Origin: Tetradesmus obliquus
Taxonomy: Eukaryota > Chlorophyta > Chlorophyceae > Sphaeropleales > Scenedesmaceae
Direction of reading: 5' to 3'
Assembly: GCA_030272155.1 (NCBI GenBank)
Contig: CP126193.1
Location: 6,324,001-6,388,000 of the forward strand
DNA: 64,000 bases
The notes below the pieces were generated by a model. The model was not told the origin of the DNA, searched no databases, and was given only the letters and a program-made list of their open reading frames with translations. Below are positions 1 through 64,000 of the stretch, in pieces. Made by a program: the position numbers and the translations under genes. Position 1 is the first letter of the stretch. The number at the start of each line of letters is the position of its first letter.

Positions 1-3000
1 ACCCAGCACCTCAAACAGCAGGTGCCGGATGTACTCCTGCAAAGTAGCAGCAGCACAGGAGCCTGAGGCATGCAGCACACAGAGGCCCGAGGCCTGAGGC
101 TATTATGCACACCACGATGCTGCCGTCACCCAGCACCTCAAACAGCAGGTGCGGGATGTACTCCTGCGGGCAGGAGACAAAAGGCAAATGCACAGCACAA
201 AAGACCTGAAGCAACTTTCTAAGACTAGCGCTCCACGATGCTGCCGTCACCCAGCTCTTGAAAAACAGCAGATGTACTCCTGCGGGCGGGCGGGTGGCAA
301 AAGGCGGTTATGGTCTGCATGTGAATGAATGCTGCCGGCAGCAAATGTCAACTGTGAAGTCCGTAGGGACTTTCCGCCAGCGGCACACAGAGGGTCCCAG
401 CTTTGCCGTGACCAATTCACGCGCAGGCGATGAAGAAGCACACACAAGCGCGCGTCAATCCTTTTCTCACCTGCAGTGGTGGCTGCCGCCCCCGCTGCCT
501 GGCCTGACTTTCAAAGACATGCTAACCCTGTCTAAACCCAAGTCATGCATCAACCCTGGCGTCTGCATAGCCCTTGCACTATGCACAAGCGCAAGCACAC
601 CACAGCCCTTATCTCACCTGCAGTGGCGGGCGCTGCCGCCGCTGCGTGCCTAACATTTGAATATATGGCCCAACCCTATCCAGACCCAAGTCAGGCATTA
701 ACCCTGATGTCTGTGTAGTCCTCGTGCTACGTGCGTGCAGAAGCACGCAGTACCCCTTTGGTCACCTGCAGTGGCGAGCGCCGCCGCCGCTGCGTGGCCT
801 TGTCAGGTGGCCTGCAGGCAAAGTACGCACTGTCCACTGCATTTGTCTGCCAGCAACCTAAACCCCAAACCCTAAACCCTAAACCTTTTCCTCACTTGCA
901 GAGGTGGCCGCCGCCGCCGCTGCGTGGCCTTGTCAGGTGGCCTGCAGGCAAAGTACGCACTGTCCACTGCATTTGTCTGCCTGCTGTCCAGGTTGCGCGC
1001 GTTGCGCAGCCGCATCATGACGCCCAGCAGGTTCTCCATGCGGACCTTGGACTCTGCGGCAGCAGCAGCAGCAGTGTCAACGGTGAGCCCGCTGACATCA
1101 TGGAGCATCATGAGGCTCAGCAGGTTCTCCATGCGGACCTTGGATTCTGCAGTAAAGAATGAAGAAACAACGGCAGCGATGGCAGCAGAAATGGCAATAC
1201 TATTACTACAACGGCATCATGACGCCCAGCAGGTTCTCCATGAGGACCTTGGACTCTGCAAAAGTAACAGCAGCAGCAGCAGCAGCAGCACCAACAGCAG
1301 CAACATCGGGAGCTTGAACGGCACGTTCAAATTTGTAGACAACTAAATTCATCAACGCTAGTGTTGCTGACAGCCAAACTAGACACCTAATCCAGGACGT
1401 CCCAAACCTTGCGCACAACGGCAGCAGAATAACAACAGCAGCAGGAAGCCGTGCTGTAGTGTGTAGCCTGCCTCACCCGGCAGCCGCAGCAGGAAGCGCC
1501 CCGCATTCTCCACCAGGGTGGCAGCAGCCTCCAAAGCAGGCCCACTGAAGTCGTCCAACCAGCATCACCGCCCCATCCAGCATTCCACGCATCTGATAGC
1601 ACATGCAACATGTGACTTACCATTGTCGCCCTTCCGGACACAGCACACACACCATACAACAGCGAAGCACACAGTATACAGCAGACACCACGTCACACCC
1701 CTGGTACAAATCACATAATGCCTCTCACCCGGCAGCCGCAGCAGGAAGCGTCCCGCATTCTCCACCAGCGTAGCGGCAGCGTCCACGGCAGCCCACTGAA
1801 GTCGTCCAGCAGCGCCACACTCCGAAAGTCAACATACGAAGCCCTCATACGGCGCATCTGGCTAAAAAACACCCGCCAAGCGTGCCAGAACACAGCACGC
1901 ACACTACAGACACATCAGACAGCAAAAGCACTTTTACCAAACCCATGTAACTCAACTCACCCGGCAGCCGCAGCAGGAAGCGCCCTGCATTCTCCACCAG
2001 CGTGGCAGCAGCGTCCACCGCAGGCCCGCTGAAGTCGTCAAGCAGCGCCTTCAGCCGCAGCAGCACCGCAGATGGCGGCGCCAGCCGGAACTTGGCCAGC
2101 TCAGCCAGGTACCTGCACAGACAAAAGTGACAAAGAAGAGTGAGCAGGGGTGCAGCCGCACACACAGAGTGAGGGCACTGCTTTGAGCCGAGCAGCGCCG
2201 CAGACGGCTGTGCCAGACAGCAAGGGTTGCTGCACAGAAACGAGTGAGCCAGCAACATAAGACGTGTGGCTGGATCACAAAGAGGAGGTTTCAAATCAAG
2301 CATTCAACCCGCCCACCTGGCCACCCTCAGGCGCGGCTCCTCGCCCATGCGTGTGAGGTCCTTCTTGGCAGCAGTGGCGTCAAACTCCGCCTCGACAGCA
2401 GCCAGCAGGCCTGCACGGGAGCAGCAGCAGCAGCGGCAGCAGCAGCAGCAAACGCATGTCAGGTCCATCTTGGCAGCAGTCACGTCAACTCCACTTTGAC
2501 CACGGTCAGAAAGCCTGCACCGCAATGCAGCAGGAGCAGGACACCACCTGCGAAAACAGCCGGTGTCTTGCAAGCAGCTACCCAGTGTCCTGCAAACGCA
2601 CCGCTCATACCCGCTCACTTGCCCCGGCCTCCAGGTACACGGCTACCCAGATCCCTGCAAGCAAGCACTCAGCCTTCTACAAGCACACAATCAACTACCT
2701 GCAAGCACACGAATCACCCTCACCTGCCCCAACCTCTGGGTACGCCTGTGCAATCGTTGCAGCCACGCGCGCATAGTACGGCAGCAGCTGCAAATTGCCG
2801 CGAGGCACATCCACGAGGGCCCTCACAAGCTTCTTCCGAGCCCCCTTGCTGTTGCTGTAGCAGAAGTTTACTGCCAGCTCATCACACAGATCTCTGCTGA
2901 CGCAGCTTGTCAGCCTGGCCAGAATGACATCCACTGCCGCCGGCGCTGCTGCTGCTGCTGTTGCATCGTCTGCGTCTGCTGCTGGAGGTTCTATTGCTGC

Positions 3001-6000
3001 TGCTGCTGCTGGCGTGTCGTTGCTGTCAGGAGCAGCAGCAGCTGGTACGTCTGCAGCAGCAGGCTCCTTTGCAGCAGCACTCGCTGACTCAGCATCTGCT
3101 GCAGCAGCTGCTGCATCGCCGCTGCTGCCAGCATCACCGCCGGACTCTGCAGCTGCTGCTGCTGCGGGTGTGCTGCTGCTGCCAGCGCCTGTCTCGCTGC
3201 GCCGCCGTGTTGCATCTTTCAGCAGCACTGTGGGTACCAGCGACCACAGGTCTGGCAGCTGCTCATAGAAAGCACGCACCTGCAGCAAGGGCAGAAACAC
3301 ACCAGCACATGTCATGCTGCAAGGCCAGACAGATCACTCACAGCATAGGCTCTATGCACTGTGGGCACCAGGGACCACAGGTCTGGCAGCTGCTCATAAA
3401 TGGCACGCACCTGCATTCAAGAAACACACACCGGCACATGTCATGCTGCAAGTCCAGACAGATCACCCAGAGCAAAGGCTCAATGCATTTGGACCATTGG
3501 TCTGGCAGCTGCTCATAGAAGGCACGCACCTGCAACACAGCAACCGAACACCATCAAATATGGCTTAATGACTAACAACAACAGGGCCATCTGAACTACA
3601 CGTCACAGAACCGCAGCCGGCCGCAACACTACTTGCTTTCAGCAGCACTGTGGGAACCAGGGACCACAGGTCTGGCAGCTGCTCATAAAAGGCACGCACC
3701 TGCAATCCATTGAACACAAAACAACACAATGCGACACTTCTCAGGAATGACACCTGCCTCAGGCACAAGCCCAGCCAGCTGCTACTCCGCTCATGAGTGC
3801 AACCCAATAAATTAGCCTTTACAGGCGTTTATGGCAGGAGCCGTGGCTCACCAGGGTGGAGGGTGGGTGCAGCTCTTGAAGGGTTCAGTGAGTGCTTGCA
3901 TTGTACTTAGCCCTTGTGCGTCGCCGTGGTCGACCTCTTCTTGGCTGCTGCCCTTGAGGCAGCAGCCAGTCAGTCGAATTAACACGCAACATAAACACAA
4001 ACAGCACATATCATGCAGCAAGTCCAGACAGACTACCCCACAGCATAGGCTCTGTGCATTTGGTGGCACAAGACAGCCAGTGTTGTCACAGAGCTGTCAA
4101 GGTGCCAAACCCATGCATCGTGTTCTATGGTTCACTCTCTTATCTTCTGGTCTCAGACCATGCTTTCACCCTGCTGTGGCTCATCCAATCCAAAATGGTG
4201 CCAGGACCCACATGTAACTATCCACTTTCATAGACCACCTCAGGACGAACCTTACAGAACCCACCTCAGGATCTTCGAAGATGTGTTCAATCGCATCAGC
4301 AGCTGCCCCAGGGGCGCCAGTTGCACCTGCAGCAGAGCCCTCATCAAGCCTGCATAGCAGTTGACAACGCATGACAGTGTGAGTGATGGAGCGCTCTACA
4401 ATGCAAACAGTAGGCACTCCTGCAGCCTGCCCCTCCTGCACAGCAGCCGACACATGTGTTTGCAAAGCCTGCACAGCAGCCGACACGTGTGTTATGCAAA
4501 TGCGTGCCGGAGTTCGGCGCGTGATCCATCACATCAGATCAGTGACATACGGGGCAGCTGCAGTCTGCCAACCCTAAGCTTGCACAGCCGTTCAAAAGGA
4601 GTTTCAAGCATCACAACCTAAAGCTAAAAAATAGCCCAACTCAAAACCCTCAAGCGCACCTTGTGAAGGCGTCCTCAGCCAGGTCAGGCAGCTGCTTGCT
4701 CAGCGCCTCAGCCATGGCTGCCACAGCCCTGTGCAGGCCCTCGTAGGCCTTGCGGCTGCTGCCTTGCCATGCATGCCATGGCAGCTTGCCAGAACCAAAA
4801 GGAACACAAGCTGTATATACACTATATATCTCATCAGTGACACCAGCTGACAGAGCACAGAAACCTATGCATTTAGCACCCCAAACCCTAAACAAAAGGC
4901 TCCCTAAACCCCTTCATGCCCACCTTGTGAAGGCGTCCTCAGCCAGGTCAGGCAGCTGCTTGTCAAGCGCCTCAGCCATGGCTGCCACAGCCCGGTGTAG
5001 CCCCTCGTAGGCCTTGCGGCACGACTCGTACTCCGCTGCTGCACCCTCTGGGAGCTCGCCCCTGCAGGCAGCAGCAGCAGCAACATCACATTCAAGCGGG
5101 CGGTTCGCCATTGCGGATCATCACGTTGATACCAACGCCAGTAAGTAGGAGCGCTGCTGCAATGGCTGCTTGGAGCGGCTGACGCACGCCAAGCCGAAGC
5201 TGCTCACTTGGTTGCATATGCATGTGCATTCTCCCGGTGGCGACCCTTGACAGCAACGCTGTGGCAGCTGCGTGCAACAGGTTAGCAAAACAAGGCTGCA
5301 GTACATTGATGCTGCTACAGGTGCCGCTCACTTTGCTGCATATGCGCGTGCATTCTCCCTGTCCAAGGCCAGCAGTACTTTGTTTACAGCAACAGTTAGC
5401 AGCGATTGCAGCAAGGCAAGCGTGCGCCAAACACAGCGCATCAGCAAACACTCACTTGGTTGCGTATGCGCGTGCATTCTCTCTATCCAGGGCCAGCAGC
5501 GCCTTGTGCGACTCCACCAGCTCAGTGCAGCAAAGCAAGCGTTCGCCAAACACAGCACAAAGCCAACACTCACTTGGTTGCGTATGCGCGTGCATTCTCT
5601 CTGTCCAGGGCCAGCAGCGCCTTGTGTGACTCCACCAGCTCAGCGCAGCAGCAGTCAAAGGCGCGGTCAAACATCTTCAGCAGCAGCGAGCGCTGCTCGG
5701 GCGGCAGCTGGTACCTGCAGCGCCACGAAGCAGTACGAATCTCAGCAACGCAGTGGCACTTGAACCCTGTTAAAGCACTTCTCTTGCTGGATTTGATGCA
5801 ATTGGCTTCGCAACTCTCGGTCAGGAGTAAACTGGGATGTTATTCTGTTGTTTGTGCCAACAGTCACAAGCAAACGCTCTGCCAACACATTTCACCTGGC
5901 ACAGAGCTTCAACTTCAGCACCAGCTCAATTAAAATGAGGCATGTCGCATGCTGCACCCACCGCTGCTGCATCTCCGCCTCCAGCTGCTTCTGCTGCTGC

Positions 6001-6203
6001 TGCAGCTCAGCAACAGCAGCAGCCAGGTCGCCAGGCAGAGACGACAGGTCCTGCGCACGCAGCCGGCAGCAACAGCAGGCGCAGCGGCAGCACGTCAACA
6101 CTCTCCTTTGTACAGCAAAGCTGCAAGTACAGCAGGCACTGCAGCAGCAGCAGCACTCCGCGTGCCTCACCTCTGCATGCAGCAGCTCTTGAGTACATCA
6201 GGC

Positions 6204-6278
<75 letters not shown>

Positions 6279-6332
6279 CTCCGCGTGCCTCATCTCTGCA
6301 TGCAGCAGCTCTTGAGGCAGCAGCAGGCGGCT

Positions 6333-6383
<51 letters not shown>

Positions 6384-6912
6384 GCAATGCGCCTCACCTC
6401 CGCATGCAGCAGCTCCTGTGGCAGCAGCAAGCTGCCAGCTGCTGCAGCTGCCCCCTCTGGCAGCGCGCCCAGCAGCAGCGGCGCTGCTGACTTTGCGAGG
6501 CCACCCAGCAGCGTTGCGTTGTGCAGGGAGGAATCCTTCTCCTTTGAGAAGTCCAGCGCAGTCACCTGCAGGGCAGTCATAACATGTTACATTTGTTACA
6601 TGTGTTATAAACATGTCATTTCACATGTTGCATGTGTTATAAAGTACGGCTGTGGTATGTATGTATGCAGCTGCAGTGCTTGCAGATGCGCGTGCAACAG
6701 TGTTTGTTACGTTCTACCGCAGCCAGCTTATACCGCACCACAGTAGCGGCTGACATGAAGCCTCCACATACGCGGAGGCCGCGCAAGCTGACTCACCAAG
6801 GTCTTCATCACGCCTAACAAGCCAGTCGCATCTGCCAGCACTCCAGCAGCCAGCAGCTCCGGCAGCAGCCGCAGCGCGCCACGCTGCCGCCGCGCAGCGA
6901 GGCGGTCGTCAT

Positions 6913-6949
<37 letters not shown>

Positions 6950-7273
6950 CAGCACTTTGTGAGTACTTTCTGGCAGGTTCTCCTACACTGGTGCTGGTAC
7001 CAGCATGTACTGCTGAGTTCGGGTGGGTATATCTATCTTTGACTGAACCGCCTTGCATGTCACCTCCGACTCTGCCATCGCTGCGAGCCACGCCAAAACA
7101 AGCAACGGCAGGTCAGACACAAACACCAGCGGTGGTGAAGACTGTACAACGCCGGACAGCAAGGCATGCCAAGCCAGCAATGCAGGAGCAGCCGCACCTG
7201 CAGCGCCCTTGCTGCCGCCCACCGCCACCTTTGCAATGGCAGGACCTAAGCTGGCGGCAAAGTCAGGATACCT

Positions 7274-7324
<51 letters not shown>

Positions 7325-8878
7325 ATAGCAGTAGCAGGTTCTGTCATGTCTAGATGGATATGTAGATAGTAGTCTGGATGCAGGCAACAACAACCTGAAT
7401 GTTGGGCTGCTGTAGAGGTGCTGCGTACCTGCTCAGCATGTGCGGGTGCACCAAACAACCCTCTGCCCTGATGACGCAGTATCAGCAGCGCCTTGCCGAC
7501 TGTGAATCACAGTTGCAGCGCATCCCTTTCCGCTTGCTTCTTGGTTTTCCCATGGGAGCGTTGCTAATATCAGCTGGTGGTGACGTGCTTGAAGCAGCTG
7601 CAGCGCAGCCGCCCCCGCACCTTGCATGCAGCGCTGCCGCCAGGTCCACTGATGCAGGCACATGTGTGACTCCAACTCACAGCTACAGAGCAGTCGTACA
7701 GCTGGAGCGTACCCGCACCTTGCATGCAGCGCTGCTGCCATGTCCACTGCTGCAGGCACATCTGATGTCTTCAGAGGCACCTCTGCCAGCGCCGCCACAG
7801 CCTCGCTCACATACTGCAGCAGCACACAGGCACGCAGTCAAACACAGCGTTGACCAGGTGATAACCAAGGCTGAATGCCAACATTGCCGGGCATGTGTTA
7901 ATTCACAAAGCATCTCTCATCAGCAACATTTGCCACCTGCCTGTGTCACGCCTGTGTCACGCCTGCCTGTCAGCGCAGCACCTTGCTCAGGTTCAGTTTT
8001 GCCGCCTCCACTACCAGCTGCTACCACCCTACCACTACAACCCTGCATTACTACCCTGCACTACAACCCTGCCTGCCTATGTCAATCACACTCGCTGCCG
8101 CACCTTGCTCAGGTTGAGTTTTGCCGCCTCCGCCAGCAGCTGCTGCCTGTTGTCTGCCCCAAGGCCCCGCAGCTTCTTTATGAAGGCGCAAGCTGCCTCT
8201 GTGAACCTATCACTGCCGCACCAACACCTACTGGAGCAGTGGCTGCTCAGACCGACAAATCTACTCTGCCTGCCACCCGCCTGCCACCCTGCCACCTGCC
8301 TGCCACCCTGCCTCCCTGCCACCTCCCTGCCACCTCCCTGCCACCTCCCTGCCACCAAAGGCATCCTAAGCCTGCCAGCGCCGCACCTTGCTCAAGTTGA
8401 GCTTGGCAGCTTCCGCCAGCAGCTGCTGCCTGTTGTCCGCGCCCAGGCCCCGCAGCTTCTTTATGAAGGCGCCGTTCTTCTTGATGCTGCTGTCAAGGCG
8501 GCCCAGGTCACTCTCACCTAGCAGCAGCAGCAGCAGCAACACACTCTGTCAGGGGTGCACTATCATTGCAACACCCCCAAATTTCCCTAAAGCTGCTGTT
8601 GAGGCGGCCCAGGTCGCCCTCGCGTGGCGGCAGCAGCAGCAGTGTGAGCAGCAGTGCACACCCTGTTGCAACAATTGAACATAACTGCCACTGCACACTG
8701 TCAAGCGTGCTGATACTGTGCAGGCCCAAACACCTTTGCTTGCAGGCACTGCAATGAGCAATGATAGTATCAGCAGGGGTCCAGGAAGCTGTGTAGCAGC
8801 AGGACTTGCGGCAGCTGTGGCTTCCTGGCTAGCCTCTTTTGTCAGCGTCCCTTCATTGCTGCTCTTACTGCGCCATCA

Positions 8879-8924
<46 letters not shown>

Positions 8925-9421
8925 GGGTCAAATGTTCAAGCTCAATTGCCTCACCGGGTCGTTTTGGCTCCAGGTTCACTGCCCGGGCTTCCCTTTGTGC
9001 TTTGAGTGCCACACATGCTGCTCCCAGCTGCGCTGTGTTGGCCTGGATTGTGATAGGTTGGATCAGTGTAAACACAGTGTTGCAGGCACCACAGCACATG
9101 CGCTACATTACTCGCATGCGCACAAACGACATGCCCACACAGCATGGGTCGAGTGGGAGAATCAACATTGCAGAGACTGAGCAAGCCATGCGGGAGCCGC
9201 AGCTGACAATGATGCCCGGACTCACTGGTGCTTGCAGGAACAAACTCTGATGCATGTGATATGCAAGGTAAGCAATTGCTGTGCATATACGCTTGGTGGA
9301 TACAACATTGCATTGTAGCGCACAGTTTCAGAGAACCAACAGCGGGCCTGGACACAGGCTGGCATGTATTGTCGTTAAACGCAGACGTGCCTCCTCATCC
9401 TCTGCTTGCTGAATCAGCAGC

Positions 9422-9453
<32 letters not shown>

Positions 9454-9524
9454 TTCACCTTGATGGCTTCTACAGAGACTCCTGCAGCATCAGTAGTAGC
9501 GGGCTCCTGTGCCCCTGAGCCCAT
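1..9524 (-). CDS. UPF2: UPF2, nonsense-mediated mRNA decay factor (3' end beyond window)
   Basis: UPF2 is the MIF4G-repeat scaffold that bridges UPF1 to UPF3 and the exon junction complex in the cytoplasm. Sixteen exons (high to low): 9459-9524, 8955-9027, 8387-8517, 7719-7813, 7198-7271, 6797-6912, 6398-6565, 5962-6050, 5574-5714, 4924-5061, 4265-4349, 2724-3279, 2317-2410, 1961-2112, 896-1053, 1-36. All phases agree, giving 724 codons in the window. Diagnostic blocks are LDSSIKKNGAFIKKL and YVSEAVAAL (first MIF4G domain), GELPEGAAAEYESCRKAYEG, FYEQLPDLWSLVPTVLL, then CVSRDLCDEL, KKLVRALVDVP and LLPYYARV (second MIF4G), YLAELAKF, LVENAGRFLLRLPG and RRRRPPLQ. The acidic linker of other UPF2 proteins is replaced by an Ala/Ser-rich stretch in exon 2724-3279. 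The start is the ATG at 9522-9524. The third MIF4G and UPF1-binding regions lie outside the window. Many exon edges are repeated in the introns. Identity is secure; the first two exons are less certain. Confidence 0.93.
116..287 (-). repeat. Acceptor-edge copies of the leftmost UPF2 exon
   Basis: Two degenerate copies (about 116-174 and 237-287) of the junction that opens the UPF2 exon at 1-36 (EYIRHLLFEVLG). Each carries the CTGCAG-type acceptor and the first 10-14 codons, with substitutions. The copy nearest the exon body (1-36) is the one in phase with the upstream exon. Confidence 0.7.
463..845 (-). repeat. Donor-edge copies of UPF2 exon 896-1053
   Basis: Three copies (about 463-505, 607-650 and 760-845) of the 3' end of the UPF2 exon that encodes RRRRPPLQ, each followed by a GTGAG-type donor on the minus strand. 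The copy at 760-845 is longest and still encodes most of the exon's second half. They lie in the intron after the functional donor. Confidence 0.75.
858..886. repeat. Interstitial telomere-like motif (CCCTAAA)
   Basis: About four imperfect tandem units of CCCTAAA (TTTAGGG on the other strand) lie inside a UPF2 intron, just after the donor of exon 896-1053. TTTAGGG is the telomere repeat of plants and many chlorophytes. A weaker run is at 4881-4915, and related motifs occur at 58380-58570. Confidence 0.6.
1474..1812 (-). repeat. Donor-edge copies of UPF2 exon 1961-2112
   Basis: Two copies (about 1474-1560 and 1729-1812) of the exon 3' end encoding LVENAGRFLLRLPG, each with its GTGAG-type donor. 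They are very similar to the functional edge at 1961 and lie downstream of it in the same intron. Confidence 0.75.
3352..3702 (-). repeat. Triplicated acceptor edge of the UPF2 FYEQLPDLW exon
   Basis: Copies at about 3352-3412, 3484-3531 and 3637-3702 repeat the acceptor and first ~20 codons (VRAFYEQLPDLWSLVP) of exon 2724-3279. Together with the functional edge there are four. The outer copies lack a downstream donor, so they look like pseudo-exons rather than alternative exons. Confidence 0.85.
5205..5525 (-). repeat. Donor-edge array of UPF2 exon 5574-5714
   Basis: Three decaying copies (about 5205-5240, 5326-5372 and 5447-5525) of the exon end encoding ALLALDRENARAYATK with its donor, spaced about 120-125 bp. 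Similarity to the functional edge falls with distance. Similar donor-edge copies of other UPF2 exons lie at about 4660-4760, 6159-6190, 6285-6311, 7612-7655, 7977-8022 and 8100-8208. Confidence 0.8.
6202..6384. repeat. CAG microsatellites in a UPF2 intron
   Basis: Two long CAG runs (about 6202-6270 and 6331-6384 on the + strand, hence CTG on the coding strand) lie in the intron after UPF2 exon 6398-6565. Copies of that exon's donor edge sit beside and between them. Confidence 0.9.
7266..7325. repeat. CAG microsatellite at a UPF2 acceptor
   Basis: On the minus (coding) strand this is a CTG run ending in CTGCAG, the acceptor of UPF2 exon 7198-7271. Similar runs end at the acceptors of the exons starting at 6912 (6913-6946) and 8517 (8518-8545). 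Confidence 0.92.
8271..8355. repeat. Minisatellite of CCTGCCACC-like units
   Basis: Imperfect tandem 9-10 bp units (CTGCCACC with CTCC/CTG spacers) fill the stretch between two donor-edge copies of UPF2 exon 8387-8517. It is intronic for UPF2. Confidence 0.7.
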
Positions 9525-9996
9525 ACCTACTGCTGCTGCTGCTGCCATTGCTGCTGCTGTGTGCCTGACTGCCTAGAGCAGGACAGAGGCAGCCTGAAAC
9601 AGCTCCTTGTGCTAATTAACAAGGCAAGTACTGCTCAGCCGGATTATTACAGTGCATGGTGTCAAGCAAGGACGACATCATGCCTGGAAGCAGAAGAGAC
9701 AGCAGCAATCGACATGTTCCGGATACGACAGCGTTGCACTGAATCTCGAAGTACATTAAAATACCTTCTAGGCTTCGTGGATGACGTCGCTTTCGACAGG
9801 TGCGCCTGAGGACCAGGGGTGTTCCATTTCAGGTTTTTGGCTCCTCGTGAAAGAAATTTCATGAAATCTGAAATGAAATGAAAAGTGAAACGCGGAACGT
9901 GTAATAGTGAAAGATGGCTGAGCAGCAGCAACAACCAGCGGGCGGGCAAGTTCAAACTGCAAGCTAGGAGTGGCTGGACAGCATCATAGAAGACGA

Positions 9997-10027
<31 letters not shown>

Positions 10028-10788
10028 GGAGAGGGGGAGGAGCAGCAGCAGGGGTAGCGCAGCATGCTAGCTGGATCATGACACAAGATGAGCAGCAGCA
10101 GAGTGGCACTGAGCTGGGAATGTGGCTTTGTTTTGCATATGTTCATGCTTGCTTGTGCTAACCGGTGATGTGTACAGTTATTGTTGGCATAAGTTGATGA
10201 TGATGATGATGATGATGAGTTGGTCTTGACAGGAGCGCCCTCCTGCCCCCCACGTGGCAGCAAGCTGCAGGGAGCGTCTTGCAGTTCACTGCAGTAGGTT
10301 GCTTTGCATGGGTTCCAGGGGCCTCTGCTATGCTGTAACCCCTAAAAGATATATTGCAATGCTAATCGACTATTTCTGATATATCCTTGCGTGAGCCAAC
10401 GCGTTCCTCGCTCTCCAAAAGCCCATTTCGCTGTCATTTCACTTCGCGCAGTGGAGCCCAGATCGATTGAAATTTGAAATGAAATTTCAGTGAAATTACT
10501 GAAACAACTAAAAGTGAAATCTGTAACGGCACACCCCTGCTGAGGACGCCCCAAGTGTTCCTTTCGGCAGTAGGTCTTGTGGTACTGGCACACGGGCAAT
10601 GGAAGCGAATGTGTACTTCCCAAATGCCGATTCCAGCAAAAACGGACCCTGCTGTTGCTTCCAACATTGAACGCGGCAGACAGCGTAAACATACTGTTGC
10701 TCACCTGCAGAGTCGGTTGCCTCCCAACTGTACTTGGGCTTGGTTGTGCCGCTGGCGATCTGAGTAGCAGCAGCTGCAACCAACGGCA
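9525..10788. other. Intergenic region between divergent UPF2 and SPC2
   Basis: The UPF2 (-) and SPC2 (+) start codons face away from each other across 1264 bp, so both promoters should lie here. More than half is occupied by the hAT-like element at 9814-10539. A short CAG run is at about 10000-10025 and a GAT run at about 10194-10216, both inside the element. No clear TATA box or further gene is seen. Confidence 0.5.
9814..10539. mobile_element. Non-autonomous hAT-like transposon, 726 bp
   Basis: The element begins CAGGGGTGT and ends ACACCCCTG, forming imperfect terminal inverted repeats that extend inward through AT-rich GAAATTTC-type sequence on both sides. It is flanked by an exact 8-bp direct repeat, CTGAGGAC, at 9806-9813 and 10540-10547. 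An 8-bp target duplication with CAGGG-type ends is characteristic of hAT elements. No transposase reading frame is present, so it would need a transposase from elsewhere. Internal CAG and GAT repeats probably arose after insertion or were captured. Confidence 0.85.
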
Positions 10789-13362
10789 ATGGGGCCTCGT
10801 CCTGTTGTGTCAACTGCCCCAGCAGAGCAGCAGCCTCAGCCGGAGAAGATAAACCTGGATGATGGCCATGCCATCAAGCACAAGCTGGACTCCACAGCAT
10901 CAGAGGTAGGCCACAGCAGCAGCTGCAAGGGCATTTAACGTCAAATTTATTTATTTACGTTTAAACTAAGGATGGCTGCTGGGCACCTGTGGCTGAGGGC
11001 TGCCAGCACTTGTGCCAGTGCTCCCGCTGCTGTCACAGTCGACACTGCAGCAGCTGCTGCATGTGTAGCGCAGTGTCTGCTGGATTCTGCTTCTCAGCTG
11101 GCAGCAACAGCACAAACTCTACCCCTCTTGCAGTTTTTGCTGCCCAACATGCTGCTCTGCTGCTGCTGTGCGTGTGTGTCCTGCAGGTCATCCTGCAGTC
11201 GGGCTATGTAGAAGACCACTTGATCAGCAATGTGAAGATAACATTGGGGCTCATTGCGTAAGCAGCTGCACATCAGCATGCAGCAACTTGCAACCCTTGC
11301 ATTGTGACAGCTGGAAAGTTTATGCCGCACAGCACTGCCAGCGCAGCAGCTGCTTGCTTGAGAATCAGCAGCTGCAGCTAGCTTGCATCACCAGAGTGAG
11401 CAGCGTCAGCAGCCACAGCGCTGCCTGCTTGCAGGAAACTACGTCTGAAACAGCAGATGAGCCACAGTAATCAGCATTTGCGCTGCAGTTGCGAGCTGCA
11501 CAGGCATGCAAATATACCATCTACAGCAGCGCACCCCTCTTGGCCCATTTCACACAGCATACGCATTTCTGGCATAGCTGCGCTGCAACTCCCTGCCTGA
11601 TCTCAACTTTCTCATACTCATTCGCTCTCACATTTCCTGCAGCATTGCGGTGGCGATCTACTCGCACTTTGGCCCGGGCAAGTTTCCTGCAAACTGGAGT
11701 GCTGTGGTGTACTGCGTGGCGGCCTACTGCGTGCTCAACCTGGTGCTGATCATCTTCTGCAACATCAAGGAGGGGGACTCCTTCCTCATCACACACCCCA
11801 AGCCGGTGAGCTGTAGCAGCGGCAGCAGCAGCAACGGCAACAGCAGCAGCAGCAGGAACATGTGTGCTGCAGCAACTGCACGGACACGCGCAGCAGCAGC
11901 GGCAGCAGCAGCAGCCAGCAGCAGCAGCTGTGCCAGTTGCAATGCCGTGTGCACCAGCAACGGCAGCAGCAAATGCAGAGATGGCATCAGCAGCAACAAC
12001 AGCACTAGATGCAGCAGTGCCAGAATGTAGCGTACTCACATCATCAGGATATGTTGCTGCACAGGCTGTCAAAGTGCCTCTGCTGGCACTTGTCAGGTGC
12101 CCTCCTCTTATGAGCTTGCCTGTGATCTGCTGCCCAAAACAACCCTACACCGACAGGGCAGCGAATACGGGCTGCGTGTGGCCTCGCGCATGGAGCGCTA
12201 CTCGGACCAGTACACGCTCATCATCAGCAGCGCTAACAAGTGGCTGGACAGGTGCGTAGGCACACTGCGCCCGGCAGCAGTGTAGCTGCAGCAGCACCTG
12301 TGGGTGGCTGGATAGGCATGTATGCACAAGTTGCACAGCAGCAGTGCAGCAGCAGCAGCACCAGCAGCAGCAGCGCCAACAAGTGTCTGGACAGGTGTGT
12401 AGGCACAGTGCGCGGATGTGTGCTTGGAATGGTCGCAGCAGCAACAAGGCAAGTACCAATGGCAGCAGGGATACCAAGTCGCTTGAATGGTGCCCCAGTA
12501 CATGCTCAGCATCAGCAGCGTCAAGAAGTGGCTGCTTAGCAGACCAGCTCTTGGGCCTGCCAAGCATGTGGCCGTGGCCTGTAGTGGCAAGCAGCTTATC
12601 CTGCAAACAGGGTATATGTGATGCCTGCAGGCAGTTTAACGCCGCGCGGGCGCAGTAAGGTTGTTGTACTTTGCAGCGCGCATTGCTGGCAGGGCACGAC
12701 CTCCGCTGACATGTCCTGTGTGCTGTTGTTTTTCCTGCAGGGAGGTGAAGATGGAGACATCAGTAACGGACTACTTTCACTCCGACGGATACCTAGCCGA
12801 GGTGCGCACCTGCGCTGCAGCTTGCTGTCTCACAATGGTTCAGCGCAACAACCTTTCCTGCTGGTCGGGTTGCTGACTTGGGTGTGATTGTTCAAGCGGC
12901 CACCGGCTGTGTGCATCAGCGACTGTGCACCAGCAAGCAGCAGGTGACATGCTGTGACCGGCTTGATGTGATATCACCCGGCTGCTTGCTGTGGAACAGC
13001 TGCTGGTATGTTCAGACTATAGGGGCATCTTACTGTCCATTTGCTTTGATTGTCATTCTTCAACGACACAGTGCCTGTCTCAGCTTCCTGTTCCATCAGA
13101 GAGTGCCTATCCACCCCAATGCTGTTGCTTTTGAAAACATGCGGCGCTCGCTGCTGCCCTGCCACACGCCTAGTACAAGTACAAGCACCCGCGCCTATCT
13201 TTTGTTCATGCCCTTTGGTGCTGCTGCTGCTGCTGCTGCTGCCGCACCACAATGCAGGCCAAGTACAAGCACCACGTGGCCAAGCTGCTGTCGCAGTACG
13301 AGCGGCTGGACGCCAGCAGCGACCCGCGGCCCAAAGCCCTGAACCCCGGCAAGCAGGACTGA
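10789..13362 (+). CDS. SPCS2: Signal peptidase complex subunit 2 (SPC25 family)
   Basis: This accessory subunit of the ER signal peptidase complex helps cleave signal peptides from secretory proteins. Six exons: 10789-10905, 11187-11257, 11643-11805, 12097-12251, 12741-12801, 13258-13362; phases agree and give 223 aa. Family landmarks in order are DDGHAIKHKLDSTASE, YVEDHLISNVKITLGLIA (first membrane helix starts), YSHFGPGKFPANW, a second hydrophobic helix (VLNLVLIIFCNIKEGDSFL), then SDQYTLIISSANKW and VTDYFHSDGYLAE, as in human SPCS2. The length matches the family (about 190-230 aa). The start is the ATG at 10789, just before the conserved N-terminal block. Decayed copies of the exon 4 edge sit at about 12303-12400 and 12507-12540. 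Confidence 0.93.
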
Positions 13363-14005
13363 CAGCGAATGCACGCCTGCTGAGGCACCGGAGTAGTAGG
13401 CAGAAGTGCGGCGTTGCAGCGACGGCTGCTGCTGCAGGTGGCAGTTGCGGCAGCAGACGCAGCAGCAGCAGTAGTGCTAGCTGCTGTGTGCCAAAAAGCA
13501 ATGGTCTGCACAGGTGTGCGGTGGTGGCAGGAGCATGCCAATGGCTGCTTGCAGCTTGTTCCTGTGTAGATGCGAGTACACATGTTGTTCCCTATGGGTA
13601 CTGCTGGGTAGTGCTGCTGCGTTGCGGTTCAGAGCAAGCCATTTCCCACACCAGCTTGGTAACTGGTGCTGCTTCAGATTGCCCATATGGAAGGAGCTCG
13701 CCCACACGAAGAGCAGCTGCCCTGAGTGTTTCGAGCGTCATGGATCGCAAGCCTGCGCAATCTGCGTGCCTGCAGGCCTTCTAGCATGGCTGCGTGCCGG
13801 TGCTGCACCCTGCAGGGTGACTCAGCCTGCGTGTCACCTGCGGGGTTTTGACCCGATGGCTGGCTGTGTAAGATCCGCAGTAGATGTTTACTGAGAATTG
13901 TTATGTTGCCGTTCTTCAGTGGGTCGCAAAAGTGCAAAGCTTTCGCAGGAGTTGCTCGTGCTGCTACTGCCGTGCCGAGTGCCATCTGGTGCGAACTTCA
14001 GATCC
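13363..14005. other. Intergenic, no gene recognised
   Basis: This 643-bp stretch holds the SPC2 3' UTR and the upstream region of the secreted-protein gene. A TGTAA motif near 13866 could be a distant poly(A) signal. Nothing else is supported. Confidence 0.4.
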
Positions 14006-16121
14006 ATGGCGCCACGTCCCACCATGCTCGCCGTACTGGTGCTGTTCTTCAATATCGCTACTATATGTGCGGCTCAGGCCGATGTTCAGCATGGTTGGAG
14101 CAAGCCCCCGATTCTGGGAGCTCTGAGCAAACTCGACATTTCCAGCAAGACGTACGCGTGGGTAAGCACTGGACACGATCGAACAATAGCTTCACGCACT
14201 ATATGGCAAAGCATCTCGCTCAATGGTTGCGGTGTTGGGCCTACGGTGACTGTCCAACGGCCGAAGGGCCAAGCTAGTGACAGAGCAAGGCAGCTGGCAC
14301 GTGCATCCCCGTGCTCTGGCAGTGAGCATGCGTACCGAAGCAGGTGCCACTAACATTCACGCAAGCTCTGCAAGAGCTGTGAGCTGCTGGCATGCGCTTT
14401 GCAAGGCGTAGTACCACTGTGCACTGCCAGCAGCAGAGGGGTGCACAGCACTGCTGCGCAGCAAACTTGTTGTAGCCAGCTGCCGTAGCCAGCTGCCCGG
14501 CTGAGCTCTTGGTGCTGTGGGTCGTCCAGCTTCTGCTGCAGGCTGTAGAGGTTTGTCATGATGCTCCACTTTTATAGGGCATGCCCCATTGCTGTACTCA
14601 GGTGTCGCACTGCTGTGTGTGCTGCAATTTGCACTGCTGCAGGTCACCCGCGACAAGTCCTATGAGTACTACAGGATGAAGCTCTCGGTGAGTGTAACCA
14701 TGCAGCCACAAACTCTGCCACTAATGGCAGCCTATCAGCACTTGTTGCACTCTCAAATTTGGAGCTTCCAGCTCGAAAATCACATGTCTACATCATTTTG
14801 CGGCATGCACAAGCACAGCTGGTGCACTCCACTTAGCATTTCTGAAGCTATCATGAGCGAATGCTGCCACTTGCTAGCTCAGATCCTGCTGCATCTTCAA
14901 CATGTGGCCGCCTGCACTACTTTTGGTGTTATCTGACTTGCAGATCGTCGCTGGGCCTGACAGTATCGCCGCCTTTGCCCCAATCAACAACAGCCTGAGC
15001 CTGCAGACCTTTTCCATCTCCGCCAAGCTGTTTGACATACCAACAGGCGCGGAGGTTGGAGTCTTCGCCTCCGTTTGCACGTTCACAGGTAAACGGCAGC
15101 TGGAGAACATGGCTGCAGCAGCCGTCTCCACCACACGTAGTATTATGTCACTCGCAGACTGATCCAACCAGAGCAGCGGGACACACGTTCTGCGTGTGAG
15201 CTTCGTTCTTGTTGTCCAAGCGTCAGGAAATCGCATGCACAGCAGCTTGGGCAGCTTTGCAGGTCTCTGCACACTAAAACAATGTCTGCCCAGCAGCTCC
15301 TCAGCTGAACAGATCTTGTTAGGTATTAAACCGCACCGTACATTCTAGAAGCCTCCTGCTGTTCAGATTGCCGCTCATCACCCTATGCTGCCCTGTGATA
15401 TGTGATCAAGTCGGTAGCTTGTTGCCCCACCTGCAAGCATCACCAAACAGCTGCACATGCTGGCTTGACACCCCCACCCCTGTGCCTCGCCTACTGTGCA
15501 GCTGCACCTGTCACAAGCCCCACCATTCCAGCGGTGTGCCAGGCCACTTTTGAGTTTGGTCCTGATGGCAATGACAGCCTGGCAATAGTCGGCAGTGCTG
15601 ACGTGGACATCCTGGCGCTGACTACCAAGGGCCTGGTCTGGGTTGACACAGACTTTGCCATTGTGGGCGGCACAGGTGAGCGGTGTTTGCAGATAGAACG
15701 GAGCGACGCACACGCGTGGCGAACTTTGCAGCGGCTGCAGCCGCAAGGGCTTGTTCAGGGTGAACTTTGCTGTTGTACAATCGCACACACATGCATAGCT
15801 GCGCACCTCAAGCAACCATGTGCATTGCGTGCAGCCCTCAACTGACGGCAGCTCAGCTTTCACTGCATCGTCTTGCTGTGTGGCTGCATGCAGGCCGCCT
15901 CAATGGCGCCTTTGGCAGGCACGCCTCAAAGGGCACCGGTCATTTCAGCCATGAGACAATTGCCACTGCCTACGTCGCAGCTTTCACTGCATCGCCTTGC
16001 TGTGTGACTCTATGCAGGCCGCTTCAACGGCGCCTTTGGCAGGCATGCCTCAAAGGGCATCGACCTCTTCAAGTACGAGACCGTGGTCACTGCCTATGTG
16101 CCCCGGGTGCGCGAGTTCTGA
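14006..16121 (+). CDS. Secreted dirigent/allene-oxide-cyclase-like barrel protein
   Basis: Exons 14006-14161, 14643-14687, 14944-15088, 15532-15675 and 16018-16121 join in phase to a 197-aa product. The fourth exon could begin at 15502 instead, also in frame. The N-terminus (MAPRPTMLAVLVLFFNIATI then CAAQA) is a clear signal peptide. The C-terminal block FAIVGGTGRFNGAFGRHASKG resembles the GGTG(R/K)F-GA motif of dirigent proteins and the related allene oxide cyclase barrel fold. The alternating hydrophobic pattern before it fits beta strands. Function is unknown; dirigent proteins steer radical coupling in the cell wall, but that role is not shown here. The last exon has a second, altered copy at 15894-15964 with an intact acceptor. 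Confidence 0.65.
15894..15964 (+). repeat. Altered copy of the last exon of the barrel-protein gene
   Basis: This repeats the acceptor and first ~24 codons of the terminal exon at 16018. The sequence changes give GHFSHETIATAY in place of IDLFKYETVVTAY. It has no donor, so splicing into it would read on to a stop at 16213 and give a different C-terminus. Confidence 0.75.
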
Positions 16122-18128
16122 GGGCTGGGGTGAAAGGACGCCCCCGCGGGGCTTGGGGCCCCGCCGATCACGTCAACACATGGGCTGCAGCTTCCGTACA
16201 TTATGAGGACTAGACTGGCCTCCTGGTTGTGCATTCAGATGCTGCTGCAGTCTGCTGACGGCATCGGCGGTAGTTATATGAAAGCCTGGCCGCCAAACTG
16301 TGCTACTGGCCAGTCACCGAAAAATGGAGGCTTTGTCCAATTATACTTGATGTGATGTTCTTGCTTGTGGGTTGCATGCACATGAATAATCTTTGACGCG
16401 GTTGCCATCACCTCAGAGCATTCCATCCAACTTTTCAGGACGAGTCACAGCACATGCAGTTGCATGAAGGAGGTATCGCACGAATGGATGTCATGAATGG
16501 ATCGCACGAATGGATGTCATGACAATCACCGTGCATCCTGCATGTTTTGGTGTTTGGTTCCATCAATAGAAGGCTGTGCAGTGCCATGTTGCATCACATT
16601 GGCTGCATGCACGGCCTTCACTGAAGTTGGCAGGTTGTGTGTAGTGAAATTCACGGCTAAATGCAACACAGCGTGGCGCGGGATCTGACACTAGCTTGTG
16701 TCTGTCGTGGTGAACACATTGTATAACCAAGCAGGTGGCCACATTGACGCGTGGTATTATTGCGGTTTGGACGATGATGAGTTGTTCTTCGATGTTTCCT
16801 CCCCCTATGAGCCTCTCGTTGGCTCCTGACTGGGGTTCCCACTCCTCGTTGAGTGGAGCATGTAATGTAATGTAATGTAATGTAATGTAATGCATCAGGA
16901 TTTTGCAGCCTCAGCTGTGCCGCGTACACTTGGAAAATTCACTGCAAGTGCAGCGTTTGCATTGCATGCATGCATGCTATATGGCAGTGGCTGGCATGCA
17001 GGTTGGGTGCTACCCAAGTGGTCTCAGTGTGCTTCAGCGTTTCAGCTTTTTACCCTACAGCGTGCAGAGCATGTCTGCAGAGGCCTGCATGCACGTGTAG
17101 GTGCCACGTGGCACTGCACATGCTAGCGCTGTTCCCATCTGGTCTGAAGCTCCTGTAATGAAGGTTCCAGGACTAAATCAACATGGACGGTTGCAGTAAC
17201 CAGCAGCTGCCTGGCCATGCCTGATATCACGACTGCTGCTTGGCAGGTGCTGCACCGGCGGCAATTCGCTGGGAGTCGCTGCATGCGATGCCAGCATGAA
17301 TTCAACTGACCAGTGTCTGGATTATGGAAGGTCTTGCTTGCCATACATTGGCGCAGGGGACCCCAGAGTAAGATTGGTCCATGTTACAAGTAACACCATG
17401 TGGACGCTGCCACCACCAGCTTGCATAACATCAGCTGCACTGCTATGCTGTTGCCGTCCTCTGCAACACATCAAATGTGCTGTTGAAGATTCAACAGCCT
17501 GAACAATGGCTTGGAGCGGCAACACAGCCCTTGCAAAGCTAATGCCATCTGCTTTGTAGACCGTGCCGTAATACCAGGAAAATTTACAACCAGCTGTTGC
17601 ACAGCTGTCAGCTGACAGTGCAAGCTCAGCACACCACAAATGCAACAGTCCAATGCAAAACATATGTGCAGCACGCACTGGCAGCTGCGTCAGCACAGCC
17701 CAACCTCCTTGTTCAACAGGTTGGACACTGCAGCAACAAGCGTTGTTGCAGCTTTACCAGCAGAAACAGTCAACTTGCGCATTCACCACCATAGTCTGCA
17801 ACTATGGGTTACTAACATCAAACAAGGAACAAAGACCATACATGGTGCTGGCCTTTGCCACACAGGCAGAGTCGGTGCAGCAGCGCCCGGCGTAATGTTG
17901 GTTTGCAACACTTCTTGAGCTGTGAGAGCCAGCTGACTGGCCAAGGGATGCAAAAGACAAGCACTGCCAGATAATATGCACCCAATCATCATGCGATGCG
18001 TTTGAGCGTGCATATGAAGGTATCATGCCAACAGTTTGTAAGCACCAGCTTTTGAATTTCTTTACTACAAAACATGCATGCACGAGGCTCTGCAAAACAG
18101 TAGAGCAAGAGCAAACACTGTGGGTTGT
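16122..18128. other. 2-kb region with no recognisable gene
   Basis: Short open frames occur on both strands but none has family motifs or a consistent splice chain. Base composition is more AT-rich than the flanking genes. The only clear structure is the TGTAA array at 16861-16890. The part from about 17160 to 18050 could be noncoding transcript or mobile-element remnant; I cannot tell. Confidence 0.4.
16861..16890 (+). repeat. Six tandem TGTAA units
   Basis: A perfect 5-bp microsatellite of six TGTAA copies lies about 740 bp after the stop of the barrel-protein gene. TGTAA is the usual poly(A) signal of chlorophyte nuclear genes, so the array could act as a strong or redundant 3'-end signal, or be chance. 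Confidence 0.8.
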
Positions 18129-19784
18129 CTATTGCACAGAGCTACACTGCATGGAGCTCTGCTGCTGCTGTGACTGCTGCTGCTGCTGCTGCTGCCAATC
18201 CTCAGCTAGATCAGCAGCTACAGCGCCTGCTGCTGCTGCTGCTGCCGCTGTATGTTGCCTTAAATCAACCTGTTGCGCCTGCTGTGGAGCATTGGCGTAG
18301 GCAACCTGCAGAGACCGCACCGGCACGCTCAACCGCTGCTGCTGCTGCTGCTGCTGCTGCCATTGCTGCTGCTGCTGCTGCCGCCGCTGCAGTTGAAGCA
18401 GCTGCGCCTGCTGCTGCTCGTAGCTAGCTTGACCTGCAGGCCAGTACTCATCCTCCTGCTGCAGTTCCCACTGCTGCAGCTGCTGCTGCCGCCACTGCTG
18501 CTGCTGCAGATTCTGCTGTTGCTGTTGCTGCTGTTGCTGCTGCGGACTCTGGTGTTGCCGTTGCGGCTGCTGCTGCTGCTGCTGACGCAGTAGGTTTTGC
18601 TGCTGCCACTCTTGTCGCTGTGGCTGCACAATCGGCAGCTTCTGCCGTTGCAGCAGTGCTGCGGGGTAGGCCTGCTGGCTTGTAGCTGCCGATACACCCG
18701 ACTGCTGCACATGCGGCTGCGAGTTGAACACTGGCCGGTAGGCAAGAAGCTGCTGCTGCTGCAGCTGTTGCCCTGGCTGCCGCCTTTCTTGCTGCTGCTG
18801 CTGCCTTGATCTCTGCTGCTGCTCTTGCTGCCACTGCCGCTGCCGTTGGGGCTGATCTACAGCTGCTGCCACAGCTGCTGCATGCTGCAGCGTGGCTGCT
18901 AAGTGGCTGCTGGCAGCAGAAGCGGGCTGTGACGTTTTCAATGTCTCACACACAGTGGCTAGCAGTGCCTGCAGGAGGTTGTAACAGGTTTGAGCAGCAG
19001 CGTGTCAGTCCTGAGGCGATCGGTCGTGCATGATCAGCACTAAAGCATGCCAGCCGGCAGCTGATGGGGTAATAAAACAGGCACAGGCAGTTTGCCAAGG
19101 CTTGATCAAACATTAATCTGATGCAAATCCATGCAAGTTGGACATGCAGCAGCAGCAGTATGGAGCGGCATCAGTTGATGCGACAGAGGTACCCGCTGAC
19201 GAACACTTGACACACGTTGACCGCAATGGACTTCGCACAAACAACTGCAGCAATGTGATGTGCAGCTACAGTGATACCAAAACCATACAATTATGATGTT
19301 TGAAAGTAGCACTGCTTGAATGGCAGCGCCATGCGTGTTGCAGCAGTAGACATATGTTGCAAGCCACACAAACACAGCACCAGCCCATGCATACCTGTGA
19401 GCTGAGCTGCTGGCTTCCTGCAAGCCCAGAGCTGGCTCTTAGCACCTCATATATCTGCAGCTGGGGCTCAGACAGCAGCTGTCGTGTGGGAGACCATGTA
19501 GCAGCTCCTGTCCATGAGGGCCTGACTGGTCGCAATGGCTGCTGTGCTGCTGCTGCAGACTGCAAGCTGCGTGTGCCTGCAGCAGCTGCTATCGCTGCTG
19601 CATCGGCCGAGGAAGTATCCGCAGGAGCTTGCGGAGAAGGAATTGGTGGCTTCAGCGACTGGGTGACAGGCCGCACCGGTGCTGGTCCGCGTGGCGAGGG
19701 AAATGGCAAAGCTGACTGCATTGAAAAGTAAGGTACCGAATACGCAACCATGTTGCAACACGTCTTGGCCAATGAGGTCCGCAC
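18129..19784 (-). CDS. Hypothetical Q-rich protein
   Basis: Two exons, 19395-19784 and 18129-18968, join in phase to 409 aa starting at the ATG at 19784. The first exon encodes a Pro/Ala/Ser-rich segment (PFPSPRGPAPVRPVTQSLK and PSWTGAATWSPTRQLLSEP). The second is about half glutamine, with runs of up to about 10 Q, broken by short motifs such as AYRPVFNSQPHVQQSG. No domain is recognised. Low-complexity Q-rich proteins of this kind are often scaffolds or transcription-related, but nothing here proves that. The long open frame and matching splice phase support coding. Extra upstream exons are possible, because an open frame from 19951 (MSEHMSESQADLARAQ) precedes it. Confidence 0.5.
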
Positions 19785-20127
19785 GGCTCAGGAACAGTGG
19801 ACCATAGCAACTTGCTCTCAACGGTGCTTTCACGAACACGGGTAGTATTATCCGACTGATCAAGTCCCGTGCAGAAGCAAGAGTTTCGTTTTGCCATACA
19901 CACTTGAGCCCTAGCCAGGTCAGCCTGTGATTCTGACATGTGCTCTGACAACTTGGTGTGTGCGGACTGTAGCTGTAGGTATCGCTGCTACGTTCAATTA
20001 TTTTCTGTTAACGGGGTTTACAACATACCGATTCAACTGTAGCACAGTCCGCCGGTCGTCACCCAGCATTCTTCATCACAGCTGCTGCTGGTGCTGGTGC
20101 TGCTGGTGTCAGGCTTGCTATTCATGC
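19785..20127. promoter_or_regulatory. Short divergent promoter region (Q-rich gene / MnmA)
   Basis: If both start codons are right, 343 bp separate the oppositely directed Q-rich and MnmA genes, so the two promoters must overlap or adjoin. No TATA box or other motif stands out. Upstream exons of the Q-rich gene could also lie here. Confidence 0.4.
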
Positions 20128-23100
20128 ATGCAGCAATTTCACAGAAACATGCAGCAGTGCACTTCACAGCAGTTCCTGGGCCGGCCTGCTGCTCCCCCTA
20201 AGCAGCTATGGCATCAGGCCAAGCAGCTGCAACGGCGGCCACCATGCAAGCATGCAGTTGCTTCACATGCAGCAGCAGCAACTCACAGCTGCCAAAGGAA
20301 AGGACACACCAGAGCTTCAGCCTTGCAGGACATGCAGATAAGGCCTCTGTCTGCTACTGAGCTGCAGCAGCACGAGCAGCCAGTTGCAGCGGCGGATGCC
20401 AGCGCAGCAGCGCTGCACATACCGCCAGTGTCAGAATGGGCCCAGGACCCTTTCCTGGTGTCAGGGTGAGTGCGCGTGTGCGTAAACTGCAGCAAGTGCA
20501 AGAATTTGTCGAGTCAAGTACTAGTGCTTGGGCAGTTGTGTCATCCTGGCAGAGCGCACCCCGCCAGCTGACAGCAGCTGCAGCAGCTGTCAATCCCAGT
20601 GCACGGTGCAATAGGTGCAGGGCGCAGCAGCAGCTTGAGGCCAGTTGCATAATTCAAACTTTTGCCGGGCACTGAGGTGACAGGCGTCCAGCAATGAGCG
20701 TGGGTCAGCAAGTAGGTGATGCTGGCTGCACTGCCTGCCTTGCAGCCCTGGCAACTGTGCTACTGTTACGTGTTACGTGTTACTGTTACGTGTGACGTGT
20801 TACGTGTTGTTGGTCCGTGCTCTGCCCTGCAAGTCCACACCACCCACTGATGTGCTGCACATGCCAGTGCTATATTGTGATGCCGACTTCCACGGCAACA
20901 GTTACTTGACTGCTGCCACGCTGCCTTGCCGCTGACTTGCCGCACATGCCAGTGCTGTTGTCATTAACTACACGTCTCTTTCTCCATGATAGCGTCACAC
21001 TTTTGCGTTCTCTTTCTTCGCTGCTGCTGCTGCACTGCCTGCTGCAGTTGCGAGCCCTCTGCTGCCCCGCTGCGTGTGGCGGTGCTGGTCAGCGGCGGTG
21101 TGGACAGTAGCTTGGCGTTGCAGCTGGTGGCGGCTGCGGGGCACAAGCCCAAAGCATTCTACCTGCAGGTGAGACTGATGATGTTAGCTTTGTTTGGCTG
21201 TTGTTTGGTATCAGCAGTAGCTGTGCTGGCTGAAGCGTAATGTGTGCAATTCATGGTTGTCGGACGTAGAGGTTTGCCAGCTGCAGTGTTCAGGCATGCC
21301 AGCAGCCCCTGTACCCGCAATTGCGCTGTCACTGAACACCTGTTCAGCCTCACGCCCTCTCAGTGTACTATGGTGTTCAAACATCCTGATCTTGACATGT
21401 GTTACTTGCTGCGTGTCATAACACATTTTGGACCGCGCAGATCTGGTTCCAGGAGGACTTCCGCAACTTCTGGGATGCATGCCCGTGGGAGGAAGATCTG
21501 GACTATGCCAAAAAGGTGGGCACGAACTTCACAGTCGTCTTCACAGTCATCTTCTCAATTTACGCAAGGAGCATTGAGCAACACATCGGCTGTGGAAATT
21601 TCCACATGTTCGACCCCCTCCATCCCGCCGCATGCGCACACAACAAGGCTGCAGCCATTTGGGGTGGTTGCACCCCATGTATGTTTTTGTGTTGTTGCCT
21701 TTGCCGTCGACATTGCACGCCTCTGCATGCTGTTTCGGGCTGCAGGTGTGTGATGGCCTAGGCTGGTGGTGGTGCCCCTCCCTGAGGCATACTGACAGCG
21801 CGTAGTGTCCCGACCTAATTCAAAGAGCTCTCTGCATGCTGTGCTGTAATGCCGTCCTGTCGGGGCAGGTGTGCGATGCGCTGGGTGTGCCGCTGGTGGT
21901 GGTGCCCCTCACCGAGGCGTACTGGCAGCGCGTGGTGTCTCACAGTGTGGCAGAGATCAAGGCAGGGCGCACACCCAACCCAGACATGCTGTGCAACAGC
22001 AGGTGCGTATGCTACGTCGTACCTGCAGGGGTTGTGTGAGGGGTGGGTTTGGTTCAGGTGTCAGCTGCTGCAACATGCTCTTTTCTGCAACAGCAGGAGG
22101 CGTGGCACACCTCAGCTTGTGCGGCAGGTTTGCTGACATGCTCAACACATCTTTCTGATCATGGTGCTGCCTAGCAGTGCTACTATCTCTCAGCAGGCAC
22201 TGAATCCAGGATATCTACGGCATGCTCAAGTTTTGTTACTAAAGCTTGCGTGTGGTGTGTTGTATCCTGCAGGGTCAAGTTTGGTGCGTTTGTGGAGTAC
22301 CTGGAGCGCGAGCATGGCGGCAGCTTTGACCGCATTGCGTCCGGCCACTACGCATGCATCCAGCGCCCACAGCAGCAGCAGCAGCAGCAGCAGCAGCTGC
22401 AGCAGCAGCAGCAGCGCTCGTTAACAGCAGATGGAGTCTCATCAAGTCACCGAGCTGATGCACAGCAGCTGCAGGAGCGGCTAGGAAGTCATGCACAGGC
22501 AAGCAGCAGCAGCAGCAGCAGCAGCGTGGTGTTGCGGCTGACCCCTGATGCTGTCAAGGACCAGACCTACTTCCTGGCCAACCTGTCAGCAGGGCAGCTG
22601 GCGCGCTGCATGTTTCCGCTGGGGCCCTTCACCAAACCACTGGTGAGATGCTGGCAGGGTACCACAGCGTCATAGGGGGTGGCTGACGCGTCAGGTCGTC
22701 ACGTTGTACTAGATTGTGCGGTGCAGGTTTTCAGCAATCTGATATTGTTTGGGAGGTGGGAAGGGGGGGGGCGGGGGGAGAGAGAACCAGCTGTGTGATC
22801 ACTCCGCTGTAAGCATTGCCATTTCAGCCGCCTAGCTTCTGGCTGGCTTGGTGTCGCATCCTGCACATTGAACTGACACTGCCGTAATGCGTCACGTGCA
22901 GTGCTTGCTGATGGCTGAGGCCTTTCAGCAGTGTGTCCCTTCCTCTGCTGCTTTACAGCCTCTGACACACCATCTGCTGCTGCTGCTGCTGCTGTACCCC
23001 CCAGGTCCGCGCGCTTGCTACTGCTGCTGGCCTGGCCACCAGCTGCCGCAAGGATAGCCAGGGCATATGCTTCCTGGGCAAGGTCAAGTTTGGCGAGTTT

Positions 23101-24096
23101 GTGGGGCAGCACCTGGGGCAGTGGCCGGGGCCGCTGGTAGAAGAAGATAGCGGGCAGGTGAGGGTTGGGGTTGTGTTGATTTTTTTGGGTGCTCCGTCCG
23201 TGGTTTGTTAGCTGTGCATGCGGTGCTTGTCCTGGAAGGGTCAGCGCAATGCTGTATCCCTTTGCGCTGCATGTTACTCTGTGAGGAAGCCTAGCATGAT
23301 AGCGCTGTGAATTGTCCTATCTTCAGGCACTGGTGTCTGTATTCACCAGCACGTCATTGCCTGCTGCGCTGCATGCTGGTGTCTGCAGGTGGTGGGGGTG
23401 CATGAGGGCTACTGGTTTTACACGGTGGGCCAGCGAGGAGGCATCAAGCTGCCTGGGGGGCCCTGGTGAGATGCCATCAACAAGTATAAACAAATTGACA
23501 TTGTGGCTGCACAGCATGCTCACAATCAGTGTGCTCTGGCACAGCCTGTGCATATGCTTGTGGCACAGCTTGTGCATATGCTTGTGTGTAACATGCTGCT
23601 CGGATGTCGCTGCATGATGCATGCATGGATTGAGCAGCATGTTTCGCCCTGCCCATGCTGCCTTGCTGCTGGCAAGCTTGTTCACAGGGCTGCGCGGCAC
23701 CCCCTTTTTGCTCGACCTTGTTTCAACTGCGGTTATGCTTTGCTGTTGCGATTACTCGCAGGTACGTCACGGCCAAGGACATGACCCACAACGTGGTGTA
23801 CGTCTCTCGCTCGTACTACGAGCAGCACAAGCGGCGCGACGCGTTCGTGTGCGGCCCCTTCAACTGGCTCTCTGAGCTGCGGCCTAACCCCAGTCAACCC
23901 CTGATGGTCAAAGTGCGGCACGGGCCCAACATGTACAGCTGCAGCTTGCAGCTGGGCTTGCAGGAAGATATTTTGGCACATGCTGACTCAGCAATAGACA
24001 GCAAACCCTCATCAGATTCGGCTGCAGGAGCAGACGAGCAAGCCGACAGCAGCAGTAGCAGCAGTATAGGATCAAGTGACGGCCAAAAGAGCATCG

Positions 24097-24153
<57 letters not shown>

Positions 24154-24293
24154 GCTTCGCAGGAGAGGGCGGCTATGGGCTTGTGGTGCTGTGTGAGAAT
24201 GACCAGGGGCTGGCTGCTGGGCAGTACGCTGTATTTTACCAGCAAGGGGCCTGCCTGGGATCTGCACAGATGCTGGGCAGTGTGGCTAGGTAG
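20128..24293 (+). CDS. MNMA: tRNA-specific 2-thiouridylase (MnmA/TrmU), organellar
   Basis: It thiolates U34 of tRNAs for Lys, Glu and Gln using ATP and persulfide sulfur. Exons 20128-20465, 21048-21168, 21441-21515, 21869-22002, 22273-22642, 23005-23157, 23389-23465, 23762-24293 are all in phase and give 599 aa. Visible motifs: PP-loop SGGVDSS (about residues 128-134), [10 protein letters not shown] with the first catalytic Cys, [16 protein letters not shown], and [16 protein letters not shown] with the second catalytic Cys, then the C-terminal barrel ending [15 protein letters not shown]. The roughly 115-residue N-terminal extension is Ala/Gln/His-rich and could be a plastid or mitochondrial transit peptide. 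Poly-Q inserts interrupt the enzyme between GHYA and KDQTYFL and again near the C-terminus. The start is chosen at the first ATG of the open exon; 20149 is an alternative. Confidence 0.95.
20761..20812. repeat. TGTTACG tandem repeat
   Basis: About seven imperfect units of (TGT)TACG(TG) lie in the first intron of the MnmA gene. It is simple-sequence DNA with no visible function. Confidence 0.7.
21747..21812 (+). pseudogene. Relic copy of MnmA exon 4
   Basis: It starts right after a CAG acceptor and matches the first ~65 bases of the functional exon at 21869. It carries in-frame stops and substitutions (for example, CTGACAGCGCGTAG where the real exon reads CTGGCAGCGCGTGG). It can no longer code for the [20 protein letters not shown] segment. 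Confidence 0.8.
24098..24150 (+). repeat. CAG run coding poly-Q in MnmA exon 8
   Basis: An in-frame CAG run adds about 18 glutamines between EQ and [10 protein letters not shown] in the C-terminal domain. A second coding run (about 22370-22415) lies in exon 5. These are exonic, so the coding strand reads CAG rather than CTG. Confidence 0.92.
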
Positions 24294-24345
24294 CACTGCA
24301 GGGTATCTGTTCATACATCAACAGGTTGTGGAAGTGTTACAAGCG

Positions 24346-24665
24346 TGTGTGCTTTGGGCGGTGAGGAGTTGTTAGCGCTGCCTTTTGCAACAGCACAGGC
24401 TCTGCGCAGATGCTGGGCAGTATGGTCAGGTGACATCTTACATTCAGACACTGCAGAGTGACTGTCTTGCAAGTTCTGGTGATGGATGTATGAGTGTGCT
24501 TTGAAGAGTGAGGGGTTTTAGCAGTGCACTTGTTGTAGCGCAGGCTCTGCTCAAGTGCTGAGCGGTGTGGGCCAGGTAGCACTTGCAGGATTCTGTACTG
24601 CATTTGCTGGTGATGAAAGGCCAGGTAGCACTTGCAGGATTCTGTACTGGCATTTGCTGATGATG
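24346..24665 (+). repeat. Tandem decayed copies of the MnmA 3' end
   Basis: After the MnmA stop, two units about 148 bp apart (24346-24425 and 24494-24570) repeat a segment containing the GGCTCTGC-CAGATGCTGGGCAGTGTGG tail of the last coding exon. A second small duplication of about 49 bp (24571-24615 and 24620-24665) follows. All lie outside the reading frame. Confidence 0.7.
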
Positions 24666-25184
24666 ATGGATGTGTTGTTGTGCATAGCAGAATGACAGGA
24701 GTCCCAGTTGCTTCTGCAGCAGCACAGGCGCGTGGCGCGTGTGACACATTCAGAGCAGGCTGTTGACCGCGCACAGGAGGGGCGTGCATGTTGGCTGCTG
24801 CTTGCTGACATGTGCAATGGATGCACAGCTGATGCCACAGTCAAACGATTCTTGATGTGATGAGTTTGGTGTAGGGCTGTACAGCGTCTGTGGCATAATA
24901 GCGGTTGCGGTTGTACATGCAGGGCAGGCCAGTGTCACTCCAATTGTCACCAAGCTTGAACCCTTGTGTGGGTGACAACTGCTGTGCATGCTGCTGCAGC
25001 ACTCCTGTGGCACTGGTCAACTATGGCTCATACTATGTTTTAGCGTCCAGTCAAGCCTTGCTATTTCACTGCACCTCTTTGTAGCTGCTGCAAAGCTTTG
25101 GACCCAGTGCTGCTGCCACAGCTACTTGCCTGCGAATCTTAGACTCGAACTGTTCGCTTTGAGAAGTTCATTCATATCGTTACG
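24666..25184. other. Intergenic region upstream of pICln
   Basis: About 520 bp between the repeated MnmA tail and the pICln start codon. It must hold the pICln promoter. No RNA gene, clear motif or credible reading frame is seen. Confidence 0.4.
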
Positions 25185-27382
25185 ATGCCTGTCGATTTGA
25201 AAGCGTACTGCCAAAGGCTTGGCCTGGACTGGGGCTGTCAGCTCGACGAGGGCGGGCAGCCTGTGCTTGATGCAGAAGCAGACGAGCAGCTATCCAGCAG
25301 CTTCGCAAATCTAGGGCTTGAAATCGGAGACTCTGGTAACAGCGTGGGCAGCGGGACGCTCTTCGTAACCACAAGGTGTGTACAGCGGCAGCAGCAGCAG
25401 TAGCAGCAGAATGATGAGTGATCATTGCATGCTTCACTTCAATGCTAGCTGTTGAAGCGAACCACTTAAACTCATGAACTGCACTTTGTAAACGTGGCTG
25501 AGGCGATTCAGACATCCAAAGCACAGCATTTGCTGAAGGATTCACGGCCGTGTAGTGTACTGTTCTGCTGGACATTCCAATCTCAGCTACACCCAACGCT
25601 TGGCGTGATTCATGGTTGCTTGTTGAGATGGGAAACGTATCACCGTCATGTACTGCCCTGGTCTGCGCACAGGCGCATCGTCTGGGTTGCAGCAGCAGGC
25701 GACAGCAGCAGCAGCGGCAGCAGCTTGTCCTGCAGCTACCGCCAGATCAGCATGCATGCTGTGTCCCGGGATGCAGAGGCCTTTGGCAGGCCATGTGTGT
25801 ACATCCAACTAGATGAGGGCTCAGAGCACGGCATGCCAGCAGCAGCAGATGAGGGAGAGGAGGAAGAGGAGGAGGAGCTGACTGCGGAGCTGCGGCTAGT
25901 GCCTGCAGAAGAGGCAGCAGGTGGGGATTTGACTATGAGACAACCAAGCAGCAGCAGAGGTAGCCACGGCAGAGGAAGCAGCGCAGCGGCAATGTAACAA
26001 GCACTGGGCAAACCAGGGCATGAGCAGAGTGGTGTATGCTTGCACTAGCTGCTTGCACGCATGTCCTGATGGCACGTAACAAGACAGCAGCAGCAGTAAA
26101 CACGCCAGCAGTAGACAAGCCAATGCAGTGCGATATCAAAGGGCTGTTATTGCAGTTGTCGATATGTGTAGAGTTCAGGCATAGATGGCCAGGCGGCAGG
26201 TCTTGTGAAGGAGTTGAAGGACCTGTGTTTGCTCATTTGCCGCTGCTGCTGCCCCTGCTGCTGCTGCTGCTGCAGTGGAGGCCATCTTCAGCAAGCTGTG
26301 TGAGTGCTCAGCGCTCAACCCCGACTCTGACGTGGAGGATGAGGCGGGGGCGCAGCTCTTCTTTGACGAGGCAGAGGTGAGGCTAGCAGAATGGCTGAAA
26401 CATCATCAGCAGCAGCAGCTCAAGTAACAGCAGCAGCAGCTGCAGCTTTCGTTTCCAGGTGTAGATGCCTTGGAGGATGAGGCAGGGGCGCAGCTCTGCT
26501 TTGACGAGGCAGAGGTGAGCCAGCAGCACAGCTTACAAACAATACAGCTGCCGCAGCTGCAGCTACCGCTGCAGCTTGCACCTCCTGCGCCTGCCACAAG
26601 CCACTGCCATAGTGATGAATGTTAACATATCAGTGGGTATGCACCCACTGCCCTGTGTGCTATAGTAAGGTGTGCTGTCAGTCGACTAGCTCGCGCATGC
26701 AGCCGCAGCTGTTGCAGCTGGTCACTTTTGCCAGCCAGCAAGCTGCGCTGTGGCCACACACCCATGCATGTCATTTTGTCTCCCCTGCTTTGCCCTGTTT
26801 CTGATTTCCCCTGCCGCTAGGTGCTGGCTGGCCTGCCTGATGATCAGCGCGCTGCGGTGCTGGCGGCGCGGGCTGAGGGCGCGCTGGGGCTGGGTGATGG
26901 CGAGGAGGATGACCTGGACGAGGTGCGGGGGTGTGAACTTCACAGCAGCTGTGTGTGCAAGTGTGAACTTCACCGGGCGCTGGGCGTGCAAACTGTGCAG
27001 CGCGGGAGTGTGAAAATTCATGTTTGAAGCTTGCATACCTGGCGCGCAGCTTCGGGCATCACCGCAGGCAGCCTAGACTTTGGACCCACTGTGTCGTGCC
27101 ACAAATGGGTGCGGCAGGCAGGCTCGCCCATCTTTGCGCAGAATGCGGTGCATTCATAGGTTTCCGTGTTCTGCAACTCAAATGTGTGCGCCTTTTGTAA
27201 GCAGGTGGTTTGCACTGCAAAGCAGCATCAGCAAGTGCGGTGCTGCTGCTGTTTTGCAACTGCTGCTGCTGCTGCTGCTGCTGCAGTTGATGGCTGACGA
27301 CCCGGACCGCTTTGAGGATGACGAAGAGGGGGAGGAGGAGGCAGGCGCAGCTGGGGGAGCAGTGAATGGGGCCCAGCAGTAG
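25185..27382 (+). CDS. ICLN: Methylosome subunit pICln (CLNS1A family)
   Basis: pICln binds Sm proteins and presents them to PRMT5 for arginine methylation and snRNP assembly. Exons 25185-25375, 25673-25920, 26276-26376, 26821-26922 and 27287-27382 are in phase and give 245 aa. The N-terminal PH-like domain shows GSGTLFVTTRRIVWV and YRQISMHAVSRD followed by PCVYIQLD. The acidic loop (poly-Glu) leads into AELRLVPAEEA, VEAIFSKLCECSALNPD and a long acidic tail, the order seen in animal and plant pICln. Start: the only ATG before the conserved domain, in an open exon. A copy of part of exon 3 lies at about 26449-26515. The last two exons are duplicated 9.9 kb downstream (36728-37341). Confidence 0.9.
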
Positions 27383-30300
27383 CTGTAACTGTTTACTCTA
27401 CCCAGCGTTTGTTGAAACGTGTAGCGGTCCGGTCAACAGAGCATAGTTGCACTGGTGAAAGTCGGGTGCTGCACTGTTATAACGTGCCACATGGTGTGTT
27501 GCCGCTCAGTGCAACATTGTGCGCAGCTGACCTGAGCTTCAGCTGAGTGGGAGTTGGTGGAAGAAGAGGAGGAGGAGGCGCAGGGAACAGGAGCAGCCAT
27601 TTGCACACAAATTGTAGTCTCTCTATCAACAACAGCAACAACTCTGCCAGAGAACTGCTGGCAGCAGTGCTGCAGCAGTGCCACCAGGTGCTGCTGTGCT
27701 GTACAATGGTGCTGTTGCTTGTGCAAATTCAAACTTTTTTGGCGCCTCACTTCAAGTGTTACCACATCATCCATCGACATCAAATCGAAGTGTTGTCACC
27801 GCTACGACCATGCTAAAGTGTCACTCCTCAGACCTCACAGGCCATCAGTCCGCAGAATGATTGCCACACACTCAACAACAGCACGCCGCCAGTGGCTGCT
27901 TGACAGTTTTTGACCAAGTCAAGGCAGGGTGTGACACAAAGTAACAGAAGGCCACAGGAAGAGAAGCCGCATTAAAAAGAAAAGCCAACAACAACTTTCC
28001 CCCAACTTTGGAGTGCTGAACTTCATCCAGTTGCATCATGTGCATGATGCATCAGGTGTGCAGTGCACGCGGTTCACACTGCAGCTGGCACCCAGCGTCA
28101 TTCTTGCACACAGCGCACACAAAAATGCTGCTGGTCAGCTGTTTAAAACATGCTGCTGGGGTCACTGGGCACCATGCATTCTTGTGCGTAATATGTGTGT
28201 ACTATACATGTCTATAACATAACTGCAGCAGTGCTGTCCATCGCGGAATTGCAACGATCGACCTCGGCGGCAGCAGCACCAGCAGCGCTGTTGGATGGGA
28301 GCCTTGATGTTCTGTCTCAACAGCCAAACACGGCAGCACTCTGAACAACTGTGCATGTCCGGACCCCTGACCACATGCAGCGCATATCTGGGCTGAATAG
28401 GTCCCCACATCTGCCATGCTGACATTGCATTTGTAAACAAACATGCATCCAGGCTGCCGAGCAGTTTATGTTATGAGAACCACAAAGTAACAACCTGGAC
28501 AACAGCTGCCGGTACCCAAGAAAGGCAGATCGGTGTCTGGTTGTATCAGGTTGTGGAGGATAACATCCCACTGAGTGGCCACAGCAGAGAAGCCATCCGT
28601 AGTGTTGCTTGACAACCTTAAACCGTCTCACGCGGCAAGCCAACTTGACAGCTCCTAGATCATGCAACATGATGCTTCGTACAACATGTCTGCAACAACT
28701 TGTGCTGACCTGGTACGTTGTACAGCCACTCCTGTATGTGTATGCAATACATGCCGCATGTAAAGGCTTTGATACCTTCTGGTGTGTTTGCCCAAATGTG
28801 ACTGGCTTGCTGTATGTGGATGACACAGCAGGATGTGCTATCGATGTAAGCATGCCTGCGCATAGCATGACCCGTCATCTGCAAAGGCTGTAGATACGGC
28901 AACGAAAATGTTGCCGTCACCGGCACAGCCAAATGACCGGACCACGGCCGTTTGCTTGTTCATAGTACCATGTGCTCCACCACGCCAGAATTACTTTGGG
29001 TCAATGTTGCGCAAGCAGCATAGACACAAAATCTGTCAAGCCCGGCTTGGGGCCCAAGGTCATGAAGGACCGCATGCTGGATGCCACAAACCATCACCTC
29101 ACCCTTATTGCGGTACACATACATCTGCCGCTCCCCGCATGACTTTGTTTATGCATTTGATTTAGCAGCAATGGGTTGTTGCATCTGCTTGACACAAAGC
29201 CAGAGCAGACACCATCGCGCAACATTCAGGTGTGTTGTTATCAATGCACAACCAAGCATAGCAGCAGTACTTTCGAAAATTTCTCGTGCACCTACTTCCT
29301 GAGATCTGTAGGCAGTCCGTCAATGGATAAAGCATGGCACGCTGCACCGAATGCAATCTGCGGTACGACGTTGGTAGTGGGGCCGCCGCCATTGCAGATG
29401 CGCGAACGGTGTCAGGTGAGAAGGCTTTCCAGGCAGGCGCATGTTTCGTCCCCGCCTTGGTTGCACTGGCTTGCTGGAATATGTTGACCTGGTCATCATT
29501 TCTTGCAGGGCGTTCCTGGATCAAGCCAAGCGCAGCAGACACCTGGCTGGCTGCATCCACAGTTGTGGCCGCGGCCACGGCCGTGGCTGGCACAGCAGCA
29601 CCTGAGGCCGCTGTGCTGAGCCCATATCTGTGCACAGCATCAAACATGACGAGTCGGAAATTGCACACAGTCAGCAGTTCTGGCATATGCAGGAGTTCCG
29701 ATGCTGATGCAGTTACAGCAGGCACACAGCAAGTGCCAGTGACTGCTTTGCTGCTGCTGCGACAGAAACGGCATGTGTCTGACATGCATGGCATTATTAA
29801 TATTCTAACAATGTATGTGACGGAACGCAGATTGTGGCCTTGAGGGTGCAGCCTGCAGCTGCCACCCGAGCTCAGGTACTGCAGCTGGCACTTACGTGCA
29901 ACAAAGCAGCAGGCAAGCAACATGCACGAACACGTTTATGGCGCCTTGATATATGCGGGAAGCCATGATGACAGCGCGAATGCGCAGCGTCAGAGCACGT
30001 GTTGGAGGAGCTGACAGCTGTGATCTACGAGCTTCGTGAGTTTATGTGCTAAGTGTCGGCATACAACTTCATGTTTTGTCAGGACAACTACTTCAACAAG
30101 CGCTTGCCTCGCGCATGGTCTACACACCAAGATCTGTTGGATGAAACATGGCTGAAACCCTGTCCGGACAGACACCGGACAGTGAGAGCATGGTAAACAT
30201 TCCCATTGTCATTTCAGAGTGCTGGTGATTCGGAACGTAACCCTGCCACAACGCCTTACAGCCACTTAAGCTGAAGAGCATGTACGCACGTGTTTCCAGA

Positions 30301-30847
30301 AGAGCAGCACTTACATAGCGAACCAAGCCCCCGTGGCCTGCTGACCTGTCCTTTAGCGTGAACTAGCCTGATGTTCAGCTGTTTCTTATATCCGGGCGAG
30401 CTATCGTTGGTGTCACTGCGCAGGTGCAGGCATCCGATCACCTCTGGTTAACACGATTCATCACAAACTGGAGTACAAAACCTAAAAGCGTACCAAAGAC
30501 GTAAGTTAACGATGACAACCGGGAGCATGATGCTCGACGCTGCACGGGCCGTGCTGAGGCCGGATCAGACTCGGCACTCCCTCTCTCACAAACAACTCAC
30601 ACGACATACCAGTCGTTCGGCTGTGCTGTTAATGTTCGCCGTAGACGTATGTGCCTCAGCGAGCCATGTTGCGTCTATTCTGCCAGCCAGCCCTGGCAAG
30701 CCTGTCCTGGGCTGAGTACAGCAGTGTGCACTGCGCACAAAGAACAGCACATGCTGCGTACATTGCCTCTGGCATTGCTTCACCATGTGTTATCATGCGT
30801 GTTGACATTTCACTGCAGCGCAAGGAACTTCCAACTGGAGTCGAGAC
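27383..30847. other. 3.5-kb region with no recognised gene
   Basis: A TGTAA motif two bases after the pICln stop (27384-27388) may serve its polyadenylation. Beyond that, neither strand shows a splice chain with known motifs. Base composition is more even and less CAG-rich than the gene regions. The most gene-like stretch is the minus strand at about 28.2-29.9 kb. The rest may be intergenic or old mobile-element sequence. Confidence 0.4.
29162..29923 (-). CDS. Possible hypothetical protein, open frame of 253 codons
   Basis: This is the longest open frame in the 27.4-30.8 kb gap that is not a triplet-repeat artefact. The middle part is Ala/Thr/Val-rich (AASGAAVPATAVAAATTVDA) between more mixed segments. 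The opposite strand is open too (29334-29843), which weakens the case. No family is recognised and I found no splice partner with matching phase. Confidence 0.2.
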   Translation of the reverse strand: MLLACCFVARKCQLQYLSSGGSCRLHPQGHNLRSVTYIVRILIMPCMSDTCRFCRSSSKAVTGTCCVPAVTASASELLHMPELLTVCNFRLVMFDAVHRYGLSTAASGAAVPATAVAAATTVDAASQVSAALGLIQERPARNDDQVNIFQQASATKAGTKHAPAWKAFSPDTVRASAMAAAPLPTSYRRLHSVQRAMLYPLTDCLQISGSRCTRNFRKYCCYAWLCIDNNTPECCAMVSALALCQADATTHCC

Positions 30848-33800
30848 ATGAACAAGAGTCCAGTGCACTTGCTGGATGACGCAGCGGCAGATCACGACTC
30901 ACTTGGTGAGCTGAATGGGCTGTCGCTGTGCTGCTGAAAGGGACTTGGTTGTTTTGGATCCTTGTGAGTCGAAAAGTCTTGGCGCTGCACCGCTGCCATG
31001 TTGGGCCATCCTGCAACAGCGGACACACAAAAGCAGCACCTGGTCAGCACCACCACTTGCGCGGCGCGGAGCTGCAGCATGCTGACTCCCAGCAGTGCTA
31101 GAGACATCACCAGCTAGCATCGCAAAGCCCTCATGCATGAGGTATGCACTTGGATCCATGTCTAGTTTTAAGAAGACGCATGTGTGCATATATGTATCTG
31201 CTTGTTGAAAATCAGCCGCACTGCCCTCCACATTCACCGCAGGTGTGCACTCTGTTGCGAAAGGAACTGCCAAATACCTGATGCACCCTGGCACAGGAAC
31301 ATCTGCAATTGCCATCTACGGCCGTTGGGGCCAAGGCAAATCCACATTCATGCGGTTGCTAGAGCAGGAAATGGTGGTTGCTGCTGCCAGAAATGCCATT
31401 CTGCCAAATTCACCGCTGCTGGGGCAGGAGCCAGCTGCTCAGCATGGGCAGCGCCGCATGTTGGATTGCGTCAAGCAGCTGCAGCAGCTGAAGCAGCAGA
31501 AGCAGAAGGTTGTTGTGGAGACGTATGTCGACCTGCTGGACCAAGTTTACAGCCAGGACAAAGGAATACGTGCTGGTGCTATGGCAGCTCTCAAGCGCAT
31601 TGCTCAGCCGAAACTGGTGTGCACCTGGTTCAATCCATGGTGGGTGTGATTTTGTTGTTGCTGAGGTGCATCTCCTTTAGCAGCACATACAGCAAAATAA
31701 ACCTCTCCAGTCAGTGAAGCAGATGCAGCGTGTTTCAGTGCCGCTCTTGCTGCTGCTGCTGCTGCTGCTTGCTTGCAGCGTGTTGCAGTGCTCCTCTTGA
31801 TGCTGCTGCTGCTGCTGCCTGCTGACAGCGTGGCGCGATGCTCCTGTCGACTCTGCTGCTGCTGCCTGCTAACAGCGTGGCGCGATGCTCCTGTTGACGC
31901 TGCTGCTGCTGCTGCCTGCCGGCAGCGTGGCGCAATGCTCCTCTTGATGCTGCTGCCTGCTTGCAGCGTGGCGCGATGCCCCTTTTGACGCTGCTGCTGC
32001 TGCTGCTGCTGCCTGCTTGCCATCTGTTGGCTACTCCTGCAGGCAGTACATGACCCAGGAGCAGGTGTGGGCTGGGCTGGTGGTGGAGACAGTGCAGGCG
32101 ATTGAAGCAGCACTGCCCAAGCCACAGCGCTGGATGCTGGCCTGGCGCTACAACCTGTGCTCTCGGCCGGGCCAGGTTTTCCTGCAGCTGCTGCTGCCTG
32201 TGCTTGTGTGCATGCTGGTGGTGTTTGGGCTGGTCGTCTTTGGTGTCACACAGCTGCAGTTCTGCCTGCGCTGCGGCCCAACTGCTGGCATGTGCATCAC
32301 ACAGCAGCTGGCCAGATACATCCCTCCAACCGGCAGCCTGGTCAGCAACAGTACAGCTGCGGCCGGTAGCGCTGGCAGCAGCGCACAGGCCACGGCCTGC
32401 TCACCAGTGCTGGTGAGTTATGCCCTTGGTGACTCCCGTTGCAAAAGCGCATCAATTGCCAAACTGCGTGTTGATCATGCACGATTGTTGCAGTACCATT
32501 GTTGGTCGACACCACGTGTTGCGTGGCGCCTTGCAGGCAAACTGGCTGTCAGCCCTGGTGGCAGTGGTGGGCTCCTTTCTGGTGCTGCTGGTGACCATCA
32601 ACCGGGTGGAGGCAGTCATCAAGCCCCTGAGCGCGACTATTTCTGACAAGCTGAAGTACCTCAGCCTGCCTGACCATGCTCACCAGGCAGGATATCAGCA
32701 TGAGGTGCGTGGCATGCGAACAACACACCCGGACCAAAATGTGACAAGACGTGACATGCCAAGTGTAACACTAAGCACAGGGCCAGCTGATTGATGATGA
32801 ATCAATGTAACAGTTTGAATTGAAGAAGGGCATTAGGCCGGTACAGAGTGCAATGCAAACCAGGTGCGGATGCAGCGTGCTGACATGCCACCACAAATGT
32901 TCCTGTCATGCTCTGGCACATCAGCTGCTGCCAGCAGCCCCAGCATGGCTCAAGCTCAAGGCTGCATGCTGGATGCCACAAATGGCCCTGCTTCATGACA
33001 CATACTAAGCGAGGTGCAGCATGCATGCTTTATCACAAGGGGCGGGTGCAACACGTAACACAAGCTATCTGCGGTTTTGTCGGTGCAGGCCATACGAGAC
33101 CTGAAGCTCATGCAAGCGCTGCTGCAGCAGCGCACACATGCTTGCGGATGTTTCGCTGCGCTGCTTGGGCTGTGGGTGCATGCCATGTGTGCGTGCCTGG
33201 CCTGCGCGTGCTTCTGCTGCTGTGACTGCACGTGGGCACTGCAGTCAATGGAGCAGCAGCATCACCGCAGCCGGCGCAAGCAATGGAGCAACCACCTGCT
33301 GCCAGCGTACAACACGCTCATGACCAGCGCTGGTGCAAACAGTACAAAGCTGGTTGTGTTCATAGATGACCTGGACCGCGTGCAGCCCAGCAAGATTGTG
33401 GAGGTGCTTGCTGCAGTCAACCTCGTGCTCACCGCAGCAGGGATCACAACAGTCATTGGCATGGTGAGTGCACTGGCAGAGCAGCTGACAATGCACGCTT
33501 GCACAGATGAAGCACTTCATTACACTCGTCAGCATGCCTGGATGCTTGGAATTCACACCTCCATCAACAACAACTTCTGCACTGCAGCTGCGTCTGTAGC
33601 GCAGCACATGTGCTATGCTGCTTGGTGCACCTGTGCAGCACTTGATTAATGAGTTCACACATCATGGTCATTGCCTGACATGTCACCAGCAAGTAAACTG
33701 CCTCACTTTTGCATTGGGCATCACTAGTGTAACAATGGAAAGCGATGATTTGGTTTGCAGGACAAGTCCGTCATCCTCGCCGCACTTGCAGCGCACTATA

Positions 33801-36345
33801 AGAGCGACACGGGCGTGCAGGATGCAGCAGACCTTTACCTTGAAAAGATCATACAGGTAACCCAGAGCTTTCACAGCCAGCTGTTGTACAACAGCTGAAA
33901 CGTTGGCTGTAGCAACGTCATGCTTTCCATGTCAAGTGTATGTGTTGCACCACCCGCACAATCATTTGGTGAGCCTGTTGTGGGTGCAGGGTGCAAGTTC
34001 AGCCTCAATCAACATGACAGTGCACCGTCAACCTGCAAGCTGTGTCTAGCAGCACTGCTCCCTCATGCACAGTGTACTGTACACGGCTGAAGGACGTTGA
34101 TGCTTTTGTTTGTCTGTGGCAGGTCGGCCTGATGCTGGCAGATCCAGGCCCAGAAAACTACTACCACTACCTGCAAGGCCTGCGCCTTGCTGAGCCAGCA
34201 GCAGCACAGCAATCCCAGCTGACACCAAAACAGCAGGCGTACGTCGCGCGCCACACGCAGCGCAGCCAAGAGAAGCATGCTGATCCCATTTACAGCAGCA
34301 TTGAGGACAGGGCTGCCCACACACTTCTGTACTCAACTGAGCTGCAAAGGCTCACACCCAGGGCTGTCAAGCGCTTCCTTAATCACCACTACCTGGCAAA
34401 ATTTCTGCTGCCTGAGTCAGAGCTAGTGCAGCCGGCAGTCCTGGACCCAGTGAGCAAGATAACTGTGAAACCTGCAGGCGCTCACCACGCGCTTATGGAA
34501 CCCGCCTCAGCAGAAAAGACTTCCTGTCAGCTCATGGGTTGGATGTACTTTCTGACAGCATATCCGGAGGCTATGCGTGCGGTGCTCAAGGTGAGCCTAA
34601 TTGCCTCCTGTCTCCCATCGTGCCTTCATGCCACCCTGCTGCATACAAGCTCCAATTCCTCAACAAGTGATGCATGAGCTCAGCAAGACAGGCTGCTGTG
34701 CTGATGGGCACCTGTTTGATGGTGAACGTTGTTACCATTTCAAGCCAGTCGGCACATGTTTGATGTTTGATGGAACCATTACACAGTCTGCCCAGTCAAC
34801 TGCAGCTTGTATAGTGAGCATGCTCTACCGCCGTCTGTTGTGTATTGGTTCAGATTTGCAACCTGCTGCTGCACCTGACTGGGCCAGCAAATCACAATGG
34901 TTGATGCTGTGCCTGATCAAGACTGATGGTGCCCTACTAGGGGTTGGTCAGCAGTCCTCAGCATGTTTCGGTAGCAGGAATGTTTGTGGTGCCAGTCGCC
35001 TGAGTCCTGCAAACTGGCAGCTGTCGTCATACCGCCAGTAGCAGATCATAGTCAGAGCATGCCAGGTGCAGCCCATCTCTACCAAGCATAATGTGTTGAC
35101 ATTTCCCGCCCGGCATGTGCTGCCTGCTGCATGCAGTACATCAGCTTGCTCCACGACGCCAGTGGTGAAATGCCAGATCAGCTGGCTGCCATGATGTACG
35201 TGTCACGCGACGGCAAGGACCTGCCAGCCAGCATTTTGCCTACGGATTTGGGCAGCATAAAGAATGAATGGCGAAACTGGCTGGCTTTAGAGGAGACAGA
35301 GGAGCGAGAACACTGGGATGAAATTACGAGAACCAGGTTGTGCGATCTGGACCTCCTGACCATTGTGCAGGCTGTTGCTGCTGCTGCTAGCGGTGAGCTG
35401 CAGCAGAAAATAGCTGAGCTGGACCTACCACCTGCACAGCAGCACAGTGCAGCAGATGCAGCGCATAACGGCCGCCAGCGGGACCAGCAGCAGCGCAGCA
35501 GCAGCAGTGGCAGCAGCGGCCCTGGTGGTGGCGGCACGCGTGACAGCTCTGCCAGCGGCAGCAGCAGCAGCAGCGGCGGCAAGCAGCAAGCTCTGTCCTG
35601 GATGCCTGCGGGTTCCAAGGCAAAAGCCAAGGCCACAGAGCAGCTTACTGGCATGCTGAAGCTTCTACAGAACGAAAACCCAGATTTGCGGGCGTGCCTG
35701 TGTGTGGAGAGCATGCAGATGCAGTTGTTCATCAGGCTGCGCTTTCACATGGAGTTTGCCAGTGGTGAGTAGTACTGCACATTACTAGCCTTGTGAACAA
35801 CAACATTGTTGACCACTGGGCAAAGCCTGGTTCGCTATATCACGGAGTGACACAGCGCAATCACGCACTGGCTGACTCTTAGTAGTGATGCTGCCGATCA
35901 AATGTCAGTCTCTGTTATAGCTCTTTTGCTTGCCTCATTTTCAGTCATGCTTGCAACATGCAGACCAGGTGATAGCTGGGCCGAAGGAGCCAGAGCAGGA
36001 GGAAGAGAAGCTAGCAAAGCTGGCAAGCGCAGGGGCAAGCGCAGTGCTGGATGCGTTAGGTAGGAAAAGGTGCTGCAACTGCTGGCGGCAGTTTTGGCTC
36101 AGGCAGTATTGCTGCATGCTATGGCCAACAACCCATAGATTGTTGCTGTGGCACACAGCAGTAGAGCTGACGCAGTGGCACAGGTGATACACACAAGCGC
36201 GATGCAGTGCAACGTCTGATGCAGCTTCGAATTGTAAACATACCCGTCAGTGTCTGACATCTGAATACCAGTATGTCTGTTCGCCGCAGGCAAGGCTGGG
36301 GTGACCATCAAGCTGACCAGAGACGCAGCACGGAGGGAGAAGTAG
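30848..36345 (+). CDS. KAP-family P-loop NTPase with membrane segments
   Basis: Exons 30848-30905, 31243-31639, 32043-32412, 32537-32704, 33089-33463, 33761-33856, 34123-34590, 35137-35764, 35964-36059 and 36290-36345 are all in phase and give 903 aa. Features in order: HDSLGVHSVAKGTAKYL, Walker A GRWGQGKST (about 46-54), VCTWFNPWQYMTQEQVWAGL (the KAP W-N-W motif, split across a junction), two strong transmembrane segments (about residues 192-212 and 280-300) and a Cys-rich hydrophobic stretch, Walker B KLVVFIDDLDR (about 418-428), then LTPRAVKRFLNHH. The C-terminal half is hydrophilic with a Ser/Gly-rich linker. KAP NTPases bear membrane helices inserted between Walker A and B; animal members organise receptors and bacterial ones are sporadic, often on mobile DNA. 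Its role here is unknown. The short first exon is inferred from phase and motif continuity. Confidence 0.88.
31727..32020 (+). repeat. Minisatellite in KAP NTPase intron 2
   Basis: About six imperfect units of 45-60 bp, each with a CAGCGTGGCGCGATGCTCCT core followed by a CTG run, fill most of the intron and end beside the acceptor at 32042. Repeat-unit copies on the minus strand give long Gln/Ala reading frames that are artefacts. Confidence 0.85.
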
Positions 36346-36727
36346 CACTGGCGCTGTTGCCTTGGTAGAAGGGCAGTGGCATTGGTTAACAGCAGCAGGT
36401 GTTCTTTGTGAATTCCAGGTGTGCACAGAGGCAGCAGCAAGAGGCGAGTGTATCAGGGTGATAATCATTGCAGTGCATGCTAATGATGCAGCTTGTGTCG
36501 CAGTATGCAGTTGTGAGATGCGCTTGGTGCATATCGGGCCTATCACATCAGTATATGTGCAGGTGCATGCAGCACTGCACAGAGACAGCTCCAGTTGTGC
36601 CGGCTGTTCGCAAGTGCTGCAATAAAGTTGCCCGGTGCAAAGCGGCATCTGAGCTCACTGGCTCGATTATGCTGCTGTATACCACACTGCCTCATCTTTG
36701 ACGTGTCTGTTGTATCTGCACCCTCAG
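36346..36727. other. Gap between the KAP NTPase gene and the pICln 3' copy
   Basis: This 382-bp stretch has no supported exon. I looked for upstream pICln exons (the VEAIFSKLCEC block) and saw none, so the duplicated pICln segment appears to begin close to 36.7 kb. Confidence 0.45.
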
Positions 36728-37341
36728 GTGCTGGCGGGCCTCCCTGATGATCAGCGTGCTGCGGTGCTGGCGGCCAGGGCTGAGGGTGCGCTGGGGCTGG
36801 CTGATGGCGAAGAAGATGACCTCGACAAGGTGCGGGCATGTGAAGTTCACAGCTGTTGCAACGTGTGAGGTTATGCTAGCTGCGCAGCTGCGCAGCTGTA
36901 GATGCGCTGCAGCATGGCAACGAGGATGACCTGGATAATGTTGGGGGCATGTGAACTTCACAGCTGCTGTTGGTGTGACCGAGAGGTGCGGGCTTGGAAC
37001 TCTGCTGCTCGTGAAGCTTGCAGTTCCATGTTTACTGCGCAGCTGCGAACCCTAGGGGAAGTGTGCAGCAAGCCTGTGCTCTCTTGAGGCTGCTGTGTCA
37101 GTGCTCGAAGTAAGTGTGGCAGGCACTCTCACACGCTTTCTTGCAGGATGCGCAACGCAGTCGCTTGCTGCAGCGTTTGAGGTGTGCCGCTAAGTGCCTT
37201 GTGTGTACGGTGCCACTGCTGCTGCTGCTGCTGCTGCTGCTGCAGTTGATGGCTGACGACCCTGACCGCTTTGAGGATGATGAAGAGGGAGAGGAGGAGG
37301 CAGGCGCAGCTGGCGGAGCAGCAAACAGCACCCAACAGTAG
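36728..37341 (+). pseudogene. Orphan duplicate of the last two pICln exons
   Basis: Two exons, 36728-36829 and 37246-37341, match pICln exons 4 and 5 in length (102 and 96 nt), splice sites and reading frame, including the stop. Predicted peptides agree at 32 of 34 and 28 of 31 positions. Of 11 base differences in the first exon only two change the amino acid. The intron start is also similar, with an additional partial copy at about 36900-36980. No 5' exons of pICln are present, so it cannot make a full protein. It could be a 5'-truncated pseudogene, an alternative 3' end for the KAP gene, or the edge of a larger duplication. Confidence 0.85.
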
Positions 37342-37438
37342 CTACGGATTATAACTCGGCCTGTCTTTGGGTACCTTGGCAATGTGGTTGAACGTTGCAA
37401 TGATGTGCTGGCATCCACAGCACAGCTGTCGGGTGTGT

Positions 37439-37443
37439 TGTAA
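37439..37443 (+). terminator. TGTAA poly(A) signal, + strand
   Basis: A TGTAA motif about 100 bp after the stop of the pICln 3' copy, the position expected for an algal poly(A) signal. It lies 11 bp from the opposing signal of the CFAP92-like gene. Confidence 0.4.
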
Positions 37444-37453
37444 CAACCCAGTT

Positions 37454-37458
37454 TTACA
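37454..37458 (-). terminator. TGTAA poly(A) signal of the CFAP92-like gene
   Basis: TTACA on the + strand is TGTAA on the minus strand, 49 nt downstream of the stop codon at 37507. This spacing is nearly the same as for the M16 gene. Confidence 0.55.
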
Positions 37459-37506
37459 CACCAAAGCATGCTCTAGATGGTTTGATTATCCAAGGTGCTT
37501 CCATGA

Positions 37507-40500
37507 TCAAGCCTCATCCTGATAGTAGCTGTCATGCAGCGACGCATTTGCAGCGTCACTAAAGCCCGGCTTTGCCACCACACTGCGCGCCCTGATCCCC
37601 ACCACATCAAAGTCCTTGGGCCCCACCCACTTTGACTTCTCAGCACTCGTCAGCCGCGGCTTCAGCACTGCCCCAATGCTGCCTGCAGCGCTGGCGCTTG
37701 CTCCTGCGGCTGCTGCTTCTGGTGCGGGTGCCTGCCATGGCACCTGGCTGTGCATGCTGACAGGTGCTGGTGGCACGTGAGCCACCTTGAGGCCCTTCTT
37801 CAGTGGTGGACCCTTCAACAGGTTGCCATACTTATCAGCCTGAACGCGCACAACAACACCAACAGCAGGTTAACAGTGCAGGTTCATCCTGCCAGCTGGA
37901 CAGTGTGCATGCAAGATCATGCTGCTGAGCAGGCACAGGCAGGTCTGCTCAGCGGACAATGCTAGACTGCTGTCTGTGCATAGCAAGCAAGACTAGTAGC
38001 GGCTGATGACCCAGACCCAACCACACACCTGTGCGGACGCCCTGTCCCCCGTGCCTGGAACCACATGTATTGCCGTGTCCTTCACCACCACCTTGGCTGC
38101 CCACTCCAACTTCGCTGCTGCTGCTGCCGCCGCCTGCTGCGCCTCCCAGCCGTCACCTCCCATGTGCACAGTCTGCCAGAAGGCAGGGTCACGTGTGAAG
38201 AGGCCGGTGGGAGAGGGCCGCACCAATGAGTCAAATGTGTGCCCAGCAGCGGCTGCTGCTGCTGCTGCTAGCGGCTGTGGCCTGCAGGACCATTTGCGCA
38301 CCAATCAGAGCAGACAGGAAGCAACCATTGCTCAGCCATGTAGCTTTGATTAAGGCAGGAGATGCTGTGGGTGCTTCCAGCAATGGTGAAGCATCACAGG
38401 CGGGAGCTGCCAGCAGACGCGACACATCACAACAGTACAGCATCGCAGCCTTCATAGTCCACTGCCACCCCTCGGGCTTGCAGCAACAGCTGCGCTGGCA
38501 TGCTGCAGTGCTGGCGCTCACCCTGGCACCCCCTCCCCGTCAAAGGGCTCCCCCAGCTCCTGTACCCCGGCTTTACACAGCCGCAGTGGCCAGGACACAA
38601 TTCAATGCTGTGTTCTGTCACAATTCTGGCACTCACCCTGCACCTAAGCCCTGCTCCCCATCAAAGGGCTCCCCCAGCTCCTGCACCCTGTACTCAGACG
38701 GCTTCAGCGGGTGCGTGTTATATGTTGCAGGGTCCCGGGGCGCAGGCCACAGGAATGGCGCCTGGTGCGGGTACCAGCCGCGGCTGAGTGCCTCTGGTGC
38801 TGCTAATGTGCCTGGCACGGGCGGCAGTGGCGTTGAGGCTTCCAGGCGGGCCTTGATCGTGTCCTGCAAGAATGCGGTTGGTGTGGCGGTGCGGTGGAGT
38901 GTTTGGCAGGAAGCGGCAGTTTATGCAGCGACCACAGGGCTGTGTAGTGCAGAGCAGTGCAGTAAGTGGTGCAGCAGCATCCGTATCTGCAGCCAGTACA
39001 GTCAAATACTATGGATGCAAATTGCAGCACAGGAAGCGCACCTGCAGGGTGAGCGTGCCAGCAGTGATCGCCTCCTGCAGCTGCTGTGCTGCTGCCCGCT
39101 GTGGGTTCCAGGTGGCCCAGCTGTCGCGGATCTGCTGCCTGCTGCACTCCAAGCCATGCAAGCCCTGCAAGCAGGCGCAGCCGCAGCATGTAACACTAAA
39201 ACACATAAGCAAGATAACCAATCCAGCACATGCAACATGTGAATGACAAACTATCTGCACCGGCGTCTGGAAGTGGCTGCTGCTGTGGCCCTATGGCAAC
39301 GCACATGGGCCGATGTTACATAAAACATACACCAGCAGGAAGCACTATGATTGCACCCAGCGCTTACTGCTGCTCTTGCTGCGCTGCATCAGGCATTGCT
39401 GCAGGATGCTGCTGACACTGCCTCCGCACCCACCTGCACATATTCCGCCTGGAAGTCCCGCTGCTGCCTGCGCCGCTGCGCCTCCAGCCGCAGGTGCAGG
39501 TACACCTGCACACATACACAACAAGGATACCGCTGAGATGCACATATTGCAAGGCATGACCCTGCTGACACTAGCAAAGCCCCATCAACCTCTTGGCACA
39601 CAGCAACAACCCAAAAGCCAGCACTAGCTGGTAGGCAGTGGCCCTCTCTGTCCTTGCTGCTTGCATTTGTTGCTTGTGTACACCTGCCGCCTGCCCCTGC
39701 CCACCTCATTGTCCATGTCCAGGTGGTGCTTGGCAGCAGCGCGCCGCTGCCGCTGCCGGCGCGCCCTGCTGCGGCTGCTGCTGCGCGAGCGCCTGCCTCC
39801 CTTTGAGCGGCGCGAGCTGCAGGCATACACAACACGACTCTGAGGATTGAACACATGTCAACAGCACTGCACCCCAGGAGCTTGGTCCATGCACAGCATT
39901 ACTGCAGTCGGTGCAGCATCTACACACCTATTGTAACTTCTTGCACTAATAGGAGCAGACTCACTAAAAGGCCTCAATCAATTAATCCTGCTCACCGGCG
40001 TGATCTGCCAGACTTTGCTGACTTGCGTGACCGGGCCCCAGCCCCTCCAGCCCCTGCAGCTGCTGCCACATCAGCACCAGTAGCACCAGCAGCGCCCAGC
40101 TGGCTGCTTCCACTGCTGCTGTCAGCAAGCAGTGCCATAAGCTTGGCAGATGCTGCTTTGGCAGCAGCAGCTGCCGCGTGCGTTGCTGAGAGCTGCTGCG
40201 GCTGCTTTGCGCCGCCTTGCTTCTGTGCTGCCGGAGTGGCTCCAGCTGCCAGGGATGCAGGCTTGCCGGGCTGCTGCTCCTCGTCCTCGCTGTCCGGCTC
40301 CTCTGCTTCCACCCCCAGCACGTCTGCTTTTGTCAGCTCACCTGCACAAGCAGATGCAGGAGCAGCCGCAGGAGCAGCAGCAGCACAAAAGCATGCACAG
40401 TCAGTCACATTCCTTCTGCTGCACCTGCAACACACTGTCATAGCACGCTAGTGCCCTGCACATGCGCTGATTGGCTGGCATCACAGCATATATGCTGGAG

Positions 40501-43500
40501 CCCCTGCTGTCATGATTTCACAGGTGCAGAGTATAATCCTTGTCCAGCTCACCTCCAAACTTCTTGTCCATTAGATGCAGCTGTGCAGCTGATGGGTACA
40601 GCCGCAGTTCATCCAGCAGCCTCGCCAGGCCAGCAGAGCCAGCCTGGCCTGTGCTAGTGCAGGCAGCAGCAGCAGCAGCAGCAGGTGCTGCTGAGCTGTC
40701 AGCGCAGCTGCTACTGCGCGCTGCAGCTGGTTGCGTGACAGCTGCATTGCTGGCAGATGATGCTCCAGTGCTGCCAGGTGGTTTCCTGCTTGGGGTGCTT
40801 GCAGCTTCACAGCTGCTGGATGCCCTGCTACTGCGCACATCAGCAATGCTGCCGCAATGACTGCTTACATCCCTGCAGCTGCTGTCTGCATGCAGCTTGG
40901 CTGCCTGTTTGGTGGACCCGCTGCCACTGTGCTTGTGTGCGTGCTTTGCAGGCTGTCCGGCAGGCTTGCTGCTGCTGCTTGCAGTGTAGCCATGCGTCAT
41001 ACCCAGGAAGCATTCCAAACCGGCAATGCAGTCAGGGTGCACCTGTATGCAGCACCAAAGCACAGTACAGTCAGCGTAATATGCTTTGTTGTGGGTTCAC
41101 TGAAAAGCAGACATCACCATCTGGCTGCAGAGCCAACACGATGGCAGCTGCAACCAACTAGCGTGGCAACGCATGCACAGCGTGTGGGACTTAGCAGAAC
41201 AGCGGCACGCCAACTCACCCTTCCGCTGGCATAGCTGCCCGGCTGTGCGCCTATGGCAGCCAGTGTTCCCTTGAGCTTCAGCATCCACAAGTCGACACCT
41301 AGCCCAGCATACAGCCGGCCAGGGTACCTGGCAGCAGGCAGCGCAGGCAAAGAGAGGCGCAATCAGCATTGTCTCCTGCCCACACGCCTCACAGGAAGAA
41401 CACTTCATAGACTTACAAGCAGTTGCTAGCAGCAGGCAGCGTAGGAAACCAGCGCCCACCTGATGCTGGGGTTGTAGATGACCTTGCGTGGCAGCCATGT
41501 TTCCTGCTGCTCCTCCTGCTGCCAGTCCAGCTGGTCCTCCAGCGCACATCTGCACAGCACACACATGCACCACATACATGCAATTATACATGCCATGCAG
41601 AGGATACGATACGCAGTGCAGCAAAGTGCATTTGATGTAGGTGTCATCGTTAAAGAACAGCAGAAGACCTGTTCAAGCAGATAATTGCAGAAAAGTAGCG
41701 CAGCATTTACGCAAGAGCCCAGCAGCTGCCAGCCGCACTGTTGCTTCCCACCTGGCTATGCTTGCTATGATTTGCGCCATGCCCAGCTGTCGGCCAGCCC
41801 TTCCAGCGCCACCACATGATCACACTCACACATACAGCGTCAGCAGCTGCCAGCTGCGTTTGAGTTGCTTCTCACCTGCCACTGTGCTGGCCATGCCTAT
41901 CCCCGCAGCCGGCCCCTCCAGCACCACCAGCCGCAGCGCCCCATCAGCCAGCTCAATGAATGACAGCAACAGCACCAGCCATCCGCAGTCAACACCACTC
42001 ACCTGGCAATGCCTGCAATGGTCTGTGCCATGCCTACTCCCTCAGCCGGCCCCTCCAGCACCACCAGCCGCAGCGCCCCGTCAGCCAGCCCAATGAACAA
42101 CAGCAACAGCACCAGCCATCCGCGGTCAACACCACTCACCTGGCAATGCCTGCAATGGTCTGTGCCATGCCTATGCCCTCAGCCGGCCCCTAAAGCACCA
42201 CCAGCCGCAGCGCCCCGTCAGCCAGCCCAATGAACAACAGCAACAGCACCAGCCATCCGCAGTTAACACCACTCACCTGGCAATGCCTGCGATGGTCTGT
42301 GCCATGCCTATTCCCTCAGCCGGCCCCTCCAGCACCACCAGCCGCAGCGCCCCGTCAGCCAGCCCAATGAACAACAGCAACAGCACCAGCCATCCGCAGT
42401 TAACACCACTCACCTGGCAATGCCTGCGATGGTTTGTGCCATGCCTATCCCCTCAGCCGGCCCTTCCAGCACCACCAGCCGCAGCGCCCCGTCAGCCAGC
42501 TGGAAGCCAGTCAGCAGGTCTAAGCTAGGGTAAGCAGCCTGCTGGGCGTCCAGCTGGCACGTGGACAGGCTCTGCAGGCAGGCAGTGAGGGCATGCGTAA
42601 TTAAAAGCGCAGTGCTATCATGGGATCTGGTGCTGTTGCAGCCAGCTGGCAGCCAGTCAGCAGGTCTAAGCTCGGGTCGGCAGCCTGCTGGGTATCCAGC
42701 TGGCGTGTGGACAGGCTCTGCAGGCGGGCACAGAAGGAGGCCATGCAAAAAAGTAAACTGGCCTCGTGGGTTGCCAAGCTTTTGCATTACGCCAGCAAAG
42801 CATCATGACGTCAAGCACCCGCAACCTTTGCCTAATTGGCTGCTGATAGTTGTCACTTAATCGTTAATAACTGCGGGGCCGTAGCAGCCTGCTTGTTGCT
42901 GAGCTATGACCATACAGGCTAAAGCTGCAAGCCCGCCCACCTGATGCAGCCGGTTGTCCAGCAGCACATGCTCGTAGCGCCGCAGCACTCCTTGCAGCCG
43001 CTGCTCAGCCGCACTCAGCTCCTCATCTGAGCCCTCATCACTGCTGCTGCCATCATCATCTGAGTTGGTCAAATCCCCGCTGATGCTGCGGTCAAACCTG
43101 GTGTGCTGCTGCTGTTGACCGTCTTTACGAGGGGTGCCGCCGCTCTTGGTGCCGGCGCAGCTGCTGGTGAGGGCTGCCCCAGCAACGGCTGTACCTACTG
43201 ACGAGCTGCGCTTGAGGATTGAGCGGGGTGCGCCTGCATCTATGCCGCCCGCGCTGCTACCACCTGCTGCTGCTTTTGCTGCCGCGGCCGCAGCTGCTGA
43301 CTTTGAAGCAGTGGGGTCCACGGTCAGGCCACTGCCAGCAACACTGACAGCAACAACGCTACCAGCTGTGCTGGCCGTTGCGCCTGCTGCCTTGGCTGCT
43401 CGATTGGCAGCAGCAAGAGCTACAGGGCCTTTTGCACCCGGCGCTGACACCACAGCAGCTGCAGCTCCCGCACTGGACTTGCCAGCCGCCCCTCTAGCAG

Positions 43501-43538
43501 CAGCAGAAGCCAGCCGCGACTGCAGGGGCGATGCTGCC

Positions 43539-43571
<33 letters not shown>

Positions 43572-46500
43572 TCCGCCGCTGCGGCCGCAGCAGCTGCCTC
43601 TGCTGCTGCAATCTCCTCAGGCGTCGGTGGTGGCGGCGGTGCCAGGCCCAGCACAATTGCATTGTGCTGCCGCACAGTGTCCTCAAGGGTGTGAAACAGA
43701 TCGCTGTCCCTGTAGTCAAACAGGAATACTGCTCGGGACAGCTGGCCATGGTACCGCTGCTCAGCTGGCAGGGCAACATGTGCCGCAGGCACAGGCGGCC
43801 CATTCAGCCGCTGCTGTTCCAGCTGCTGCTGCAGCTCCAGCTGGCGCTGCTGCTCCTGTAGCGCAAGCTCTGCCTGCAGCTGCTGTTGCTGCAGCAGCTG
43901 CTGCTTGGCTGTCAGGGGCTTGCTGCCGGCCTTAATTGGTGCAGCAGTAGCAGCAGCAGCGGCAGCAGCAGCTGCTGCCACCGCTGGCTCTGCTGCCCCA
44001 GCCGCAGGTGTCCCACTCACAGCAGCCGCACTTGCTCCTGCAGCAGCAGCCGCTGCGGCTGCTGGATCTGCCGCTGCAGTCATCTTGTGTATGGGTACAG
44101 CTGCCTGTACCCAGCCTTTCAGCACTGCCTCTGCCTGCATGTAGTTGCCAGGGCGCCGCTTCCAGTCCAGGCTGGCAGCGCCCCTCACAGTGCTTGCAGG
44201 ACGCAGCGGCAGCGCAAAGCTGCTGCTGCTGCTGCCCCTGGCAAGGTCCAGCAGGCTGAGCGAGACCAGCCCAAACACCTCGCCCTCATCTGCTGCAGAA
44301 TTGTCTTTGCTGTTGACAGCAGCGGCGGCAGTAGGACTTGCAGGACTTGGGTTGGCTGCAGCAGGTGGTGCTGTGGCCGGGGCCTTGGGCTGTACTGCAG
44401 CTGCGGCTGCAGCTGCTGTTATGTTGGGTGCTGCAGGTTTGTCAGCTGCAGCCTCACTGCCTTCGTTACTGCTGCTTGGGGCTGCAGGTATTGGGAACTC
44501 TGGCTGCTCTGGAACAGCTGTCCTGTCGTGTATCTGCAGCTGCAGCGGGGCGGTCCTGCACTGCTGCAGCAGCTGCTGCGGCCCTCCTACGTCACATCCC
44601 AAGAAGACAATGGGCGCTGCAAAGGTAGCACTGCGCACAGCTGGAGTGCTGAAGCGGCGGTCGCAACTGCTGCTGCTGCTGTTGCTGCACTGTGATGGTG
44701 GCTGGCACCAGCTGCTGACTGTAGCGGCTGCTTGCTCTGAGTCCACCTGTACCAGTGCAAGAAGGCGAAGCAGCGGCAGCATATGACAGTTAGCTATCCG
44801 TCGTGTGACATGGGGGCAGCTGCACCTCACACGGGGGCAGGGCTACTATCAGGCCACTTGACAGCTTATGTTGGCGACACACAGCGCTGAGCTCCTGCTA
44901 TTCTGCTGTAGTTTCCATTTGTGCATTATGTATGTGAGGCTTACCAGGCCAGGCCAGACTGCCTTGAGCTTCACCCTCTCACACAGAGTGTCCAGCTGCT
45001 GCTGCGTTGCTGGCGCATCTGGCAAGTTCTTGACCTTGTATGCACACAGCACTACGGGGTTGAGTGCTGCTGCAAGCGCCGGGGTGAGCAGCGAGCATGG
45101 CTCTGGTGGTACTGCAAGTGCTGCTGCTGCTGCATCCGAAAGTAGCTTGCTGCTGCTGGGCCTGCCGCCAGCAGGAGGTGCTGCTGCAGGTGCTGCTGAA
45201 CATGCAGAACTTGCTGTTTTGCCTGCTGCTTTGGGGTCTGCTGGTGGCTCAGGGATTGCAACTTTGAAAAGCTGCAGGAAGCAGGAGCCGCAGTGTACGG
45301 ATGGAACAACGAGCAAAGTGAGACAACGCACAGCGCTGCATGCTGATGCTCAGCAATGTGTCATGAGCATCTCAGCATACAGCAGGTGAGACCGCAGATA
45401 CGGCCACTGCAGCTACCATGCCAGCAGTATATATGCTTTTGTCAAAAAGGTCACGCCCCACCTGCAACTGCATGTTTGCCTCGCCAAGCCACTCCTGAAG
45501 GTTGCCTCCAGGCGGCTGCTGCACTGCCTTGCGCTGCGGCTTGCAGGAAGCGCTGTTGCAGGACAGACTGCTGTTAGCAGCTGGCGGGCTTGCAGGACAC
45601 ACTGGCTGCTGCTGCTGCTTGCCTGTTGACTGGCACCTTGCCAGCGCAGCAGTTGCTGTGCCACTGCTGATGCTTGCAGGAACAGCATCCTGAGCAGCAG
45701 CTGCCTCTGACTGTGGCACCTGCTGTGGTTGACCCAGTGCTGCTGTTACTGTTACTGCTGTAGCTTCACTCCTCCAGCTGTAGCGTGCTGCTGTATCACC
45801 CACCAGCAACCCAGCACAGTTCAGCTGCAGGGTGCCTGAAGCTACAGGAGGCGGAGGTGCAGCTGCTGCTGCTGCCTTTCCTGCAGCAGCTGCGGGCGCT
45901 GCGGCCTTTTTGGCTGCCTCTGCTGCAGCTGCTGCTTGCAGGACAGTCAACTGGACAGTCAGCTGGCCAGCTGCTGCTGCCCAGCCACGCACCAGCTGCT
46001 CTGTGACAGGTATTTGAACGCTTTCCGGTAAAGGGAGACTGTAGACATCGCACCATTGCCTGCATGCAGGGAAGCAGCAGCAGGCTCGTCTGGATGCTGC
46101 TTTTCCTCCACAATTGCCTAAACACATGCATGGCAGCATGCCTGTCTAGGCAGTTGTGCATCACGCAATTTGCCGCATGCTCAACTGCATCAGACATCGG
46201 CACAGGTGATGTTCCCACTACAGCCTTGTAAAATATTGCTGCAGTTGCCTCGGGGACTCACTGTGGGCCCAGTTGCTGTGTGTAGCCTGGCACTGCTGTG
46301 AACTCCTGCTCAAGACCTGGCAACCCCAGCAGCCGCACATTCAAGACATGCGGTGCAGGCGGCAAGGCTGCTGCATCTGCTGCTTGTGCTGTGGCTGTTG
46401 CTGGTCGTGCTGAAGCGGCCACTGCAGGTTTGCCGGGCACAGCAGAAGGCGCTGCACTGGCTGCAACACCAGCAGCAGCTGCTTGTGCATCTCTGGGCTT

Positions 46501-46721
46501 AGACCTCAGTGTGATGCACAGGCTGCAAAACAACCAGCAAAAGCACAAGTATCATACGCAAAGCGCAGCATACGAGCACCAGCATGCAGTGGGCAGAGGG
46601 TAGCACAGTGGCGTGTACATGTCACTGCTGTACAGCAGTACCTGGCCTGAACTTGGGGAGGCGTGGGAGCTGCAGGGAGCCCAGCCCCCTTCGTTGCCGG
46701 TGTTGAAGAGCCCGTCATCAC
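37507..46721 (-). CDS. Large CFAP92/DUF4550-like protein
   Basis: Sixteen exons (high to low): 46642-46721, 46262-46522, 45462-46059, 44945-45271, 42941-44746, 42414-42571, 41460-41549, 41219-41327, 40553-41042, 39996-40341, 39705-39816, 39434-39505, 39042-39164, 38637-38863, 38029-38281, 37507-37839. All phases agree; 1794 aa. Recognisable segments are LNPVVLCAYKVKNLPDAP, then FAAPIVFLGCDVGGPQQLL with LQLQIHDR, SRAVFLFDYRDSDLFHTLED, FQLADGALRLVVLEGPAEG, NPSIRYPGRLYAGLGVDLW and a C-terminal EYRVQELGEPFDGEQG. The order resembles the DUF4550/CFAP92 family from memory, not from a search. Long Ala/Gln/Pro-rich inserts, including a ~50-residue poly-Ala segment, fill the 602-codon exon. If the assignment holds it would be an axonemal protein. 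The gene model is firmer than the family name. Confidence 0.6.
38516..38580 (-). repeat. Donor-edge copy of CFAP92-like exon 38637-38863
   Basis: The exon end (GEPFDGEQG region) and its GTGAG donor reappear about 115 bp downstream in the intron with scattered substitutions. Confidence 0.7.
41749..42412 (-). repeat. 137-bp tandem array of a splice-donor junction
   Basis: Six copies of the exon 42414-42571 donor junction occur, with the CACCTGG boundary at 42411 (functional edge), 42274, 42137, 42000, 41873 and 41749: spacings of 137, 137, 137, 127 and 124 bp. Each unit contains about 75 bp of exon end (RLVVLEGPAEGIGMAQTIAGIA), the GTGAG donor and about 60 bp of intron start. The first four are nearly identical and the last two more decayed. 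Confidence 0.92.
42640..42727 (-). repeat. Acceptor-edge copy of CFAP92-like exon 42414-42571
   Basis: The acceptor and first ~28 codons (SLSTRQLDTQQAADPSLDLL) are repeated upstream of the functional exon start at 42571. This exon is therefore duplicated at both edges, outward in each direction. Confidence 0.8.
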
Positions 46722-47201
46722 CGCAGCAAGTGTTGCTCAGGCATTACACGCTCTACAGGTCAGGTACGGAGCACACGAAACATGTGCGATGTCAGACTTT
46801 CGAGCCCTCAGAAGCAGTGCTGTCAAACAAAGTCGACCAACGACATGGAAACGTTCCGATAAATGATTTGAAGATTGTTGCAGTGTCACTGTACTACAGT
46901 ATACGACGGGCAGGTGTCACCCGCCAGAAACCCTACAGCATAATCCACCAGCTGTGTCTTCACAGCCAACGCGATGGCTGCTGCTTTGAGCTACTACTAT
47001 GACTTTAGGGCATATTGCTGACCTGGCAGCGCACGGCCAGTGAATGGTACTGTGCTGCTGTTACTGTTGCCAGCGCCTGCACCTGTGGCAGCTCGGCACC
47101 GCCAGCGCTTCATAAAAAAATCAATCACCACTGGTCCTTCTGGTAGAATCGTTACAGTCAAGGTGTACGCACCACTAGACTTCACACACCTCCGCCTCAC
47201 A
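46722..47201. other. Spacer between the M16 and CFAP92-like genes
   Basis: The two minus-strand genes are 480 bp apart. The region holds the M16 poly(A) signal (47152-47156) and presumably the CFAP92-like promoter. No other feature is seen. Confidence 0.45.
47152..47156 (-). terminator. TGTAA poly(A) signal of the M16 gene
   Basis: TGTAA on the minus strand, 46 nt after the stop codon at 47202. Confidence 0.55.
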
Positions 47202-48240
47202 TTACTCGGCGGGTGCGGGGCGCAACGCCTGAACCTCAAACCCTGCCTCTGTCAGCTGCGGACCAAACACAGCAGCATCGCCTACCACCACCACCACCTG
47301 CTGCTGTGGGTGCAGGTGTCGTGCTGCTGCTTCCACCATTTGCTGTGCCGTCACGGCCTCCACACGGTCACGGTAGGTGAACAGGAAATCCTGCAGCACG
47401 CACCCAGGGCAGCAACGCTTCAGTGCTGTGCCATCCTGCATCTTGCCGCCAACGCATACATCTGCTTCATATCCCCAAAGAGACGTCAGGACCTCCCAAA
47501 GTAGCAGTGCCAGTGGAAACGATAGCATGGTAGGCTGCTTTTTGCACAAACGCTTTTGCACGTCATGTGCCGCTGAAATTGCAGCACACCTTGGGGCTTT
47601 GAGGCTGCCTGGAATGAGCCCCCTGCACCCATCACAGCCAACCACCACACATACTGCCAGAATGCAGTGCACTGTCTGTTATCCAAAAACCGGCGTCTCA
47701 CCTGAGGCAGGCCCAGCAGCTGGTACACCAGCGTGCGCTGCAGCTGCGAGTAGCTGGAGGCAAAGTTGAACACAAAGCTGTTCAGCAGGCCAGCCCGCGC
47801 CTTGTCGAGTGCTTGCTGCGTGGGTGGCTCCACACGCACAGATGCCAGCACTCCTGAAAGCTCCTGCAAGCAGACAACAGCAAAAATGTCACCAACATAA
47901 GCGCGTTGATAAGCAACATGCATGACCCCGTCTGTTCCTGTGACACTTTCTCCACATGCACAGATGCCAGCACACCTCACAGCTCCTGCAAGCAGGCAGG
48001 GCAACACTCCATATGTTCAAATGTTTACATCCAATGTTTGCCCCCCTGTGTCAGTGCTGGTGATGGCCTACACTGTTCCTGTATCATCTGTGCAGGAGCT
48101 GCAGGTAAGCATGCATGCCCAGCAATGCACTGCAATACACAAGAACTTGCCTGGATGAACGTTGCGGGCTGCACGGTCTCTGCTGCCGCCACAAACAGGC
48201 CCCTGTGGTCCACTGGGGAGTCCCAGTTGGCTGCAGGACA

Positions 48241-48283
<43 letters not shown>

Positions 48284-48521
48284 TTCTACCAGTAAATGCA
48301 ACAGGCAAATGGATGGCAAGTGCCTCTGCCACGTGGCACTCTGCTTTACAGCAGGCATGCGTTAATAATACGGGGCATGTATCCCAGCATGCACAGCAGC
48401 AGCAAGTTCAACTGATGTTGGGATCAATGCAAGGAATGCGGCGTATTCACTCCCGGCGTGAGCACAGCTTGCTGCCACACCAGCGTACCAGCCACGCTGT
48501 ACGCTAGGCCGTGCGGCGTGC

Positions 48522-48570
<49 letters not shown>

Positions 48571-49230
48571 GCACAGCACTCACCAGCCACGCTGTACGCA
48601 AGGCCCTGCCGCATGCGCAGCAGCAGCAGCAGCACTCACCAGCCACGCTGTACGCCAGGCCCTGCCTGGTTCTCAGCTCGTCAAAGAGCGTGCCTCCAAA
48701 GCCATTCAGCGTGGAAGCCAGCACATCCAGCGCATAGCAGTCGGGGTCAGACAGGCTGATGCCGGGCTCCCCAGTGTACACACTGGCCTGCAAGATTGAC
48801 AGGAGGGTCCAGCATATCACAGTTTCAGCAAATGACGGGGTTCAGCACATCCAGCGCGTAACAGTCAGGGTCAGACAGGCTGATGCCTGGCTCCCCAGTG
48901 GATGCACTGGCCTGCAGAATATGACAGAATGCAACAGGGCACAATGCTTGAAGGTAGGGGTGCGGTGTGATGTGTTGGCTCTACGCCAGAGAGGAGCCAA
49001 CAGCCGGCCAGCACACTGGCGTGCAGGACAGTGCAGGAGCTGTTATGCTGCTCAGGAGGAAGCGCAACATGCAGCAAGCAGTTACCATTGTGCAATGGCT
49101 GGCGGCCAGCAACAAAAATGGTGAAGAGCCACTTGGTGCAGCTGCAGTCAAGGGCAGAGGCCCAACACGAAAACGGTGGAACCCACCTGCTTGGCATCTG
49201 GCCTGTCCACAAGGTACACCACCTGGGACG

Positions 49231-49269
<39 letters not shown>

Positions 49270-50457
49270 TGCCTGCATCAGCTGCTGCTGCTGCTGCTGC
49301 CAGCACGCCAGGCAGGTCAGGCAGATCCTCGTGGGGCCTTGCAAGTGGCGCTGCAGGCTGCCCTGCTGCCGGCGACCAGCTGCCCAGCACCTGCAGGAAA
49401 ACAAAGACATGGTGAACGTGTTGATGTGGATTATGTGTGCATGTGCAAGCTGTGCAGTGCATGCTGCTTTGCTTGACGCTTTGCAGCTGAACACCTTCTG
49501 CCGTCAACCTGCAACCAGCTGGTTGTTCCCGGCACATGTTCCACTCACCTTCTTGATTGATTTCATCCAGCCTGCTGCTGCAAAACCATTTCACAAACCA
49601 CTGCAAATCCCTTCCTGTGACGCACCTCCTTGACTGTGCTCATCATGTCGCTGCCGTTGAAGTCCCCCACAGGCCCAGAATCCTGCTGCGCCCACCCATT
49701 GAGAGCAAACCCCACATCCTGCCTGCTGATGCACCACTTCAACCTCACGCTTGTTTTCAACACACATCACTCACCTCCTTGACTATGCTCATCATGTCGC
49801 TGCTGCTGAAGTCCCCAACCAGGCCCAGTATGGCACCATCTGGCCGCTGCCAGGCAGCAATGTGGGCCGCCAGGTCAGCAGGCGTTAGTGACGCCACACC
49901 TGCAGCAGCAGCAGCAGCAAAAAAAGCAGCAGCGACAGCAGGTGACCGACCACAGCTGCCTTGATGAGTTGGCGGCTGGAAGTTTCACATAGATATGTGT
50001 AGGTTGAAGCACGCTTTAGCATGTGCCCGGCAAACAACTGCAGCCAGACACCACGCCACACCTGACAGTGTTGGGGTGCGTGCGTAGATGGAGTCCTGCC
50101 CATACAGCAGCTTGTACAGCTCCCTACAAGGAAGCAGCAGCAGTCCACCGCAACAGAATTACCGACAGTTGCAGACAGCTGCGGATGGGAGGGCAGACTG
50201 AGTGCAGACCACAGCGAGCTCCATCAGCACAGCATGTTTGAATGTGCTGTCGTCATGCCAAGCACAGCAGTGACTGAAGATGCAGTGTCAACAACTGTGT
50301 GCTGATTGCACCGCACCTGCGTGCCACGCCTGACGCGTTGTCATCCCTGTGGCTGATTATGTTGGTGACCTGTGCCTGCACCAGCGACAGCTTGTCACGG
50401 GGCAGAGCAGGCTGCTGCAGCAGCTCCCCCAGCAGGCCCAACACTTCACGCGTGTCA

Positions 50458-50522
<65 letters not shown>

Positions 50523-52085
50523 ATCGACAGTGATGTAAAGGATGTGGTTCTCACAACAGCAGTTTCAGGGGTGCATGAGAAAAGCATCAGGACAACGAAA
50601 CAGACGGTTTGATTCGGCAGCCAGGCAGGGACTCAGCCACATGGTTGAACACCAGTCAAACGTGGTCAGCTGAGCTGCTGCCCTGTACTGGTGGCAAGCA
50701 GCGCTGCTGACCTGTCATGCACTGGAAGTCAAAGGTGGTTGACTGCTGCCCTGCAGAGGCCTCGAGGGATGCAGCAAGGTCCTCCAGCCTGCAGCAGCAC
50801 AGAATGCACCAATGTCTTGACGTTGTGTGCTGCTAGGCTCCTGTTGGTTGCACAAGGTAGCAAGGAACGCACTTGCATCTAACAGGCTGCAGGCGCCATT
50901 TGCTGTACAGCGGCGCATGCCTGCTAGAGTGCTGCTGCTGCTGCTGCCGCTGCTGCTCACCGCTCGTCCATCTGGTCGGCTGGGTGAGCTCTGCTGCCGC
51001 CGGCGCGCTGCACAGCTGCTGCGATGCTGGCAAGACCGACATGCTCTGGAGGGCTGGACACCTAGTGGCAGCGGCAGCAGCAGTAGCAGCAACGACTGCA
51101 ATGTGGCAACATACGCCATCTGTAAAGTAATTTGAACTCACTACCATGCGGATACCACACATCAAAGCATTGATCCAACACACTTCTGTAACTCGTGCTC
51201 ACCTGGCCGCCAGGCATGAGCAGGCTGCCCCTGATCAGCGGCACTTCCCTATCTTCCAGCAGCGTCACCCGGAGCCCATTCGGCAGCACCTCTTGGTATA
51301 ACACCGGCTGCTGCTGCTTTGGCAGCTCAGGGAAGCTGCTTGGCAGCGTCTGCACCTTGGACATGCTCCGAAGGCATGACTGAAGCAACAACCCAAAGCG
51401 AGTAGAAGAGTACAGCAACGTTCACCACTCAAACCTCCAAAAAACTCGTGCTCACCTGGCCGCCAGGCATGAGCAGGCTGCCCCTGATCAGTGGCACCTC
51501 CCTATCTTCCAGCAGCGTCACCCGCAGCCCATTGGGCAGCACTTCTTGATACAGCAGCGGCTGCTGCTGCTTTGGCAAGTCTGGGAAGCTGCTTGGCAGC
51601 GGCGGCAGCTGGCCATACACTGCAGGGGGCCCACCCGGGCCACTGGTGCTGCTGAGTGGGTCTACTGCTGCTGCTGCTGCTAGTGATGCTGCTGTGTTCG
51701 GTGCTGCTGAGTCTGGTGTTGTTAAGTAGGGTGCGTAAGGCAGCTGCAGCAGCTGCATGTGGCGGTGCATCAGCTGCTTCGCTGCGGGGTGTTGCTGCTG
51801 CTGCAGCTCTGTCGGCATGGAAGCAGCAGCTGCATGTGGGGGCACTGCTGCATCCAGCAGTTGTAAGATAATGAAGGCGCATGCCAGTGGCAGTGCTGCC
51901 ATGTTGACACCTGTGTCTGTACTTCTTTGAAATTGTGCTCTGCTGCAGTTTGAGGGTGTGGTCTGTTGCTGCTGTTGTACTGCAAGCGCTGTGTGCACAG
52001 GCGTTCTGCAGGGTCCATAGCTTCTTAAACCATTCCGTGCTGGCCGATGGTGTAAGGCCAAGCGGTGTTGCTGCAGTGGAAGCAT
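47202..52085 (-). CDS. M16-family peptidase-like protein, probably non-catalytic
   Basis: Exons (high to low) 51456-52085, 50961-51061, 50712-50788, 50317-50458, 50062-50123, 49775-49899, 49187-49390, 48640-48787, 48151-48230, 47702-47863 and 47202-47390 are in phase; 639 aa. Family blocks: VLPNGLRVTLLEDREVPLIR, VGLASIAAAVQRAGG, ADQMDERLEDLAASLEASAG, DDNASGVARRELYKLLYGQD, DLAAHIAAWQRPDGAILGLV, then the second domain PDCYALDVLASTLNGFGGTL, ELRTRQGLAYSVAANWDSP and RVEAVTAQQMVEAAARHLHP. The HxxEH zinc motif is replaced by AAAVQRAGG, as in non-catalytic M16 subunits. The N-terminal 130 residues include Arg-rich LALHHRPARNGLRSYGPCR, which could be a mitochondrial or plastid targeting sequence. The intron after exon 48151-48230 starts with GC, not GT. 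The start at 52085 is preferred over an upstream ATG at 52139. Confidence 0.88.
48238..48285. repeat. CAG microsatellite before an M16 acceptor
   Basis: On the coding strand this is a CTG run of about 15 units ending a few bases before the acceptor of exon 48151-48230. Comparable CTG runs precede the acceptors at 49899 and 50458 in the same gene. Confidence 0.9.
48488..48639 (-). repeat. Donor-edge copies of M16 exon 48640-48787, with a CAG run
   Basis: Copies of the RQGLAYSVAG exon end lie at about 48488-48520 and 48588-48620, with a CAG run at about 48525-48570 between them. An acceptor-edge copy of the same exon (GEPGISLSDPDCYALDV) is at 48838-48911. Other M16 edge copies: 47954-47994, 49623-49690 and 51195-51330. 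Confidence 0.8.
50461..50522. repeat. CAG microsatellite, about 20 units, at an M16 acceptor
   Basis: One of the longest pure runs in the window. On the coding strand it is CTG and abuts the acceptor of exon 50317-50458, so it occupies the place of the polypyrimidine tract. Confidence 0.93.
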
Positions 52086-52396
52086 GTTGCAGATCACCAG
52101 CACAGGACAGCAGGGCTTGCTGATGTCTTGCAAAAACACTTTGTGGACCGTGGTATGTGCTGATCACATTCCTTGTGCACTTTAGGCGATTTATGACGGA
52201 ATAATGTGCTATTGTGCATCGTCAGGAGAACCACGCACTGTTGCTTTCGGGTTCAAAGCGGAAGGCTCCGTAGTTGAGGAGCTTCGCACCCAAACAGCAC
52301 CTGAACACGAGTCCCCAGCCGACACAGACGTGAAAAAGTTTCCCTTTAGAATCACAAAAAAAATTTCACTACTGTGACTCGATTGAACTGAAATTA
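52086..52396. promoter_or_regulatory. Divergent promoter region (M16 / PPTase)
   Basis: A 311-bp stretch separates the oppositely directed start codons, so both promoters should lie here. It is AT-richer than the genes, with an A-run near 52355. No specific motif is claimed. Confidence 0.45.
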
Positions 52397-52966
52397 ATGC
52401 TGACACAGCAGCAGCAGCTGAACAGGCCCCATTGCTGCATGCAAACAGTGCTACGCATCAGACCGACTGTTGCGAATGCTATCAGGCGATACAGATGTAC
52501 GTGCGCGTCAAGCAGGGCAGATGCAGCCGCACAGCAACAGCAGCAGCAGCAGCAGGCAGCCCTGCACAGCATTAGCAGCAGTAGCACCACACTAGGTTCA
52601 GGGGAGGTGCATGTGTGGTGGCTGAAAAGCAGCCAGGTGCGCTAGCAGCATACAATATTGAGAATTCCAGCATTCAGCGGCAATCATAGCCTGATTCTCC
52701 CACGTGCAGCTGCTGCGTGTGCTGGTTCCATGTGACCCCCCTTATGCCTGCGCTGCACTGCAGGTGTCAGCTGAGCAGCTTGCGCAGTGCAGTCGGCTGC
52801 TGCCGCCAGCAGACCTGCAGTATGTGCAGCAGGCATCTGATGCAGCAGTGCGGCAGCAGCGCCTGCTGGCCAGGGCGTTCCTGCGGTGCACATTAGCAGA
52901 GTACTTGCCGGGAGCGCGCCCTCAACAGGTGAATGCAGCAAGAACAGCAGCAGCAGCAGCAGCAAG

Positions 52967-52997
<31 letters not shown>

Positions 52998-54969
52998 AGA
53001 ACAGCAGCAGCTGCAGGACTACTGCACATGATGAAGTCAGGTGGCTGTGGTCAGTGCTGTTGTCCAATTTCCAGTTTGCCCGGCACATGTGACAGCAGCG
53101 GCAAGCGCAGCGCCGCTTGGGGGCAAGCCTGGTTGAATGCACTGATTGCTTGCACCAGCACAGCAACTCAACACCAGCACAGCTGCATACTCCTGTGAAC
53201 AATTCTTCGGGGAGTTGGTTTCAATAACATGTTTAGACATATGAAGCCTGCCATCCTCAGGGCTGTTAACTGAAGTGCATGTTTTGTATGTGTGCTTCCA
53301 ATCACACATCCTTACAACACGCACCAAACTAAATGTGTTGGCACCTTTACTTTGCTCCTCCGCTGTGCTGCAGCTGGTGTTTGAGCGTGGCCTGCATGGC
53401 AAGCCGCACCTGCTGCCGCAGTCTGCAGGCGCTGCCGCCGCTGACGTGGCAGCCCAGCTGCAGTTCAACCTGGCACACACACAAGCGCTGCTGGGTGAGT
53501 AACAGCATTTACCATGTCACTGGTATTATGTAACTATGTTTATTTTGTTTTTTGGGGGCTGCAGCTGACCTTTTCAAAGACCCCGCCTGTGTACGCCAGC
53601 CACTTCCAACAGTGCAAGATACAGCACCTCAAATTCAAACTGTTGCTCAGCCTCTCTGGCTTGAAACCGCCTGTCACATAGCTCATCATGTTATTTGTCA
53701 TTTGTGACACGTTAAATAACAGGTTGTGCGGTGAGCCTGGGCCTGCCTGTGGGCCTGGACGTGGAGCTGCGGCAGCGCAGCGCCGGAGCCAGCAGCGGCT
53801 TCATGCGCCTGGCTAAAAGGCGCTTTTCTTTGGAAGAGGTTGCGCAGCTTGAAGGTGAGCACATGTTACGACAACGAGTGCACGAGGCTGTGTGCAAATG
53901 GCTGGCGCCAGCAGCGGCTTCATGTGCCTTGCACGGCGACGCTTCTCTGCTGAGGAGGCCGCGCAGGTTAAAGGCCCGTGCATTCATCGAGTGATGAAGA
54001 GCAACCAATGCACATGATGTACGCAGGTGCGTCACGTTATCACACCAAGTAAATGTCCATTCCTGCTGGGTTGGGTGCCAGCAGCAGCAGTAGCAGCGGT
54101 CGTGTACTTCATGCGCCGACTCCAAGGCTGCTCAAGGGCAGTACTGTCCCGCTGCTTGCTGTTTGCAGCGCTGGGTGATGAGTCGTCCCGGGCCGCGCTG
54201 TTCATGGCGCTGTGGACGCTCAAGGAGGCTGTGGTCAAGGCCAAGGGCAGCGGCATCTCTGCACCACCAGGGCTCAAGGGCTTCAGCATCCGTAAGTAAC
54301 AAATGCAACTTTTTTTCTTGTGCAGCAAGGCGGCAGTATAAGTAAACATTATACGCACGAGCTGCCTGTGCTATTGTGCATCAGGGTGGCTGTTGGAGAG
54401 CCTCTCAGCACATGGAATGGCCGCAGGAGCTTCAGCTTACTGCTGCAAGTCAGCAGCGCACGTGCTGCACGGGTAAGGATGGGGTTGCAGTGGTTTGAAG
54501 GGGCGAGGCACAGCGTGCTTAGGGGTTATGTGGTCAAGGCCAAGGGCAGCGGCATCTCCGCTCCACCGAGCCTCAAGGGCTTCAGCATTCGTGAGTGACA
54601 ATGTTTTCACATAGTGAATCTGAGGGCATGTACCGGGATATCCTGTCTGCGAACAGAGGCAGCCACAAGTGCAATGGTAGTGAAGGGCAAAGGCGGCAGT
54701 GACGGGGTGAAGACCAATTGCAGCGGCATCAGCACGTCGCCTAGGCTCCTGGGCTAGCAGGTGTCAGGGCATGTCGTACACGCATACCGTATGTTCTGTT
54801 GCACGGCTCAGGCTACACCGCTAGCTACTTGATTCAGAACAAAATGTGTGTGATGCAATCAGCACCTCACCCTGCGTGCATTCCTGACTCTGTGTGGATG
54901 CATACCCTGCCATCTGCAGGATTCCCAGCACGTGAAGAGGGACGCATTGGACAGCTGCTGCAAGCTGTG

Positions 54970-55006
<37 letters not shown>

Positions 55007-55518
55007 TGTTGGGCTGTCTTGAGGTTGCACAACGTGCGCCTGACCCGCACCAGTACAGCGTGCTGCTGTGTGCGCCTTCACAGGAGCATTTTGCTGCGCT
55101 ATGCGTGCAGCAGCCAATTGTTTCGGCGCAGCAGCAGCAGCAGCAGGGATGGCACGCAGGTCAGCTTGAGGAGCAGCTGCCGCTGTTGAGCAGCAACAAA
55201 GGTGCCGTTGATCGCAGCAGCAGCAGCAGCAGCAGCAGCTGCAGCAGCAGTAGTGATTGTGAAGAGCTGGACTTGAGTGACAGCAGCAGCAGCAGCACCA
55301 GCAGCAGCAGCAGCAGCAGAGGACCCGGCATCTATGTAGATCGAGCACTTGGCGTTCATGCTATTCCATTGGCAGCATCTGAGGGGTGGTTGATCAGCAG
55401 CAGTGCTGCCAGAAGTACAAGCAGTACAAAGGGCAGCCCTGACAGCAGCCACGGTAGCTCGCTGTTGCAGGTGCAGATGATGGACTCTACTGCCGTGCTG
55501 AACAAGTACTTGCAGTAG
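52397..55518 (+). CDS. 4'-phosphopantetheinyl transferase (Sfp/AASDHPPT family)
   Basis: It transfers phosphopantetheine from CoA to a serine of carrier proteins (fatty-acid ACP or polyketide and lysine-pathway carriers). Exons 52397-52636, 52764-52928, 53374-53494, 53723-53854, 54169-54291 and 54920-55518 are in phase; 459 aa. Family motifs: [12 protein letters not shown] at the N-terminus, GKPHLLP and [20 protein letters not shown] followed by GLDVE (Mg/CoA site Asp and Glu), then [18 protein letters not shown] with the catalytic WxxKEA core. The first ~50 residues ([20 protein letters not shown]) look like a plastid or mitochondrial transit peptide. The last exon adds about 200 residues rich in Gln and Ser, much longer than usual. 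ATG 52439 is an alternative start. Edge copies of exons 4 and 5 lie at 53897-53967 and 54531-54594. Confidence 0.92.
53897..53967 (+). repeat. Copy of part of PPTase exon 4
   Basis: Repeats the segment encoding [21 protein letters not shown] with substitutions, in the intron after exon 53723-53854. Confidence 0.75.
54531..54594 (+). repeat. Donor-edge copy of PPTase exon 5
   Basis: Repeats the exon end encoding [19 protein letters not shown] with its donor (GTGAG instead of GTAAG), about 300 bp downstream of the functional edge. Confidence 0.85.
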
Positions 55519-56236
55519 CATGTAACGTCAGCTTGCTGCTTTGAAGCCAGCTGGGGTTTCGGGCAAGGGGCAGAGGCGACAGTGACATTGAGTATATGCC
55601 TGCTCACGGCATCTGGCATCTTTCTTCTTTTTACATAATCGCCACGATGATTGTTGATCGCGCCCTGCAGCTGGGCGGTGGCAATGTGCGGACCTGCACT
55701 CCCAACGTGCATCCGGGGAGGCTGCACGCTCGGACCTCATGGTACGTATGATCTCGGTTACGATATTTAAACTCTGAAAAGCAGTGCTGCGAGCAGGGTA
55801 GCTGCACGCTGAGCACGGAACCGCAGCACCGACTTTCCCGATATGCACCAGTCATGCAGGCGACGTGCATGTGATGCCAATACGCTTATATTGACTGTAT
55901 TACGTTACGTATGTTGATCAATGCAGTGCACCAGCACGAAGGAGGCAGGCAGTAGCCCAGAGCTTCGGCTCTGCTCTTGCAGGTAAAAGGGTCTCACATT
56001 TCGCCCACGGACCAGCTACAATGCTGCACAGACTTCCCCGCAACAGCAAAATACAATCAGGATCGACTCGCACGGCCTGAATGCTGCTCTGCCTCAGCTA
56101 CAGAAAGTGCCTTCCCCAACAACCCATGCTGCATTCAATGCAATCGTTGCTGCATTGGCTGGTGTCATTGATGCTGCGCTGCACCCAGCTCACAGCAGCG
56201 TCAAGGTATGTGCGTAATGTTTTCACTTCTCTGCAG
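55519..56236. other. Intergenic region and unresolved 5' end of the dikinase gene
   Basis: A TGTAA motif lies just after the PPTase stop. The dikinase start codon should be in an upstream exon here. I tested the donors near 55981 and 56205, but no ATG-initiated frame gives the phase 1 needed to enter exon 56237-56392. Confidence 0.4.
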
Positions 56237-56698
56237 GGAATGCTTCAGCGGGTGTGACCCTGGTGCAGCGCACAAGCCAGGCCAGCAGCGTCAGCTGCAG
56301 CAGCAGGCGCAGCAGCGTGGTCGCACATGCAGTGCAGGCCCCACCGGCCCCAGCAGCAGCTGAGGAGCTGTCAAGGGTGTTTTACGAACAGGGTGCGCTG
56401 CTTGACGCTTGCTGCGAGGCTGTGCCTGTCTGTTGTGTGTCTTATGGAGCAACAGCCCATAAGACACACAACAGAGGCACAGCCCTGGCACCTTGCAGGA
56501 ACTTGAATGCGCTGGGTGCAGGCGCTGCACGTCGGTTGTGCGCAAGTGGGCACAGAAATTTGTAATCACGGGTGCAGATGCAGCACCTGCAGGATAACTG
56601 CACACCCCCAAATGCGCATGTCGGCTTGCGAGGATTCATCTCAGTACCTGAGCCACAGCCTGCTCGCTTGCGATTACTTTGCCATTATTGGTTCCACC

Positions 56699-56731
<33 letters not shown>

Positions 56732-57898
56732 CGCCTCTGTGCCTCACCTTGATCGTTGCTCCCTGCCACAGGTGGTGTGACTGTGGTAGCCACCAAGGAT
56801 GCTTCCGGCTACAGTGTGCTGGTGGAGGCTGCACCAACAATGCACCTGCTGCTGCTGCCGACCCCTGTGCCTGCCGCTCCTTTGCTTTGCTGCAGGTGGC
56901 GTGACTGTCGTGGCAACAAAGGATGCATCCGGTTACAGCGTGCTTGTTGAGGCTCAAGAGCCCCGCGGCATGGTGCTGCACTGGGGCATCAACGAGTGGG
57001 AGGCGCCCCCTCAGGAGCTGCTACCAGAGGGCTCCAACAAGGTGCGTTTGATTGCTTTGTGATGCTGCGTACGCCTTATGAGCTTTGCTGCTGTTGGAAA
57101 ATGTGCTTGTTGCAATGATTTTGGCAGAGCCTGGTGCGGAGAGGCAAGACAGCTGTGCAGCAGCAGCAGCAAACGATGACGTCAGGGTGGTGTGTGCTGC
57201 ACTGGGGCATCAACGAGTGGGAGGCGCCGCCCTAAGAGCTGCTGCCAGAGGGCTCCAACGACAAAGGTTAGGAACGCGCATTCCTAACCTTTGTCGTTTT
57301 GGGTTTTGTTTACTGCAACATCATCACAACGCTTGTACACCCGTGTGTTCTGCCGCCACAGCATCCTGCTTACAACATTGAAAACATGCCATCGCCGCAG
57401 GTTGACGACAAGTCTGTGCAGACGCACTTCAAGGACGGCCGCAACGTGTGGCTGCACTTCCCCACCAGCAACGCGCCGGAGCGCATCGTGTTTGTGCTCA
57501 AGGAGCTGTCCCCGGAGAACTGGATCAACAACGGCAGCTGCTACAGCGTGCAGGTGGGCGCGGTTGCTATGAGTGTGACGATCTTGCAGCAGCAGCAGCA
57601 GCAGGGCCTGGCGCAGTGCAGTGGCAGCCACATGCGTGCGTGTGTTCATGTTTGTGAGCAACAGATGCCAGACGCTCCCTGGAGAGCTGGGTCAACAGCG
57701 GCAGCTGCTACAGTGTGCAGGTGGCGTGGTTACTACATTCATATCAACACGGCAGCAGCAGCAGCATTTGCCACGTTGCAGCAGCAGCAGCAAGCGCACA
57801 TGCATTTGGCCCTTGTTCATGCCCGTAATGTGCTGCTGGGGCAAGCGCTCTCAATGCCATGCGGATGCACCTGAAGCTTTCTGTTGCTGCTGCTGCTG

Positions 57899-57939
<41 letters not shown>

Positions 57940-60900
57940 ACCAACAGCTGAAGCCCCCGGGCATCGACAAGCTCATCAGCCGCGTGTTGGACTGTGAGGG
58001 CGAGGCCAGCCACTGGAGCCTGAAGGACAGGCTGGTGCTGGTCAACGACGTGCTGGACGGCTTCGCAGCAGCAGGTACGTTTTGGCAATACTTTGTTTTT
58101 GCCGCAGGCTCGGACGGCATGGGACTGCTGTTCACCTGGTTGCGCATGCTTCCATCATCATCCGATACACCTGATCTGAACACCAGAGCACGCTGATTTT
58201 TACATGCTGCAGGCCCGGACGGCATGGGCTTCATCTTCACCTGGCTGCGCATGAGCAGCAGCAAGATCCTGACCTGGGCGCGCCGCAGCAACTACCAGAG
58301 CAAGGACATCGCGTGGATGCAGAAGGTCACCAGCGAGCGCATGACAGACAAGGTGCGGCATTTTTAGGGCAGCACGTGTGTAGGGTTTAGGGCAGCAGCT
58401 TCAGGGTTTGGGTGAATGCGAGGGTTTATGGCAACTACCAGAGCAAGGACATCGCGTGGATGCAGAAGGTCACCAGCGAGCGCATGACAGACAAGGTGCG
58501 GCGGTTTAGGGCCGCGCATTTGCAGGGTTGAGGGCAGCAGCTTGAGGGTTTGGATGAATGCGAGGGTTTAGGGCAACTACCAGAGCAAGGACATCGCGTG
58601 GATGCAGAAGGTCGCCAGCCAGCGCATGACAGACAAGGTGGGTGGGTTGAGGGCAACATGCGGTGCACAAGTTTTGGGGAGGGTGTAAGCTGCAGGAGTT
58701 TGTGTGGCCTTTGAGCGGTCCTGCAAATGCAGCTGCTGTGCATATGCAAAACTTGACCATAACCCATTGGTCTCATGTCTTTCATTTGCAGGCGCGCGCC
58801 CACCCCGACCCCTGGGTGCGGCTGTATGCCCGGCTAGCCCTGGCAGGCCTGCCTCGTGGTGGCGGCAACGGTGATGACATCCGCATGGGCATCCTGCACA
58901 TCATGCGCGAGTACGGCATCAAGGAGGGCCACAGGCCGGTGAGCATATGTTTTGCATTGTGTTATAACATGTGTTAGTAACATGCCGGCCGTTTGCACAG
59001 CGATGACATCCGCATGGGCATCCTGCATATCATGCGCGAGTACGGCATCAAGGAGGGCCACAGGCCGGTGAGCGCAGTTGTTAAAACATGTTGTAACATG
59101 TGTTAGTAACATGCTGGCCGTCCGTGCAGCGATGACATCCGCATGGGCATCCTGCATATCATGCGTGAGTACGGCATCAAGGAGGGCCACAGGCCGGTGA
59201 GTGGCGTTTGAATTGTGTTATAAAATGTGTTGGTGACATGGCGGCGGTGCTGCAGCATGTGCTCAAAGTATCGGTGCGCCAACCATTCAACAGCTTCCTG
59301 TCGGTCCCTTGGGGATTCGGGTTTAAAGACACTTGTCCGCGTTGCTGCGGTATGGTAACTTCTTCGCCATGTTGAATTAAACTTGTTGCTTCTGTCTCCT
59401 GCAGGGCATCGACGAGCCCTGCCTGGCCTACCTGCGACTGTTAGTTACCATTCAAACAATGTCAATTGTATGTCATTGCAGGGCATTGACGAGCCGTTCC
59501 TGGAGCAGTGGCACCAGAAGCTGCACCAGAACACCACCCCTGAGGATGTGTCCATCTGCGAGGCCTACCTGGCCTACCTGCACAGCGGCAACCACGACGA
59601 CTACTGGCGCGTGCTGTGGGACCACGGCAAGATCACCAAGGAGCGCCTGGAGGGCATGAACATCCCCATCAAGGGTGAGGGGGCATGCTGTTTGCTTTTT
59701 TGTTTGGGATATGGCCTGGCGCTGAAATGTTGGTACTCGGTGTTGTGACTGTGACGATGCGGGACCACGGCAAGATCACCAAGGAGCGCATGGAGGGCAT
59801 GAACATCCCCATCAAGGGTGAGGTTGCTTACATTTTGGGGATATGGTGTGGCTGCTATGCTTGTTGACTTGCTGTTTTCGTGCTGTGGGACCACGGCAAG
59901 ATCACCAAGGAGCGCATGGAGGGCATGAACATCCCCATCAAGGGTGAGGGGGCTCGCACATCATGCTTGACCTTGCAGACATAATTTGAACGTAGATGGA
60001 GTATACCTATAATATTTTGCCGGGCCTCGAACAGCCTGTGGAAGCTTGTTGAAGACAGCCATGTTGTTGCTTATCTCAGACTTTCTGACCGCTGCTTTGT
60101 GCATGTTTGTCAACTTGTATCTGCAGCGTGGCCGCAGCACCTGCCGCACATGATCAACGCGTTCAAGGGCTACCTGTGGACGCTCAAGACGTGCCACTCC
60201 GGCGCTGACATGGACACGGCAGCGGAGATGGCCAAGGGCCACCTGGACGGCGACACCACCTGGATGCTCTTTGACATGCTGCAGAACAGGTGCGGCAACT
60301 GCAGGAATAAGAGACTGCTGCTGACAGCATGTGCGCCTGTTTGGAAAGGGTGGTGAGCTATATGCTTGCCAATTGGAGGGATGGGGAGGGTGTTGAACTA
60401 TGGTTTGGCATATATAAAGCGTCTGTTTTGTTGTGATATGGCCAAGGGCCACCTGGACGGCGACACCACCTGGATGCTGTTCGACATGCTGCACACCAGG
60501 TGCGGCACCAGTTGTTCAAACACACTACAAACTTGACGGTTACTGCACCTGCGTAGCTGGTCATTATCTCCTTGTGGTGCTGGGGTTCTGGCCAAGTTGC
60601 TTGAGCAAACTTTAAGCAAACTTTAGCGCCGATTTTTGAGCTCTACGCCTGCACCTGTTATCTGTGGCTACGTGTGTAACACGTGTTAGTTCACAGCTGG
60701 CTGAACTGTATGGGTATGCCACAGTGTTGACCAAATACGCCTAAACAAACAAACATACAAACAAACACATGATGGTGCTTGCAGGAACGAGTGGTGGGTG
60801 CCTGGCAAGATTGTGCAGGTGCCGCGGCCATAATGCTGCTTCAACAACAACCAAACACACAGCAACTAACAAACAAACCCTGCTGTTGCTTGCAGGAACG

Positions 60901-63900
60901 AGTGGTGGGTGCCGGGAAAGATCGTGGAGGTGCGCAAGCGCCTGGCTGGCGTGTGGCGCGCCCCGGGCGGCAGCAGGGACGTGCTGCTGCTGGACATCGC
61001 GCTGGACAACTACTTCAGGTGCGGCCTGCGCTGCTGTGTGCACTGCATTTTGTATTTTCTGAGCGATTTGATGACAGCATGTGCACCTGGAGGGACGTGC
61101 TGCTGCTGGACATCGCACTGAACAAACTACTTCAGGTGCGGCGAGTGCTGCGGACTGCAGCACGCATGATGTTTGAAAACACAACAAGTTATTGATCACC
61201 TTCTGCTGGACATTGCACTGGACAACCGCGTCGTGTGCAGAGAGGGGCTGTCTGGCATTGTCTTTTCATTGCCCAGTAATGCTCTAGTCATGTGGCTCTC
61301 TGGGGCTTGTGGCTTGTGTGTGGGTGTTCCACGTTTCAAGAAGGAGCGTTACATTGCTTTGTTCATTGCTCTCTGCTTGCAGGACAATGATTGAGCGCAC
61401 TGACCGCTCCACGCTGAGCAGGGACAACCTGGTGGACATGGTCGGCATGGTGCTGGAGAACGCAGGCATTGCGGTGAGTGACATGTTATTTTCAGTTCAA
61501 ATCATGCATGCACAGCTGTCGACGGGCCTGTGAGACAAAGTGATTTCATATGCTGCTGCATCATGCAACACATGATGTGAGTGCAAGCACTTTGACTGTT
61601 CAACTGCAGGACGTGCTGCATGTTGCAAACTCATGCGGTTGCCCCACTTGCAGCAGTTGGCCTGCCCTTTAGACAGGCCTATTCGCACCCTCCGCGTCCA
61701 TTCGTCTTCTCGTAACACTTTCCGCCCAGATCGGCTAGCACAGTGCACCTTTGGCACAGGTGACCAGTTCATTCAATTTCTCGTGGCTGGTAACATGTGT
61801 GTCGCATGTCTCGCGGCTGCGAACGGTGGCTGCTCGCAGGAGAGCGCCACTGGACCAGGTGCTTGCTGATACTGCGTCGCACAGCGCACATTCCCATCAG
61901 TCATGCATTAGTTCACTCTGTTGCGGGTCATAACACTTATGTTTGTGGTGCGGCTGCGATCAGTGCGAGAAGTAAGCAGCTAGTGTCATGTGCAGGTGCT
62001 TGCAGGACAGCTGTCCCCTTCAGCAGGCCCAACCTCTTCGCACCCAGCACCATTCACAAACAGCGAAGAAAAAGATCAGCAGCTTGTTTTTCGGATGTAC
62101 AGTGCACTGTCCATGACTGTGGAAAGCGCACGCAGGCAGCAAAGCATCAGCACAGTGTGCTTGTACTGGCAGTGCACACCTGCATGGTGACCGTGTGGTG
62201 TTACCCAAGTCGTACTATTTTACCAGTAGGACTTTAAAACAACCTTTCAACTATCTCTGATGAATTTATTGACTAGTTGCAGCCCTCTGAGACCGACAGT
62301 GCAGACTCTGGACTCTGTTGGTCCCATCTAAACAGATCTGTCACACCTACCCAATGCATGTTTCAAGGGCCTGTCGATCACAAACACTACACTCATTGAT
62401 AAAACTATCTCTGACTGGCTAAGATGGGCAGGCCCGCACGGCGATAGCCGAGCTTGTTTTCTAATCTTTTGCTGTGCGGTGTCTACTGTTTCCCGCCTGC
62501 AGTGCGAGTCGGACGACCTGCAGCAGTGCGGCAGGCTGTGGGGCCGCGTGGCTTCTGCAGGCAACCGCTGGAGCGGCGAGTGGGGCCTGCAGGCACTTGC
62601 AGCAGCGCAGCGCCTGGAGCTGTCGCTTGCAGGATACGCGGATGACATGTGCAGCCACACACAGGTGCGACACACAGAAGGGCTGCTGGTTTGGACAGGG
62701 ATAATCAGGTTGTGCAGGATCCTCTGATCCAGTGGCCTGCTGATCCGTGCACGGCGTCCACGGTGGCGGTGCAGCTGGGCAGGTTGCTGCATCGACCTGC
62801 ACCCTGTCGACAAGCTGCACGTTCAATCCGTGTGCTTCACACCGTTGATGAATCACAGCTCATCCTGTTCTCACTTTTGCATGTCTTCTGGCCTCCTGTG
62901 ATGCCGTTGGCTGTTGTCACTATGGCTCAATTGCTGACACGGTTTGTATGCTGCTGTCTGCTGCCGCCTGCTGCTGCAGCGCCACGCGGAGGCGCTGGGC
63001 AAGGCAGCCAAGGTGGACCAGGCATTCATCCTCAACTTTGGGGAGGAGGTGGTGCGAGGCCAGCCCGTGTTTGTGCTGAGCGGGCTGCTGCAGGACCTGG
63101 AGAGGCACCTGCGCGACGCAGCTGGCGCAGGACCCTGGCAGGTGAGGGTTTGAGCATATGTTTGACCAGATGTTTGACCAGATGTTGACCTTGCAGCAGC
63201 AGACTGTGTTGTGCTGCTATGGCTTTCAGACTTCCTGCAGGCATTGTCACCCTTTTCCGCAAATTGTTCAGGATGCTGCTCATCAGTGCTCAAGTAGGCT
63301 ATGTCATATGTTGAGTGCTGCATGTGTTGCCTGCTGCAGGTCATCAGCCAGATGCCTGCTCTGGGTGAGGTGACAGTCCAGAGCCTGACAGACATCAAGG
63401 GCCAGGCCTTCGCTTCAAACATAAAGTAGCACCTTTCAAGCACTTTTCCTCAGCAGTGTTTGTGTGTTGCTGCGCCTGCTGCCCCATCCTGCAGGTCATC
63501 AGCCAGGTGCCTGGTCTGGGCGAGGTGACAGTGCAGAGCTTTGCATGAAATCGGGGTTGTTGCTTAGCATTGTCTGTGTTGCTGTGCCTGCTGCCCCTCC
63601 TGCAGGTCATCAGCCAGGTTCCTGCACTGGGTGAGGTGACAGTGCAGAGCCTGGCAGACATCCAGGGCCAGGCCTTTGACAAGCCGCTGGTGCTCATCTG
63701 CGAGAAGCTGGGAGGCATGGAGGTGAGCAGCAGCAGCAGCAGCAGCGCTGCATGGACTAAGCAGCTGTGTGTGTGGGTTTGCAAATTCAGTTGCTGTGCT
63801 TGCTGCGTGATTGGTGCTAGAGGCTCTGCCAGCTTCGGGTGTTCCGTCCAGATCACGTATAGATGCAGCCAGCGCAGCAGTCCCACAATGCATGCCTGCC

Positions 63901-64000
63901 ACTAAAGTCAACTGCTTATTCTTGCTGTATCGGCACTGCTGCGCTGCTGCTGCTTGCAGGACATCCCGCCAGGCATCACTGCTGTGCTGACCAAGAGCAG
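56237..64000 (+). CDS. GWD: Alpha-glucan water dikinase (GWD family), partial
   Basis: GWD phosphorylates starch glucosyl residues with ATP in the plastid, opening granules for breakdown. Fourteen exons: 56237-56392, 56896-57041, 57401-57553, 57948-58074, 58213-58352, 58792-58938, 59482-59674, 60127-60289, 60896-61018, 61383-61473, 62503-62664, 62980-63141, 63606-63722, 63960-64000 (cut). Phases agree; about 640 aa in the window. The Ser/Arg-rich start (SSRRSSVVAHAVQAPPAPA) looks like a chloroplast transit peptide. A CBM45-like starch-binding module follows (VLHWGINEWEAPP, ENWINNGSCYSVQ). The dikinase core shows EPFLEQWHQKLHQNTTPEDV, LWTLKTCHSGADMD, WWVPGKIVEVRKRLAGVW and LLLDIALDNYFRTMIERTD. 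The window ends at DIPPGITAVLT, just before the catalytic histidine. Only about 640 residues precede it, shorter than plant GWD1 and nearer PWD. The start codon is not found. Confidence 0.9.
56418..56484. repeat. Long hairpin in a GWD intron
   Basis: Arms 56418-56447 and 56457-56484 are complementary over 28 base pairs with one 2-nt bulge, including 18 consecutive perfect pairs, around a 9-nt loop. It starts 26 bp after the donor of exon 56237-56392. Confidence 0.92.
56772..56835 (+). repeat. Acceptor-edge copy of GWD exon 56896-57041
   Basis: Repeats the acceptor and first ~20 codons (GVTVVATKDASGYSVLVEA) with silent changes. It has no donor. A degenerate copy of the same exon's other end, with an in-frame TAA, is at about 57185-57262. 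Confidence 0.85.
57257..57298. repeat. Perfect 18-bp inverted repeat in a GWD intron
   Basis: Arms 57257-57274 and 57281-57298 are perfectly complementary around a 6-nt loop (CGCGCA). The left arm begins inside the degenerate copy of exon 56896-57041. Confidence 0.95.
57880..57940 (+). repeat. CTG microsatellite before the GWD acceptor at 57947
   Basis: About 18 CTG units, with two CTA interruptions, end 7 bp before the acceptor of exon 57948-58074. The coding strand carries CTG, as in the other intron ends of this window. Confidence 0.92.
58430..58640 (+). repeat. Two donor-edge copies of GWD exon 58213-58352
   Basis: The exon end YQSKDIAWMQKVTSERMTDK and its GTGCGG or GTGGGT donor recur with donors at 58496 and 58638 (functional 58353): spacings of 143 and 142 bp. 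TTTAGGG-like telomeric motifs lie between the copies. An acceptor-edge copy of this exon is at about 58108-58150. Confidence 0.92.
58998..59200 (+). repeat. Two donor-edge copies of GWD exon 58792-58938
   Basis: The exon end DDIRMGILHIMREYGIKEGH recurs almost unchanged with donors at 59068 and 59197 (functional 58939): spacings of 129 and 129 bp. The intron start, with its GTTATAACATGTGTTAGTAA-like sequence, is copied too. Confidence 0.95.
59755..59950 (+). repeat. Two donor-edge copies of GWD exon 59482-59674
   Basis: The exon end DHGKITKERMEGMNIPIK recurs with donors at 59818 and 59944 (functional 59675): spacings of 143 and 126 bp. Both copies share an R-L-E to R-M-E change relative to the functional exon, so one copy probably arose from the other. 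Confidence 0.95.
60430..60500 (+). repeat. Donor-edge copy of GWD exon 60127-60289
   Basis: Repeats the exon end MAKGHLDGDTTWMLFDML with a GTGCGG donor, about 210 bp downstream of the functional edge. An acceptor-edge copy of the next exon (NEWWVPGK) is at about 60775-60820, and donor-edge copies of LLLDIALDNYF are at about 61090-61140 and 61200-61230. Confidence 0.9.
63339..63547 (+). repeat. Two acceptor-edge copies of GWD exon 63606-63722
   Basis: Copies at 63339-63412 and 63495-63547 repeat the CTGCAG acceptor and VISQ-P-LGEVTVQS before the complete exon at 63606. They lack donors, and the later one is shorter and more decayed. Confidence 0.92.

Follow-up and report, generated by a model that had tools for sequence, protein, structure and literature searches.

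Introners carry terminal repeats and target-site duplications. In human genes, Zhuo and colleagues are said to have described in 2007 intron-bearing tandem arrays whose repeats define new, alternatively spliced introns. The arrays reported here from the green alga Tetradesmus obliquus resemble these human arrays in being direct-repeat arrays that contain splice sites, whereas the T. obliquus copies flank conserved exons and decay. They share with introners the recurrent genome-wide addition of intron sequence, but introners, according to the available part of PMC9860276, copy themselves into many genes, and each T. obliquus copy stays beside its own exon edge. A tandem duplication across an intron-exon boundary of the potato RdRp gene made a new intron (PMC4974935, available text). 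The likeness lies in boundary-crossing tandem duplication with doubled splice signals; the potato case was one event in one gene, yielding a new intron, whereas in six T. obliquus genes 46 of 124 junctions are affected, at both intron ends, with copies inside longer introns. In Drosophila, an exon piece carrying a proto-splice site was duplicated in tandem, a local event that similarly altered exon-intron structure (PMC2891723, accessible portion), but there coding sequence was doubled and a new intron was gained, whereas here one breakpoint is intronic and existing introns grow. Tandem exon duplication copies the complete exon, whereas the edge arrays copy partial exons only. We found no report of junction duplication as a pervasive process, in a literature coverage that took in little of the subscription journals. 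Single junction duplications are already published.

Distribution of direct repeats at exon edges

Self-alignment was performed on the window, i.e., the whole 64-kb stretch of T. obliquus DNA under analysis, and on 13 random 20-kb blocks of the same genome (104.7 Mb, 17 contigs); block L003_L004, which reads N, was excluded. This yielded 390 local direct-repeat matches versus 0 in two kinds of shuffle, and 13 local inverted repeats, 10 of which lay within one block. In the window, 65 direct-repeat matches formed 38 arrays, with repeats of more than half low complexity filtered out (the CAG-rich M16 array 48561-48666 is thus uncounted). All 38 arrays lay inside or at most 400 bp from ten named gene units, each with at least one array, in agreement with the first-pass annotation, which had described exon-edge copies across nearly all genes. 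The KAP-NTPase gene, absent from its gene list, has an array too; the KAP array 31726-32017 is a CTG-rich repeat labelled as intron and is not itself an edge copy. None of the 38 window arrays was mostly intergenic, despite 12.6 kb labelled intergenic, and no array was found in a two-exon, low-complexity gene-finder prediction at 18129-19388.

Junction-level counts were based on six genes with homology-placed exons, three from the window (UPF2, M16, and GWD) and three from random blocks, spread over four contigs and comprising 62 introns and 124 splice junctions. The main counts were restricted to these genes because anchored-exon labels for the random blocks were unreliable. Tiny artefact exons (<15 nt) in FNR and BAM were removed, and the array count for UPF2, M16, and GWD leaves out the window-edge array 1-290. 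The arrays of these three window genes are as follows.

UPF2
460..984 (-), donor-edge array, exon 896-1053 (x 89, period 147; telomere-like run at 870 in one spacer)
1012..1276 (-), acceptor-edge array, exon 896-1053
1472..2049 (-), donor-edge array, exon 1961-2112
2349..2539 (-), acceptor-edge copy, exon 2317-2410
3216..4063 (-), acceptor-edge array, three copies, exon 2724-3279
4644..5020 (-), donor-edge copy, exon 4924-5061
5199..5650 (-), donor-edge array, exon 5574-5714
6130..6451 (-), donor-edge copy with CAG run, exon 6398-6565
7614..7764 (-), donor-edge copy, exon 7719-7813
7965..8472 (-), donor-edge array, exon 8387-8517
8486..8642 (-), acceptor-edge copy, exon 8387-8517

M16
47828..47998 (-), acceptor-edge copy, exon 47702-47863
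48719..48927 (-), acceptor-edge copy, exon 48640-48787
49620..49831 (-), donor-edge copy, exon 49775-49899
51190..51610 (-), donor-edge copy with 155 nt of exon, exon 51456-51818

GWD
56973..57259 (+), donor-edge copy, exon 56896-57041, ending 3 nt before the donor
57509..57735 (+), donor-edge copy, exon 57401-57553
58100..58253 (+), acceptor-edge copy, exon 58213-58352
58288..58654 (+), donor-edge array, two copies, period 143, exon 58213-58352
58873..59256 (+), donor-edge array, two copies, period 129, exon 58792-58938
59610..59953 (+), donor-edge array, two copies (143 and 126), exon 59482-59674
60225..60507 (+), donor-edge copy, exon 60127-60289
60743..60933 (+), acceptor-edge copy, exon 60896-61018
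60975..61159 (+), donor-edge copy, exon 60896-61018
63330..63676 (+), acceptor-edge array, two copies, exon 63606-63722

In the other window genes, exon edges are gene-finder predictions only. The gene around 38511-42730 is presumably CFAP92-like, a putative name that, like "barrel-like", comes from the first-pass annotation; the barrel-like gene had no Pfam match.

12207..12534 (+), donor-edge array, SPC25-like gene, predicted exon ends
15854..16099 (+), acceptor-edge repeat, barrel-like gene, predicted exon ends
21735..21939 (+), acceptor-edge copy, MnmA gene, predicted exon ends
26333..26575 (+), donor-edge copy, pICln (Voldacs) gene, predicted exon ends
36804..36969 (+), donor-edge copy, KAP-NTPase gene, predicted exon ends
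38511..38688 (-), donor-edge copy, CFAP92-like gene, predicted exon ends
41749..42501 (-), array of ~4.5 units of 137 bp at ~95% identity, CFAP92-like gene, predicted exon ends
42493..42730 (-), acceptor-edge copy, period 146, CFAP92-like gene, predicted exon ends
54230..54601 (+), donor-edge copy, PPTase gene, predicted exon ends

In the six genes, 46 of 50 arrays were exon-edge arrays, where random placement predicts 18, and none of the 50 was exon-internal. All 25 arrays of UPF2, M16, and GWD were edge copies (rotation mean 11.2, maximum 19 in 2000), as were 21 of 25 in the three random-block genes (rotation mean 7.0), which bears out the earlier suggestion of a general process. Copies were carried by 46 of the 124 junctions (24 donors and 22 acceptors), affecting 38 of 62 introns. 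We confirmed that exon-edge copying is real, beyond chance and beyond the window, and occurs in random blocks as well. Intron-only arrays numbered 2 of 48, versus 65% predicted by random duplication plus selection (collapsed layout). Under stricter but less reliable labels, the whole window contained 27 edge arrays, 10 intron-only arrays, and 1 exon-exon array. The self-alignment comparison of junctions with other places, proposed with the first-pass annotation, favors junctions in the six genes, while a larger, less reliably gene-finder-labelled sample (matches with offset >700 or length >800 dropped) showed no depletion of intron-only arrays (46 seen vs 47.3 expected). In that sample, exon-internal arrays numbered 22 (47.5 expected) and intergenic arrays 5 (27.4 expected). 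The missing intron-only depletion is due in part to label error, since 9 of the 38 arrays that such labels placed at least 200 bp from an exon sit at homology-placed exon edges; label error may account for the remainder.

Array geometry and intron length

Affected junctions of the six genes carried 1-8 copies, a wider range than the one to five given earlier. Each copy contained 25-155 nt of exon sequence, below full exon length at all 46 junctions, and in none of the 46 edge arrays did a match cover a whole exon (≥30 nt). Most copies include the splice site, as had been described, and a few stop short of it (e.g., GWD junction 57041). The nearest copy lay 93-167 bp away at 36 of 46 junctions and 210-283 bp away at the other 10, replacing the proposed spacing of 120-145 bp. 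All 46 edge arrays extended outward from their exons, as stated before, but tandem topology forces this direction. The edge-array period was narrow, with none below 90, and was similar in all array classes of the gene-finder-labelled sample. In 60 arrays whose period did not exceed 180, subtracting the exon part from the period never left <38 nt of intron (P ~10^-5.2 if breakpoints were uniform), and the junction lay at 0.20-0.64 of the unit in all 60. Several GWD donors shared an exon part of ~65 nt, but this length was not constant in the larger set. A frame preference was rejected for the six genes, in which the period modulo 3 was even (17/14/15); across a larger set of 80 junctions it was uneven (21/22/37).

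Copies diverged by 0-29%, with differing spacers and indels. Spacers were clearly homologous in some arrays (26 adjacent pairs), whereas many two-copy arrays aligned over only 0-24 nt of intron though the exon part was ~90% identical, so that no contiguous tandem unit can be seen in them. Intron parts had ~8.5 gap columns per 100 aligned, exon parts 0.4. Exon-part divergence peaked at 6-12%, not at zero, hinting at a past burst of copying.

Array-bearing introns of the six genes had a median length of 492.5 bp, which fell to 232.5 bp after the inserts were subtracted, close to the 229.5 bp of array-free introns, as expected from the earlier claim of intron lengthening. The arrays account for this length difference, affected introns being roughly doubled, and 38% of the intron bases in these genes belong to inserted edge arrays. 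Intron length alone is not diagnostic, because the mean Volvox intron is 491 bp (PMC4378016, available part).

Decoy splice sites and sequence change in the copies

The copies create decoy splice sites, as predicted earlier, with scores matching those of real sites: the donor median was 6.7 (n=40) versus 6.7, and the acceptor median 8.1 (n=45) versus 7.7. Splice dinucleotides were intact in 82 of 85 copies. Changes private to decoys comprised 11 synonymous, 30 nonsynonymous, and 3 stop changes (synonymous 11/44, with 27% expected by chance), distributed over codon positions as 14/17/13, and they look neutral. Overall, 58% of differences from the exon were synonymous. Of the changes common to several but not all copies, 17 of 24 were synonymous, which is expected if the exon itself changed. 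The synonymous excess hinted at coding constraint on the copies, but the private changes did not support it. Decoy exon parts diverged less than spacers (7.8% vs 13.3%, 26 pairs), which points to purifying selection and is not predicted by neutrality alone.

At 40 of 46 junctions, splicing to the nearest decoy would break the reading frame or run into a stop. This and the apparent neutrality of private changes lend no support to the earlier proposal that the copies could seed alternative splicing. Nor is the companion proposal, that they could seed new introns, supported: opposite splice sites were not enriched at the exon-side end of copies for either acceptors (n=42) or donors (n=46); the idea of a mini-exon, in which a copy is flanked by a complete small intron, seemed plausible by eye and was rejected on the same grounds. 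P0001, a GWD relative whose name suggests a transcript origin, skips the copies, and the cell apparently ignores decoy sites. PDB relatives were compared with proteins already stripped of suspected copies, a comparison that is no independent test of copy absence.

Arrays contained 1.08 telomere-like heptamers per kb, compared with 0.40 for the remaining introns, 0.67 for intergenic sequence, and 0.77 for exons; the shuffled-word controls gave 0.68, 1.10, 1.02, and 0.58, respectively. Eight longer telomere-like runs fell at five places, of which three were in arrays; telomere-like spacers were rejected as an array feature, the runs being too few.

Origin and significance of the exon-edge arrays

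We propose, with a probability of about 0.5, that the arrays arise by exon-anchored tandem duplication and that their tolerance rests on exon definition. Local tandem duplications of ~90-170 bp that have one or both breakpoints within an exon would recur in T. obliquus genes; those wholly inside exons would be purged, and edge copies would be tolerated as exon definition selects the exon-proximal site. The copies might then drift neutrally and re-duplicate, so that introns would lengthen unit by unit. We infer that exon-proximal sites are those used in vivo and that exon-located breakpoints are favored by the mutation process itself; exon definition would be the reason for the exon-proximal choice. 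Human minigenes that offered two equal donors used only the exon-proximal one under exon definition, as given in the accessible text of PMC9225289, and such cross-exon proximity would explain the choice between equal sites, although the rule is human, not green-algal. Volvox and Chlamydomonas have been argued to use intron definition (PMC4378016, in the part available), which counts against the exon-definition reading.

Pure survivorship seems rather unlikely. Here duplication would be uniform, exon-internal arrays would be purged, and intron-only and intergenic arrays would be equally common but escape detection as mutations strike both copies and intron indels gather fast. The depletion of exon-internal arrays in both samples, the excess of gap columns in intron parts, the similar period of all array classes, and the intron-only count at expectation under gene-finder labels are consistent with it, but the detection handicap would have to be at least about 8. 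When only the 25 arrays with 40 or more aligned columns beyond the exons (in multi-copy arrays these include older exon copies) were set against the 2 intron-only arrays, P was 0.003 at a handicap of 4 and 0.1 at 8, and the shortage of intergenic arrays in the gene-finder-labelled sample and the window also speaks against survivorship. Junction-targeted mutation, in which the splice junction sets both breakpoints to give units of ~120 bp around it, with splicing-coupled breaks, R-loops, or exon-positioned nucleosomes and Okazaki fragments as putative mediators, is distinctly improbable. The bounded junction position, the narrow period range, the similar numbers of donors and acceptors hit, and the near absence of intron-only arrays in the six genes agree with such targeting, but the position bound follows from a rule of at least ~40 nt of intron together with the exon-part detection limit, and centring is unneeded. 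A bolder reading, in which junctions are the target of a dedicated mutation process in this lineage (set by splicing, or exon-positioned nucleosomes or replication fragments) that makes ~120-bp copies, roughly doubles affected introns, and leaves the lineage fixed in exon definition because intron definition would choose equal-strength decoys, is unlikely.

Retention of the copies as regulated alternative exon ends or splicing buffers is very unlikely: intact dinucleotides, decoy strength equal to that of real sites, less diverged exon parts, and the overall synonymous share would fit, but private changes occur at a neutral ratio with stops included, the mostly synonymous shared changes are expected from exon change, nearest-decoy use is disruptive at most junctions, and the six genes show an even period modulo 3, if less so the 80 junctions. 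It is highly improbable that the arrays are remnants of new-intron formation or introner-like insertion. New introns have been reported to arise by tandem duplication, in one case across an intron-exon boundary (PMC4974935, available text), but the unenriched opposite splice sites oppose intron birth, and a 967-bp GWD stretch compared with the whole genome (one locus; simple and very common words skipped) matched only itself and one 139-bp segment at 77%. Tandem repeats are a known cause of misassembly, but the arrays are almost certainly no assembly artefact, as copies differ by up to 29%, with differing spacers and indels, and 38 of 62 introns are affected in six genes on four contigs.

For annotators, the arrays call for caution, as in-frame decoys can pass as exons; the gene finder mistook several of them for exons. 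Exon-anchored tandem duplication would provide a countable route for intron growth. Additionally, the arrays offer dozens of natural contests between equal-score splice sites ~90-170 bp apart, which make intron versus exon definition in green algae directly testable.

Exon-edge copies in the sampled genes

The genome (104.7 Mb, 17 contigs) was sampled by the window (C3:6324001-6388000) and 14 blocks of 20 kb chosen at random with a fixed seed, of which 13 were used and one reads N. Self-BLAST (offset 20-1500 bp, low complexity masked) detected 390 local direct-repeat matches in these 324 kb, whereas neither a block-shuffled nor a third-order Markov version of the sampled sequence gave any. There were 13 local inverted repeats, 10 of them in one random block (L013_L014, C14:1450001-1470000), which is mobile-element-like and has a 5.6-kb open frame. 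The tandem junction copies in adjoining introns (edge copies) are in direct orientation.

The splice signals learned by an unsupervised HMM gene finder were close to CAG/GTGAG for donors and to TGCAG/G for acceptors. At times the gene finder called in-frame copies as exons, and the main counts were therefore restricted to six genes with exons placed by spliced alignment. For GWD, UPF2, and M16 in the window, homologous proteins were aligned, with a few outer exon ends taken from the gene finder. Ferredoxin-NADP reductase, beta-amylase, and oligopeptidase B, from the random blocks, were recognised by PDB relatives and aligned with our own cleaned proteins; since the queries had already been stripped of suspected copies, the PDB comparisons confirm family and frame but not independently the absence of copies. 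The UPF2 query was 100% identical to the Tetradesmus obliquus protein OEZ86_003220 over the matched 52% of the query. In spliced alignment, P0001, which is 92% identical to the GWD query and, judging from its name, probably transcript-derived, tracks exon bodies and leaves out the copies.

In GWD, UPF2, and M16, all 25 arrays were exon-edge copies, compared with a mean of 11.2 and a maximum of 19 over 2000 rotations, and none was intron-only (8.4 expected by rotation). In the three random-block genes, 21 of 25 arrays were edge copies, two were unclassified, and two were intron-only (null, 6.95 edge and 11.8 intron-only). These 46 of 50 arrays bear out the first-pass annotation, which held that exon-intron junctions are copied in tandem. 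Copies occurred at 46 of 124 junctions in 62 introns (24 donors, 22 acceptors). As had also been claimed, they extend outward and the complete exon keeps its own edge: all 46 edge arrays ran outward of the exon, and in none did a copy cover the whole exon. Both intron-only arrays lay together in one 3.1-kb oligopeptidase B intron (positions 4824-6634 of random block L023_L024), which may hold a missed exon.

The comparison of junctions with other locations over the whole 324-kb sample, using gene-finder labels, agreed in part. Edge copies made up 87 of 169 arrays (null 35.1, maximum 51 of 500), and intergenic (5 vs 27.4) and exon-exon arrays (22 vs 47.5) fell below the null; nine were unclassified. 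Intron-only arrays were not depleted (46 vs 47.3), which speaks against edge targeting. Part of this figure is due to label error, proved only for 9 of the 38 arrays placed at least 200 bp from any accepted exon, which actually lay at homology-placed exon edges.

Anatomy and fate of the copies

At every junction of the six genes, the copies took in only part of the exon (25-155 nt). Nearest-copy spacing, previously said to cluster at 120-145 bp, was broader, at 93-167 bp for 36 junctions, with a second group at 210-283 bp (10 junctions) and none in between. A larger set of 556 junctions contained 80 edge copies; in the 60 whose period was at most 180, the intron part was never below 38 nt (46 nt at donors), an outcome with a probability of ~10^-5.2 under uniform breakpoints. 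Direct measurement in the six genes gave first spacers of at least 41 nt throughout, and one later spacer of 32. This lower limit could simply reflect a need for the exon-proximal site to retain its own intron-side signals. In many two-copy arrays, the similarity extends little into the intron past the splice site. The copying does create decoy splice sites, as proposed: their dinucleotides were intact in 82 of 85 copies, and their scores equalled those of real sites. Use of the nearest decoy would cause a frameshift or stop at 40 of 46 junctions.

Exon-decoy differences (234 synonymous, 163 nonsynonymous, 6 stop) would by themselves suggest constraint on the copies. This is countered by changes private to one copy at junctions with at least three copies, which were 11 synonymous, 30 nonsynonymous, and 3 stop, evenly spread over codon positions (synonymous share expected by chance, 27%). 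Of the 24 changes common to several but not all copies, 17 were synonymous, the pattern expected from mutation in the exon rather than in the copy. Therefore, the copies evolve as intron sequence. Running counter to this, exon parts of adjacent copies diverge by 7.8% vs 13.3% for spacers (26 pairs). Gene conversion could account for this, as could a higher decay rate in the repeat-rich spacers. Divergence between exon and nearest copy peaked at 6-12% (27 of 46 junctions; below 4% in only 6), and may record a past burst rather than a steady rate.

Telomere-like CCCTAAA/TTTAGGG runs occur inside three edge arrays (window 857-885, 4902, and 58383-58573); they are suggestive of break repair, although too few for testing. 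CAG/CTG runs are frequent in the window (e.g., 6205-6386, 24099-24150, 50462-50521, 57881-57939), some within predicted exons, giving Gln, Ser, and Ala stretches in predicted proteins. Additionally, two last exons predicted by the gene finder, ~10 kb apart, encode a near-identical C-terminal peptide (VLAGLPDDQRAAVLAARAEGALGL...), as would result from the copying of a 3' gene end:

26821-27382, last predicted exon of pICln (Voldacs)
36728-37341, last predicted exon of KAP-NTPase

Selection, breakpoints, and splice-site choice

Exon-anchored tandem duplication probably recurs, and duplications straddling a junction would be the only silent ones, provided that the two sites paired by the spliceosome are those flanking an exon. 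When inserts were collapsed and random tandem units dropped onto the remaining layout, 65% of simulated survivors were intron-only, vs 2 of 48 observed. To account for this shortfall, intron-only pairs would have to be roughly eight or more times harder to detect. With a hand-tallied count of 25 arrays having at least 40 aligned columns outside exons, a fourfold handicap gave P 0.003 and an eightfold one P 0.1. Thus, exon-internal breakpoints seem favoured.

The earlier proposal that copying lengthens introns was upheld. Array-bearing introns (38 of 62) had a median of 492.5 bp, falling to 232.5 bp without the inserted units, vs 229.5 bp in the 24 array-free introns; a looser array criterion gave 474 vs 229.5 bp (40 and 22 introns). 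Inserted edge arrays accounted for 38% of intron bases in the six genes. The reported mean intron of 462 bp in T. obliquus, against 230-302 bp in three other Sphaeropleales (figures from PMC5966456), fits intron growth in this lineage. Intron length by itself is no proof, since a mean of 491 bp is given for Volvox (PMC4378016). A tandem duplication spanning a junction is known, but the case in PMC4974935 is a single event, unlike the 46 of 124 junctions here; no description of pervasive junction-spanning tandem duplication was found in the literature searched.

If intron definition operated, the decoys, being nearer across the intron, should be chosen. In the experiment described in PMC9225289, human minigenes that carried two equal 5' sites, with 365-nt flanking introns, were spliced exclusively at the exon-proximal one. 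By analogy, exon-definition pairing would render the decoys silent in T. obliquus, which runs against the published view, as worded in PMC4378016, of intron definition in Volvox and Chlamydomonas.
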